Notes under the pieces: model-generated
The model's input: only the letters and a program-made list of their open reading frames with translations
What the model was told of the DNA's origin: nothing
Databases searched by the model: none
Part shown: positions 1-64,000 of the stretch, one piece after another
Position numbering within the stretch: position 1 is the stretch's first letter
How the letters are laid out: each line of letters opens with the position of its first letter
NCBI GenBank assembly: GCA_964019135.1
Contig: OZ025250.1
Span: 52,017,357-52,081,356 of the forward strand
Length of the DNA: 64,000 nucleotides
Reading direction: 5' to 3'
From: Arenicola marina
Lineage: Eukaryota; Annelida; Polychaeta; Arenicolidae
Made by a program: the position numbers and the translations under genes

Positions 1-1440
1 ATTGGAGGTTCATGCCACCTGATGAAATAAGATGCTGGGCGTTTAATGCCACTTGTGTGCACATAAAGTCTAAACTGGCCCCAAAAACCTCCCAGGACAA
101 TGAAAAGAAACTTGCCCCAGATTGAGAGACCGATGTAGTTTAAGATAACTCCAATTTATGGCACCCGAATAGAAAACTATCCTTTTCTTAAGGTACAAGT
201 TCGTTGTTTTTATACAAAGCCGGCGTCCTATGCGGAAAGACCCCCTCCTTGTATCTGTAGCGGAGAGGGTCTCAATATCATGTAATTTTATATAAAGGGG
301 GCATCTCCGCATCGAGGAGGGCATTTCCACGCCTGACACCGGTTACAACCAGACAGACCGCAAAACAACGGTTAGCCAGACAACATTCATATGGTACACC
401 TAAAAGTCTGATAAGACTTTGGTAGCACACCATTACGTGAGTTTCGTCCGACAAACAAGTCGGACAAACAAAGCAGCGTGTTACTTTCTTGTCAGTTTCA
501 GAGATGAGTACTTCTCACGTGTACCTACCATCCGCTATGATTGTCAATTTCATTCTCACGAGTAAGGACAAAGGACTCACGCGTGGGCGGCGGTCTCACT
601 TTCATTCTTAAGAGTAGTAAAGTCATTAGAAAACCAATCAACCTGATCAGCATCTTCAACTGAGGATTTATTGGCATTTAAGCCTTCTTTTCGCAAGATA
701 TTGTCTTTTTGCTATAAAGTGAGACCCGTGGGCGGGGCTTAGCGTCGGAGCCTGGATCGGTCTATTGAGAGCTTCAGACATTGCTCTCAAGCATCAAATT
801 AAGACATGGAAGGAAGGCGGAAGACATATTATCCTCACCGCAATGATGTTCCCCTCATTGTCCAGCCGAGATGTGTTGTCTTTCTTGGCTTTCTTCTTCT
901 GTTCGCGGGCAACTTTCTCATACCTCTCCTTCTCCGCTTGTGTCAATGTCTGTCATAAAGTCAGGAACAGATATAAGTCAAGTCAATAATCGTTTATTTA
1001 ACCAAGTGAATACATAACAAATAACAAGTGGCGTAAGAAAACAAGGAACAACAGATTCGTTCACAGGGCTGGGAGACTCTAGTTAAGACCTGATGGTTGC
1101 TGGCACTGGAGCCACCCATACAATTCAATTGGTTGATTTAGTAAAAGTAAAATTCAACTGAATACAAATAAGAATACGAAAATGCGGATACATGAGGACA
1201 ACAGACAACACAGATCTAGCAGTGACACTGATAAAGCCACTCCGTATAATTTATTATAGCTATCAATACCAAAAAACTTTCCAATAGTTTGTTTGAATCA
1301 ACAAATAACTACATGTACTTCTACATGTGAAAACTGATAATGCCACTTGGTATAACGTTTAATAACTATAAATATTAAAAACACATTTCAATGGTTCATT
1401 TAAATCAACAAATATCTACTTCTAAATATGAAAACTACTT
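1..1440. other. intergenic, no gene recognised
   Basis: I see no open frame with recognisable protein content and no structural RNA. Only short chance frames are present on both strands. The stretch ends in a C-rich tract where the next repeat element begins. Confidence 0.5.
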
Positions 1441-1944
1441 GAAATGAATTCCCCCCTCCACCCCCGGCTTGTCTCGCCACGCTCACTATAAATCGGCAAA
1501 AGGCCCTATTTAAAGCCGCACCCTGACTTGCGACTCAAACCCGGAAAGTGGAACCTCCAACTTCCTAATATAAGCTGCGGCTTCAAATAGGCAGTTTACG
1601 GTAATAACAATTCAGTTTAACAGTTTTTCGAAAATTCTTAGGTGCCCCAAGCTAAGGTATCGAGTCTATGTTACCTGTTGATCTGTGGTCTAGAGTGCTA
1701 TAACACTAGATCAGGGACGTCCCTTGAGCAAATACAGATATTTTGTCAGACGTTACCTTCCATCTTGGCAGAGCCACAGGGACAACATCAGCCATTCCAT
1801 TGGGGAAGGCTCGTCCCTCCCGCCGCAGACCTGGCATGATGTCTTGCATGAACCAGTAGAAGCCATTACGGGTAGTTTTGCTTTTGTTCGGCATTTTGGC
1901 TCGCTGTAAGAATAAATAAGATTCATAAATCTGTGTGTTACATG

Positions 1945-2140
1945 GCACACAATAAAACCCGGAATAGCTGCGGAATAGTTGGGGAAAACCCGGAATAGTA
2001 CCAGCCACCTTTCTGTGGCAGTGACGGGGGTATGTACATACATATAATCGATATAATATAGACGAAAATCCAACACAATTAGTATCCATTTGACTGAGTT
2101 ATATCCACTTCTGTCGAGGACTGTTATTCAAATGACTTCT
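1945..2140. repeat. dispersed repeat R1, copy 1
   Basis: About 190 bp, recognisable by GGAATAGTACCAGCCACC and by CGAAAATCCAACACAATTAG. It recurs in the same orientation at 33770-33990 with roughly 90% identity by eye. The second copy has a short insertion between the two landmarks. The family is unknown to me. Confidence 0.7.
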
Positions 2141-2230
2141 TTCCCGGTAGCGCTATTGCGGAAATCTCGTTTGCATCCCGAAATCTCTGCGGATCTAACT
2201 CCAATCATGGCATTGGTGCGGAGTCGATCG

Positions 2231-2460
2231 TCGCGAGTTATAACGTCAGGCGGCGCCATATGAATAGTTACAATATGCGTCACTGCTCCCGGCAAAATGG
2301 CGCGCTGCTTGACATTGCTGCGGGCGGGTCACCTTAATTTTTTTCTCCTTACCAGTCGACTGAAACGAAGCGTTAACACTCGCCAATTTAATTTTAAGAT
2401 GTAAACTTTCGGTGCAGATCGCGATTAAATTAGGTTGGACACCCGCTTTAAACCCGGAAA
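2231..2460. repeat. dispersed repeat R2, copy 1
   Basis: About 225 bp containing AAAATGGCGCGCTGCT and AAGATGTAAACTTTCGGTGC. A second direct copy lies at 15340-15556 in intron 8 of ZCCHC4. A similar short frame is open on the minus strand of both copies, but this is explained by shared nucleotide sequence. Confidence 0.7.
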
Positions 2461-2712
2461 GTGGAAGTCTTGCGACGATCAACTCGCACCAATGCGGTGA
2501 AACCGTGCCTGGCGGTCACTTCTAAATTTTATTGTGAGCTACAGATAGAATAAAAAATTTTGTAATTTGGGGGATAGACAATTGGGTATTAAATGAATCA
2601 GTAAAGCAGTGTTAGAGGCCAGTCTGGCGGTTCCCTTTAAGTCGCAAGTCAGGGTGCAGCTTTCAATAGGGCCTTTTGCCGATTACAAGTGAGTAAGGGG
2701 GGCGGGGGGTTT

Positions 2713-4143
2713 GCCCACACCTATTGTAGACCAATGATCAGAGGCCAGGTTTCAGGTGGTGTAAATTAGTATGGCTGCCGCAGGCCTCACACCAAATGCA
2801 ATAAGTTAAGTGTGCCAGACAGAAACTTGATACTGGGTAGGTATGACAGTGATTAATTCCAACCATCCGCCATATTTGTTTTTGGTGGATGCCGGTACCT
2901 GTGAATGCAACTTGGTTCCCCGCTCTGTTAGCATATGATTCTCTGCTAGAGGGCGTTGTCAGTCACTCACTTTGAACTTAAGGACAACAGCAGCGCCCTC
3001 TGTCACAGGTAATGCATGGTTACATAGTTTGTGACCCAGGCTACAAATAGTTCAAATGATGGTGGGACTCCCCAGGTGGCGCTGCATACGCATTAAGGTT
3101 GGTCAGGAGAAGTCTATGCTCCAACATTTCTTCGCGAAAAAATAAACGAAACAACCTAAATTTAAAGTCATAAATGCTGTAGACACACGTTTCGGCCCAT
3201 ATTTTCCGTGAATTTGCCTCGATCACTCTCAAAATCACTGACGTGAGAAAGCAACACTAGACCATTTTAATGATACTAAACTTACTTGTATACTGCGATG
3301 TTATCCTGTTTTAAGACACAAACAATACTTCTCCATGCTGACACTCCATTGGCAACAAACGCACTTTCGCAAACCTACTAAACATATATCATAAGATGAC
3401 ATAGTGGCACCGGCCACTGCAGCCGTTTGTTTTCTGTCAGTGTCAGGAATGTTGCTTTAACCAACAAGGACACAACTCTAATGTAATTGATCTAAGTCTA
3501 TCTACATCTACTTGTGGCAAATATTCATCAGGAGTTAATGTTAAACGAAATAAACATCTGAGTTAGAGCTTCCCTGTCTAACATAGGCTACATTCAAATA
3601 GCGCTGGCAGTCGAAGTGAGCGAGGCGCACACTCAAACCGGTTCATCTTGTGACGTCACAAATCTCTACTGTCTCTGGATGGTTGTTTGGAAATGAATCG
3701 TTCGCTGCTTGAGTTTATTTTGGTGACTTTAGATATTGATATTTATGGCATATGTTAGGAAATGGAGTAAGAACAAGTGTATGCATGTGAGTGATACGGC
3801 GAGTGAATGGGTGAGTGAATACTGTGGGCTGAGCGAGTACTACGGGATGAGTGAATGATGGTGATTTTGTGAGTATTCCGAGGGAGTGGTGAGTCACACG
3901 TGACATTGGATAGGAGCTTTTGGGAGACGCATGGGGAGTGGTCTCTGGTATAAATAACAGAGCCCACAGGACACAGGTACGACACAAGACTCAGGACCAG
4001 CACCAGGAGGAGATGGATGGCGGAGGACATAGCTGGTGACAGCGGGGTCAAGGCCAATCTCCGGGATTTAGGCGTTGAAGCGTGGCTGCATGGTTTGAGT
4101 GGTTGTGGGCGTCGTCGTAGTGGCTGGAGACAGGCCTTAGGAC
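2713..4143. other. intergenic, no gene recognised
   Basis: No supported gene. A purine-rich stretch with repeated GAGTGAATG-like words lies at about 3780-3910. I see nothing else with structure. Confidence 0.45.
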
Positions 4144-4475
4144 CCTGGTTTGCGGGCTGGTAAGCGTGGACACGTAGCGGAGCCTGATCTGCAGGCTGGT
4201 AGGCGTGGACACATGGCGGACCCTGGTTTGCAGGCTGGTAAGCGTGGACACGTAGCGGAGCCTGATCTGCAGGCTGGTAGGCGTGGACACATGGCGGAGC
4301 CTGATCTGCGGGCTGGTAGGCATGGACACGTAGCTGAGCCGGATCTGCAGGCCGGTAGGCGTGGACACGTGGCGGAGCCTGATCAGCGGGGCTGGTGTGC
4401 GTCGTGGGAGCATCAGTGCGTCGTGGGAGCATCAGTGCATTGTGAGAGCATCAGGAGTGACGAGGGAGCATCATA
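4144..4475. repeat. 39-bp minisatellite
   Basis: Units begin with GGCTGGTAGGCGTGGACAC at 4155, 4194 and every 39 bp, with about six copies to about 4390. A shorter GGAGCATCAGTG-type repeat follows to 4475. Because 39 is a multiple of three, frames stay open on both strands, which gives spurious repetitive ORFs. Confidence 0.85.
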
Positions 4476-5236
4476 AGAGTTCACTGTGAGAGGACATTTA
4501 GAGGTGACTATGAACTGACTTGTTAATTGCATTGCTTACGCACTAAATGTATGAATCTGTATTGGTAGGGGGGAGGTAGGGATTTATAGTGTGATATAAA
4601 CTGTGACAATCTTTACCATGTCTTGTTAGTCATTTCCGCCGGTACCATCTGCAGTCAACCTTTTTGTTTTTTTTAACACTTGTTATCGCCGTGGGGTATT
4701 TGTCCCTAGCAAGTTGTAACATATAAGAGACATTGTAAAATAATTGCATCTGATAAATGGCTTCAGTAACCACTGAGAAATGTATATATGTACACCAGTT
4801 GTACACCTCCGGGAGCGGCAGTGGGATTTCCCCGGGAATTCCCAAACTTGTTTTTGGCCAAAGCCAAAGCAAAGCTGAGCCTATATCAAATCGACAATGC
4901 AAAATTACTGGAGTTCAATATGCAAACATAACTTAGGAGGCCTGACAGATATGCATATATTGAAAATATACGATTTGTGCTGCAAGAGCGCAATATATAG
5001 AAAGAAACATGCAACTAACTTACTTTGTAGTTCAGCAGTTGAGTGCCGCGCGAGTCGGAGTCTGGCATTCCTCTGTCTGTCATTTATCAGCTGCCACTTA
5101 TACGGGTACGGTGCGGTGCATTTTTGCACGCCAATAGCAATGGGTCCGCTTCAATTTTCCAGCTGGAGAAGGGCCGATCCGGAGTTTTTTCGTCGCAGTA
5201 GATAACGTGGACTACATATTGTGGCCAAGAGAAAAA
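4476..5236. other. intergenic, no gene recognised
   Basis: No coding frame with recognisable content on either strand. It precedes the LINE remnant and may include decayed upstream parts of it. Confidence 0.4.
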
Positions 5237-5772
5237 GTTAAACAACTTCCATCTTCGTTGCCTGCGAAATATTTTAGGCATTTCTTGGCAAGACAAAGTA
5301 ACAAATGCCGATGTGTTAGCCAGGGCCAACCTACCGAGCATTCTTGCTCTTGTGAAACAACGACGTCTTCGTTGGCTTGGACACGTTCATCGAATGCAAT
5401 ATGAACGCATTCCAAAGGATGTGCTTTACGGTGAGCTTGCCGATGGCAAAAGGCCAGCTGGGCGGCCAAAGCTCAGGTTTAAGGATGTTTGCAAGCGTGA
5501 CATGAAGGTTTTTTCGGCATCGATACAAATTCTTGGGAGCACCTAGCATTCGAAAAGAGGGCATGGTCACGTGTTGTGCGTGAGGGAATGGCCCACCACG
5601 ACGGGCTCTGGTTTGACAAACTGGACTTGAAACGCCAATCTAGGCACCCAGTGAGTACAAACCAAGACCTATCGACAGATCATCGATGCGACGACTGCGG
5701 GAAGCTCTGTCGGTCACAGATAGGGTTATTCAGTCACAAGCGCAAATGCCGCGACGTAAATCGTTTCACTTG
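5237..5772 (+). pseudogene. 5'-truncated LINE 3' end (non-LTR retrotransposon remnant)
   Basis: The conceptual protein contains RRLRWLGHVHRM, then GKRPAGRPKLRFKDVCKRD, then VREGMAHH. It ends with a zinc-finger-like C-x2-C-x3-C-x8-H-x4-C segment (CDDCGKLCRSQIGLFSHKRKC region, 5690-5755). This order is typical of the C-terminal tail of animal LINE ORF2 proteins downstream of the reverse transcriptase. The frame changes at a T6 run near 5510-5515, so the copy is dead. The endonuclease and reverse transcriptase domains are missing, consistent with 5' truncation during insertion. Translation fits from about 5237 to the stop at 5773. Confidence 0.8.
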
Positions 5773-6780
5773 AAATCTAACAACGCTGCAAAATCCATCG
5801 TCTTTCGCAGACGGGCGGATGCCAACCAGCAACTTTCTCAGCTGGTACGTGGATGTGCCCTAATTTTACTCAGTTCTTGGTACATGGATGGGTAAGATTT
5901 TGGGGCTCCCAGAGGCACCTCCTTAAAAAATGTTGTATTTAGTTGGCCCCCGAGCATTTTGTAAACAACTTCGTTGCATAACATGGCAGGTTAAAGCGCA
6001 ATTATACAGATATAGTGATTTCAGCACATCAATCACCTACTGGTTGCCCCCTTTCTCAAAAATATATATTGTTGTTGTTTATTTCTTCTTGAAGGCCTTT
6101 AGGCCCAAATGACATAGCATATGTCCATATAACATTTGTTATTATAACATTTGCATTAACAATTAGTGTTGTTAAATCGAATCCGATTATCAGTTCTTCC
6201 TTAAATGTGGAATATATGCTCAGTCAGCTCTGAGTTCGCGAGATCATCAACCATTTGTCTTTCATTTTAAATTGAACCCTCTCGTTGAAAACATCGATAA
6301 TTCGTATCTTTTTTCCGTCATCCTTGATATCTGTAACCAATATTTGATGCATTTAGCGTGATGCGTGATGTTCTTGCCAGGGTTAACCCAAGAGCTGCAG
6401 CGTCCGATGTAACTTTAAAGAGGCCTAAAATCCATTTGCAAAATCTTACTTTCGCCTTTTCCATCTCCTTAAACTCTTTAATCTTTAAAATTAATTTCTT
6501 ATCCTGTTGATAGATGTAAGGGAGTGCTCGGTTTGCCTGAGACGCTGATTTCGAAACTGCTGATGTCCAAGTAACAGTGATCGTCATCACAATTTTAATG
6601 TATTTATAACTCGATACAGCGTTAATTAGATTACTTTTGATAGCTCGTTTCCTTTGTCTTTACATTAATCCTCTTCTGAAAACCACAACTTCGGTCTTCT
6701 CGATTTTTCTTTTCAAACACCCTTTCTCCCAAAATGCCTTAAGTGTATGTTATGTTAATTTTACACAGTAAGTTACCTAG
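5773..6780. other. intergenic, no gene recognised
   Basis: AT-rich, with no supported coding frame. It leads into the upstream region of ZCCHC4. Confidence 0.4.
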
Positions 6781-6958
6781 AAGCTAGCCTGTAAGGTGGC
6801 CACGCATCCGATGCCCATGCTATGTCGGAGTTCCTCAATGACCGATGATATATGGCAGGCGCCCAATCGCGTTGCGCGAGTGGCGTGTGGTCACGAGAAG
6901 CCAGAAGCTGTTCGATTTCTGCAATTTTCTGTGGCAGTTGCTCCGTTTGGGTTAAATA
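6781..6958 (+). promoter_or_regulatory. probable ZCCHC4 promoter and 5'UTR
   Basis: This is the segment immediately upstream of the ZCCHC4 start codon. It contains a CCAAT-like CGCCCAATCG at about 6870 beside CpG-containing GTTGCGCGAGTGG. No TATA box is obvious. An in-frame TAA at 6953-6955, six bases before the ATG, supports the chosen start. The role is inferred from position only. Confidence 0.35.
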
Positions 6959-7037
6959 ATGGCTACTGAGGAGAAATCTGGTGTCGATGTGTGTCTAGAG
7001 GTCTTAGACTCGCCCGACACACCGAAATGTCTTCATG
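6959..7037 (+). CDS. ZCCHC4: ZCCHC4 exon 1
   Basis: Encodes residues 1-26 plus one base. It ends in KCLH just before the GTAAGT donor. The Cys-x-His pair is the first half of the GRF-type zinc finger, so the finger is split by a 2-kb intron. Confidence 0.88.
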
Positions 7038-10000
7038 GTAAGTAAAGGTACAAGCTATTGAGCCTAGTGATGCTGTTGTTCCTTATATTATCGCCCATGT
7101 CCATGCCGAAGTACCGAATCGGTCATGTAATTATTTATGGAGAATTCTGCGGTACATCTTGTTGTAGCGAAACCGAGCGAAACCTAACGGAACCGAGCGA
7201 AATGTAGCGAAACCGGGCGTAAATTACCAGTTAGACAAGGTGCAAGAAGTGCAAGTAAACTTAAGTAAATCAGTGTTCTTGTTCTATTCGTGCCTTATTT
7301 ACTAAGAGATGGGAACACAGGCGCTAAGATCTGCTGACAGAACCCCTGAAGTAAATAAACAATGCCCCCCTCTCAGGCAGGGGGGCTTTGTTTATTTACT
7401 TCGGGGGTTCTGTCAGTAGATCTGAGCGCCTGTGGATGGGAAGCTATTGTTTAGTAATACTAATAGAAGGATTTGTGTCTAACTGCATGAACTGCCAGTG
7501 CAGAGCCGCCATCTTAGTTGTTGTAAGACTCTAAGAGTGATTACGTATCGGCGCCACCTGCAACTTCTCAGCTTTGATGAAGCGGACAGGACCGTTTTTT
7601 GCCATATAATAAAAAATTTTGATGCTCTTGTTTTTTTCTTACATTATTCGTGATTTTGGGGAAGATACGCTGATGCAGACCTTATGCCCCACCCACAAGA
7701 TAATCATTAGGCAGTGCCACTAACTTTTTGGCTTTAGCCAAACCGGCCGTCTTTGGTGGAGAAATATAAAAATGCATAATATGCAGAGACTTATAGCACA
7801 TACTTGTCTCTCCGTAATGCTTGCACGGTTTTAATAAATGTAGTTCTTGCAACAATAAAGTTTGTCTTGTCTTTAACTATTGCCATGGCACCTACTTTCG
7901 AGCGCGTTTCAAGTGATGACTCTAAGAGTTGTACAACGACAACAACCAAGATGGCGGCCTGACACTCGGCTCCAGCAGTCTGAGACAAATGCTTCTATTA
8001 CTAGACAATAACTTCACATTTTAAAGTAAATATTATCTGAATAGAACATGAGCATTGATAAGTTTACTTTTAAGCAAAACTAAACTACCTGAACCTTGTC
8101 TAACTGGTAATTTGCGCCTAGTTCCGCTACTTTTCACTTGGTTTTGCTCAGTTTTTCTATAACGATAGACCCAGAATTCTAGCATGATAGTTCATTCGGT
8201 ATAAACAAGTGTCAAGAAGTCGTTTAACTTTCAAGTTATGCAGAATGGCTGAACAGCATAACAACCAAGGCACTCTCACCACCCTACCATAAGGCGAATT
8301 AGTTTCTGGCTCCCTTAACGATTGGGCTGTCAATACAGTGGTCCCTGCATTATATGATCCCTTCATTATAAACTCCCTCCATTCACACACACCAGCCTGG
8401 TAGCAGCCAATTATACAAACACCAGTGACAACAATCGCCAGATGCCAAGCCAGACCCACCTTCCCCTGTTCCCATACCTAGCCACCATTCAATCATCTTC
8501 TTTTTTTTCTCAACTTTTTTCGCTCTAACTGAAGAGTGATGATTTACAACTAAGTCATACCCAGTGCAATAGTGGGCTGGGGGAGAGCAGGGGATGACAT
8601 TTTAGTTGTTAATGGCCAAGGCAGCGGTTGTGCATATTGGGGATGGGTTACAGGCTAGACCAGGCTGATTGTACATAGCCGGTGGTAATAGCGAGCGCAA
8701 GCGAGCTCTTAAGGTAACATGCATGCATATTCAAAGTCCATGTCAAGCTTAGGCTTAGGACTTTCATTTCGCGTAACAGCCCCCATGAGACGTTTTCGGA
8801 TTCGGTGTAAATATCAGCTGTACATAAATATATTCATGCAAAGACAGGTGGAAGCCTATTATGTCATGTCTTTAATTATAAAATCAGCTGCCCCACAAAA
8901 TTAATGAATAAATTATTCAATGTTAACACCGGATGTATACTTCAAATTAAAGTTAATTTAAAGTTAATTTAAAGTAAAGTTCCTTGTATCTTGTTACAGC
9001 CGTAACTGTTTTTAACTATAATAATGATCTATATCTTTCAGGTCCTACTTTACTTTTCAAACGCTATGTGAAAGGAAAGGTCAAAGAGTATTATGCTTGT
9101 TCAGCTTATCGGGAGCGTAGACAGTGTAGCTTCTACCAGTCAGTTCAAGAGACGGACAAGGCTCAGCGGAAACAGCTGCAACAGAAGGATTCCTGCATCA
9201 AGTCTGCCAAGATTCCAGGGTGCACACAAGATTCTACACATAAAGAATCCGAGGCAAGGTCAGTACAACACTTATTTGAGTGATGGATTTAATCAATATC
9301 ATCAGTAGTTTGTTTTAGGTAAGATGCTTCCCAGCTAACACACAACGTTCGCACACATTGGTTTTTGCAACGTTCGTCACAAACATTGAAATAATATTTT
9401 CTAGCCTTTATCCCATAAAAATAAAACTTTTGCATGTGTGTAGTCATTAATAAAACTTAGCTGCGTATAGCAGTTGTGATAAATATAAAAATGTGAGAAG
9501 TCGAGAGTGGACGTTTTCCCAATGTTTGGACAACGTTACCTGAAAAATTAGACATCAGGAAAACAATATGTAATTGATTGTATTTGACAATTATGTTTCT
9601 GATTCATTCATTATCTATGCCATTGTTTCTCACAGAAGGCACGATTTGAATACTGGACTTAATGGCAGACAACGTTATCTGAAAACATTCGGGCAACATA
9701 AAAAAAACATACATTTTCACGTTTTCTCAACCAAAACCAAACAACGAACATTGTCATGACGTTAACTTGTTTGCTGGGTCAATGCTATAAGGTAGTCATG
9801 ACAATCGTTTGGGGATGAGTACCGGCATGCTCAGGTGGTGGTCTAGTAACCAGTGGCAAACCAGCGACCAGGCCAGAAGGTTAGGGATTCTGTTCCATAT
9901 GTGTTCAATGCACTTTTTTTTGCAACTTAGTGGTACAGTTTTGAACCAGTACCTGTATAGTCATATAATAATAATAATAATATTTCAAAAAGGTACCTAT

Positions 10001-13000
10001 CTAATACAGAGTCGAGGTGTCGTAAATACCGTAAATGTTTTATTTATATATCACTAGCAACCTTTGCATGTCACAGTGCTCGAGCAATTACTTTTATTTT
10101 AGTTTTGTATTAAGGAAAAATAAATTTAATTATATCTATGATAATATATCTATAATAACATAATGCCGAAAATAAAAGCTCCTTTATATCCGATAACATG
10201 TCTTACATTGTCTTGATGTACCTTGTTGTATGTATGTATCATCAGGTTGAAGAAGTTCTTAAATCTGCCGCAAGCAAAAAGAACATTCTGTCAAACTTGT
10301 GGACAGCTGCTCCAGGCAAACGAGATGGCATCACATAAAGGCCACGTCACCAAGTCTGGAATATCGTCCGAGGACTTGAAGAAACCAACCTCTTTATTAA
10401 TCCCAATAAAAGGCAACAAGGCCAATGCTGTAAGTATAGGTCACGTAAGGCATATCGTGCCAACGCCCAAGTAATTTTTCGATAAAAGTGATAATTTAAT
10501 TTTTTTTTTTTTCCAAATGCAAGAATTATATGTGTTTCAACCAAAATTGTATCGCTGTTTGCGATGAAGACATGGATTTCTTGTGAAACTGGGTGACAAA
10601 TGATGTATTTGCTATGTGAAATACTGAGCAACGTGGCTGTATATGCATGGGTGTAGCGACTTGGAACAGCTGGCAATGAAGTTTCAATCGTGTCTTTTGC
10701 TTTCTGTATTTAAGAATTGAAGTAAGTATGGTAACAATTGCAGAGCTGGAGTCAGGCATATGCAGTAACAACATGGCATGCCTGTATCCTAATCCTCAAA
10801 TTAAATACCTTGATGTTGTTTCCATTAAAAATCATTTGAACATTACTTATAAGGGGAAAATGGGCTAAGATCTGCTTACATTTGTAATGTAATATTTTGG
10901 TACCTTTGCATTGTTTTTCTTATTTGTCTCTTCTTGTTATAGCAATACCATTTCACTCAAGGCGTGGTGGATCTCCTATTGAAAACAATTGAGAAAAAAA
11001 ATTTGAGAAGAATCGTTTGCATTGGCGTTCCAAAGTAAGTGGTACAATATGAGATATGTATTTGCATTGGTTCATCAGTGGACTGCCCCGCTGTGGCCAT
11101 GTCTGTGTGGTCGCAGGATAAAGATCCGATGTCTTTCTTCGCAAAGAGTAGGGGTTTACCTCCGGGGACATGGCTCCACCCTCTCTCCCTTCTCCCATTG
11201 ACGCGATATGACTAAAAGCGGTTAAAGCGTCCTGAACATACAACCTACAACCAGCCTAACATATCGATTCTTCTGTCTCCAGATTGCACGAGGCCATAAA
11301 ATGCCGGAAGCGCGGAGATGTTGACAGTTTCCTTCTGGATATAGACACTCGACTAGTAAGTTCCACATCCTGCTATGTTAATTACTTTCTCGTCTTACAA
11401 GATTCAAAATTTGAGATACGCATGTTGTTGTTGTTACATAACAAAGCTAAATCCATCGCGGAAACACTGTGAATAAATAGCGTAAGATCCAGATTAAGAC
11501 TGACCGGTGGTCATCCCGAAGAATACGAAATCCTTATGCAAAACTAACTGGAATCCATTGCCATTTTGGAGTTTAACGGCATTTTTTTTTACGCTAATTC
11601 TGTTACGAAAACGCACGTTCCGTATGGCAAATATTGTCGAAACTTTTATCTTTTTTATTTTTTGGGAATTCCAATTGTTAGAAAATAATACCCCTTGAAA
11701 GCATTGTATGTCTAGGTATATCTGGTGTAATTGTGGTTGCGCACCTTAGCCAGTCACATATGAATATTTCTTTCATAATCGACATTCGAAATTAACCCCC
11801 AAATTTCGAAACTGAGGATCTGAAAAAGCGACATCGACACACACTAAACTTTGCCAAAAAGCGATACGGACATAGTGAAAAATCGACATTCGACACTGAG
11901 AATTTGGAAAAATCGACACTGTACATAGGACTCCCCCTTCCAGACCCCTAGAGAAGCACTCGGCGTTTCCTAGTGCCATTCTTAAAAGGGAAATCGTTTA
12001 TTTCAGGCACTTCAGGCACAACGCCCATAATACATAAAGGATTAGTGCAACTATTATAATCTCTTGCGACAGATAAGCCGGCCATGACGACATAAAACCC
12101 ACTTGGTATACCACCGATTTGTGTCCGCGTTGTCTGAGGTGCCGCCCCGGTAGCTCAGTGGGTTAGAACGGTCGCCTTGAGTGCTCTGGCCACCTGAGAG
12201 CCTAAAGGCACGTGGATCGGTGGTTCGAGCCCCGCTGTGGCCATGTCTGTGTGGTCGCAGGATAAAGATCCCATGTCCTTCTTTGCAAAGAGTATAGGGG
12301 GTTGCCCCCGGGGACATGGCTCCACTCTCCCTTCCTTCTCCCATTGACGCAATATGGCCACAAGTGGTTAAAGCGTCCTGAATATACAACCAACCAATTG
12401 ATATATCACCGATTTGCTTCCATGTCGCTTGATATAGGAACAGTTTTGGAGCAGCAACGACTTCTGCCGCTACAACATGTTCAATCACCATTTCTTTGGC
12501 AATGACGTGGGACGCCAGAAGTTCCGGCGGTTCCTCACAGAGGGCGCCAGGGACACCGCCATTGTGATTGATCCGCCGTTCGGAGGTCGCGTAGAGGTCA
12601 TCGCTCATACGCTGCGCCAGATCATGGCAGAATGGAGGACTTGTAGCCAAGGTGAGCCGCTTACCGTCCGTTACTGGAACTACAGGGGCGGCTCCGTAGC
12701 TTAGTTTGTAGCGTACTGGACCCGGCTCGGATTTTCAATCATGCACGGCATCAGAAACTGAGTGTGTGGTGTTGTGGGGGGGGCGCAGCCTGGGGGCGGG
12801 GGTCGTCCGGGGGGAGGGGTGGGGGTCGCCCCGGGGGGCGGGGGGGTCACAAGGCAAGTAGCTTGTGCGTTGGGACATTGTCAAGTGTGATCTGTCTGCT
12901 AGGCCAGCCCACACAAGCGACCGGTGCGTGGTTCGAATCTTACCTGTGCAAATGTCTCGTCTATGTTTCGTTCTAGAGTAGGAGCTTTGATTTTGGATTT

Positions 13001-16000
13001 ATGTATTTCCATTTCCAAGGCCATTACATTATTAAGTACACAATACAAACGGAATACAGAATGAGACAAACAAATGTAGTTGTGCATTACTCATGGAGAC
13101 TGGGGCTCATTTTAAGCCTTGTTCAAGAATGCGGGCTAAAACACGAATAATTGTTTTAACTGTGGGTGGACGCATTTGCTAGAAATTAATGGTTTCCTTG
13201 AAACACGAATATTTTATTTAAAAGAGATTGATTTAAATGTGGGTGGACGCCTTTACTAGAAATTATTGGTTTGCTTGAAACACGAACATGTCATTTAAAA
13301 GATATTGTTCTGTTTAACTGTGGGTGGACGCATGTTAGGGCCCAAAACGTCATAGTGACGAAAACGTCAGACCACACGGTCTGAACCACCTAGGAACAAA
13401 TGTACAGTTTTTACACTGTGCCTCGATCGCAGTGTCTTTTAACGGGGGCTATGAATATATGAGGTAGTGACTCTTCAGTTTCAGATATATTTGAATGCTT
13501 TCATAAACGATGGAATATGGGTATCCCCCCCCCCCCCCCGCCCCCTCCCACTCCCTCCGGGTCCATCCCTTGGAACCTTCTATTCCAAGAAACCTTAGAT
13601 TTCCTTATTTTCCTGCGCCTTAATTCGCAAATTTCGGCCTCCAAGAGGTCTTTAATTGCCAATCAGTCAATCCTTTAGCCCCGAATGGCCCAGCCTTGTC
13701 TCCTTCGAAACGCCACGCAGGGTTGTGCGAGCGATAACCAGGATGGTTGAAATTAAACTTTAAACTGTATATTTCATTTTACCACGGTATGACGTTTTGG
13801 TCACTATGACGTTTTGGGTTCTAACAGACGCATTTGCTAGAAATTAATGGTTTGCTTGAAACACGAATATGTCATTTAAAAGATATTGATCTGTTTTAAC
13901 TGTGGGTGGACGCATTTGCTAGAAATTAATGCTTTGGTTGTGTCTCTGTATCTCCAGAGACGGGTGAGCTTGACATCATCTGGATCTTCCCGTATTTCAT
14001 GGAGCACAGGATCTTGGAGTTTCTACCCTCCTTCACCATGCTAGACTACAAGGTATTTAAACACCCTGAACTTTAGCTCGTCAAAGCAAGGCGGCTTTAA
14101 ACTTTACCTTTAAGTCCATGTCTTGGTTTTTTCAATTGCAGAATTACCAATCAATATTAATTAAACGTTAAATGGAGAATTGATCGTGACTGAATGTTAA
14201 GCTTGACCTTATTTAGTTTTATAGATATCGCGATCCGAATTCGCGAAAAACGGGTATGATCGTCAAACTATGGCAAATTCACGGTTCGAGTGACAAGTGA
14301 CTGCGATGGAAGTTGTTGGCTGAGGGATGGGTTTATTTGAGGCATACAGTGTCAGGAGGGTGATAAATGTGAGAAACAATTTGGAAAAGATTTATTGTCC
14401 ACTTAATAAAGTAACATTTGTCATCATACACCCATATCCGGATTAATGCCTTCCCGTATTCCCATTCTTACAATCCGGATCTAAATACAGTAAACAACTC
14501 ACTAATTACTCCCGTCCATCCGTCCCTCCCTCCCCTCCATCCATCCCCCCGTCCCTCCCTCCTTCCCTCCCTCCTTCCCTCCCTCCTTCACTCTCTCCTT
14601 CACACCCTCCCCCGCCCCCCTCCATCCCTCCCTCCTTCCCTCCCTCCTTCACTCTCTCCTTTCCACCCTCCCCCGCCCCCCTCCATCCCTCCTTCCCTCC
14701 CTCCCTCCCTCCTTCCTTCCCTCCCTCCTTCCCTCCCTCCTTCCCTCCCTCCCCCGCCCCCCTCCATCCCTCCCTCCCTCCCACAGGTGGACTATGGGAA
14801 CCACCCCAAGTTCCGGAACGACCGAGGGGGCCAGAAGGCGGGCAAGGTGGGGTCCCCCGTGCGCCTCTTCACCAACGTGACGCCCGCCGCGTTTGTTCTA
14901 CCCAAGGCCGAGGGATACAGGTGAGACACAACAGGAAGTGATTTATATTGACTTTTTATTTCTTTAAGATATTTCACACAAAAAAAGAGCATTTATAACT
15001 AATAAAACTCCGAAATGGCGCATAGCGTACACTGGAAAATATCGAGGATTCCACGTATTACTAAATCACCAACTCTGCCCTCCTTCTCTCCCGTGATCAT
15101 CGCCAATATATATAAACATCCGAGATTCTCCAATCATGTTTTTTTACGGAGACAATCGTTGCAAGAGATATATCAATGTTTGGATGCTATGAAACCATGA
15201 AACCCTAAAGATCATGGTCTACAGTGGGGCTTGAAACTGCCGCAATTCATCCGTAAATCGCGTCCCTGAAATCTCGTTTCACGCGTTTCCCCTGAAGGTT
15301 ACCTCCACTGTGAAGAGTTCGTTCCGCGAGATAACTTCAAGTTATAACGTAAGGCGGCGCCACGTGAAGGGTCACAATATACGTCACTTGCTCCGGCAAA
15401 ATGGCGCGCTGCTCGACATTGATGGGGGCGGGTTGCCTCCATTGTTTTTTCCATACCAGTCTGCTGAAGCGAAGCGTTAATACTCGCCAATTTAATTTTA
15501 AGATGTAAACTTTCGGTGCAGATTGCGATTAGATTAGGCTGGACACCCGCTTTAAGCACATCTTAATCCCTGGTCAGTGACACTCCTTGGAAGCCCCGCC
15601 GGGCACACTCTTGGCGTCTTCCCAGTGTCGCGAGATAAGCTTAGAGGTTAAAGCGTTATATCCAAAGTAACCAACCATCGCGCTCCCAGCTCATATATCC
15701 CACCCATTAAGGACGGATCCAGGGGAGGGGGGACCCGGACCCCCCTCCCCCCCCCCCCCCTTTTGAGGAAGAATGCTTTTTTTCACTACAATATGTAGGT
15801 CATCTGAGACGTGGACGCCCCCCTTTTTGAGGAAGAACGCTATCTGAGGCGGCGTGGACACCCCCCCCCCTCCCCCGGGCGTCTAAACATTGGCGGACCC
15901 TCCGGTTCAGAGCCCCCCCCCCCACCCCACCCGATCGCAAGTTTCAATGGACTCCCCTTTTTAAATAAATGGATTCGTCCCTGCGCCCCATGGCCCATAA

Positions 16001-17979
16001 ACCCTTTAATTTGGTCATGTCAAGTTTCTCTTGCTGGACCTCAGTTGCTGTTATGACATATCTGCGTACGTCGTTACTGATACTTTCCTAATACCCTGAA
16101 ATAATCTTTGCTGAGCTATGATTAAGCCGTTGTACGTTTTGTGATTGCTTACAGGTTGTGTGACAAGTGCGAGCGATACGTGTCTAAGGAAAACAAACAT
16201 TGCGACAAGTGCAATGCGTGCACATCAAAGGTACGACTAAAGCCGTAGATACCATCTATACATTGCTAGCCAACTGAACATAGCGAGTACAGGAGACGCA
16301 TTTTGTTGCCATGGCAGCAAAATGATTTTGATGGCGTATACAAGTAAATGCATTTATTTACTTGTATTTAATCTTTTTATTTACTTGTATTTAATCTTTT
16401 TATTTATTTGTATTTAATCTCTTTATTTAATCTTTTTCAAGAAGTAAAAAAGTGTGCTTTGTTAATCAGGTAAATAAAACACTTGCTAACGTATCATGAA
16501 TATATATTTCGAGTTTTATTTCAACTTGTTATTGTGAAAACGTGTCCCCGTTGTCGTATCATATAAATAGATGGGTGGTTCACAGTATCCTTTTGCTCAG
16601 TGTGGAGACAGGTGTCAACGCAACCATCCATCCATCCACGCATCCCTCCATCTCTCCATCCACCCATCCATTCATCCATCCACCCACCCACCCACCCACC
16701 CACCCACCCATCCACCCCCCCCCCCCCAACCTATCCATCCATCCATCCATCCATCCATCCCCTCACTCATCCATCAACCCATCCATCCACCCATTCACCG
16801 ATACACCCACCACCCACCTATCTACCCACCCACCCACCCATCCATCCATCCCTCCACCCATCCGTCCATCCAACGTGACGTATGTCCGTGCCGTGGCTTC
16901 CAGGACGGCCGGCAGTACGTCCACTGTGACCGATGCCAGCGGTGCGTCAAGCCAGTCAAGGTCCACTGCGACACCTGCGGCATCTGCGACATGGTTGGAC
17001 ATCCGTGTGGGAAGCCCAAAGGTATATATACAAGGCGGGGCACAAGTGACCACGTGTCTGCCAATGCCGTTAGACCCTCGTAATCCATTGTATGTTGCTC
17101 GTTTCCCTGGGGCCACCTGAGAGCCTAACGGCACGTGGATCGATGGTTCGAGCCCCGCTGTGGCCATGTCTGTGTGGTCGCCTGATAAAGATCCCATGTT
17201 CCTTCTTCGCAAAGAGTAGGGGGTTACCCCCGGGGACCTGGCTCCACTCTCTATTCCTCCTCCCATTGACGCGATGTGACCAAAAGTGGTTAAAGCGTCC
17301 TGAATATACAACCAACCAACCAACCGTTAGGGTGTCGTAAATAATTGTATGTTTCTCGTGTCCCTGGTCATAAAAATAGGCTGTCATTAGACAACATAAG
17401 AGCCAGGCGTGACCCCGTGACCTCATCCCCCCCTGACCTCATTACCCCGTGACCCAGTTTTTGGGTGGCTAATGTGTCCTGAATATACAACCAACCAACC
17501 ATGAGAAACAAACTAATAACAACGCCCTGATGCCACAATTACGCCACCAGGTTGTATTACTGATAATGGTACGTCGATATACGATATATGATTAAATATA
17601 ATATTTGTAACTATTCCAGGCGGTTCTCCATGCGGTGACCTTGGCGACGTCCTTGGCGGTGACCTTGGCCCAGACAGCGCAGCCTGTACGCCTCGGGCCG
17701 AAAAGAGGTCTGCAATTACTTCAGTTGACGGCATCGTGTGTTAGAAACAAAATATCGAGCATAGTAACATGTAAAGCACGTGACAACGGGTTAACTTTGT
17801 TCTTTTTGTAGTTTGTGTTACTCGTATTATTCAGTTTATGTATGTCCCCCTAATCCGGAATTCTTATACAGCAAATTGACCTCCAAAAAGTGTTCTCTTT
17901 ATTTCACAGGAAATCCTCAGGGATGGCAGAGGAGAACGGCCGAAAGAGACTGAAAGCTGAAGATGCGTCAGTCAAATAA
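6959..17979 (+). CDS. ZCCHC4: ZCCHC4, rRNA N6-adenosine methyltransferase (12 exons)
   Basis: Coding exons: 6959-7037, 9042-9258, 10246-10429, 10943-11034, 11283-11355, 12438-12651, 13958-14052, 14787-14920, 16155-16230, 16904-17021, 17620-17707 and 17910-17979. All joins are GT-AG with compatible phases, totalling 1440 bases and 479 residues (human protein: 513). In animals this enzyme puts m6A on 28S rRNA. Domain order matches the family: a GRF-type zinc finger (residues 24-70; KCLHG, then [11 protein letters not shown]), an FCQTC motif (exon 3), a SAM-fold strand [10 protein letters not shown] (exon 4), LLDID (exon 5), NMFNHHFF and the catalytic DPPF at 260-263 (exon 6), IWIFPYF (exon 7), then Cys/His-rich zinc clusters (exons 9-10). 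The CCHC knuckle expected in exon 11 is degenerate. The family assignment is by recognition, not search. Introns are full of mobile elements. The gene is convergent with the minus-strand gene at 18.9-21.7 kb. Confidence 0.93.
7141..8180. mobile_element. 1.04-kb foldback element in ZCCHC4 intron 1
   Basis: The left arm starts AGAATTCTG at 7141 and the right arm ends with its complement at 8172-8180. Further paired stretches are TTACCAGTTAGACAAGG at about 7221 with its complement at about 8094-8111, and GCCATCTTAGTTGTTG at about 7508 with its complement at about 7939-7956. No transposase frame is visible. A second, much smaller palindromic element is nested inside. Confidence 0.7.
7316..7434. 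mobile_element. 119-bp near-perfect palindromic MITE (hAT-like)
   Basis: The element is almost entirely one hairpin. It starts CACAGGCGCT, ends AGCGCCTGTG, and has arms of about 56 bp with a few mismatches around a CTCAGGC loop. It is flanked by GATGGGAA at 7308-7315 and 7435-7442, an 8-bp target duplication. That length and the CAG...CTG ends suggest a hAT-type non-autonomous element. Confidence 0.85.
9042..9258 (+). CDS. ZCCHC4: ZCCHC4 exon 2 (rest of GRF zinc finger)
   Basis: Acceptor TTTCAG and donor GTCAGT. It encodes residues 27-98, starting [12 protein letters not shown] and containing [17 protein letters not shown], the two remaining Cys ligands. The aromatic residue usually found after the last Cys of a GRF finger is Tyr-Gln here rather than Trp. 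Confidence 0.9.
9330..9778. mobile_element. MITE with CCCAGC-AACA ends in intron 2
   Basis: Left end CCCAGCTAACACACAACGTT (9330) pairs with right end AACTTGTTTGCTGGG (to 9778). The interior repeats the word AACGTT. It is about 449 bp with no coding frame. I could not settle the target duplication. Confidence 0.65.
10246..10429 (+). CDS. ZCCHC4: ZCCHC4 exon 3
   Basis: Residues 99-160, with [12 protein letters not shown] and a downstream His (MASHKGH), a Cys-x2-Cys...His arrangement as in the human protein. It is followed by [11 protein letters not shown], also conserved in the family. The donor is GTAAGT. Confidence 0.9.
10943..11034 (+). CDS. ZCCHC4: ZCCHC4 exon 4 (SAM-fold strand)
   Basis: Residues 161-190 plus two bases. 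It contains [10 protein letters not shown], equivalent to the first strand and glycine turn of the Rossmann-like methyltransferase domain. A SINE copy lies in the short intron that follows. Confidence 0.87.
11087..11257 (+). mobile_element. SINE copy 1, 5'-truncated, intron 4
   Basis: It begins at GCTGTGGCCATGTCTGTG, the end of the tRNA-like head, and runs through AGGATAAAGATCC and GGGGACATGGCTCCA to GTTAAAGCGTCCTGAA and a decayed ACAACC tail. The SINE body is the same as at 12144, 17108 and 36476. Confidence 0.85.
11283..11355 (+). CDS. ZCCHC4: ZCCHC4 exon 5
   Basis: Residues 191-215, with KLHEAIK and [10 protein letters not shown]. The acidic LDID lies where the second strand of the methyltransferase fold binds the cofactor. 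The GTAAGT donor at 11356 is unambiguous and gives a phase-0 join to exon 6. Confidence 0.88.
11770..11935. repeat. degenerate short repeat in intron 5
   Basis: The words ATCGACATTCGA, GCGACATCGACA and AAAATCGACA recur four or five times. The origin is unknown. Confidence 0.4.
12144..12397 (+). mobile_element. SINE copy 2, full length, intron 5
   Basis: This is the best copy. The tRNA-like head has an A box (TAGCTCAGTGGGTTAGAA, 12151-12168) and a B box (GGTTCGAGCCC, 12222-12232), and the body ends ...CCTGAATATACAACCAACCAA. The A-B spacing is longer than in a tRNA gene and the acceptor stem does not pair cleanly, so this is a SINE promoter, not a tRNA gene. Four copies lie in the window, all on the plus strand. 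Confidence 0.88.
12438..12651 (+). CDS. ZCCHC4: ZCCHC4 exon 6 (catalytic DPPF motif)
   Basis: Residues 216-286. NMFNHHFF and [11 protein letters not shown] match the family closely. DPPF (residues 260-263) is the catalytic motif of the class that methylates adenine N6, and it is intact. Confidence 0.93.
12690..12960 (+). mobile_element. possible second tRNA-derived SINE, interrupted
   Basis: GCTCCGTAGCTTAGTTTGTAG (12691) resembles an A box and GTGCGTGGTTCGAATCTTACC (12923) a B box. A G-rich tract (12770-12850) lies between them. The pairing of the two halves is my inference. Confidence 0.35.
13138..13332. repeat. tandem repeat, intron 6, left part
   Basis: Units start at AAACACGAAT (13138, 13201, 13278) and include GTGGGTGGACGC and CTAGAAATTA. 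They are 63-77 bp long. The array is split by the MITE that follows and resumes at 13827. Confidence 0.8.
13333..13826. mobile_element. 494-bp MITE inserted into a tandem array
   Basis: Ends TGTTAGGGCCCAAAACGTCA and TGACGTTTTGGGTTCTAACA form roughly 40-bp inverted repeats that continue through ATAGTGAC. GACGCA at 13327-13332 and 13827-13832 is a 6-bp target duplication. No coding frame is present and there is a C16 tract inside. The superfamily is not assigned. Confidence 0.85.
13827..13940. repeat. tandem repeat, intron 6, right part
   Basis: Continuation of the array at 13138-13332, with units at 13859 and the end just before exon 7. The exon 7 acceptor (TCTCCAG) follows within 20 bases. 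Confidence 0.8.
13958..14052 (+). CDS. ZCCHC4: ZCCHC4 exon 7
   Basis: Residues 287-318, with [13 protein letters not shown] and FTMLDYK, closely matching the family. The exon starts only 22 bases after the tandem repeat array in intron 6. Confidence 0.9.
14510..14784. repeat. CCCT-rich microsatellite before exon 8
   Basis: Almost pure pyrimidine on the plus strand (CCTCCCTTCCCTC variants), ending 2 bases before the CACAG acceptor of exon 8. It doubles as an extended polypyrimidine tract. Confidence 0.9.
14787..14920 (+). CDS. ZCCHC4: ZCCHC4 exon 8
   Basis: Residues 319-362. It begins VDYGNHPKF and contains [10 protein letters not shown] and LPKAEGYR, in register with the human sequence. The CACAG acceptor directly follows a CCCT repeat about 275 bp long. 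Confidence 0.92.
15340..15556. repeat. dispersed repeat R2, copy 2, intron 8
   Basis: Direct copy of the repeat at 2231-2460, with shared landmarks AAAATGGCGCGCTGCT and AAGATGTAAACTTTCGGTGC. Confidence 0.7.
15710..15925. repeat. low-complexity C-run repeat, intron 8
   Basis: Two decayed 60-70 bp units sharing TTTTGAGGAAGAA and GTGGACRCCCCC, bounded by C runs. The left edge GGACGGATCCAGGGG resembles the end of the CAGGGGCGGATC element at 42164. Confidence 0.45.
16155..16230 (+). CDS. ZCCHC4: ZCCHC4 exon 9 (zinc cluster)
   Basis: Residues 363-388, [16 protein letters not shown] followed by DKCNACTSK. These are paired Cys-x2-Cys and His-Cys-x2-Cys ligands of the DHHC-like cluster in ZCCHC4. 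Confidence 0.92.
16621..16872. repeat. CCAT/CCAC microsatellite before exon 10
   Basis: CCATCCATCCACCCAC repeats in intron 9, ending about 30 bases before the exon 10 acceptor (GGCTTCCAG). Open frames across it on both strands are artefacts of the repeat. Confidence 0.9.
16904..17021 (+). CDS. ZCCHC4: ZCCHC4 exon 10 (zinc cluster)
   Basis: Residues 389-427. It contains [20 protein letters not shown] and GHPCGKPK, a continuous series of His-Cys-x2-Cys pairs with all expected ligands. The preceding intron ends in a CCAT/CCAC repeat. Confidence 0.93.
17108..17326 (+). mobile_element. SINE copy 3, intron 10
   Basis: Starts within the tRNA-like head (GGGGCCACCTGAGAGCC), includes the B box GGTTCGAGCCC and the full body, and ends with four AACC units. 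A second, shorter ending (GTGTCCTGAATATACAACCAACC) at about 17477-17500 suggests another decayed copy beside it. Confidence 0.85.
17620..17707 (+). CDS. ZCCHC4: ZCCHC4 exon 11 (degenerate CCHC knuckle)
   Basis: Residues 428-456. The vertebrate protein has a Cys-x2-Cys-x4-His-x4-Cys knuckle here. This exon reads [17 protein letters not shown], then a Cys 18 residues after the first. The first Cys and the His are absent, and the DNA shows internal repetition of a GGTGACCTTGGC-like unit. The splice sites and phases are good. Confidence 0.8.
17910..17979 (+). CDS. ZCCHC4: ZCCHC4 exon 12 (C-terminus)
   Basis: Residues 457-479 and stop TAA at 17977-17979. The tail is basic ([12 protein letters not shown]), as expected for an RNA-binding or nucleolar protein. 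It is shorter than the lysine-rich vertebrate tail. Confidence 0.82.
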
Positions 17980-18185
17980 AAAGCATTGCATTTGATTGAA
18001 AATCTAACGTTTAACCGTTCAACGTTCTACCGTGATGCAAATTGCGAGAATTAGCATGGTGGGAACATTTAGTTCATGTTCTCGCAGCAAGGCCATCCCG
18101 GACCAGCTGATTACGTCAATGGAGTTGCCTTCGTCTCACCCAGTCATCAATGGCGTCAATAAATATTTGTAAATATCAGTGTGCG
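17975..18185 (+). terminator. ZCCHC4 3'UTR and polyadenylation signals
   Basis: AATAAA occurs at 17975-17980, overlapping the stop codon, and again at 18158-18163 followed by a T/G-rich stretch (TGTGCGATTTGTTTTATT). The second is the better-placed signal and would give a 3'UTR of about 200 bases. Confidence 0.55.
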
Positions 18186-18300
18186 ATTTGTTTTATTACC
18201 TACATATACGACCTACATATGGCGTATAGTTAGCACCTACATAACGCATACAGTGAGCACTGATTGACAGCACCTACAATGAAACACGTAGCGCATACAG

Positions 18301-18634
18301 GGGGGGTGGGGGGGGGGGCAAGGGGGGATCGTGTTCCCAGATCACGGAGAATAAATTTCTTTATTCCCAGGTCACGATGAATTAAAAGCAGAACTTTCCA
18401 CTTGCAATGGAAGGGCGGCTACACGGTACTAAATTGACGATTTCCCGATTCACGGTTATTTAAATTATAAAATTCCTTGTTCACGATTAATGAAAATCCT
18501 TGATCACGCGGCGGTTGGCTAGTACCCCATTTCCAGTTCACGAAGAATTATTTACCTGATTCCCAGTTCACGGTGAAATGAAAAGCCCAATCCCGAGGAA
18601 CACTAATACCCCTTGCCCCCCCCCCCCCCCCCCC
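18301..18634. mobile_element. MITE with poly-G/poly-C inverted ends, copy 1
   Basis: The left end is a G run followed by CAAGGGGGGATCGTGTTCC. The right end GGAACACTAATACCCCTTG runs into a C run. It is flanked by ATACAG at 18295-18300 and 18635-18640, a likely target duplication. The interior is seven or eight decayed copies of a roughly 30-bp word built on TTCCCAGTTCACGATGAATT. A second copy lies at 62292-62602. Confidence 0.8.
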
Positions 18635-18869
18635 ATACAGAGCACTTTGACCTACATGTTACAGGGTAGGTAGCACTTAGAGAGTGGCGCCAACAGTGGC
18701 AGTCAAATCATTGTAAGGTTGCTATGGGGGATACAGAGGCAAAATGTTATCAACTTAATGAAAGGAATTACTTATTGGCATATGGGAGTTATTAATTGGC
18801 GAATATCTGCGAAATGAAAAAAGAGAGACCAGTGTGACGTAATTACCGAGCCTTCCTCCAGTCCCCTTT

Positions 18870-20549
18870 TCATCCTCTCGCCAGGTGAAAAAAAATCCAG
18901 ATGTCTGCAACTTCGATATTCCCTCCCCTCCCTTCCACTCCCTTCCTCAAGCAAACGGATGTTAAAAACTTCCATGCACAATCAATGTATTTAAGTGGAC
19001 TCTCGGCCCACCCTGTTGCGACGGACACCCTTGTATTCAAATTTGTAGTCGTGACCTTTGACCCGAAGGTGGCCGGCGCAGTGGAAGCCGCGGCCTTGGG
19101 TTTGGGCGGCGTCTTCTTCACCTCGGTCGGCACGTTGCTGGCGTCCTTCACCAGACTCGTCAGATACTTACCTCTCTCAACCAGCATCTTGCGATCATTT
19201 TTCATGACGTCAGAGGAATCTGACGACGACGACGACGAGTCGTCATTGATCGGCGCGCGTTCCTTAGCAACCGCCGCCGGTTGAACTTTCTCCACTGGGG
19301 GCGCTGCGGAGGTGACGGCCGCCTGAATGGGGAAATCCTGGTTGTTAGTTTCCTGCGCCCGGTACAGATCCGACATTCGCTTCTTCCAACCGGAGTCACG
19401 TGACGCTGGCGCGGGAGCTGAGGCGACGGCGGTGGGGGCGGTAGTCGAGTGACTGTCGCTGGCGCCTTGCCCCGGGACCTCGAACTTCTTCTTCAGGTCC
19501 TGGATACCTGGCGACGTGGACGAGTCGCGGTCACTCTCCTCCCGAGACCCCGGTGACCTTGCGCCAAGGTCACCGGGCTGGGGAGACTTCTGACCTCCGA
19601 GCGTCACTGACGTCACCGGCAAAGTAGCGCGCAGCAGCGACAGCCTGGCAGAAATTCCTCTGGATTTCACCTCCGTTTTATCCGACACGCTGGCGACATC
19701 CTCAGGCGGCGTGCCGACCTTGACCGCGTCCTTCACCCTCTTGTTGCCTCGCTCGTCCGGCGTGGATGAGCACTTCTCTACACTGGAAGCAAAACCCAGC
19801 GGCTTGCCAGGTCCTCGGCTTTGTGGCGTGTCCTTGTGCTTGGACCTCGGCAGCGTGGCCGGCCGGAAGTGGTCGCTTTCTAAAGTGGCGGACGATCCTT
19901 CGCCGCTAGTGTTGGTCGGGGTGGCGGAGCTCTCGAAGCGCGACAGCAACTCGCGGACGCTTTTTTTCCGGCGCAATACGGCCGGACTCTGAGAATCCTG
20001 GGCCGTGTCCGAGTCCGTGTCAGTCACGGTGGAGGCGGGTCTCAGCCTCGAGTCTGAGTGGCGCGCACCGCTGACGTCATCCAGCGTGTACTCGGGCGAC
20101 ACCGACATGCTGGTATCACCAAGAGGGTCCGAGCCGCGTGACTTCACCGCCTTGACGTAAAATACGTCATCGTTGTCGCAGGACGCGTTGGGCTTGGACT
20201 GCTCGCCATGGTTACCGCCGGCACCGCCGACGGTCCCCGCCGTTCTTTGGTGTCCGTCCAAGTCCTCCGTTTCAAAGAGCAGCGAATCCGCGCTCTTCTT
20301 CATGTCTCGCGCCTCGCTGGTCGCCGACGTCGGCGAACTTTCCGGACGCGGTTTTTCCGGCGTCGGTGACGTCAACGAAGTGGGCGACGCCGTTTCCGAT
20401 ATCGGCTCCAGTACGTCTGCGCCCGTTCCGCCACCAGGTGGCAGCACCGGGGTGGTGTGGAAGCTCTGCGATACCTCCGCTTCCGTGAAGTCACCAAACA
20501 CGGCCGGCCTAGCCTTCCGCGCTTCCATGAACGTCGGGCTGGTAACCAT
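18870..20549 (-). CDS. Ser/Pro-rich disordered protein, C-terminal frame
   Basis: A 559-codon frame with biased, high-GC codon use and real-looking low-complexity content. Short conserved-looking cores sit in disordered sequence: RRKKSVRELLSRFES, ISARLSLLR, IQDLKKKFEVPG, WKKRMSDLYRAQE and a DDSSSSSSDSSD acidic-serine run. The spaced basic/hydrophobic cores (RLxxL, GWKKRM) faintly recall the disordered N-terminal part of supervillin-type actin-binding proteins, but I do not recognise the family. The last 40-50 residues read as noncoding, so coding may end earlier, near 19040. The frame overlaps the upstream frame 20509-21072 and is out of register with it, so a frameshift or an unseen intron lies around 20550-20600. 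It is convergent with ZCCHC4. Confidence 0.65.
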   Translation of the reverse strand: MVTSPTFMEARKARPAVFGDFTEAEVSQSFHTTPVLPPGGGTGADVLEPISETASPTSLTSPTPEKPRPESSPTSATSEARDMKKSADSLLFETEDLDGHQRTAGTVGGAGGNHGEQSKPNASCDNDDVFYVKAVKSRGSDPLGDTSMSVSPEYTLDDVSGARHSDSRLRPASTVTDTDSDTAQDSQSPAVLRRKKSVRELLSRFESSATPTNTSGEGSSATLESDHFRPATLPRSKHKDTPQSRGPGKPLGFASSVEKCSSTPDERGNKRVKDAVKVGTPPEDVASVSDKTEVKSRGISARLSLLRATLPVTSVTLGGQKSPQPGDLGARSPGSREESDRDSSTSPGIQDLKKKFEVPGQGASDSHSTTAPTAVASAPAPASRDSGWKKRMSDLYRAQETNNQDFPIQAAVTSAAPPVEKVQPAAVAKERAPINDDSSSSSSDSSDVMKNDRKMLVERGKYLTSLVKDASNVPTEVKKTPPKPKAAASTAPATFGSKVTTTNLNTRVSVATGWAESPLKYIDCAWKFLTSVCLRKGVEGRGGNIEVADIWIFFHLARG

Positions 20550-21072
20550 CTACGGGGACCGCCGCCAAAGGGCGCTCCTCGGGCGTCTCCACCGACTGTT
20601 TGGTCAAACTTTCGTTTGAGGCGCAGTCGGGACTGGACGAGTCCAGTTGCGACCGCCTGGCTTTGTTTATAAACGTGGTGGGGCCGCCGAGACTGGTCGG
20701 CCTTTCCGGCGAAGACAGCGGTGGTGTCACCTGGTGGTCAGTCGGCGACGGGCAGGAGTGGCGCGCCACGTGTTGGGGGCGGATGGGCGATGGCGGGCGC
20801 GCCACCTGGCGGCTTGGTTGGAGCACGCGGCTGGATTGCGCCTTTCCGGGAGAGGCCAGAGGTTTCCGGATGACGATGCGTCCCGTTTCCGATCTGGGCT
20901 CCACGGATCCTCTAATCCGGAGACCCTCCCTCTCCGCGACGACACGTGACCCGACCAACCCCGGTGACCAAGACATGGACGCTTCGCTCTCTCCCCGAGA
21001 TTCGCCGGCTGACCGTCGACCAGAAACAGCATCGGTATAGCCGTGATTAGTTTCCAAGGCGACGGGCGGCAC
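20509..21072 (-). CDS. same Ser/Pro-rich protein, middle frame
   Basis: This frame is open upstream to about 21110. It reads IDSSDYAVPPV..., a basic segment (GRIVIRKPLASPGK) and a Pro/Ser-rich stretch ending PEERPLAAVPV near 20570. There the sense continues in another frame (MEARKARPAVFGDF...). Amino-acid style and codon bias are continuous with the downstream frame, so I treat them as one gene with a one-base assembly error, a real frameshift or a missed splice. No catalytic domain is seen. The listed start Met is just the first in frame, not a predicted start. Confidence 0.6.
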   Translation of the reverse strand: MPPVALETNHGYTDAVSGRRSAGESRGESEASMSWSPGLVGSRVVAEREGLRIRGSVEPRSETGRIVIRKPLASPGKAQSSRVLQPSRQVARPPSPIRPQHVARHSCPSPTDHQVTPPLSSPERPTSLGGPTTFINKARRSQLDSSSPDCASNESLTKQSVETPEERPLAAVPVDGYQPDVHGSAEG

Positions 21073-21129
21073 GGCGTAATCGGAAGAATCGATTCCTGAA
21101 GGCCGCCGTAACCACCACCACCACCCACA

Positions 21130-21551
21130 GGCTGTTCAAGGTCAGGGTCATCATCGCTGTGCCTACGTGCGCCACCACGTGTCGATGAGTATCCAAGGTC
21201 ACCTTGGGGCAATATCAGTGATTAGTATTCAAAGTCACCTTGAGCGGCAGCGGCATGTGGAGAATATTCTATGCCGCGTTTTTGATCTCGGTCAACCTGT
21301 TGATGATAGTCAATGTCACCTTGAGATGGAGAATACTGAAAGTTATCCGGGATATATGGAGTAGATTCGTGTTCAAGTCGATTGACTACAACCGAGTATC
21401 CGACATGACCTTGGGCGCCGTCACAGGGACATTCAAGGTGATCCTGGGAGCTGGTCAGGACGTTTCGATCCCGTTCGATGGCTGTCTCAAATTGACTGCT
21501 ATCCATGTCCACAGCGTCCGGCTCGCTGAAGGGGTCCCTGGCGGCGGACAC
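21130..21551 (-). CDS. same Ser/Pro-rich protein, N-terminal frame with internal stop
   Basis: Reads ...PFSEPDAVDMDSSQFETA..., then a loose repeat of a six-residue motif QG[DH]xxY: QGHVGY, QGDIDY, QGDFEY and QGDLGY. A TAA at 21222-21224 interrupts right after the third copy, yet the fourth copy and ...DDDPDLEQPVGGGGGYGG follow in the same frame. The frame then appears to shift at the GGT repeat near 21115-21125. Upstream, a G17 run at about 21565-21581 makes the frame uncertain. The gene is either a decaying copy or misread in a hard-to-assemble region. The true start was not found. Confidence 0.5.
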
Positions 21552-21735
21552 CCCTCCGGACGCCCCCCCCCCCCCCCCCCCTATGGATCCGCCCCATGCC
21601 TACTGGACTTATTGAACAAGTCTTTCCTTCTCGGAATTTCGCAGGGGCTTCCGGTGCAGCGGCCAAGTAAGAGCAACAGTTGTGCAAGTTTGGAATTAAA
21701 TCGCCGCTGAGGTTTGTGTAAAACAGTCTCCACAT

Positions 21736-22630
21736 CTGGTCACACTTGAGACCCTTTAAAGGGCTGATGATAACAGACAGATGCTTGTGAGTCTTGATTG
21801 AAAGCTATTAAAAATATATACAACAGATGTATATGCAATATAATATATATATTAAAAATATAACGTTAGTAATCTGAAACGAGATATCTACAAATGACAT
21901 GGCCATGTAGATTCATATGCTGACTCAGTTTCAATACTGGACATAAAAATTTAGAACGGGCAATACAAATTGTTTGAAATAAACACTGCAGATGCACTGG
22001 ACATTCCGTCCCTTGCTGACCTCAAATATAAATTTACAGACTTAAATTTCGACAGTTCAAATATTTATATATGGATGATCACCTTATCTAAAATTAACGG
22101 TGGCAGCACAGCCATGTCAGTTTTTTCCATATCCTGTTGGTAATTGAGCAAATACGTGTTTACTGGAGCAAACAAAGGTTATACCAAGGAAACCATACCA
22201 AGTATACTTGTTCTCGGCCCGAAGTTGCATGATCAGGTCGAAGCTTGGTCGTGTATTATATGGTGAGTGGACATGCATGCGAGTGGTGTCACGAGTATCA
22301 GCTGTTACGGGTGTCAATGATTACAACTCACCGGAGTGTGGCACAACTCACCGGAGTGTGGTACGGGAGGAGTGGTCGCCTGGAGTGAATTCTATTCGTC
22401 ATTACAACTCGTCGAGCATCTAGTGTGGCACATGAGGAGTGGTCGCCTGGAGTGAGTTCAGTCACGTGGTTTAATTTGAGTAGACTGGACGTGATAAAAG
22501 AGAACCCATGTCCTTGGGCCGATACGACTTTCAACCTGACACCGTTCCGGGTCAGATCTGCGGGACGCTGTCACCACTGATGTGACTTGTCGTCACTGAC
22601 GCCGTGCCGGGACGGCTTTCTCTTAATCAC
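21736..22630. other. intergenic, short duplications only
   Basis: AT-rich to about 22200. CAACTCACCGGAGTGTGG is tandemly doubled at 22324-22362, and GGAGTGGTCGCCTGGAGTGA occurs at about 22370 and about 22436. No gene is seen. Confidence 0.45.
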
Positions 22631-23810
22631 CCGTGGTGGGTTTCACAAAGCTTTTTAATACCGGTATTAACGCTAATACCGGTATTAAATAGGTATTAAC
22701 TTAAGACCAACTTTATGACGTGTTTCACAAAGACGGTATTAAGGGAATGTCGGTATTAAACTCGGTATTAACTTTAATACCGAGTCGTAGCAGGTTTAGC
22801 GCTGATAATACCGACCGAGGAGCCACAACTTGGCACAAGTCCTTTGATTTGATGGCCATAAATGCAGTCGACGGCACATTCATATGGGCAGGCAATCCTG
22901 TTTTGTCTGTGTCATCGTTTCAAGATTTATTGTGACATAGACTTTTCGTGTTCCATGCTTTATGATTTAGAATAAAACTAAAAAAAGGGGCGGTAAATCT
23001 AAGCAGTTTGAAATCATCCCATACCGATGCCACATTTACAAACAGATCGAGCCACGATCTAGCAAGTTACGCTTTTATGAGCATAATTGACCGTGGCCTG
23101 CGTCATTTGTTCGCGTGGCGAGTTCATGTCGTCATAGAGCTAGAAACTTTGTATTACATTGTTGCGCTTATATTGTCTCACAGCAGGATATAGGTCGAGC
23201 TGTACTCGTAGTTCACCTCAGCCTTCAGACCGATGCGATAAACATCATGCCACATAGATGTAGATGTTTATTGATCTCGAAACAGATGGGCAAAACATTG
23301 ATAACATTTATTTGATAGCCGAAAGAAGAGTTTTACGATGGATATAACCACCTCGAGGTCCCTTTTGCCATGATTATACTTCCATACCAGCATGTAGATC
23401 TATTTGAAAAGTTAAATATTTGTCAACCGTGTGTAATCCTTCACCCGGCGCCTTAAAATAAAGCGTTGGTTGGATATAGCGTTAGACCACACATATTAAT
23501 TTAAATGAGGTAAGTTTGCCCGAATCTGACCCATTCGTGGGTAAAAACAGTTCGATTTAGAAATCGAAACGTATAAACTAAGCTTATAGATCTACCACGT
23601 TTACGTTTAGCATTTTGTCGCGATATGTTGTGACGTCACTCATCGGTATTAAAGTCGGTATTAAATCGCTTAATACCGGTCATAGCTAATACCGTCTTTA
23701 TTTGCGTTTGGGAAACGGTATTACGAGTCGGTATTACCTAAGACAAAATTTGCCGGTATTAAAGTTAATACTGGTATTACCTAATACCATCTTTGTGAAA
23801 CCCACCACGG
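22631..23810. mobile_element. 1.18-kb DNA transposon, perfect 20-bp ends
   Basis: CCGTGGTGGGTTTCACAAAG at 22631-22650 is exactly the reverse complement of 23791-23810. Inside each end lies a roughly 100-bp zone of repeated GGTATTAA / TTAATACC words, so the ends pair over a longer imperfect stretch. No transposase-like frame is visible, so it is non-autonomous. I could not define a target duplication, and I do not recognise the superfamily. Confidence 0.85.
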
Positions 23811-23945
23811 TTCATCTTCGTCGGGCCGGGCCGAACAATACCCGAGCTTCATCTTCGTCGGGCCGGGCCGAACAATACCCGAGCTTCATCTTCGCCGGGC
23901 CGGGCCGGTTTGTCGTCAACCACCCGAGCTTCATCTTCATCGGAT
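23811..23945. repeat. 37-bp tandem repeat
   Basis: TTCATCTTCGTCGGGCCGGG starts units at 23811, 23848 and 23885, with a partial one at 23930. The first two are identical, the third diverges in its second half. Confidence 0.8.
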
Positions 23946-24180
23946 TTCATCGCCACGTCGCCTTCATCGTCCAGCCACTCCAGCCACTCCAACCACTCCA
24001 CTCCGGTTGCTTGCCAGTGTGGCGGGATCTATTTTATGTGATGGTAAATTTGTACTGTAGTTTAATGATCGCATACCATTGGTTCATTTTTTGTTTTCGT
24101 GACCATGATAGCAACGCGCATTTCATTGGCTCACTCTCATTACGCCAAGGGGATCATGGGATATTTGTGGGTTGCCCGTC

Positions 24181-24255
24181 ACTTTTCTATTTGACTCGAT
24201 GGGCGCCGGCAGCACGCCGGCTTTCAACTCGTTTTCTAATCCCTGTGTTGCAGGT
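24181..24255. repeat. 75-bp direct repeat, copy 1, ending in a splice-acceptor-like site
   Basis: ACTTTTCTATTTGACTCGAT...CCTGTGTTGCAGGT. It is identical to 24394-24468, and the two starts are 213 bp apart. Both end CCTGTGTTGCAG-GT, a good 3' splice-site consensus, though no adjoining exon is recognised. A possible poly(A) signal GAAATAAAG follows the second copy at about 24481. Confidence 0.8.
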
Positions 24256-24393
24256 ATGTTTCATTTTATCATTCCTCGCTATTTTCATACTAACGCAATG
24301 TACTAATGTGATTTGTAGATATTCCGCGTAATGTATCTAGTAACTTATATGCTGTAATTGGTTTAAATAGTAACCTGATAAGTTACACAGAGA

Positions 24394-24468
24394 ACTTTTC
24401 TATTTGACTCGATGGGCGCCGGCAGCACGCCGGCTTTCAACTCGTTTTCTAATCCCTGTGTTGCAGGT
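24394..24468. repeat. 75-bp direct repeat, copy 2
   Basis: Exact duplicate of 24181-24255. The sequence downstream of the two copies differs from the base after GGT onward. Confidence 0.8.
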
Positions 24469-25239
24469 TTACCCGCCTGGGGAAATAAAGTCTGTCAAAT
24501 ATTATCACCGCCGCCGAGTTGTGTTTTAAAAACCCAATTAAAGAACAGGGCGCACCACAGGCCCGCTACACCAGCTAAGTAGACTTTAATGAACAATGCT
24601 TGTGAACTTGTATTCCAAGGGGGGTGTTATTGTTGTAAATATAGGTATACGTGAATAATCACCACTCGTCCGTTGTTTTGTTTTCGGTAATTTACTTTTT
24701 TGGTGCTATCACGTAACACAGCTCTCAAACGATCCGAGTACGACATGTTGAGTGATTATCTTCGGAACGTGCCAAGGGATGAGCGCCCAGGCGTTTCTGC
24801 GTGGTATTCCGCTAAATAGTAACCGCCAGGTGGAGCTATTTCAAGTACATTCGCTGACATTTGCGAACGAACCGCCATATTTGTTCGTCATCGCGCAGTG
24901 ACCAGTGTGAAACTTTAAGCAGCGCATAAAATCGCCGCGAGTACCGTTAAAAAGTGAGTAAAGATTTCAACTAAAAGGTAAAGTAATAGAAAAAGTTGCA
25001 TAGAATAAGGAAATGTTCATATCGGAGAATGATACTCGCCGAATTTTATATAAACTTTATTGGCCGGGTGCGGTATCCCGCCCGGGAGGCGCAAAAACTT
25101 CCGGGTGCCGGGGTGTGTCGACAGGCACACCCGGAAGTTGGGGGGCAGGTAGGGGGCCACACAACGTAGACTAAACACACAAGGTGTCTTTAACTCCCGC
25201 TGGAACTGAGATATATCGGTAGTCCCTTAATGGCCTTAT
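24469..25239. other. no gene recognised; one hairpin
   Basis: A GC-rich hairpin lies at about 25098-25140 (ACTTCCGGGTG... paired with ...CACACCCGGAAGT). Otherwise no gene or repeat is identified. Confidence 0.4.
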
Positions 25240-26394
25240 AGCGAAAAGACAGTCGTCCGCGAAAAGACATTTTTGTGAAAGCCACAGATGCTGGTTCAAC
25301 TTTAATTTTTACAAACGATCTAAGCTTACTAGGGGGTACATAAAAACACCGAAACGGACCGAAACGGACCGAAACGCACCGAAACGGAGTGTCTGAAGCA
25401 TTTGGATATGTATTTTTAAATGTTTCTATGCATGTACTTTACTTATTATCTGTTTATACAGAGTTTATAAGCCATTTCATGGCATTAATGTGTCGGAATC
25501 CGATCAAAAAGAAGCACAACAACAGCAAGTCCATCACCAAAGGCCAAAGGTGTGTCACTGACTTTCAATATATTAATAGGGCGGTCGGCGATTGCGTCGA
25601 GTTATTTGTCCAACGACGTCAAAATTTAACATGTGTCGCGGCCCTCGAAAATGGTACCATTTTAAAATGGGACATATCGCACTAGTTTCGCTTGAGCCCA
25701 ACTAGTTTCTAATGAATATTTAAACAGCCGATATCATCAGAAAGAGAACAAAACGATCTTACAGAAACTGTCTGCTATTTGTTGGTATCTTAAACGGTTT
25801 TTCCGTAGCGGCGATTTGAAGTGTTCCGTCACGCGTCACTCCGTCAATATTTATGTCAGAACCAAACGACTGAGTTATTTAAGGAGCAGAAAGAGTGCAC
25901 TACAAGATAGAAAGAAAGTATCAGCACAAGCTGTGAGTATTCACCTGCCTCAACGCGCCCAAAGATCACATGACCTGCACAGACAATGCGATGACGACAC
26001 GCAAATTTCGTCACGCGAGCGACAGGTCAAAATGGCGTTGGTGAGTATGGAGCGTGTGAGATAAACTCGGAAAATCCGGAAATATCTCTAACAAAATGAG
26101 TCATCCATCCTATTCATATATAGATATTTTAAACTTAGTGATCATCATTTCATTTCGTACAATTTTCTAAGGGATGTACACCATATTTATTGAGAATTTT
26201 TATGGTTGTTTTCCTGACGTCGCTCTGGTGTTTTTTATACAAATGTTGACAATGTATAGCATGTGTAGAATGGTGATGACAGGTTGTTATAGCTCTAATT
26301 TATACGTCAAATAAAATTTAAAAGATTTGAAGTCCTGTTGAACACTGTCACTATTTGTTATGTTTATTCCAGAGCTGTTTAGCTGTTTGTGTAA

Positions 26395-26890
26395 GCCTGT
26401 GACGACCCCCACACAGGCAGTGGAGGGGGGGGGGGGGGTTAGGACCCCCGCCTGTCTTATGTTTAGGACCCCCGCCTCTAGCTGTCATGTGTTTGACCCC
26501 ACCCCCACTCTAGCTGTCATGTCTTGACACCCTCATTCCTAGATATCATGTTTTGACTCTCATCCCTGGCTGTTATGTTGTTGACCCCCCCCCCGCCCAC
26601 CTTAGCTGTCATCATGTTTAGGACCCCTATGCACCCCTTGTTGTTATTATGTTTAGGATCCCCATTTCTAGCTGTCCTGTTTTTACACCCCACTCCACCC
26701 CTAGATGTCATCATGTCTAGGAGTAGGACCCATTAAATCATGTTAGAACACCTCCAGCCCGAGCTGTCATCATGTTTAGGACCCCCCCCCCCCCACCCCT
26801 ATATCTGTCTTGTTTTAAACCCACTACTCTAGCTCTCAGCATGTTTTGGATCCCCTAACCCTAGCAGTCATTATGGTACCCTCCCCCCTC
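26395..26890. repeat. degenerate repeat AGCTGTCATGTTTAGGACCCC
   Basis: A word close to CTAGCTGTCATGTTTAGGACC recurs about ten times at irregular 30-70 bp spacing, separated by C runs. It lies inside the 4.5-kb element. Confidence 0.6.
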
Positions 26891-27042
26891 CTCCCACATG
26901 CACCCTCACTGCTATCTAGCTAGCTTAGCTGTCTTCACGTTTGGAACAAACTTTTGGTACAATTTTAGATTAGACTTGTGTTGTCCCAGCTTACTTATCG
27001 TAAATTTAGGTCAGTTCATGTCCCTTGTTGTCACTTTTGCTA

Positions 27043-27090
27043 CCCCCCCCCCCCCCCCCCCACCACACACACATATATATACATACCTGG
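27043..27090. repeat. C-run and CA/TA microsatellite
   Basis: A run of C followed by CACCACACACACATATATATAC. Confidence 0.8.
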
Positions 27091-28818
27091 ACCAAGATTA
27101 AAGTTACATACACAGTAACATTTTCTCTGTGAGACTGTGGCATTAGCATTGGACGGAGGGGTAGGGAAGTGTCTGTTCCATGTGAACTTTGATGGGTGTA
27201 GAGATGTGATGAAGTTGGACTGGGCGGATGATCTGAGGAATGGCGGTTAGGTTAGTTCTCTTGTGTGTGGATGATTTGACTGGGTGACAGGTTTTGCATT
27301 TATGCAAGGATAATGAGACTGGAGTTGAGGCCTGGTTGGATGCTCTTGTGATTGCGTGTGTGAAGGAGCATAGTCTGAATCTGAGAATGTATCATGACGC
27401 ATGATAGCATGGACGAAAGCGTTAATGTGGATGATGATGAATCTGATAGGGATCGAGAATGACATGGAATTATTTCCCTCTCCACTTATGGAAGATTATG
27501 TGATTTGAGGTAGCTTTAAATTAAATTGTTTGTAGCTTTGGACGGTAAGTGATGATGGAGGTGTAGATGTTAGGGGAGGTTGTAGGCTACATATTTTAAG
27601 TATACATTAATGATGGTGATAAAGGTGTAGCAAATAACAGGTTGGAGATGATGGGGGTGAAGGTGGGGCCATTAGGAGAGGCTAGAGTCTTGTCCCACAA
27701 ATGCACAAATGAACTAAGAGAGAATAGCAGATCACAAATGCTTGGCTTGTTGGTTTACATCACATTGTTATCAATATTTCCAGCTGGCAAAATAATTTAC
27801 GCCAGAACCCCAATATATATAACTGTTTTTATTGCGGAAAGCTGTTAGTTTATTTGATGTTTCCTTTCTTTTAGTTGACTGGTACCAAGGGAAGAGCATA
27901 TACCGATACTTAAGAAGTCTCAAGCCAGGACTGGTGTCTCGTACTTCACTGGTTTAGTGTCATTTCCCAAGTAACAAATCCGATATTCTGTTATACCCCT
28001 TTTACATTGTATTATATAAAAAATTTATTATATCATATGGAAATAAATGGGATCAAGTTTATTACTTATTGTTATCATTGGTACACAACACTTGTATATA
28101 TCATTTGATAATAATGCTTATGTAAAATGACTTCAGTATATATGTAATACCGCAGTACAAAAAAAGTTTTTTGCTGAAATACCCCTAAAATTATTGTTTT
28201 TTAAACAAGTGTTATTTAATTACATAAAATTTAATGTTATTAACATTGAAAAGACTTTATATATCTTTTTTTAGTTTAAATATTACATAAATAATCTAAT
28301 TATAATCATTTCTTTACAGAAAATTGAATTTTAATTTTTTTAATTTTTGAAAAAATATTTAACATGGTACTGTTCTTAGAATTTCTAAGTCCAAAACTGC
28401 TAAAGTGGCTATCCACACTTTAGCGCGTGAAATTTAAACTGAAAATATGTATTTATAAGAGTAAAAAATGTTAATTCATTTATATCTACATACATAACAA
28501 TGAATAAATATCACATAAGCATTTAATACCTTATAATAAATGAACCAGGAACTCTTGAAATAGAGAAATAATTAAATAGGCCATTTTTTTTAATAATGAC
28601 ATGGGCCGGACTAATTTTACCCCTCAATTTGAGGCACTAAAATGGCTATAACTTTGTAACCACTTAACATAATTAAGAAAAAGAAAAAGTATGTTAATCT
28701 ACTAATTAAGAGCTTTCATTTGAGCTATAAAAAGGGGCTAAACTCTAAAATAAAAAAAATGACTGACTGCCCTAATATTAATCCCAACGTATTAAGTCAT
28801 GAAACGAATTTATTTCAC

Positions 28819-29267
28819 ATCATGGGAGGTGTTTTCACAACCCTGGAGGTGTCAAGTTAATTGGTATTGGGCATTTACACCCCGGGTGGTGTTGAGTATT
28901 CACAACTCTGGAGGTGTTAAGTTAATTGGTGTTGAGCATTCACACCCTGGATGGTGTTGTGTATTCACAACTCTGGAGGTGTCAAGTTAATTGGTGTTGA
29001 GCATTCACACCCTGGATGGTGTTGAGTATTCACAACTCTGGAGGTGTCAAGTTAATTGGTGTTGAGCATTCACACCCTGGATGGTGTTGAGTATTCACAA
29101 CTCTGGAGGTGTCAAGTTAATTGGTGTTGAGCATTCACACCCTGGATGGTGTTGTGTATTCACGACTCTGGAGGTGTCAAGTTAATTGGTGTTGAGCATT
29201 CACACCCTGGATGGTGTTGAGTATTCACAACTCTGGAGGTGTCAAGTTAATTGGTGTTGAGCATTAT
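28819..29267. repeat. 65-bp minisatellite
   Basis: CAAGTTAATTGGTGTTGAGC recurs at 28983, 29048, 29113, 29178 and 29243, a constant 65-bp period. Each unit contains two diverged half-units (CACCCTGGATGGTGTTG and CAACTCTGGAGGTGT), so the array grew from a shorter ancestor. About seven copies. Confidence 0.9.
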
Positions 29268-29400
29268 AAGCATTATATAAGGCCTGCATTTGCCTCATAT
29301 GACCAGATGCCTTGAATGAAACCATTGAGATAAGGCTCGTATTACCACTGACCATGCCGATCTCTCGTGACAAATATCTACTATATTTCATTTGCTTCTT

Positions 29401-29612
29401 ATGCTCCGTTTCGGTGCGTTTGTGCTCAGTTTATGCCCCGTTTCGGTCGTCACTGCTCCTTTTCGGCCGACACTGCTCCGTTTCGGTCCGTTTTTGCTCC
29501 GTTTCGTGCTTCAGGCACTCCGTTTCGGTCCGTTTGTGCTCCGTTTCGTGTTTCAGGCACTCCGTTTCGGTCGTCACTGCTCCGTTTCGGTCCGTTTCGG
29601 TGTTTTTATGTA
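29401..29612. repeat. CTCCGTTTCGGTC repeat at the inner edge of the right transposon end
   Basis: The word TGCTCCGTTTCGGTC and variants recur about ten times. It is the expanded counterpart of the short CCGAAACGGA array at 25350-25390 in the left end. Confidence 0.75.
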
Positions 29613-29762
29613 CCGCTTACTAGGCCTAGATCTATATTTTTTTTCACTCTCTCAAGTGGACCAATAGACTTTGTACTTGCTATCAGCCCGTTCTTATAAG
29701 GAACTTATAAGCATTTAATGTGTCTTTTTCGCGAGAATGTGTCTTTTCACAAAGCACAACCG

Positions 29763-30069
29763 CAGCATACCACAATGCAGCACATTTGAGAAATTTTGTG
29801 TTTACTTCTTCCAGTTGACTGTAATGTCCACGTCACTACGTGGGCTGAGCCGTCGAGACCTCTACCCTGAAGATGACACACCCATAGCCTGCTGTCTGAT
29901 AACGTCATATACCAATCCGTGTCAGTGAGGGGTTCTCAGGCTTTCTCGAGTACACCATTGACCCTTAGACGGGATTATTTGATATATGATTGGAGGATCT
30001 GCTATGTGGTGATCTCCAACCAGGTGGCGCTCGTGGTATATAGGTTACCTGACCTACCCGTGACATTCG
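29763..30069 (+). promoter_or_regulatory. putative promoter of kinase gene A (block duplicated at kinase B)
   Basis: The block 29763-30150 is matched in inverted orientation by 60542-60154 with about nine in ten bases identical by eye. It contains TATATAGG at 30037-30044 and ends at a GTAAGT donor (30142). I infer a promoter (TATA, start near 30070) and a short 5'UTR exon. The match begins right after the end of the 4.5-kb transposon. The alternative is two copies of an unrelated dispersed repeat, but the matched orientation, position and donor argue against it. Confidence 0.55.
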
Positions 30070-30141
30070 CTGATCGGCGACAGGGCACGGAACAAGTTGG
30101 ACGCATTGGGATCAAGAGAACTCGAAATTAACAAACTTAAG
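30070..30141 (+). other. putative noncoding first exon of kinase A
   Basis: Ends AAACTTAAG before GTAAGTTG. The kinase coding exon at 37560 begins immediately after a CCCTTCAG acceptor with its ATG, so an upstream noncoding exon is required. The paralogue has the same layout. The 5' limit is a guess from the TATA box. Confidence 0.45.
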
Positions 30142-30196
30142 GTAAGTTGGCATATGGCGATGAACATAGATACTCCATACATGTTATATATGTCAC

Positions 30197-31210
30197 ATGA
30201 GTAATTTGGTGTCCATCTGTAGTATGAACGTTAGAGGAATAGGTTCAAAGCTAAAGAGAGAGGACGTGAGATCCTGGTTAAAGGAAAAAAATGGTTCAAT
30301 CTATTGCTTACAAGGCGTCCATTTAGAGCCATTGTCTCAAAGTAAGATGAAAGCGGAGTGGGGATGCAAGTGTTACTTGAATTCAGTCTCGACTCAAGCA
30401 AGAGGTGTGGCTATTGTAATATCCGATACGATAGACTACCACGTTGTTGATATCAACATGGATGAACAGGGTAACTTGCTTGTTTTGGATATTACAGTTA
30501 ATGGCACTAGATTTACCTTGGTCAATGTCTATGGCCCTAATAAGGATTTACCGGCGTTCTATGAAACCATGCACAGCAAAATTGAAAATATATGGAACGC
30601 CAGTGTTGTAATTTGTGGTGACTGGAATTTGGTTCTTGATTATAAAATAGACAGCATCGGTTTTACTAGAGAAAACAACTATAAGTCTAAACGCAGAGTC
30701 CTGGATATGAGTGAAAGTCTTGAATTGATTAATACGTGGCAGGTTAATCACCCAACCACCAGAAGATTCATCTGGACAAATGAACAAAAAAAGTCGCAAC
30801 GTGCTAGACTAGACTTCTTTCTTGTCACACCAGATATTAATGCAATGAATAAAAAATCGGATATTGGTCATGGTTATCGCACAGATCATTCCCTTGTTAG
30901 CATTTATTTAAATTTCAGCCTTAGTGAAAGGGGGAAAGGATTTTGGAAGCTAAACACATCCCTATTGCGAGATCCAGAATATTATAACATGGTGAAAAGA
31001 TGCATACATAGGACGTTGTTGATGTATGGTAAGCCGTTACAGAATAGCAATACTCAAACCACCATCGAATTGAACATTAATGACCAGATGTTATTTGAAA
31101 TGCTAAAACTGGAGATAAGAGGGGCAACGATTAGTTACAGCAGCTACAAGAAAAAAATTGTGACTGAAAAGGAGTCTTTCATAGAAGCAGAACGGACAGC
31201 CTCAATCTGA
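30197..31210 (+). pseudogene. LINE ORF2 N-terminal part: AP-like endonuclease
   Basis: About 337 codons. Endonuclease landmarks in order: SMNVRGIG (residues 9-16), CLQGVH where active copies usually have LQExH, LVNVYGPN, ICGDWNLVLD, RLDFFLV and RTDHSLV. The catalytic Glu of the LQE motif is Gly, so endonuclease activity is probably lost. Sense breaks near 31195-31210, where QPQSEIDDSITELRVKL continues in another frame. Confidence 0.85.
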
Positions 31211-32933
31211 AATTGATGACAGTATAACAGAACTTAGAGTTAAGCTGGAAGAGATCCGACAACCAAAAGTTAAGGCAGCATATCTTAGATCCAGAGCTAA
31301 GTATTACGAGGAAGGTGAAAAGCCGACCAAGTATTTCTGCAGTTTAGAAAAAAGGAATTATGTGAATAAAGTAATCAATAAGTTGGTAGTTAATGACAGA
31401 TTGGTTGTGGAACCTACAGAAATTATGGAAGAGCAGGCAAAATTCTACCAGTTACTATACGCTAACTCAGATACAGCAGCCTCTGATGTATCTGGGTACT
31501 TTTTAAAAGAAAGTAACATAAATGCTTTGGATTCTACTCAAAAAGATATATGCGAGGGTATGGTGACACTGAATGGGGTAAAAGAAGTTATGAGAAACAG
31601 GAAAAACGACAAAACGCCAGGGAGTGATGGTCTACCAATAGACTTTTATAACGTCTTTTGGATCGACATCAGGCACTATTTATTGAATAGTTTACATTAT
31701 GCCTATAAAACAGAAAATGTATCCATTTCTCAAAAACAGGGCATAATTACATGCCTGCCAAAAGGTGATAAGCCAAGACAATTCATGAAAAATTGGAGGC
31801 CAATTACCCTGCTTAATGCTGACTACAAAATTTTATCCGGAGTGTTGGCATATAGAATGAAAAAAGTTCTTGACAAAACCATCAGCTCCGACCAAAAGGA
31901 CTTCCTTAAAAATAGATATATAGGAGAAAATACTCGATTTGTATATGATATTATGCATTATTTAAGAGAGGAAGGAAAGGGGGGTTTATTACTATTAGTT
32001 GATTTCGAGAAGGCCTTTGATACGCTCAGTTGGAAATATTTAGATGAAGTTCTGCAAGCATATAATTTGGGGAATTCCTTTATGAAATGGTGCAAGACAC
32101 TGTATAGACCCTCAAACAGCTGTGTGATAAACAACGGTATGTTTTCTAGGTTCTTTAAGTCAGAAAGAGGGTGTAGGCAAGGAGACCCTTTGTCGCCTTA
32201 TCTTTTCATACTTGCAATAGAGCTGTTGGCAATGGAAATAAAAAATAACAAAAACATCCGTGGTGTGAAACTGGGAGATCGGGAATATAAATTAGGCCAA
32301 TATGCAGATGATACTTTTCTGCTTCTCGATGGCACTGATTCAGATCTTAGCAAAGTGATTAAGCTTAACTATTCGAGTAAAGTAGTAGAAATTGAAAGTT
32401 TCTTGAAGATGTATGGAAAACGTAACATATCGCTGAAAGGAAGAGTTGTGATCCTGAAGACGCTTGCTTTACCCAAGTTAGTCCACCTGCTATCAACGCT
32501 ACCTTCGCCAGGGAAAGATGATCTCAGCCAGTTAAATAGTGCAATTTGTAATTTCATCTGGAATAACAAGAAATCGAGAATCTCGCTAGGGCGTTTAGCA
32601 CAGAATATAGAGGATGGAGGAGTTGGTCTCACGCATGTGGAGTCTTTTGTACAAGCGTTGAAGATATCATGGATACAACGGTTGGTGAATACAGAGGGTG
32701 CATGGCAGGATTTATTCTGTAACTATATCTGTCGCAAAAAAGCTCTTTTCTGGGAACTGGATATTAAGTCACAAAAACAGTACCGTACTATGTCAAACCC
32801 CTTTTGGGCTGATGTGTTTAAAGCCTGGGCACATTTGTCAACGGTGCACTTTGAACCAGTTTTATATGAAATGCCACTTTGGAATACCTCCTTCATGACT
32901 AATCCAAATTTAATGGTGTATCCCGACCAATAG
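31209..32933 (+). pseudogene. LINE ORF2 C-terminal part: reverse transcriptase
   Basis: A frame shifted from the endonuclease part, with readable sense from about 31209. Reverse transcriptase motifs: NDKTPGSDGLPIDFY, NWRPITLLNADYKI, LLLVDFEKAFDTL, GCRQGDPLSPYLFIL and the catalytic YADDTFLLLDG (about 32300). After YADD the sequence jumps to KMYGKRNISLKGRVVILKT. Related elements have roughly 80-100 more residues here, so an in-frame deletion is likely near 32350-32400. The stop at 32931-32933 is followed by homologous but broken C-terminal sequence. Confidence 0.87.
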
Positions 32934-33309
32934 ATACTTATATATGTGTAAATTAGTATCCTGTGAAAAATGTACCTTCTGTAAGACTGATATAGAAACA
33001 GTTGAGCATCTCTTTTAGAAACGCAACATGGTGAGGAATCTCTGAGATAAGATTGGAATATGATTGGATTCTATTTCGACGCAACAAACAAAAGGACTGT
33101 GTAAACAAATTAATTGTAAGTCCGTATTGCTGGGTGTCACTTTAAGTTCATCCAAACAGCTTATTAACCATTTGTTGATTATTGTTAAAAAATATATATA
33201 TTTGTGTAAGTGGAAGATACTCCATACGCACCTTCCCAAATCAGCCAAATTATAAGGGATCTGGAAGGGGATGCCCAGTATCCAGTGTCCCTTTCCCCCA
33301 ATTAACCGT

Positions 33310-33745
33310 GTCAAATGGAAAATGTTGCCAGGACCAAGTGTCTCCATTGCTTAACATGGGTGTATCGATCCCTATTGGTGAAGGGGCGTGTGGGGCACAT
33401 TGTCACAGAGGGAATGTGGCCAGGACCAAGTGTCTCCATTACTTGGCATGGGTGTATCAATCCCTATTGATGAAGGGGTGTGTGGGGCAGATTGTCACAG
33501 AGGGAATGTGGCCAGGACCAAGTGTCTCCATTACTTAGCATAGGTGCATCAATCCCTATTGGTGAAGGGGCGTGTGGGGCAGATTGTCACAGAGGGAATG
33601 TGGCCAGGACCAAGTGTCTCCATTACTTAGCATAGGTGCATCAATCCCTATTGGTGAAGGGGCGTGTGGGGCAGATTGTCACAGAGGGAATGTGGCCAGG
33701 ACCAAGTGTCTCCATTACTTAGCATGGGTGTATCGATCCCTATAT
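33310..33745. repeat. 92-bp minisatellite abutting the LINE 3' end
   Basis: GAATGTGGCCAGGACCAAG occurs at 33412, 33504, 33596 and 33688, exactly 92 bp apart, with a diverged first unit at about 33318. Units are nearly identical, so the expansion is recent. Confidence 0.9.
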
Positions 33746-33769
33746 GTTATGTCCTGATGCGTTATTTCC

Positions 33770-33990
33770 GGCAATCAATAAAACGCGGAATACTGCGGAA
33801 TAGTTGGAGAAAACCCGGAATAGTACCAGCCACCTTTCTGTGGCAGTCACGGGGGTACGTACGTACATATAATAGATATAATCGTAAACACTTACTTGTT
33901 TGCTAGCTGTAAACGAAAATCCAACACAATTAGTATCCATTTGACCGAGTTATGTCCACCTCTGTCGAGGGCTGTTATTCAAATGACTCC
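33770..33990. repeat. dispersed repeat R1, copy 2
   Basis: Matches 1945-2140 in the same orientation, with a short extra segment (about 33886-33912) before CGAAAATCCAACACAATTAG. Confidence 0.7.
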
Positions 33991-34869
33991 TCTCTACTCA
34001 CCTTTCCAATATAATTGTATGCTTCTCGCTGATAGGGAAGCTGCAACCCCCCCCCCCTGACCCGGGGTGGGGGAAGAATCTTCAGCTAGGGGAGGTGGGG
34101 TCCGCGGTATAACCCCCATTTCTCACCTCAAAAATCTGGCCGGAAGGGGCGTTTCATCTCAAACCCACTAGGTGTATTTTATAATCCCGGCAAACCCGCT
34201 CTATGAACGCACAGTCCCCCCACCCCCTTCCCCCGCCGGTTGCAAGTTTTAAAATATGAGTTCTATCTTCAATTATCACAAATGTCCACTATGTACGACT
34301 ATATTTTTAATCACAAACGACCGCTCTCTCAGGCATCAAGGGGCAACAGAGCAACTCCGGCCCTGCCTCACCAGATTTGTATAAAAGTGCCCCTCCCTCA
34401 CCACAGGGCCGCGACACTGCAACGATCCCTCCAGTTGAGTATTGGAGTGACTTTCTACAGCCGGGTAACAAAATTACGCGCCTCGAACATCCTCTCGAGA
34501 GCGTTTAATTAGCAGAAAAGGTGCGTAGTCCGCACTGCTCGCACATATCAAGCCGGGCGTCTGCCGGTTTGTTTGCCCAGCATTCCGGCCCCCTCACGCG
34601 TGTGCTAAAAGCAGTGCAAATCTATTCAACGTTTTTGCATCCAAAATAGTCCTGCAACGAAGCTATTTCGCTTCCTTTACTTACTTTAAACCATAAGGAA
34701 TAAGAAAGGGTGTTTTAACCATTGTCCTGGGAGTACGTCCAATTTATCGATTGATCCCCCATCTGCACTAAAAGCATGTCCGCATTTACCGTAGGGAAAT
34801 ATGGTATAGAAATGTTATAAAGAAACATTTTAAAGGTTTCTATCGATTTTTCTTTGACAATTCTAAACG
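33991..34869. other. intron sequence, nothing recognised
   Basis: Within the putative first intron of kinase A. A C/G-rich stretch lies at 34040-34220. No coding frame is supported. Confidence 0.4.
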
Positions 34870-36325
34870 CTTCCCCATAGAATTTCCATGGAGAATCCAT
34901 AGAATTTCCACGGAAATTCCACAGAATTTCCATGGTTTCCACAGAGTTTCCATAGGATATCCATAGAATTACCATAGAGCTTCCGCAGATTTTCTATAGA
35001 GTTTTTTAGAATTTTCGTAGCATTTCCATTGAGTTTCCAGAGAATGCCCATAGAATGTACAGTTCCATAGAATACAGTTTCCATGGAATTTCCACAGAGC
35101 TTCTGTACATTTTCAGTAGTGTTTCCATTGAGTTTCCATAGAATTTCCGCAGAGATTCCATAGTTTCCATCGCATTTCCATAGAGCTTCCATAGATTTTC
35201 CACACATTTTCCGTAGTTTCCATCGAATTTGCATACAATTTCCATAGGGCTTCCGTTAAATCTCCATGGAATTTCCATAGATTTTCCATACAGTTTCCAT
35301 AGTTTCCATATAATTGCCATAGAATTCCCATACAGCTTTAGTAGGTTTTCCGTAGATTGCCCATAGAATTTCCATACAATTTCCATAAAGCTTCCAGAGT
35401 TTCCATACAATTTCCATATAGCTTACATACAATTTCCATACAGCTTCCATAGAGTTTCCATACAATTTCCATATAGCTTACATATAATTTCCATACAGCT
35501 TCCATAGAGTTTCCATACAATTTCCGTGGAATTTCCATACAGCTTCCATAGAGTTTCCATACAATTTCCATATAGCTTACATACAATTTCCATACAGCTT
35601 CCATAGAGTTTCCATACAATTTCCATATAGCTTACATACAATTTCCATACAGCTTCCATAGAGTTTCCATACAATTTCCATATAGCTTACATACAATTTC
35701 CATACAGCTTCCATAGAGTTTCCATACAATTTCCATATAGCTTACATACAATTTCCATACAGCTTCCATAGAGTTTCCATACAATTTCCATATAGCTTAC
35801 ATACAATTTCCATACAGCTTCCATAGAGTTTCCATACAATTTCCATATAGCTTACATACAATTTCCATACAGCTTCCATAGAGTTTCCATACAATTTCCA
35901 TATAGCTTACATACAATTTCCATACAGCTTCCATAGAGTTTCCATACAATTTCCATATAGCTTACATACAATTTCCATACAGCTTCCATAGAGTTTCCAT
36001 ACAATTTCCGTGGAATTTCCATACAGCTTCCATAGAGTTTCCATACAATTTCCATATAGCTTACATACAATTTCCATACAGCTTCCATAGAGTTTCCATA
36101 CAATTTCCATATAGCTTACATACAATTTCCATACAGCTTCCATAGAGTTTCCATACAATTTCCATACAATTTCCATACAGCTTCCATAGAGTTTCCATAC
36201 AATTTCCATAGAGCTTACATACAATTTCCATACAGCTTCCACAGAATGTCTATACAATTTCCATAGAGCTTCCATACAATTTCCGTAGAGTTTCCATATA
36301 ATTCCCATACAGATTCCGTACATTT
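34870..36325. repeat. 1.45-kb minisatellite, 55-bp units of TTTCCATA words
   Basis: The basic word is TTTCCATAGAAT-like and about 11 bp long. In 35400-36240 it is organised into 55-bp higher-order units (TTTCCATACAATTTCCATAT...). The left part is less regular, so homogenisation is centred on the right. Long minus-strand frames rich in W-K-L-Y-G-N are products of the repeat. Confidence 0.92.
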
Positions 36326-36475
36326 TTAATTTGTGACTGATACTTTGTGTCCAAAGTTTCAACATGTTTGCATTTGGGACACAAAGTGTCCATATCATTA
36401 TTGTCATTATACATCGATCAGTTTCGCTTACTTTGTGACACAAAATAACCGAAACTCAGATTATCATGGCCATTA

Positions 36476-36653
36476 CAGCGCATGGATCGATGGTTCGAGC
36501 CCCGCTGTGGCCACGTCTATTTGGTTGCAGGATAAAGATCCCATACTCTTCGCAAAGAGTAGGGGGTTACCCCCGGGGACATGGCTCCATTCTGCTTTCC
36601 TCCTCCCATTGAGGCGATATGACCAAAAGTGGTTAAAGCGTCCTGAATATCAG
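36476..36653 (+). mobile_element. SINE copy 4, 5'-truncated, kinase A intron 1
   Basis: Starts just before the B box (GGTTCGAGCCC at about 36491) and runs to GCGTCCTGAATATC. It is the same family as at 12144. Confidence 0.85.
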
Positions 36654-36714
36654 ACATGGGGTAATCAGTAATCATAATCGATTGTAATCTATTTGAAATT
36701 TGTAAAATATTTGA

Positions 36715-37200
36715 TATTCATATTGTAAATGGCCGAACCACTGGTGACCCAGAGGGAGATTTGACATTCTTATGCAGTACAGGTGGTAGCTTGATTGACT
36801 ACTGTATGGTATCTAGTGATATACTGACTCTATTAATGATATCTCAGTACTCTCCAATGATGTATCTCATCATTGGTCAGTTGTGATGTATATTAAATGC
36901 GAGCATGCTGCAAGCATTTCAACTGCAATATTATCCTATCATAAATTTCAGCGATGGAAACCACATTTAGCACAAAATATGTATAATAAAATTGTTGATT
37001 CACAAACTGCTGAATGGGTGGATAGTTTTAAGGATCATGTTAGCAAAAATAATGTAAAAGTTGTTTCTAGAAAATCATGATTGGACCCACAAGATTAACT
37101 GAAAGAAATATGTAGGAAGAAATAAGGGGTGCCATCTTAGAGATGCCAAATGGTAAAGCTCCAGGGGTCGATGGAATTGTTATAGAACTTTTAAAGAATA
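36715..37200 (+). pseudogene. remnant of a second LINE type (endonuclease to RT start)
   Basis: VNGRTTGDPEGDLTF and GGSLIDYCMVS (36725-36830) match the C-terminal half of a LINE endonuclease. MPNGKAPGVDGIVIELLKN (37142-37200) is the first reverse transcriptase block. The connection is short and broken by frame changes, so it is a deleted fossil. The 29-bp minisatellite begins directly after it. Confidence 0.75.
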
Positions 37201-37205
37201 CAGGG

Positions 37206-37472
37206 CTGCCGTCACACCGACCGTCAGCCCAGTGCGGCCGTCACACCGACCGTCAGCCCAGTGCGGCCGTCACACCGACCGTCAGCCCAGTGTGGCCGCC
37301 ACGCCGACCGTCAACCCAGTGCGGCCGTCACACCGAGCGCCAGCAAAGTGCAGTCGTCACACCAACCGTCAACCCAGTGCGGTCGTCACACCGACCCGAC
37401 CGTCAGCCTAGGGCGTTCGTCACGCCGACCCGACCGTCAGCCCAGTGCGGCCGTCACACCGACCGTCAGCCC
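37206..37472. repeat. 29-bp minisatellite
   Basis: GTCACACCGACCGTCAGCCC recurs at 37211, 37240, 37269 and onward with 29-bp spacing, about nine units. It ends roughly 90 bp before the kinase A start exon. Confidence 0.88.
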
Positions 37473-37559
37473 CTGATAGGTTATAACCCGTTATGTTATG
37501 TCCTGATATATTATATCGTGATACATCATGATCCCCATGTCACTGGGTTGTCCCTTCAG

Positions 37560-37695
37560 ATGTCTGATCTAGAAGCCTTGGAGGCCGACCTCAAGGAGTC
37601 AGACGTTCCAACCCTGTCGGAAGCAGATGTTGTGGAAGTTGAGGAGATAGCGAGAGGAAGTTACGGGTTAATCTCCAAGGGCAAGCTGAAAGCAA
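37560..37695 (+). CDS. kinase A coding exon 1 (glycine loop)
   Basis: Codons 1-45 plus one base, ending ISKGKLKA before the GTAAGT donor. The acidic leader ADLKESDVPTLSEADVVE precedes the kinase fold. Confidence 0.8.
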
Positions 37696-38881
37696 GTAAG
37701 TGGATGAACAATGTTGGTATTTACAGTGCACACGAGTCTAGCTTGCATGCTGAATTACTATACCTCTCGCTTAATATATCGCGTATGTGTAGAAAGTACT
37801 ATACTTATCAGAAGTACTTCAAGAAATCAGACTCATGCGTAAGCTGCTAAAACAATGTCAAAGTTTGACATTTCTTCAATGGTATTGCAGAACACGCCAC
37901 TATGTTAAAGATATTTCTGTAAATGATTAGTGATTTCAAGGATTTATTTCTAGCGAATTACCCAACGTTAGTAGTGTTTACAAGAGTTTGAGCTCCAACG
38001 CTGCATCTGCACACTGCTGTATTGATCATATGTTATGTTTAGATCGTTCCAGAGTCGTTCTCAAGCAGATGCTTCCCTACAACAGTGATGAAGCTCACCG
38101 CAAGCTATTTTGTAAGGAAATTAGGCTCCTCGTTAAGACGACCGATAAGCACGCCCCCAATATTGTTCGTCTTCGAGGAGTGTGCCTCGAGCCTCTCAGT
38201 GCTATTGAGGAATACTTGGAGTTTAGTCTGGACGACACAAGGTTTTGCGAGAAGAAGGCTTCTGTAAAAGGCAACAACACCCTGGCTCATCTGCTGCATT
38301 TTCTTCATGAGTTGAAACTTGTTGAAGAAGTTGGAGTGAACCAAAGCGTGCTTCATAAAGCAGCATTTGACGTCGCGACTGGCTTGGCTTTCATTCATGA
38401 AAATGATATATGTCACAGAGACCTAAAGACGAGTAACGTTTTGGCGACGAATTCCGGGAAATCCTTTTTATTCAAGCTCACAGACTTTGGCGAGTCCAGA
38501 GCAGGCGACTTGCAAACCGCCTCCTTGCATACGAGTACAGACCGGGTTCAACGCGGAACACATTTGTACTTCGCCCCAGAAGTATTCATGGAAACGCTGA
38601 TGCCGGCAGATATCGAGGATTTGAAACGAGTTGACATTTGGGCCTACGGCATGATCCTATTCTGCCTACTTTGTCCTGATTTGAGGGGGCCCTGGGCAAA
38701 AGAACGGACCTTTGCTGGTATATGGAAGGCTATGACTGATGAAAAATTGCCGACAGCTTCCGGCCAGTACAAGCACCTGCCGGAGGACACAGGTCTAGGC
38801 GAAATATACACCATCTGCTGCCACTACGATCCGACAGGTAGACCAGCAATAAACGATGTTGTCGACGAATTGACCAAGTAA
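37560..38881 (+). CDS. protein kinase A (TKL-like Ser/Thr kinase)
   Basis: Coding exons 37560-37695 and 38043-38881 join in phase 1 to give 324 residues. All catalytic motifs are present: glycine loop GSYGLISKG (33-41), VVLK with Lys53, CKE with Glu71, HRDLKTSN (170-177), DFG (193-195), APE (223-225) and a VDIWAYGM helix. HRDLK marks it as Ser/Thr-type. The overall style suggests the tyrosine-kinase-like group, but no subfamily is recognised. The kinase domain fills the protein, with only about 30 residues before it and no transmembrane segment or signal peptide. The ATG directly follows a CCCTTCAG acceptor, so a 5' noncoding exon is expected (see 30070-30141). The paralogue is kinase B on the other strand, and the two genes converge. 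The stop overlaps a donor-like AA-GTAAGG, so a third coding exon cannot be excluded. Confidence 0.85.
38043..38881 (+). CDS. kinase A coding exon 2 (catalytic domain)
   Basis: Acceptor TTATGTTTAG, then an uninterrupted 279-codon frame from Lys53 to the stop at 38879-38881. It carries all catalytic residues after the glycine loop. Confidence 0.9.
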
Positions 38882-39339
38882 GGACAACCAACTTCGTATT
38901 AAAGTTGCATATCGAGTTCTTTCTCGCCCAAACTAAGCCCATGCGAAATTTCTATCATGATTTGCGGATTGTTTCATTCTATGAATTCAGAAACCTGATA
39001 AACATGGCCGTTTCGGCTGTGTTGTGGCAAACGTGTCTAACCCGGGACACCACGGAACTCTGTCGCGGCACTGCTACCTATACCAAGGCATCGCGAAGCA
39101 CACAAACTGATGACGTTTACCTCTAAAATGGAAACTTTTGGTAAATTGATATCACGGGCAAGCTAAAAGACATTATTTGGCAGTCTGGCATGGGTTGAGC
39201 ATAGACAACAATCTTGAATGATCCAAGGACTGGTTCTTATTTGTATTTTGACCTCTTTGGTTTTGACGGGAAAGAGCTCGATATGCAACTTTAAGTTGTA
39301 TTCACTGAATTGTATGAATTCGAGTCGGAATAGGTTGTA
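38882..39339. other. downstream of kinase A, nothing recognised
   Basis: Presumed 3'UTR and flank. No strong AATAAA signal is seen close to the stop. No other gene. Confidence 0.4.
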
Positions 39340-39825
39340 GTGGTCCGGGTCGGGGGAGGTCGAAGCAGTCTGGATCGGGGTAGGTCGGAGTGGTGAGGGT
39401 CGGGGTAGGTCGGAGTGGTGAGGGTCGGGGTAGGTCGGAGTGGTGAGGGTCAGGTAGGTCGGAGTGGTGAGGGTCGGGGGAGGTCGGAGCGGGGAAGGTC
39501 GAGGGAGATCGAAGCGGTCGGGGGAGGTCTGAGTGATCCGGGTAGATCGCGGTGGTCCGTGTTGGGGTAGGTCAGAGTGATCCGGGTCGGGTAGGTCGAA
39601 GTGGTCAGGGTCTGTGTAGGTGTGGGTGGTCCGGGCCAGGCTAGGGCAGGGTGTTCCGGGTCGGGTATAGGTCAGGAGTAGTGAGAATCGGGGTTGGTTG
39701 GAGTGGTACGGCTCGAGTAGACCAAGGTGGTCTTGGTCGGGTATAGGTCTGAGTGGTCCGGATCGGGGTAGGTCTGAGTGGTCCGGTCGACGTAAGTGGA
39801 AGTGGTCCGGGTTGGGGTAAATCTA
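39340..39825. repeat. 25-bp minisatellite, left (inverted) array
   Basis: GGGTAGGTCGGAGTGGT units of about 25-26 bp, diverged. They are the reverse complement of the unit in the 6.3-kb array at 50500-56765, so this is the small, older counterpart on the other arm. Confidence 0.85.
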
Positions 39826-40679
39826 CAACATAAGTTGATTGGCGATGCGCTTGCATTGATGCAGCTGCTCGCTGTACAAATTGCACTAGCATATTGGCAG
39901 ATAAATATACACTAACGCATGTTGCATTTAAAGCAATATGTTCTGTAATTTTATATTACCAAACTGTTCCCTGTGTCAAATAACTATATTCGGACTTGAA
40001 TTTACATCCTGAAAGCCTGTGGGCTATCTGAAAAGCATGTTTTGTTGTGCACCGGAGCAGACGTTGGTGGCCGACGTTATGAGCGCCTGTTCGCTGTTTG
40101 ATATTCTCTGTGATGTCGACCGCGGCTCGCTAGGACGTCTGCGCGCAATATAAATAAAACGCGCAGTTTTATGTTGACATTTTTCTTTTACAGACTCAAA
40201 GATATATAATGCATCATAATTTTGAGATACTTTTAGACTTGATTGGCGTGTCCCCAGCGGCGAGACGGCATAATGCTGATGGGAAGAGAGTGTGTCAATA
40301 TTGACTCCTGCAGAAAACAACATCACTGCCCCAACATAACTATAGTATCGTAATAGTCAGGCCGTTTGTCTGTCCGTGTACTGACATTAGGGAAAAGTAC
40401 CTACATGACGGCCACGTGACATATCGACTATCCAGAATGTATCAAGCTCCTTTCCTCCGATGACGTCAACAAGAAATCCCATCATCCATAATATTGTAAT
40501 ATATGTGAAAATTGCATCAAATATATCTAATAGAACTATGTACAAATCTAGATACCAATTATTAATTCAGATCTTGATTAGCATTTTGCATACGCCTATT
40601 GCTATGAAATGATCTACACACTTTGATGTATCATCAATTTTATCCGTATCATACAGACAATATTTATGAAGGGTCGGGA
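39826..40679. other. arm-specific segment, no gene
   Basis: It lies between the left 25-bp array and the conserved palindrome. I find no counterpart in the right arm, where the array follows the palindrome directly. It looks like an insertion in the left arm or a deletion in the right. Confidence 0.45.
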
Positions 40680-41609
40680 CGGGGTAGGGAGGGGGGGTGT
40701 TGGGGTAGGTGGGAGTGCTAAATGTTGGGGTATTAACCAATGACCTTATCTTAATATCCGGCCGATTGGTGTTTCTAAGAATTGAATCCACCAATTTGAT
40801 TAGGCCAATTCTTAACTGAATCCAAGCCGTGGATTTTGTGGCGTTATGACACTGCCATATAGCTTCATAGTAACTGTTATTTGAAGCTGTTGTTGTTGTT
40901 CACAGTCTGGCGTTTAGCCGAATGAACACCAGACGTTCTGGGTCGCCAGCCGCCGGGGAACATGGTGAGAAAGAAGCGACCAACGTTATGTCATAATATA
41001 TTATATAAAGCGAAACCACAACCGTGTGGGCCGCTCCATCTTCCTTTACTCGTCCCCTAGACTGCCACAGGGGTCGTTAACATATCGGACACACTACATG
41101 CCGGTGTTCGTGTCCCGCCTCCCGTATCAACATCTTCAATAACCCGATAAAACTGCGGTTCAAGATATAGTGTGCATGGACAAGCAATATTAAGCAGGAA
41201 ACTCATCTGTTTGATCATAACTTACATTGATCAAATTTAATTTCACTCTTCAGACGATGGTGGTGCTCGAGCTTGTAGCTCGCTTGTAGCTGCTGACAAC
41301 CCGCGAGCCAGCGACGCGCGGGCAGAGGCCAAACAATTTCCGAAAGCTGCGGACCAACCTTGGGTAACCATGGCTTACTACCACTACGGAATATTTAGAT
41401 TTATTGATTTAGCCCAAGAAAGATACGTATAGCCCCTATTCCATGATCGTAGAATAAACCTTATGACCTAATTGTAAAGCAGCAAACGTTGCGCGACACG
41501 GAAAAACAGTAGGTACAGCGACCTTAGACAGTCACTTTCAGACCGCTAGTCTGATCACAACCACGCAATAGGTCCGCCCACACACCAGACTCGCTCCCCC
41601 CGTCCGTCA

Positions 41610-41827
41610 CACTGTATGTCCCTCAACACTAGACGTCCACCCACAATGTATGTCCCTCCTCACTGTACGTCCGCCCACACTGTACGTCCGCCCACACGGT
41701 ATGTCTGCCCACACTGTACGTCCGCCCACACGGTATGTCTGCCCACACTGTACGTCCGCCCAAACTGTACGTCCGCCCACATTGTACGTCCGCCCACACT
41801 GTACGTCCGCCCGCACTGTTTGTCCGC
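41610..41827. repeat. 17-bp minisatellite, left arm
   Basis: CACACTGTACGTCCGCC, about 13 units. The right-arm counterpart (47945-49575) is about seven times longer. Confidence 0.9.
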
Positions 41828-42163
41828 ACTTTATATAGACATTGAAATTGACAACTGTTCAATGGGTTCTTTATATAGACATTGAAATTGACAACTGTCA
41901 GTCTCGGCTCGACAGACGTCGTCTGCTGTTCAGATTGAAAGATGTCGGCGTGAGAGGAAAGCGTTTTGGTATTGTACTGTGGTGGGTTTAGTAACTGTAG
42001 CGGTATTATATCAAATCAAAGCAAATGTCTTACGTAATGGATGTTCATTAACGTCATGGCTTGTGTACATATGTGTGTACCTGTCAGATCTTAATAGTAC
42101 ATAGCGTGTATACTCTCCATTATCTAACTGATGATTTATTTACCTGAATTGTTAGTGATATAA

Positions 42164-42332
42164 CAGGGGCGGATCTAGGAATTTGCGAAGGGGAGGTTGC
42201 GCTCTGAAAACTTGCGGGGGAGGGTTATCTGAAGACTTCGGGTGGGGTGCTCGGAGAAGCTGACTTTAACAGTGTATGCTTAAGTTCCCAAGGAGGGTTT
42301 GCACCCCTGCCCCCCACCTAGATCCGCCCCTG
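42164..42332. mobile_element. 169-bp MITE, CAGGGGCGGATC ends
   Basis: CAGGGGCGGATCTAGG at the left and CCTAGATCCGCCCCTG at the right form terminal inverted repeats. CA...TG ends of this kind are typical of hAT-type MITEs. TATAA lies on both sides. A decayed partner sits at 47218-47395 in the right arm, so insertion preceded the palindromic duplication. Confidence 0.75.
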
Positions 42333-42779
42333 TATAAGCCATTCCTTCTGACAAACTGCACCAAGTGAGTAACTCTCGGTGATATACAGGACAATATGAC
42401 TGTTGCTTGACCTTTGTGTACATGCTTAGCATGTTAAGAACATATTTGGTTATATTTCGGAACATGCCCCTAGACCACTTTGTATTGATATTGATCTGCC
42501 CATTACAGTCCCGTAAGACATCACACCCTCGCTCTCTAGTTTGATGCACGCCACACCCTCCCCTCACTGCCCTTCTTATGTTGGCGTCACATACACCTTC
42601 CATTCTGACCCGTCATGTTTGTCAATCTCATGTGTGTTGTACACAACACAATCCGCCCACTCTGTCCGTCGTTCTTTTTCTTGACACAATACCATGCACT
42701 GTAACCAACATCAATGTTATGTTCATTCTCTTAAGCTCCCTTTGCCATTCCTGATCTCTTCCTTGTTTGCTCAAGAGTA

Positions 42780-43400
42780 AGTCCCGTTCAGGCCCTGCCT
42801 CCCTCCTCTCCTGTGAGCCTCTCTGCTCACCTCCACCATTCAGGCCCTGCTTCCGCCCTGTGAGCCTCTCTGCTCACTTGCATTGTTCAGGCCCTGTCCC
42901 CCCTGTGAGCCTCTCTGCTCACCTCCGTCGTTCAAACCCAGCCCCCTCTCCCCTGTGAGCCTCTATGTTCACCTCCATCGTTCAGGCCCTGCCTGCTCCC
43001 CCCCCCCCCTGTGAGCCTCTCTGCTCACTTGCATTGTTCAGGCCCTGTCTCCCCTGTGAGCCTCTCTGCTCACCTCCGTCGTTCAAACCCTGTCCCCTCC
43101 CCCCTGTGAGCCTCTCTGCTCACCTCCGTCGTTCAAACCCAGCCCCCTCTACCCTGTGAGCCACTCTGCTCACCTCTATCGTTCAGGCCCTGCCCCCATC
43201 CCCTGTGAGCCCCCCCCCATTGTGAGCCGCCGCTCTGCTCACCTCCGTCGTTTAGCCCCCCCCCCCCATTTGAGCCCCTCTGCTCACCTTTATCGTTCAG
43301 ACCCTGCCACCCCCCCCCCGCCCCCTGTGAGCCTCTCTGCTCACCTCCGTCGTTCAGACCATGCCTCCCCCCCTCTCTGCAAGCCTCTCTGCTCACCTTC
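42780..43400. repeat. minisatellite GTGAGCCTCTCTGCTCACC, left arm
   Basis: Units of about 50-60 bp carrying TGTGAGCCTCTCTGCTCACCTCCGTCGTTCA and a C run, about 11 copies. GTGAGC...GCTCAC is itself a small palindrome within each unit. Confidence 0.85.
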
Positions 43401-43559
43401 TGTCCCGCCCCTATGTCTCGTTCTCTCTCCCTCTCTCTACCCGGCTCTGTCTGCTATTATAACGGAACAATATCTACCCCGAAGTAGTATGTACCCCTCC
43501 CTGTTTCATCATCTGTTCCTCTCCCTCAGTCCTTTGCCATATGTCATTCTTTCTGTTCT

Positions 43560-44522
43560 CGATATGCTCCCACCTTGTTTCTTGCCCTGCTCCCATCCCC
43601 ATTTTACCATCTGTCCCTCTCCGTTTCCCGCACTGCTCCCCTCCCTGTTTCCCACACTGTTCCCCTCCCTGTTTCCCGCACTGTTCCCTTCCCTGTTTCC
43701 TGCACTGTTTCCCTATCCGTTTCCCGCTCTGTGCCAGTCTCTGTTTCCCTAACTTATACCCTCCCTGTTTCCCGCTTTGTCCCCACCCCCTGTTATCATC
43801 CCTGTTTCCCACACTGTTTCCCTCTCTGTTTCCTGCACTACTCCTGTCCATCTTTCCCCCACTTTTACCCTCCCTGTATCACGCACTGTCTCCCTGCCTC
43901 GGTCCCGATTTACCCCTCATTGCTTTCCCCGCACTGTCCCCCGCTGCCTCCTCTCTGTTACCCGCATTGCCCCCCCCCCCGCCTCTTTGTTCCCAGCACT
44001 GTGCCCCCCACCTGCCTCCTATCTATTCTCCACACTGTTCTCCCCCTGCACCTCCCCCCCCCACTGCCTCCTTGCAGTTTCCCGCACTGCCCCCCGCCTC
44101 CTCTCTGTTCCCCGCACTGCCCCCCCCCCCGCCTCCTCTCTGTGCCCCGCACTGTCCCCCTCCTGCCTCCTCTATGTTCCCCGCACTCCCCCCCCCCCTG
44201 CGTCCTCTCTGTGCCCTGCACTCCCCCCCCCTGCCTCCTCTCTGTTCCCCGCACTACCTCCCCTGCCTCCCCTCTGTTCCCTGCACTGCCCGCCCCTGCC
44301 TCTTCCCTGTTTCCCGCACTGCCTCCTCACTGTTCCGTGCACTGCCCCCGCCGCCCCCCCCCCCCTCTACTTCCTCTCTGTTGCCCACACTGTCCTCCTC
44401 CTGCCTCCCCTCTGTTCCCCGCACTATTCCCCCTGCCTGCTCTCTATTACACGCACTGTCCCCCCACTGCCTCCTTTCTGTTCCCCGCACTGCCCCCCCC
44501 CCCTCTGCCTCCTCTCTGTTAC
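43560..44522. repeat. CTGTTCCCCGCACTG minisatellite, left arm
   Basis: About 30-bp units with CTCTGTTTCCCGCACTG and variable C runs, strongly pyrimidine-biased. The array runs into the assembly gap, and its reverse complement continues on the other side. Confidence 0.88.
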
Positions 44523-44722
44523 NNNNNNNNNNNNNNNNNNNNNNNNNNNNNNNNNNNNNNNNNNNNNNNNNNNNNNNNNNNNNNNNNNNNNNNNNNNNNN
44601 NNNNNNNNNNNNNNNNNNNNNNNNNNNNNNNNNNNNNNNNNNNNNNNNNNNNNNNNNNNNNNNNNNNNNNNNNNNNNNNNNNNNNNNNNNNNNNNNNNNN
44701 NNNNNNNNNNNNNNNNNNNNNN
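44523..44722. other. assembly gap (200 N)
   Basis: Exactly 200 undetermined bases at the centre of the palindrome. The even length suggests a placeholder, so the true distance is unknown. Confidence 0.99.
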
Positions 44723-46140
44723 GAGGCAGGGGGGGAGGGGCAGTGCGGGTAACATAGAGGGAGCGGGGGGGGGCAGTGCGGGGAACAGAGAGGAGGCGTT
44801 GGGGGCAGTGTAGGGAACAGAGAGGAGGCAGGAGGGGGACAGTGTGGGGAACATAGAGGAAGTAGAGGGGGGGGGGCGGGGGCAGTGCAAGGAATAGTGA
44901 GAAGGCAGTGCGGGAAACAGGGAGGAGGCAGGGAGGGAGTGCGGGGAACAGAGAGGAGGCGGGGGGGGGCAGTGCGGGAACAGCGACGAGGCAGAAGGGG
45001 GGGCGGACAGTGCGGGGACAGAAAGGAGGCAGTGGGGGGGGGCAGTGCGGGTAACAGAGAGGAGGCAGAGGGGGGCGGGGGCAGTGCGGGGAACAGAGAG
45101 GAGGCAGTGGGGGGACAGTGCGTGTAATAGAGAGCAGGCAGGGGGAACAGTGCGGGGAACAGGGGAGGCAGGAGGAGGACAGTGTGGGCAACAGAGAGGA
45201 AGTAGAGGGGGGGGGGCGGGGGCAGTGCAAGGAGCAGTGAGGAGGCAGTGCGGGAAACAGGGAAGAGGCAGGGGGGGGGGGCAGTGCAGGGAACAGAGGG
45301 GAGGCAGGGGAGGCAGTGCGGGGAAAAGAGAGGAGGCAGGGGGGGGGGGAGTGCAGGGCACAGAGAGAACGCAGGGGGGGGGGTGCGGGGAACATAGAGG
45401 AGGTAGGAGGGGGACAGTGCGGGGCACAGAGAGGAGGCGGGGGGGGCAGTGCGGGGAACAGAGAGGAGGCGGGGGGCAGTGCGGGAAACTGCAAGGAGGC
45501 AGGGGGGGGGGAGGTGCAGGGGGAGAACAGTGTGGAGAATAGATAGGAGGCAGGTGGGGGGCACAGTGCTGGGAACAAAGAGGCCGGGAGGGGGGGGGGC
45601 AATGCGGGTAACAGAGAGGAGGCAGCGGGGGACAGTGCGGGGAAAGCAATGAGGGGTAAATCGGGGTAAACAGCTAGGGGCGGGACCGAGCGGGAGCCGG
45701 GCAGGGAGACAGTGCGTGATACAGGGAGGGTAAAAGTGGGGAAACATGGACAGGAGTAGTGCAGGAAACAGAGAGGGAAACAGTGTGGGAAACAGGGATG
45801 ATAACAGGGGGTGGGGACAAAGCGGGAAACAGGGAGGGTATAAGTTAGGGAAACAGAGACTGGCACAGAGCGGGAAACGGATAAGGAAACAGTGCAGGAA
45901 ACAGGGAAGGGAACAGTGCGGGAAACAGGGAGGAGCACAGTGTGGGAAACAGGGAGGGGAACAGTGTGGGAAACAGGGAGGGGAGCAGTGCGGGAAACAG
46001 AGAGGGACAGATGGTAAAATAGGGATGGGAGCAGGGCAAGAAACAAGGTGGGAGCATATCGAGAACAGAAAGAACGACAGATGGCAAAGGACTGAGGGAG
46101 AGGGACAGATGATAAAACAGGGAGGGGTACATACTACTTC
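44723..46140. repeat. CAGTGCGGGGAACAGAG minisatellite, right arm
   Basis: Complementary to the array at 43560-44522, purine-rich on the plus strand, about 45 units. Order and variants partly mirror the left arm (for example the CGGATAAGGAAACAG-type units at about 45880). Confidence 0.88.
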
Positions 46141-46224
46141 GAGGGAGATACTGTTTTGTTAGAATAGCAGACAGAGCCGGGTAGAGAGAGAGAGAGAGAG
46201 AGAGAACGAGACGCAGGGACGGGA

Positions 46225-46790
46225 CAGAAGGTGAGCAGAGAGGGACGGGACAGAAGGTGAGCAGAGAGGCTCGCAGAGAGGAGGGAGGCAGGGTCTGAAC
46301 GACGGAGTGGAGCAGAGACGCTCACAGTGGGCGGGGGGGGTCTGAACGATAAAGGCGAGCAGAGGGGCTCAATTGGGGGGGGGGCGGCTGAACGACGGAG
46401 GTGAGCAGAGCGGCTCACAAGGGGGGGGGGCTCACAGGGGGTGGGGGCAGGGCCTGAACGATAGAGGTGAGCAGAGCGGCTCACAGGGGGGACAGGGCCT
46501 GAACGATGCAAGTGAGCAGAGAGGCTCACAGGAGGCAGGGGGCAGGGCCTGAACGTTGGAAGTGAGCACATAGGCTCACAGGAGAGGGGGGAGAAGCAGG
46601 GCCTGTACGATGGAGGTGAGCAGAGGCTCACATGGGTGGGGCAGGTTCCAAACGATGGAGGTGAGCACAGAGGCTCCCATGGGGGTGGGGGTGGGGGTGG
46701 GGGGGGGGCACGGCCTGAACGATGGAGGTGAGCAGAGAGGCTCACGGGAGAGGGGGGAGGCAGGGCCTGAACGGGACTTACTCTTGAGCA
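46225..46790. repeat. GGTGAGCAGAGAGGCTCAC minisatellite, right arm
   Basis: Complement of the array at 42780-43400, about 10 units with G runs. Confidence 0.85.
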
Positions 46791-47217
46791 AACAAGGAAG
46801 AGATCAGGAATGGCAAAGGGAGCTTAAGAGAATGAACATAACATTGATGTTGGTTACAGTGCATGGTATTGTGTCAAAGAAACGAACGACGGACAGTCTG
46901 CTGATGGTGTGGTGTAGAACACACATGAGATTGACAAACATGACGGGTCAGATTGGAAGGTGTATGTGACGCTAACATAAGAAGGACAGTGAGATGAGGG
47001 TGTGGCGTGCATCAAACTAGAGAGGGAGGGTGTGATGTACGTTTTACAGAACTATAATGGGCAGATCAATACAAAGTGGTCTAGTGGGACTGTTCTGAGA
47101 TATAACCAAGATGTTCCTAAAATGCTAAACATTTACACAAAGGTCAAGCAACACTCATAATGTCCTGTATATCACCGAGTTACTCACTTGGTAGTATTTG
47201 TAAGAAGGAATGGCTTA

Positions 47218-47395
47218 CACAGGGGCGGATCTAGGTGGGGGGGTGGAGGGATGCAAACCCCCCTTGGGAACTTACACTGTTAAAGTCAGCTTCTTCGAGC
47301 ACCCCACCCCAAGTTTTCAGATATCCCCCCCCCCCCACACCGTCGCAAGTTTTCAGAGAGCAACCTCCCCTTCGCAAATTCCTAGATCCCCCGTT
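47218..47395. mobile_element. MITE, CAGGGGCGGATC ends, right-arm copy
   Basis: Inverted partner of the element at 42164. One terminus is eroded (TTCCTAGATCCCCCG). Confidence 0.65.
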
Positions 47396-47944
47396 ATATT
47401 ACTTACAATTCAGGTAAACATATTATCAGTTAGATAATGGAGAGTATACACGCTATGTTCTATTTAGATCTTACAGGTACACACATATGTACACAAGCCA
47501 TGGCTTTACTGAACATCCATAACGTAAGACATTTACTTTGATTTGATATAATCACCGCTACAGTTACTAAACACACCACAGTACAATACCAAAACGCTTT
47601 CCTCTCACGCCGACATCACCCAGTCTGAACAGCAGACTACGTCTGCCGAGCCGAGACTGACAGTTGTCAATTTCAATGTCTATATAAAGAACCCATTGAA
47701 CACAGTGAGACATACGTTGGTTCCCCGTGACCTATCCAGCGGGTCTACATGTATTTTTTTACCATATTCACGGTTTAACTGTTTACATCCTAGCTAGCCT
47801 GCCATATATCTGCATCTTTTAGAAGACCGGGCATCTGGGTGGGGAAGGGGCAGGGAGAGGGGGAAGGGGCAGGGAGAGGGGGAAGGGGCAGGGAGAGGGG
47901 GAAGGGGAGAGGGTGGTGGAGGGGATGGAGGAGGGGGCGAGGGA

Positions 47945-49575
47945 GGGAGCGTGCAGTGTGGCCCGACATAGAGTGTGAGCGGACGTACAGTGTGGGTGGA
48001 CGTACAGTTTGGGCTGAAGTACAATGTGGGCGGACGTACAGTGCGGACGAACGTACAGTGTGGGGGGAGCTACATTGCGGGCGGACGTACAGTGTGGGCG
48101 GACGTACAGTGCGGGCGAACGTACAGTGTGGGGGGAGGTACAGTGCGGGCGGACGTACAGTGTGGGCGGACGTACAGTTTGGGCTGAAGTACAATGTGGG
48201 CGGACGTACAGTGCAGGCGAACGTACAGTGTGGGGGGAGGTACAGTGCGGGCGGACGTACAGTGTGGGCGGACGTACAGTGTGGGCGGACGTACAGTGCG
48301 GGCGGGCGTACAGTGAGGGCGGACGTCCAGTATGGGCGGACGTACAGTGTAGGCGGACGTACAGTGCGGTCGGACGTACAATGCGGGCGGACGTATAGTG
48401 TGGGCGGACAGTGGGCGGGCGTACAGTGAGGGCGGACGTACAGTATGGGCGGACGTACAGTGCGGGCGGACGTACAGTGTGGGCGGACGCATAGTGCGGG
48501 CTAACGTACAGTATGGGTGGACGTACAGTGCGGGCAGACGTAAAGTGCGGGCGGACGTACAGTGCGGGCGGACATACAGTGTGGGTGGACGTACAGTTCG
48601 GGCGGACGTACAGTGTGGGCGGACGTACAGTGTGGGTGGACCTACAGTGTGGGTGGACGTACAGTGTGAGCGCGGACGTATAGTGTGGGCGGACGTACAG
48701 TGTGGGCGGACGTACAGTGTGGGCGGACGTATAGTGTGGGCGGACGTATAGTGTGTGCGGACGTACAGTGTGGGCGGACGTATAGTGTGAGCGGACGTAT
48801 AGTGTGGGCGGGCGTATAGTGTGGGCGGACGTACAGTGTGGGCGGACGTATAGTGTGGGCGGACGTACAGTGTGGGCGGACGTACAGTGTGGGCGGACGT
48901 ATAGTGTGGGCGGACGTATAGTGTGGGCGGACGTGCAGTGCGGGCGGACGTATAGTGTGGGCGGACGTATAGTGTGTGCGGACGTACAGTGTGGGCGGAC
49001 GTACAGTGTGGGCGGACGTACAGTGTGGGTGGACCTACAGTGTGGGTGGACGTACAGTGTGAGCGGACGTACAGTGTGGGCGGACGTATAGTGTGGGCGG
49101 ACGTACAGTGTGGGCGGACGTATAGTGTGGGCGGACGTATAGTGTGGGCGGACGTAGTGTGGGCGGACGTACAGTGTGGGCGGACGTATAGTGTGGGCGG
49201 ACGTATAGTGTGTGCGGACGTACAGTGTGGGCGGACGTATAGTGTGGGCGGACGTATAGTGTGGGCGGACGTGCAGTGTGGGCGGACGTGCAGTGCGGGC
49301 GGACATATAGTGTGGGCGGACGTATAGTGTGTGCGGACGTACAGTGTGGGCGGACGTATAGTGTGGGCGGACGTATAGTGTGGGCGGACGTACAGTGTAG
49401 GCGGACGTGCAGTGCGGGCGGACGTATAGTGTGGGCGGACGTATAATGTGGGCGAACGTACAGTGGGCGGACGTAAAGTGAGGGCGGACGTACAGTGTGG
49501 GCGGACGTACAGTGCGGGCGGACGTACAGTGAGGAGGGACATACATTGTGGATGGACGTCTTGTGTTAAGGGACA
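47945..49575. repeat. 17-bp minisatellite, right arm, expanded
   Basis: GGGCGGACGTACAGTGT units, about 95 copies, with T/C and A/G variants (CGTATAGT, CGTGCAGT) arranged in higher-order patterns. Seventeen is not a multiple of three, but no unit frame contains a stop, so very long spurious ORFs exist on both strands. Confidence 0.93.
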
Positions 49576-50499
49576 TACAATGTGACGGACGGGGGGGGGG
49601 GGTGGGGCGAGTCTGGTGTGTGGGCTGACTTATTGCGTGGTTGTGACCAGACTAGCGGTCTGAAAGTAACTGTCTAAGGTCGGTGTCCCTACTGTTTTTC
49701 CGTGTTGCGCAACGTTTGGTGCTTACATTTAGTGCTAATGTTTATTGTTTACTTTTATATACCGACGTTAAATAAAACTTTCTTATCTTATCTTATTAGG
49801 TCATCAGGGTTGTTCTGCGTTCATTGAATAAATGTTATACATATCTTTCTTATGCCTCTCCATATCTAAATATTCCGTAGTGGTTACCCAAGGTTGGTCC
49901 GTAGCATCTACAAGTGGCCCGTCCGCGCCAATCGAAGGCTGCCTGGTGGACACGTTCATGGCTCCAGCACCGCCATCGCCTGATGAGTGAAATTAAATTT
50001 TATGAGTTTATGATCAATCAGATGAGTTTTCTGCCTGATATTGCTCGCTATATCTTGAACGGCAGTTATTCCGCAGTTCTATCGGGTTATTGAAGATGTC
50101 TATGCGGAACGCGGGACACGAACACCGGCATGTAGTGTGTCCGTTATATTACCGAACCCTGGGGCAGTACAGGGGACGAGTAAAGACAGATGGAGCGGCC
50201 CACACTGTTGTGGACTATAAATGTTTCGCTTTCAATAATATATTATGACATCACGTTGGTCGCTCCTTTCTCACCATGTTCCCCGGCGGCTGGAGACCCA
50301 GAACGTCCGGCGACCATTCGGTTGGACGTCAGACTGTGAACAACAAAAACAGCTTCAAATAAGTGTTACTCCTAAACTATATGGCGGTGTCATAACGCCA
50401 CAAAATCCACGGCTTGGATTCAGTAAAGATTGGCCTAATCAAATTGGTGGATTCAATTATTCCAAGCACCAATTTTACGGTTGGAGATTAAGATAGATT

Positions 50500-53400
50500 A
50501 ATGGCTAATACCCCAACCGTTATCACTCCGACCTACCCCAACCGGTACAACTCCAACCTACCCCAACCGGTACCACTCGCACACCCCCCAACCAATACCA
50601 CTCCGACCTACCCCAACCGGTATCACTCCAACCTACCCCAATCTAAACCACTCCGACCTGCCCCAACCGGTACCACTCCAACCTACCATAACCAGTACCA
50701 CTCCGACCTGCCCCAACCGGTATCACTCTGACCTATCCCAAACGGGACCACTCCGACCTACCCCACCTGGTACCACTCCCACATACCCCAACCAGTACCA
50801 CTCCAACCTACCTCAACCTATACCACTCCAACCTACCCCAACTGGTACCACTCCGACCTACCCCAACCGGTACCACTCCAACCTACCCCAACCAGAACCA
50901 CTCTGACCTACCCCAACCGGTACCACTCTGACCTACCCCAACCGGTACCACTCTGACCTACCCCAACCGGTACCACTCCAACCTACCCCAACCGGTACCA
51001 CTCCGACCTACCCCAACCGGCACCACTCCGACCTACTCCAACCAGTACCACTCCGACCTACCCCAACCAGTACCACTCCAACCTACCCCAACCGGTTCCA
51101 CTCCGACCTACCCCAACCGGTACCACACCGACCTACCCCAACCTGTACCACTCCGGCCTACCCCAACCAGTACCACTCTGACCTACCTCAACCGATACCA
51201 CTCCGACATACCCCAACTGTTACCACACCGACCTGCCCCAACCGGCACCACTCCAACCTACCTAAACCGATACCACTCCGACCTACCCCAACTGGTACCA
51301 CTCTGACCTACCCCAACCGGTTCCACTCCAACCTACCCCAACCGGTACCACTCCAACCTACCCCAACCGGTACCACTCCGACCTACCCCAACCGGTACCA
51401 CTCCCACCTACCCTAACCAGTAACACTCCGACCTACCCCAACTGGTACCACTCCGACCTACCCCAACCGGCACCACTCCAACCTACCCCAACTGGTACCA
51501 CTTCGACCTACCCCAACCGGTTCCACTCCGACCTACCCCAATCGGTACCACTCCGACCTACCCCAACCAGTATCACTCCGACCTACCCCAACCAGTACCA
51601 CTCCGACCTACCCTAACCAATACCACTCCGATCTACCCCAACCAGTACCACTCCGACCTACCCTAACCAATACCACTCCGACCTACCTCAACCAATACCA
51701 CTCCGACCTACCCCAACTGGTACCACTCTGACCTACCCCAACCGGTTCCACTCCGACCTACCCCAACCGGTACCACTCCGACCTACCCCAACCAGTATCA
51801 CTCCGACCTACCCCAACCGGTACCACTCCCACATACCCTAACTGGTACCACTCCCACCTACCCCAACCGGTACCATTCCCGACCTACCCAAACCGGTACC
51901 ACTACAACCTACCTCAACCGATACCACTCCGACCTACCCCAACCGGTACCACTACGACCTACTTCAACCAATACCACTCCGACCTACCCTAACCAGTACC
52001 ACTCCGATCTACACCAACCAGTACCACTCCGACCTACCCCAACCAGTATCACTCCGACCTACCCCAACCGGTACCACTCCGACCTACCCTAACCAATACC
52101 ACTCCGATCTACCCCAACCAGTACTACTCCCGACCTACCCCAACCGGTGCCACTACGACCTACCTCCACCGATACCACTCCGACCTACCCAACCGGTACC
52201 ACTCCCACGTACCCCAACCGGTACCACTCTGACCTACCTCAACCGGTACCACTCCGACCTACCCCAACCGATACCACTCCGACCTACCCCAACCGGTACC
52301 ACTCCAACTTACCCCAACCGGTATCACACCGACCTACCCCAACCGGTACCACTCCAACTTACCCCAACCGGTACCAGTCCGACCGACCCCAACCGGTACC
52401 ACACCCACCTACCCCAACCGGCACCGGTACCACTCCGACCTACCCCAACCGGCACCACTCCGACCTACCCCAACCGGTACCACTCGCACACACCCCAACC
52501 AATACCACTCCGACCTACCCCAACCGGTATCACTCCGACCTACCCCAAACCTGTATCAATCCAACCTACCCCAACCGGTACCACTTCGATCTATCCCAAC
52601 CGGTACCACTCCCACCTACCCCAACCAGTACCACTCTGACCTAACCCAACCAGTAACACTCCGACCTACCCCAACTGGTACCACTCCGACCTACCCCAAC
52701 CGGCACCACTCCAACCTACCCCAACTGGTACCACTTCGACCTACCCCAACCGGTTCCACTCCGACCTACCCCAACCGGTACCACTCCGACCTACCCCAAC
52801 CAGTATCACTCCGACCTACCCCAACCGGTACCACTCCCACCTACCCCAATCGGTACCACTCCGATCTACCCCAACCGGTACCACTCCCGACCTACCCCAA
52901 CCGGTGCCACTACGACCTACCTCAACCGATACCACACCCACCTACCCCAACCAGTATCACTCCGACCTACCCCAACCGGTACCACTCCGACCTACCCCAA
53001 CTGGTACCACTCCAACCTACCTAAACCGATACCACTCCGACCTACCCCAACCGGTTCCACTCCGACCTACCCCAACCGGTACCACTCTGACCTACCCAAA
53101 CCGGTACCACTCCGACCTACCCCAACCGGTTCCACTCCGATCTACCCCAACCGGTACCACTCTGACCTACCCCAACCAGTATCACTCCGACCTACCCCAA
53201 TCGGTACCACTCCGATCTACCCCAACCGGTACCACTCCGACCTACCTCAACCAATACCACTCCGACCTACCCCAACCAGTATCACTCCGACCTACCCCAA
53301 CCGGTACCACTCCCACATACCCCAACCGGTACCACTCCCACCTACCCCAACCGGCACCACTCCGACCTACCCCAACCAGTATCACTCCGACCTACCCCAA

Positions 53401-56400
53401 CCGGTACCACTACAACCTACCTCAACCGATACCACTCCGACCTACCCCAACCGGTACCACTCCGACCTACCCCAACCAGTAGCACTCCGACCTACCCCAA
53501 CCGGTACCACTCCGACCTACCCTAACCAGTACCACTCCGAACTACCCCAACCGGTACCACTCCGACCTACCACAACTGGTATCACTCCGACCTACCCTAA
53601 CCAGTACCACTCCGAACTACACCAACCAGTACCACTCCGATCTACCCCAACCAGTATCACTCCGACCTACCCCAACCGGTACCACTCCGACCTACCCTAA
53701 CCAATACCACTCCGATCTACCCCAACCAGTACCACTCCCGACCTACCCCAACCGGTGCCACTACGACCTACCTCAACCGATACCACTCCGACCTACCCCA
53801 ACCGGTACCACTCCCACCTACCCCAACCAATACCACTCCGACCTACCCTAACCAGTACCACTCCGAACTACACCAACCAGTACCACTCCGATCTACCCCA
53901 ACCAGTATCACTCCGACCTACCCCAACCGGTACCACTCCGACCTACCCTAACCAATACCACTCCGATCTACCCCAACCAGTACCACTCCCGACCTACCCC
54001 AACCGGTGCCACTACGACCTACCTCAACCGATACCACTCCGACCTACCCCAACCGGTACCACTCCCACCTACCCCAACCGGTACCACTCTGACATACCTC
54101 AACCGGTACCACTCCGACCTACCCCAACCGATACCACTCTGACCTACCCCAACCGGTACCACACCAACCTACCCCAACCAGCACCAGTACCACTCCAACT
54201 TACCCCAACCGGTATCACACCGACCTACCCCAACCGGTACCACTCCAACTTACCCCAACCGGTACCAGTCCGACCGACCCCAACCGGTACCACACCCACC
54301 TACCCCAACCGGCACAGGTACCACTCCGACCTACCCCAACCGGCACCACTCCGACCTACCCCAACCGGTACCACTCGCACACACCCCAACCAATACCACT
54401 CCGACCTACCCCAACCGGTATCACTCCGACCTACCCCAAACCTGTATCAATCCAACCTACCCCAACCAGTACCACTCTGACCGACCCCAACCAGTACCAC
54501 TCCGACATACCCCACCCGGTACCACTCCGACCTACCCTAACTAGTACCACTCTGACCGACCCCAACCAGCACCACTCTGACATACCCCAACCGGTACCAC
54601 TCCGACCTACCCTAACCGGTAACACTCCGACCTACCCCAACCTGTACCACTCTGACCTACCCCAACCGGTACCACTCCGACCTGCCCCAACCGGTACCAC
54701 TCCAACCTACCCCAACCGGGACCACTCCGACCTACCCCAACTGGTACCACTCCCACTGACCCCAACCAGTACCACTCTGACCTACCTCAACCAATACCAC
54801 TCCGACCTACCCCAACCGGTACCGCTCCAACCTACCCCAACCAGTACCACTCTGACCTACCCCAACCGGTACCACTCCAACCTACCCCAACTGGTACCAC
54901 TCCGACCTACCCCAACCGGTACCACTCCGACCTACCCCAACCAGTACCACTCTGACCTACCTCAACCGGTACCACTCCGACCTACCCCAACCAGTACCAC
55001 TCCGACCTACCCCAACTGGTACCACTCCGACCTACCCCAACCGGTACCACTCCAACCTACCCCTACCGGTACGACTCAGACCTGTTCAAACTAGTACCAC
55101 TGCGAACTACCCCAACCGGCACCACTCCGACCTACCAAAACCGATATCACTCCGACCTACCCCAACTGGTACCACTCCGACCTACCCCAACCTGTACCAC
55201 TCCGTCCTACCCAAACTGGAACCACTCCGACCTACCCCAACTGGTACCACTCCGACCTACCCCAACCTGTACCACTCCGACCTACCCCAACCTGTACCAC
55301 TCCATCCTACCCAAACTGGAACCACTCCGACCTACCCTAACCGGTGACACTCTGACCTACCCCAACCTAAACCATTCCGACCTACCCCAACCTGTACCAC
55401 TTCGACCTATCCAAACCGGCACAACTCCTACCTACCCCAACCGGCATCACTCCGACCTACCCCAACCTGTCCCACTCTGACCTATCCCAACCGGAACCAC
55501 TCCGACCTACCCCAACCTGTCCCACTCTGACCTATCCCAACCAGTACCACTCCGACCGACCCCAACCGGTACCACACCCACCTACCCCAACCGGCACAGG
55601 TACCACTCCGACCTACCCCAACCGGCACCACTCCGACCTACCCCACCCGGTACCACTCCGACCTACCCTAACTAGTACCACTCTGACCGACCCCAACCAG
55701 CACCACTCTGACATACCCCAACCGGTACCACTCCGACCTACCCTAACCGGTAACACTCCGACCTACCCCAACCTGTACCACTCTGACCTACCCCAACCGG
55801 TACCACTCCGACCTGCCCCAACCGGTACCACTCCAACCTACCCCAACCGGGACCACTCCGACCTACCCCAACTGGTACCACTCCCACTGACCCCAACCAG
55901 TACCACTCTGACCTACCTCAACCAATACCACTCCGACCTACCCCAACCGGTACCGCTCCAACCTACCCCAACCAGTACCACTCTGACCTACCCCAACCGG
56001 TACCACTCCAACCTACCCCAACTGGTACCACTCCGACCTACCCCAACCGGTACCACTCCGACCTACCCCAACCAGTACCACTCTGACCTACCTCAACTGA
56101 TACCACTCCGACCTACCCCAACCAGTACCACTCTGACCTACCTCAACCGGTACCACTCCGACCTACCCCAACCGATACCACTCCGACCTACCCCAACTGG
56201 TACCACTCCGACCTACCCCAACCGGTACCACTCCAACCTACCCCTACCGGTACAACTCAGACCTGTTCAAACTAGTACCACTGCGAACTACCCCAACCGG
56301 CACCACTCCGACCTACCAAAACCGATATCACTCCGACCTACCCCAACTGGTACCACTCCGACCTACCCCAACCTGTACCACTCCGTCCTACCCAAACTGG

Positions 56401-56765
56401 AACCACTCCGACCTACCCCAACTGGTACCACTCCGACCTACCCCAACCTGTACCACTCCGACCTACCCCAACCTGTACCACTCCATCCTACCCAAACTGG
56501 AACCACTCCGACCTACCCTAACCGGTGACACTCTGACCTACCCCAACCTAAACCATTCCGACCTACCCCAACCTGTACCACTTCGACCTATCCAAACCGG
56601 CACAACTCCGACCTACCCCAACCGGCATCACTCCGACCTACCCCAACCTGTCCCACTCTGACCTATCCCAACCGGAACCACTCCGACCTACCCCAACCTG
56701 TCCCACTCTGACCTATCCCAACCAGTACCACTCCGACCTACCCCAACCTGTACCACTCCGACCCA
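50500..56765. repeat. 6.3-kb minisatellite, 25-bp units
   Basis: GGTACCACTCCGACCTACCCCAACC, about 250 units. GGTACC at the unit boundary is a recurrent six-base palindrome. Large higher-order duplications are visible: the stretch around 54490-55550 is repeated almost verbatim at about 55635-56750. No spacers, so this is not a CRISPR array. Long ORFs across it are artefacts. Confidence 0.95.
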
Positions 56766-56969
56766 CCAAGTCATTTATTTTTCTATTAACCGACCGACCG
56801 ACGTATTGTGCTGGTCTTATAGTCATGAAGAACGTGTATTTTTATTGGGATGCTATCCTCTCTCGTCTAATGAAACATGATGCAGAAATGACTATATATG
56901 TCTTTATATTTAAGACAACATCACACCTTCTAAGCTTGAATGGCCGTAATGGGCTTCAGGGTATTATAC

Positions 56970-57811
56970 TTACTTGTTTAATTCAGATTGGATAACACCA
57001 ATGTCAGGTCTGCTCTCAGGGTCAAAGTCACAGCACCTCTTGTATATGTCACCCAGACCAGTCTCATCCGCTAGGTGCTTGTATTTGTGCGATCCTCTGG
57101 GCAACTGTCTGGCAGCGATCGTCGCCTTCAGCACGTCATCTTTATTAGGTTGGTTTTTCAGCTCCATGTCCCATGGTGACACGAAATCAGGAGAGAGCAG
57201 GCAGAATAAGACCATACCGCAGCTCCAAACATCCATCCGTTTACAAGCTGTGATGTCTGCCTTTTCCAGGGATTCCATGATTTGTTCCGGTGAAGAAAAG
57301 AGTCTTGTTCCTCGTCGAACACGGGGAGTGTCCACACATGGTACAGATTTAGTTTGGATGTCAGGAGACCTACTTTCACCGAAGTCGGTCAGCTTAAAGG
57401 TAAACAAATCCCTGGTATTTGTCACCAGAATGTTAGACGGCTTCATATCCCTATGACAGATGTCTTCATGATGAAGGAAGGCCAGCCCTGTAACCACGTC
57501 AAGTGCTGCTGTGTGAAACATCCCCCGCTTCACGCCAATGTCTTCGACAAGAGCGGAGCGTTCCAGAGTTCTAAGTAGTGCTGCTAGGTTGTGGCCTTTG
57601 GAAAGACCGCGGATATTAGGATGCTCCAAATTAAACTCCATCAACTCCATAATAGGACTGAAGCTTGTGGGATCTATGCACACTGCCAGCAGACTTACAA
57701 TATTTCGGTGCTTAATGGTACTGAGTATTTTAGTCTCCTTTGCGAACATCTTAACGTAGCGGACGTCTTCGTGGGAGGCCAACATCTGCTTAATGACGAC
57801 TCGGGAACCAT
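56970..57811 (-). CDS. kinase B coding exon 2 (catalytic domain)
   Basis: Acceptor TATATTCAG on the minus strand, then an open frame to TAA at 56972-56970. It starts DGSRVVIKQM and ends SELNK. Confidence 0.9.
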
Positions 57812-58431
57812 CTGAATATAATTGAGGTACATATACGTTTACAGATAATGCACTATGCAAATATATATAATTCAAGTGTATTCCTACAGGCAAACATATC
57901 ATATTGCGAATGTGTTACGTTGAACACGCCCCCCACCCCCCCCCCCGCCCAACCACTTTTTGTTGTCGAAACTCAAAGCCACGGTATCAATTACATTACA
58001 TATCGATATCTGCGAGGGGAGTGTTAATACCGGAGTATCTGACAGCTTTTAGGCGAATGTAAAAATCTATGTCGAGGTATTAATAGCAGGATTGGCGAAT
58101 TTGAAGGGTGGACGTTCCACTTTACTGACTGATACTCAATGACTAAAACTAAAGGAGACATTTGACGCCAGGTTAACATTAGCACATAAAGAGATTAACA
58201 TCATGGCGGACCCGCATTTAGCTCAACTTCTAAGGGTCATATGATTTCAGTGGCCTGGTACGACTTACCTGACTTAAGACTGCCCATAATGACTCGTCCA
58301 AAGCCTCCTTCGGCGATCACACGCTCTTCCACGATGTCTTCGCTTTCCAGAACAGCAATGCCAGCGCGCCTTATGTGCTGTCGCAAGCTGGTCATGATCG
58401 ATTTTAACGTCTCGATCTCGGCAGGTTCCAT
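56970..58431 (-). CDS. protein kinase B (TKL-like Ser/Thr kinase)
   Basis: Coding exons 58431-58269 and 57811-56970 (minus strand) join in phase 1 to give 334 residues. Motifs: glycine loop GGFGRVIMG (42-50), VVIK with Lys62, AKE with Glu80, HRDMKPSN (174-181), DFG (197-199), an SPE variant of APE (228-230) and a MDVWSCGM helix. All key catalytic residues are intact. It shares roughly half its residues with kinase A, identical intron position and phase in the loop between glycine loop and Lys, and an ATG right after an acceptor (TTTCTTTCTGACCAG). The N-terminal segment (MEPAEIETLKSIMTSLRQHI) is helical-looking and unlike that of A. It faces A tail to tail across the palindrome. Its stop overlaps a perfect GTAAGT, so a further exon is possible. 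Confidence 0.85.
57812..58268 (-). other. intron between kinase B coding exons
   Basis: 457 bases with a C-rich tract at 57930-57950. No other feature is seen. The matching intron of kinase A is 347 bases. Confidence 0.7.
58269..58431 (-). CDS. kinase B coding exon 1 (glycine loop)
   Basis: Codons 1-54 plus one base, ending MGSLKS before GTAAGTCG. Confidence 0.8.
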
Positions 58432-58799
58432 CTGGTCAGAAAGAAATGGGTTGCTTTATAATGTCATGCTGGTTTCTATGGGCGATTTATCGCTTACTTT
58501 GTGTGTGTTATCGCGCTATTCAACGAATGCATCATAAAGATAAGTTTCGCTACCGTAATGACTCGGGCAGGGGTTGGGATTCAATTCATGATTATTCCAT
58601 TACCTCCTCTCGGCAAGATGTGTCTTATGGAGACCAAATTATATATTATATATTGATGAGTTTCATTGGTTTAAATCGTGATTCACGTGTATTCTTGGCT
58701 CGTGTTGATGCATCATTACATACTGTGATGGATATCTTCTCTTCAGGTTCGAAACTGCGAAACTGTGGATTAGTAAACTGCACGTCACAGCGAAGTGGC

Positions 58800-60000
58800 C
58801 GGGGGGGGGGGGGGGGGCACTGTATGGCGGCATGTTGGCGCCACTTGCCATCTCGCATTCTCGCCTGGCACCAAAAGGGGCAAGAACGCGAGAACAAGAG
58901 ACTGTGCGCTAGAGAACACGAGGGCAAGACCGCTAGGGTGAGAACGCGTGAACGACATTCTGAAGTTCTAGCACTTCGCGTTCTCGCGATCTCGCCCTCG
59001 CGATCTCGCCCTCGCGATCTCGCCTCGCCCGGTACCACTCCGACCTACCCCAACGGTCGCCCTGGCGATCTCGCCCTCGCGATCCCGTTTCCAGACGCTG
59101 GACTATGGCTCTGTGTGCTGGGCTATGATTCTGGGCGCGGACTAAGGCTCCGGGCCCGGACATTCTTTCTGGGCGCGGACTATGGCTCCGGGCACGGACA
59201 ATCTTTCTGGGCGCGGACTATGGCTCCGGGCACGGACATTCTTTCTGGGCGAGGACTTGGGCTCCGGGCACGGACATTTTTCTGGGCGCGGACTATGGCT
59301 CCGGGCACGGACATTCTTTCTTTGAGCGAGTTTATCTCTCTATGCGCTGAACTATGGTTCCATGCGCTGGACTGGGACTCCCTGCGCTGGGCTACGACTC
59401 CGTGTGATGAACTATGGTTCTGGGCTATGGCTCTGTGCAGGGCTATGGCTCCAGCCTATGGCTCCGTGCAGGGCTACGGCTCCGTGCAGGGCTACGGCTC
59501 CGTGCAGGGCTATGGCTCCGGCTCCATGTACGGGCTATGGCTCAGGGCTATGGCTCCGTGCACGGGCTATGCCTCCGGCTGCCGGGTATGGCTCCCGGGC
59601 TCCGGGCTATGGCTCCGGGTGCGGGCTTTGGCTACGGGTGCGGAATATGGCTCAGGACTATGGCTACGGGCGCGGGATATGGGTCTAGGGCCATGGCTCA
59701 GGTCTCGGGCTCCTGGCTTTGTCTCCGTGCACAAGCTATGGCTCTGTGCGCTCGACTATGGATCCGATCGCCGGGCTGTGACTTCGGGCTATGGCTCGCG
59801 ATGGCGCGATCAAACGCGCGGGCGAGTTTGCGAAATCTTGAGCATGCAAGATCACGAGAACGCCGGGGCGGAAATATGAAGGCGAGATTAATATCGCGTT
59901 CTCACCCTCGCGTTCTTCTTTTCTCGCCATCGCGTTCTTGAGTTCTCGCCCTCGCGTTCTTGAGTTCTCGCCCTCGCGTTCTTGTGTTCTCGCCCTCGAG
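58800..60000. repeat. composite minisatellites in kinase B first intron
   Basis: A G18 run at 58800, then inverted families of CTCGCGATCTCGCC / GAGAACGCG words (58870-59100 and 59870-60000). Between them lie CGGACTATGGCTCCGGGCA (59120-59320) and GGGCTATGGCTCCGTGCA (59340-59800) arrays. The long plus-strand frame through it is spurious. Confidence 0.8.
59029..59056. repeat. solitary 25-bp unit of the 50.5-56.8 kb array
   Basis: CCGGTACCACTCCGACCTAC followed by CCCAACGG sits alone inside the CTCGCCCTCGCGATCT array, about 2.3 kb beyond the end of the 25-bp minisatellite. It is one exact unit with no neighbours. Confidence 0.9.
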
Positions 60001-60161
60001 TGGTATGCCACCATACTACCACCCGTGCGGCAGATGACTAGTTGACTGTTGAAACGACAGACATTGACGATGGAGCTCACCCCACTGAAGGCAGACTGTC
60101 ACTTAATCTGGGAATGTGTGTATAGATCATGTACTATGGAGACCGCTTTATATCAACTTAC

Positions 60162-60235
60162 CTTAAGTTAGTTAATTCCGAGTTCTCTTTGATCCCAATG
60201 CGTCCAACTTGTTTCGCGCCCTGTCGCCAGTCTCT
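60162..60235 (-). other. putative noncoding first exon of kinase B
   Basis: On the minus strand it ends ACTTAAG before GTAAGTTG (donor at 60161). This mirrors 30070-30141 in sequence, TATA spacing and donor. The 5' limit is a guess. Confidence 0.45.
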
Positions 60236-60542
60236 GAATGTCACGGGTAGGTAAGGTAACCTATATATCACGAGCGCCACCTGGTTGGAGATCACCACAT
60301 AGCATATCATCCAATCATATATCAAATAATCCCATCCAAGGGTCAATGGTGTACTCGAGAAAGCTTGAGAACCCCTCACTGACACGGATTGGTATATGAC
60401 GTTATCAGATCGCAGGCTATGGGTGTGTCGTCTTCTGGGTAGAGGTCTCGACGACTCAGCCCACGTGGTGACTCGGACATTACAGTCAACTGGAAGAAGT
60501 AAACACAAAATTGCTCAAATGTCCTGCATTGTGGTATGCTGT
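60236..60542 (-). promoter_or_regulatory. putative promoter of kinase B (inverted copy of 29763-30069)
   Basis: TATATAGG (minus strand) at 60267-60260, with about 100 bases from TATA box to splice donor as in kinase A. Shared landmarks include CTTCCAGTTGACTGTAATGT, GATAACGTCATATACCAATC and AACCAGGTGGCGCTCGTG. Confidence 0.55.
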
Positions 60543-62291
60543 AGATAGTTCTGGTTCTTCAAAGAACAGCTATTCAATGGTAACACATATCTACATCTCT
60601 GCCTTGACAATTATATCCTCCAGTGACAGTAATGTGGTGGCAGGCAACTTGTGCCACTCTTTACACCTCAGTGCCATTTGAGGATGTGCAAAGTTGACTA
60701 CTTGGGTTGTATATTGAAATCAACTGACACAGGGCGGGGACTTAAAGTGTCTCCCCTCCCCTCACTTAGAATACTACCCCAATTTGGCAGGTTTTGAATA
60801 TTGAACGATAGATGGAAAAGGCTGTAAAAGTGGAGACCCATCCGGTTCGCCATGACTATTAATGCACTGTGTCTAATGCACTTGAAATGCAAATTTCAAT
60901 TTACAAATGTTTTATTTCCTTTTGTTATACTTTGTATATTAAGTAAATGTTCTAGCATGCATACTAGAAATAGTTATGTAGGTCACAATTCGTAGTGTGC
61001 ATCTCAACTGCCTCGACTCGCGGCCCTTTTGTGTAAGTAAAAAGACATCGCTCCTTATCGGGTTACACGGTAAACTAAGTTAAAAAATAAGCTGAATAGC
61101 ATGGCAATAGATTTGATAGATCTAGTCTATACTGCGTAGGCTATACGCCACAAAAAGTTGTATGTGTGGTAATAACTCTGGTGTGTATGTGATGTAAATT
61201 AGTTGATACACGTGTGCATGTCCCGCACGGACAACAGTGACGGCAATACGCTCTCGCGAGATGCCAACCAGACCGAGATCCTGCGAGAATTCCAAATATC
61301 AGGTCGGAAATACGCCATAGGAAGCTGTTTTACGTATGGCCGATTGTCGCCTGCTCGGGTCACAGCTTTTTGTTACTTAAGTTAAAGTGCGTGAAAACAC
61401 AGACGGGGCCATTTTCGTGAAAGACTATGTATTATATACCAAAATCGGAAGGGATAGGTGTATTAACAAATACTCGCCGACATAGGGTCGCAATATCATT
61501 TTTTGTGCGAGCCATTACGGACTTTCCCGGCCAGGCACCGACGATAGCCGAGTGCGCTATGACGTCACAAGTAGGAGTCAGAATTTGATGCGAAGTGCCA
61601 GTGTAACATGGCGTCACGCAATCCATGCAACAGTGATTTCCTTACATCTCAAGAGTGGATACTGACGGGGATACTGACAAAAAAAATTATCTTCGCGCCT
61701 AGACACAAGCGAAATTTGTAGACCATAAAGATACATATTTCAGTCGGAATTTCATTGAAATATTGATATTGTATGGTGTATACCAGTGTATGGGTAAGTT
61801 TGACGTAAAAATGTCCTTTCCGGAAAACTACATAATTACCAAGGTATTTTCAAAAATCAGAGTCACAAACATCACAATATATTAAGTTGTCACTGCCTGG
61901 CAACTGACACAAATTACATTTATCAGATGTCATAAGCTTTTGTTAGTGCTAAATCACCTTGGCCACTGATGTCTACACCTGTACACAATACTGGCCAGGG
62001 TGATTTAGCACTGAAGCTTTTGTGCGACATTTTATTTTGTGCATAACTGGCGCAGGGGACTCCATGAGTTGCAAGCTCATACCGTAGGGACCCGGAGATG
62101 CGCATTGACGCTGCCACCAAATGCACAGAAATTTATAAAAACATTGGATGCATTTCTTTGGTAGATTGGTATCCCTGCGGTAACCTCAATATGCAAATTA
62201 CACATTGGCAAAGTGCCAGACACTTCTTTCAGTTGGGTATGGATGTGCACACATCCATGATTTGGCATGCTAATGTGCCTCATTCAAAACG
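60543..62291. other. intergenic, no gene recognised
   Basis: No supported gene on either strand. Short inverted words at about 61960 and 62000 (GGCCA...GTGATTTAGC / GCTAAATCACCTTGGCC) form a possible small hairpin of about 65 bp. Confidence 0.45.
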
Positions 62292-62602
62292 GGTGGGGGG
62301 GGGGTCGTATTCCTAAATTACGAAGAATAAATTTCCTTATTCTCAGATCACAATGAACTGAATGAAGCACTTTCCACATATAATGAAAGGGGCGGATACA
62401 TGATATAAATTTGCGATTTCCTAATTAACGGCTATTTAGTATTAAAATTATCAGTTCCAGCTAATGAAAATCCTTGATCATGACGGTTGGCTAATATTTA
62501 ATTCCCACTTCACAAAGTCAAGAATTATTTTCCACATGAAATGAAAAGCCTGTTCCCGAGGAATATAAATACCCCTTATCCCCCCTCCCCCCCCCCCCCC
62601 CC
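62292..62602. mobile_element. MITE with poly-G/poly-C inverted ends, copy 2
   Basis: G run then TCGTATTCC at the left, GGAATATAAATACCCCTTA then a C run at the right. The interior aligns along its length with the copy at 18301 (AATGAAAATCCTTGATCA and GAAATGAAAAGCC are shared). Confidence 0.75.
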
Positions 62603-62869
62603 TAAAAAAACAGAACATTTGCGAGAAGATGGCGGCTGATTGAAACGTGATGAGATTGAGAATATGTTGGTTCCAGTGGCCCTATGTGCACTGTATTTAA
62701 ATGGTATGTGCATTTCATTGGAATAGGCATATTCTAGCCATGAATCCATTCAGCCAACACAGCCTAGAAAAACTATGCTGTGTTGATTGGGCCTGTCAAG
62801 CGCGGTAAATGTGCGATATTGGGGGTTGAAGCGGGTGCCTGTCGCGGGTAGGCCGTTATTGCTTCATTG

Positions 62870-63576
62870 TGAAAAGACACTTCTTTTTGCGAAAAGACAG
62901 TATTTTCACGAAAAGAGAGGAGAATGAGAGGTTATTGCTTAGATAAATAATAAACAGCTACAAATACTTTGTGCCTTGTACCACAAGATTTTCTTTTCTT
63001 TAAAAGTGATCAGATAACCTAGATTTTCATAGGCTGGGTCCTTGCTTGTTAGGAGGACTGGGGGGGGGGGGTGTAGGTTGCATGGTTGCACTATGACACA
63101 CCTGACTAGCTTGGTACATTGTGAAAAGACCTAAGATTTGATTGATTCACCAGCATTATTTACTGGTTAAAGAAATAAGGCCTATATACATATCCAAACA
63201 TATAAAACATTGAACAATTGAAGCTGGATGCAGCTGTGACCTGTCTCTTGTTTTCGCGTAAACCATGCCATGCCCCTAGCAGCTAATGACCATTCACCAA
63301 CAACCCCTTTTGTTGATTGAATGCAGCATATACCCAATCCAATCCAAATAACAGCTTCTGTCATGTAGGTTACAGAATCAGTTAGCCATTGCTTTACATT
63401 GGCCCATGCACACAGCTAGATTGATAAAGGATTGGTTGAATTGGATGTTTTTTCTTCCTAATTATCATTTATTACTCTACCAAATGTTAAGTAAATATTG
63501 AAGCTGGACCCGCATCTTTGGCTTTCATCAAAAGATGTCTTTTCACGGAAGACTATCTCTTTGTGAAATGACATGT
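62870..63576. mobile_element. small element with GAAAAGACA inverted ends
   Basis: ATTGTGAAAAGACA and TTGCGAAAAGACA at the left (62868-62910); GATGTCTTTTCACGGAAGAC and TCTTTGTGAAATGACAT at the right (63533-63575). The reverse complement of the right end, including GAAAGCC and GCTGG, resembles the left end of the 4.5-kb element at 25240. Probably the same family, internally deleted. Confidence 0.6.
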
Positions 63577-64000
63577 TTAATGGCCAATGAAAGGCCAGAT
63601 ACCAAAGTGATATCATCAATAAGATTTGACTTCGGTTAACATCATATCATGTATGTAACTTGGGAAGCCATACTCCTACAAGGGATTAACATCAAACCCA
63701 AATGGTAGCCTCTGCAATAGACGCTAGGTGCGCTGCGATCGACCCGCTTTGGGCAGTCGCGTTTCTGGTTTTTAGTGGGTGCTCTTACTTTTTGCCCTTT
63801 CCACTAGGTAAATTCGGCTTTTAGAGGTATTTTCTCTTTCCGGTCTGTTGCCTGATGCTTTGAGGTACAAGATGGCGACTGCCACTAGTTGAAATATGCC
63901 TTCAATTTTTGTTTATGGCGATTTGAACTGTTGAAAAGGGCTAAAATTTAAGAAATGTTGTCATAAAATTTTGTTTGAGCGACTCATGAGAATCTTTGAT
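63577..64000. other. window end, no gene recognised
   Basis: No supported gene. A partial gene running off the edge cannot be excluded. Confidence 0.35.

Follow-up and report, generated by a model that had tools for sequence, protein, structure and literature searches.

A near-uniform promoter/leader module that may be re-paired among diverged kinase genes clustered on one chromosome of Arenicola marina

Our analysis suggests that dozens of related kinase genes on one chromosome trade the switches at the start of their genes, and that the pair described here, A and B, is one instance of this. The module found at these genes is associated with kinases, its TATA box and splice donor are conserved, its tree disagrees with that of the kinases that it precedes, and one gene of the family is a mosaic. 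The reading that we favour, with a probability of about 0.72, is that ectopic recombination or gene conversion has kept a promoter/leader module alike and joined it in new combinations to diverging kinases. Much of the setting is ordinary, namely an expanded kinase family, minisatellites and scaffold gaps. What is unusual is a near-uniform promoter and leader decoupled from strongly diverged coding regions.

The window, that is, the whole stretch of 64,000 nucleotides that was analysed, lies at C3:52017357-52081356 in a genome of 867 Mb. A mitochondrial contig of this genome carries nad3, trnS(tct), nad2, cox1, trnN, cox2, trnD, atp8, trnY, trnG and cox3 in this order, with TGA read as Trp; its protein genes other than cox1 were named from their translations. 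The order is known from annelids, and a similar one in a sipunculan has been derived from that of annelids (PMC2639372), which by itself makes an annelid likely. In the window two kinase genes, both intact, converge, A on the plus strand and B on the minus strand. The coding exons of A (37560-37695 and the kinase exon, 38043-38881, on +) encode 324 aa and those of B (58431-58269 and the kinase exon, 57811-56970, on -) encode 334 aa, uninterrupted to the natural stop in both cases. The Pkinase profile (PF00069) recognises the kinase-exon ORF of A at 3.1e-26 and that of B at 1.7e-32. In both genes the first coding exon (37560..37695 in A, 58269..58431 in B) begins with an ATG placed immediately behind a CAG acceptor and ends in a phase-1 donor, and the intron that follows interrupts the kinase domain at the identical site. 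The acceptor directly before the ATG and the common position and phase of this intron, both claimed in the preliminary description, were thus confirmed. The kinase exons have 48% amino acid identity, and 29.6% of the four-fold sites (n=54) are identical, which is about the level of chance, so these sites are saturated.

Upstream of each gene there is a block, at 29763-30150 (+) for A and at 60154-60541 (-) for B, and the two copies agree over 388 nt with 93.0% identity, one gap and an E value of 4e-166, so that their likeness is not due to chance. The match includes the donor GGTAAGTTG, and the TATA motif TATATAGG begins 105 nt (A) or 106 nt (B) before the G of the donor, in agreement with the earlier report of a motif about 100 bases ahead of GTAAGT. 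The predicted promoter block and non-coding 5' exon of A would span 29763..30141 (+), with a TATA box at 30037-30044, a putative transcription start behind it and the end of exon 1 at 30141 before GTAAGT. Those of B are predicted at 60162..60541 (-), with a TATA box at 60260-60267 and the end of exon 1 at 60162. The junctions predicted earlier, 30141 to 37560 and 60162 to 58431, agree with the splice sites that we found in the DNA. When 30 of the 43 copies of the block (see below) were aligned, the TATATA core was present in 29/30 and the GT of the donor in 30/30. Judging from its position at kinases and the conservation of these motifs, the block is very probably a promoter plus a non-coding first exon. 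Its GC content (mean 47.1%) shows no clear rise when set beside the window (47.5%) and the 1.2 kb upstream of B (42.2%).

A DNA search with the block returned at least 43 matches, 42 on C3 and one on a small contig, C688 (40 of 60 candidates were scored; two sites appear as two pieces each, and one of the matches is a short, incomplete second copy). A kinase on the same strand lies within 10 kb downstream of 36 of the 42 C3 pieces, compared with 0/42 when the strand was flipped; random places in the same parts of the chromosome gave 1.1 on average and 6 at most (1000 draws). The other six pieces, at four places, lack such a kinase within that distance, and the copy on C688 has one 1.6 kb downstream. 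This association supports the proposal, made earlier for A and B, that the blocks would be their promoters and first exons. The presence of the block in many unrelated genomic places had been named as evidence that would speak against that proposal; the copies are in fact many, but most of them are at kinases.

The block serves part of a much larger family. A protein search with the kinase exon of A gave at least 112 matches, 91 of them on C3 (139 of 185 candidates scored), from which we used 87 places on this chromosome after leaving out four second pieces. The C3 block pieces serve 34 of these 87 kinases, 53 being without a detected block; with C688 included, 35 of 88 kinase places have a detected block among the matches listed. 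Of the 43 kinases that were read, 35 gave a match for the first coding exon in their upstream DNA, and for 7 of the 8 without a first-exon match the upstream DNA lies outside the sequence covered. A start codon directly behind CAG is not universal: it is present in 8 of the 11 members whose first-exon match began at the first residues, whereas K25133 has CAG followed by TTG, K57067 has CAG followed by ACG, and K36690 has no CAG at that place. In a tree of 25 kinases A falls in class I and B, which groups with K56184, in class II, with a support of 100/100 for the split. A 311-nt stretch in intron 1 of B (58450..58760, -) has 20 matches, all on C3, by kinases that, read by eye, are of class II or class-II-like.

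The residues needed for catalysis are well kept in the 43 kinase exons, with the beta-3 Lys, the HRD Asp and the DFG Asp each present in 43/43, the alpha-C Glu in 42/43 and the HRDxK Lys in 38/43. Based on the 219 of 903 pairs with dS between 0.02 and 0.5, class I has a median dN/dS of 0.34 (153 pairs) and class II one of 0.71 (66 pairs), with values up to 1.19. Pairwise dN/dS thus shows no general excess over 1, and positive selection acting on the kinase domain as a whole was considered and dropped; in class II, constraint may be relaxed or some sites may be under selection. A PDB profile search with the family placed CDKL2 first, with chains of MAP3K9, IRAK4, BIK1 and RIPK1 among the best 60, and A alone had CHK2 as its best match; no single known kinase subfamily stands out in these PDB sequence searches. 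Kinases of the IRAK4, RIPK1 and MAP3K9 kind belong to the tyrosine-kinase-like group. Our family is like them in its profile matches among the best 60 and in keeping the catalytic residues, but A and B differ from them in being only 324-334 aa long, with the kinase domain as the sole Pfam match. An immune or signalling role for these proteins would be a guess.

The histories of block and gene body were compared in the 25 genes with both block and kinase exon in hand (of 35, counting the one on C688). Block identity shows no relation to kinase protein identity (r = 0.02 over the 300 pairs of the 25 genes; Mantel p = 0.81 for the 24 genes on C3) and a weak correlation with identity at four-fold sites (r = 0.19, p = 0.004). 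It drops with distance along C3 (Mantel r = -0.32, p = 0.011, 24 genes), a trend that is less clear for protein identity (r = -0.115, p = 0.083). The block tree does not separate the kinase classes and needs 6 class changes; holding class II together on it was rejected by the AU test at p = 0.035, barely under 0.05, and K36690, a class-II kinase, sits among class-I blocks with a support of 100/99. This tree leaves 11 of its 22 inner branches open, and its starred branches force only 2 changes. The 6 changes compare with a mean of 8.7 after shuffling and were reached or undercut by 24-28 of 500 shuffles; since they are fewer than in most shuffles, some class signal is left in the block tree. 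Among paralogs the block is much more similar than other parts of these genes, and its tree conflicts with theirs, the pattern expected of concerted evolution. Furthermore, a PHI-type test written for this analysis found recombination within the block (p = 0.001) and likewise within the kinase exons, both those of class II (p = 0.002) and those of class I (p = 0.018).

In all 156 cross-class pairs local homology stops at +382 to +434 of the first gene, the donor being at +379, and in the 30-copy alignment the other copies continue past the donor into differing intron sequence; intron 1 of A and that of B differ in kind. Upstream of the block, the homology between classes is variable in extent and reaches up to about 1.3 kb in some pairs.

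One member of the family, K52126, is a mosaic, B-like upstream and of class I downstream, with the switch within the block. At sites where B and the class-I gene K52385 differ, and leaving aside those at which K52126 matches neither, the ratio of agreement with B to agreement with K52385 is 136:6 upstream (-300 to -21), 17:11 inside the block and 2:145 downstream (to +700); the outer counts partly set homologous against unrelated DNA and show which flank K52126 carries. The kinase exons of K52126 and K52385 are 99.5% identical and share all 125 four-fold sites, while their blocks are 91.8% identical. Along the two genes identity rises by steps: it is about 92% in the block, 95% in intron 1 and 97.5-100% beginning with exon 2, a pattern that favours several events. 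For the 1.2 kb upstream of K52126 the best score was that of B, about 50 kb away, with 90% identity. Given only 90%, B is probably not the direct donor of this upstream region, and the true donor would then not be among the sequences compared. Both replacement of the promoter and copying of the body are possible for K52126.

The mirrored arrangement of A and B is a separate question from the history of the block. The 3' flank of A (39331..44522, +) consists of a 25-bp minisatellite followed by GC-rich repeats and contains one arm of a palindrome; that of B (44723..56763, -) has GC-rich repeats, 17-bp and 25-bp minisatellites and the other arm. The inverted repeat that had been described between the genes is present (41856-44522 against 47702-45051; 2792 aligned columns, 265 gaps, 85.2%). 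At its centre, however, the assembly has a gap of 200 N (44523-44722). A search with the 3' repeat (42100-42780) gave at least 65 matches (40 of 1236 candidates scored), two short ones of them on C4 and C11, and 36 of the 39 larger C3 pieces listed lie within 35 kb behind a same-strand kinase, compared with 11/39 when strands were flipped and with a random mean of 3.6 and maximum of 10. The palindrome is the 3' flank of the family contributed by two genes that face each other, and the mirrored 3' part of A and B follows from a flank seen at many family members. The other convergent palindrome centre that we fetched, near 49.24 Mb between a plus-strand and a minus-strand kinase, is a 200-N gap too, so the convergent order rests on scaffolding. 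A scaffolding error, in which two contigs with like 3' repeat ends were joined tail to tail, is a possibility to be taken seriously, somewhat short of an even chance. The gaps at the two centres fit such an error, although an assembly may also break in the middle of a true palindrome. Its effect would be limited to the order of A and B, leaving the block, the genes and the family as they are. An error of this kind is compatible with an exchange of modules. Convergent pairs as a design were also considered and rejected, for among the 60 neighbour pairs formed by 61 kinases between 45 and 57.2 Mb, 11 are convergent, 11 divergent and 38 same-strand, with no excess of the first.

The main rival to an exchange of modules is pure constraint, according to which a conserved promoter and leader under strong purifying selection was inherited with each gene and never exchanged. 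The near invariance of the TATA box and donor and the small amount of class signal kept in the block tree are in its favour. So are the most diverged copies, whose flanks differ but which preserve a core that begins at about +26 or +78 and reaches to the donor, and on this account some constraint on the block is likely in our reading as well. However, as a full explanation we consider constraint unlikely, because it would leave unexplained the conflict between the block and kinase trees, the mosaic structure of K52126, the recombination found within the block, the upstream DNA of up to about 1.3 kb common to some cross-class pairs and the decrease of block similarity with distance.

The preliminary description had derived A and B from one inverted duplication of roughly 30 kb, and a fast divergence of the kinases would then have to follow. 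The mirrored order of block, intron, kinase, minisatellites and palindrome is what such an event would leave, but the four-fold sites are saturated (29.6% of 54) and the kinases only 48% identical in amino acids while the blocks are 93% alike, intron 1 differs in kind between the two genes, the 3' repeat accompanies many members (36/39 of the larger C3 pieces listed) and convergent neighbours are not in excess. Moreover, each gene has nearer relatives elsewhere: the best match of A is at C3:30587265 with 67%, B reaching only 51% in the same search, among the matches listed. A and B are not each other's closest relatives, so their status as sister genes was given up, and with it the single duplication, which we now regard as highly improbable.

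Equally improbable is that the block is a mobile element, such as a solo terminal repeat or the 5' end of the LINE next to it, that lies by kinases by chance: the many copies, the sharp 5' edge at 29763 in gene A relative to other copies, the LINE that begins soon after block A and the 6/42 C3 pieces not near a kinase would suit it, but the matches listed are confined to one chromosome plus one small contig, 36/42 are on the kinase strand and 0 with the strand flipped, the LINE (30168..33227, +, with an endonuclease ORF at 30170-31210 and a reverse transcriptase ORF at 31185-32933) has its own 13-bp target-site duplications at 30168-30180 and 33215-33227 inside intron 1 of A, and the other aligned copies run into different intron sequence after the donor. 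Copies of a transposable element should be independent of the neighbouring gene, and 36/42 of the C3 pieces keep both strand and place.

In the mechanism that we propose, the block would serve some members of a large family of kinases that cluster on one chromosome and have diverged into at least two old classes. It would provide a core promoter of about 275 nt up to the TATA box and then a non-coding first exon of roughly 75 nt, which would be spliced onto the exon that opens with the ATG of a small kinase. Ectopic recombination or gene conversion would homogenise the blocks and re-pair upstream regions with gene bodies. Most of what the two classes have in common near the gene start is this block, so cross-class exchanges would switch inside it, and upstream regions and bodies would be joined at it as at a hinge. 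A (class I) and B (class II) are neighbours that carry a common module. We infer gene conversion as the process and promoter activity of the block from patterns in the genome, and the same applies to any functional benefit. It is also conceivable, if rather doubtful, that the block is an evolved recombination hinge by which the chromosome reassorts upstream control regions and kinase bodies like a deck of cards in the germ line, a reassortment that would perhaps serve the kinases in an arms race.

We found no description of this kinase family in a small set of narrow literature searches, which speaks only weakly for its novelty. Some parts of the pattern have counterparts in other systems. In the clustered protocadherins of teleosts, regional gene conversion homogenises one region among paralogs while the rest diverges; it acts there on the 3' region of the variable exon, between paralogs that belong to one subcluster (PMC1852091). 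The kinase family is similar in being a large clustered family with one region homogenised and the remainder diverging. Unlike in the protocadherins, the homogenised part is here the promoter and non-coding leader, and it is common to two classes whose four-fold sites are saturated. Closer to the control region, the SmPoMuc paralogs of Schistosoma mansoni have promoters with predicted TATA signals and 5' UTRs that fall in groups, four promoter groups with 0.024-0.041 net substitutions per site between them, and recombination has moved sequence from one promoter group into another, as we propose here (PMC3757033). The kinase family differs from SmPoMuc in having many more genes and in that promoter and coding histories are at odds. 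The var genes of Plasmodium have conserved upstream classes ahead of diverse coding regions, and our family shares with them common upstream groups before diverse coding regions. The two differ in organism and role, and the likeness is one of sequence organisation and not of exclusive expression.

The best-known examples of concerted evolution are genes or exons that are made alike. In this family it appears to affect a control module while the proteins drift apart, so that the history of the promoters and the history of the genes become separate. For the study of gene families this is a warning that likeness between promoters is no evidence of recent gene duplication. For this family, it would offer a natural experiment on whether conversion can hold many diverged paralogs under one regulatory programme.

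One kinase of the family elsewhere on C3, the chromosome carrying the kinase cluster, provides a further discordant tract: a stretch of intron 1 in K49643 (C3:49642165-49642471) is 99% identical to the corresponding intron-1 stretch of gene B, the class II gene on the minus strand, whereas the kinase exons of the two genes are only 88% identical.

Upstream of another C3 kinase, K49820, the upstream block, the inferred promoter and non-coding first exon, is present in two tandem copies (L002 and L015) spaced by ∼1.15 kb (C3:49822009-49823548), which could possibly constitute a double promoter. Furthermore, among the matches listed, block pieces at four places on C3 (51146393, 52531383, 53722033/53722467, and 54988610/54989044) have no kinase on the same strand within 10 kb, and the last two of these places show an identical split into two pieces.

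A scaffold gap of 200 N lies centrally in both of the convergent-pair palindromes examined, at window positions 44523-44722 between genes A and B and at 2268-2467 of L078, the centre of the other pair. Long minisatellites are present in the window, with units of 55 bp (17.5 copies, 35373-36298), 17 bp (92 copies, 47972-49531), and 25 bp (249 copies, 50509-56763), and sequence resembling the 25-bp array was also found 3' of all four other kinases compared with B. Shortly 5' of the ATG exon of gene A (plus strand, class I) there is a 29-bp GC-rich repeat (37208-37472) which, judged by eye, looks common to the start of intron 1 in three other family members (L019, L029, and L030). Intron 1 of gene A also contains a sense-strand LINE (30168-33227) bordered by a perfect 13-bp target-site duplication.

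Finally, the median pairwise dN/dS of the kinase exons (pairs with dS of 0.02-0.5) was higher in class II (0.71) than in class I (0.34), the two branches of the kinase tree.
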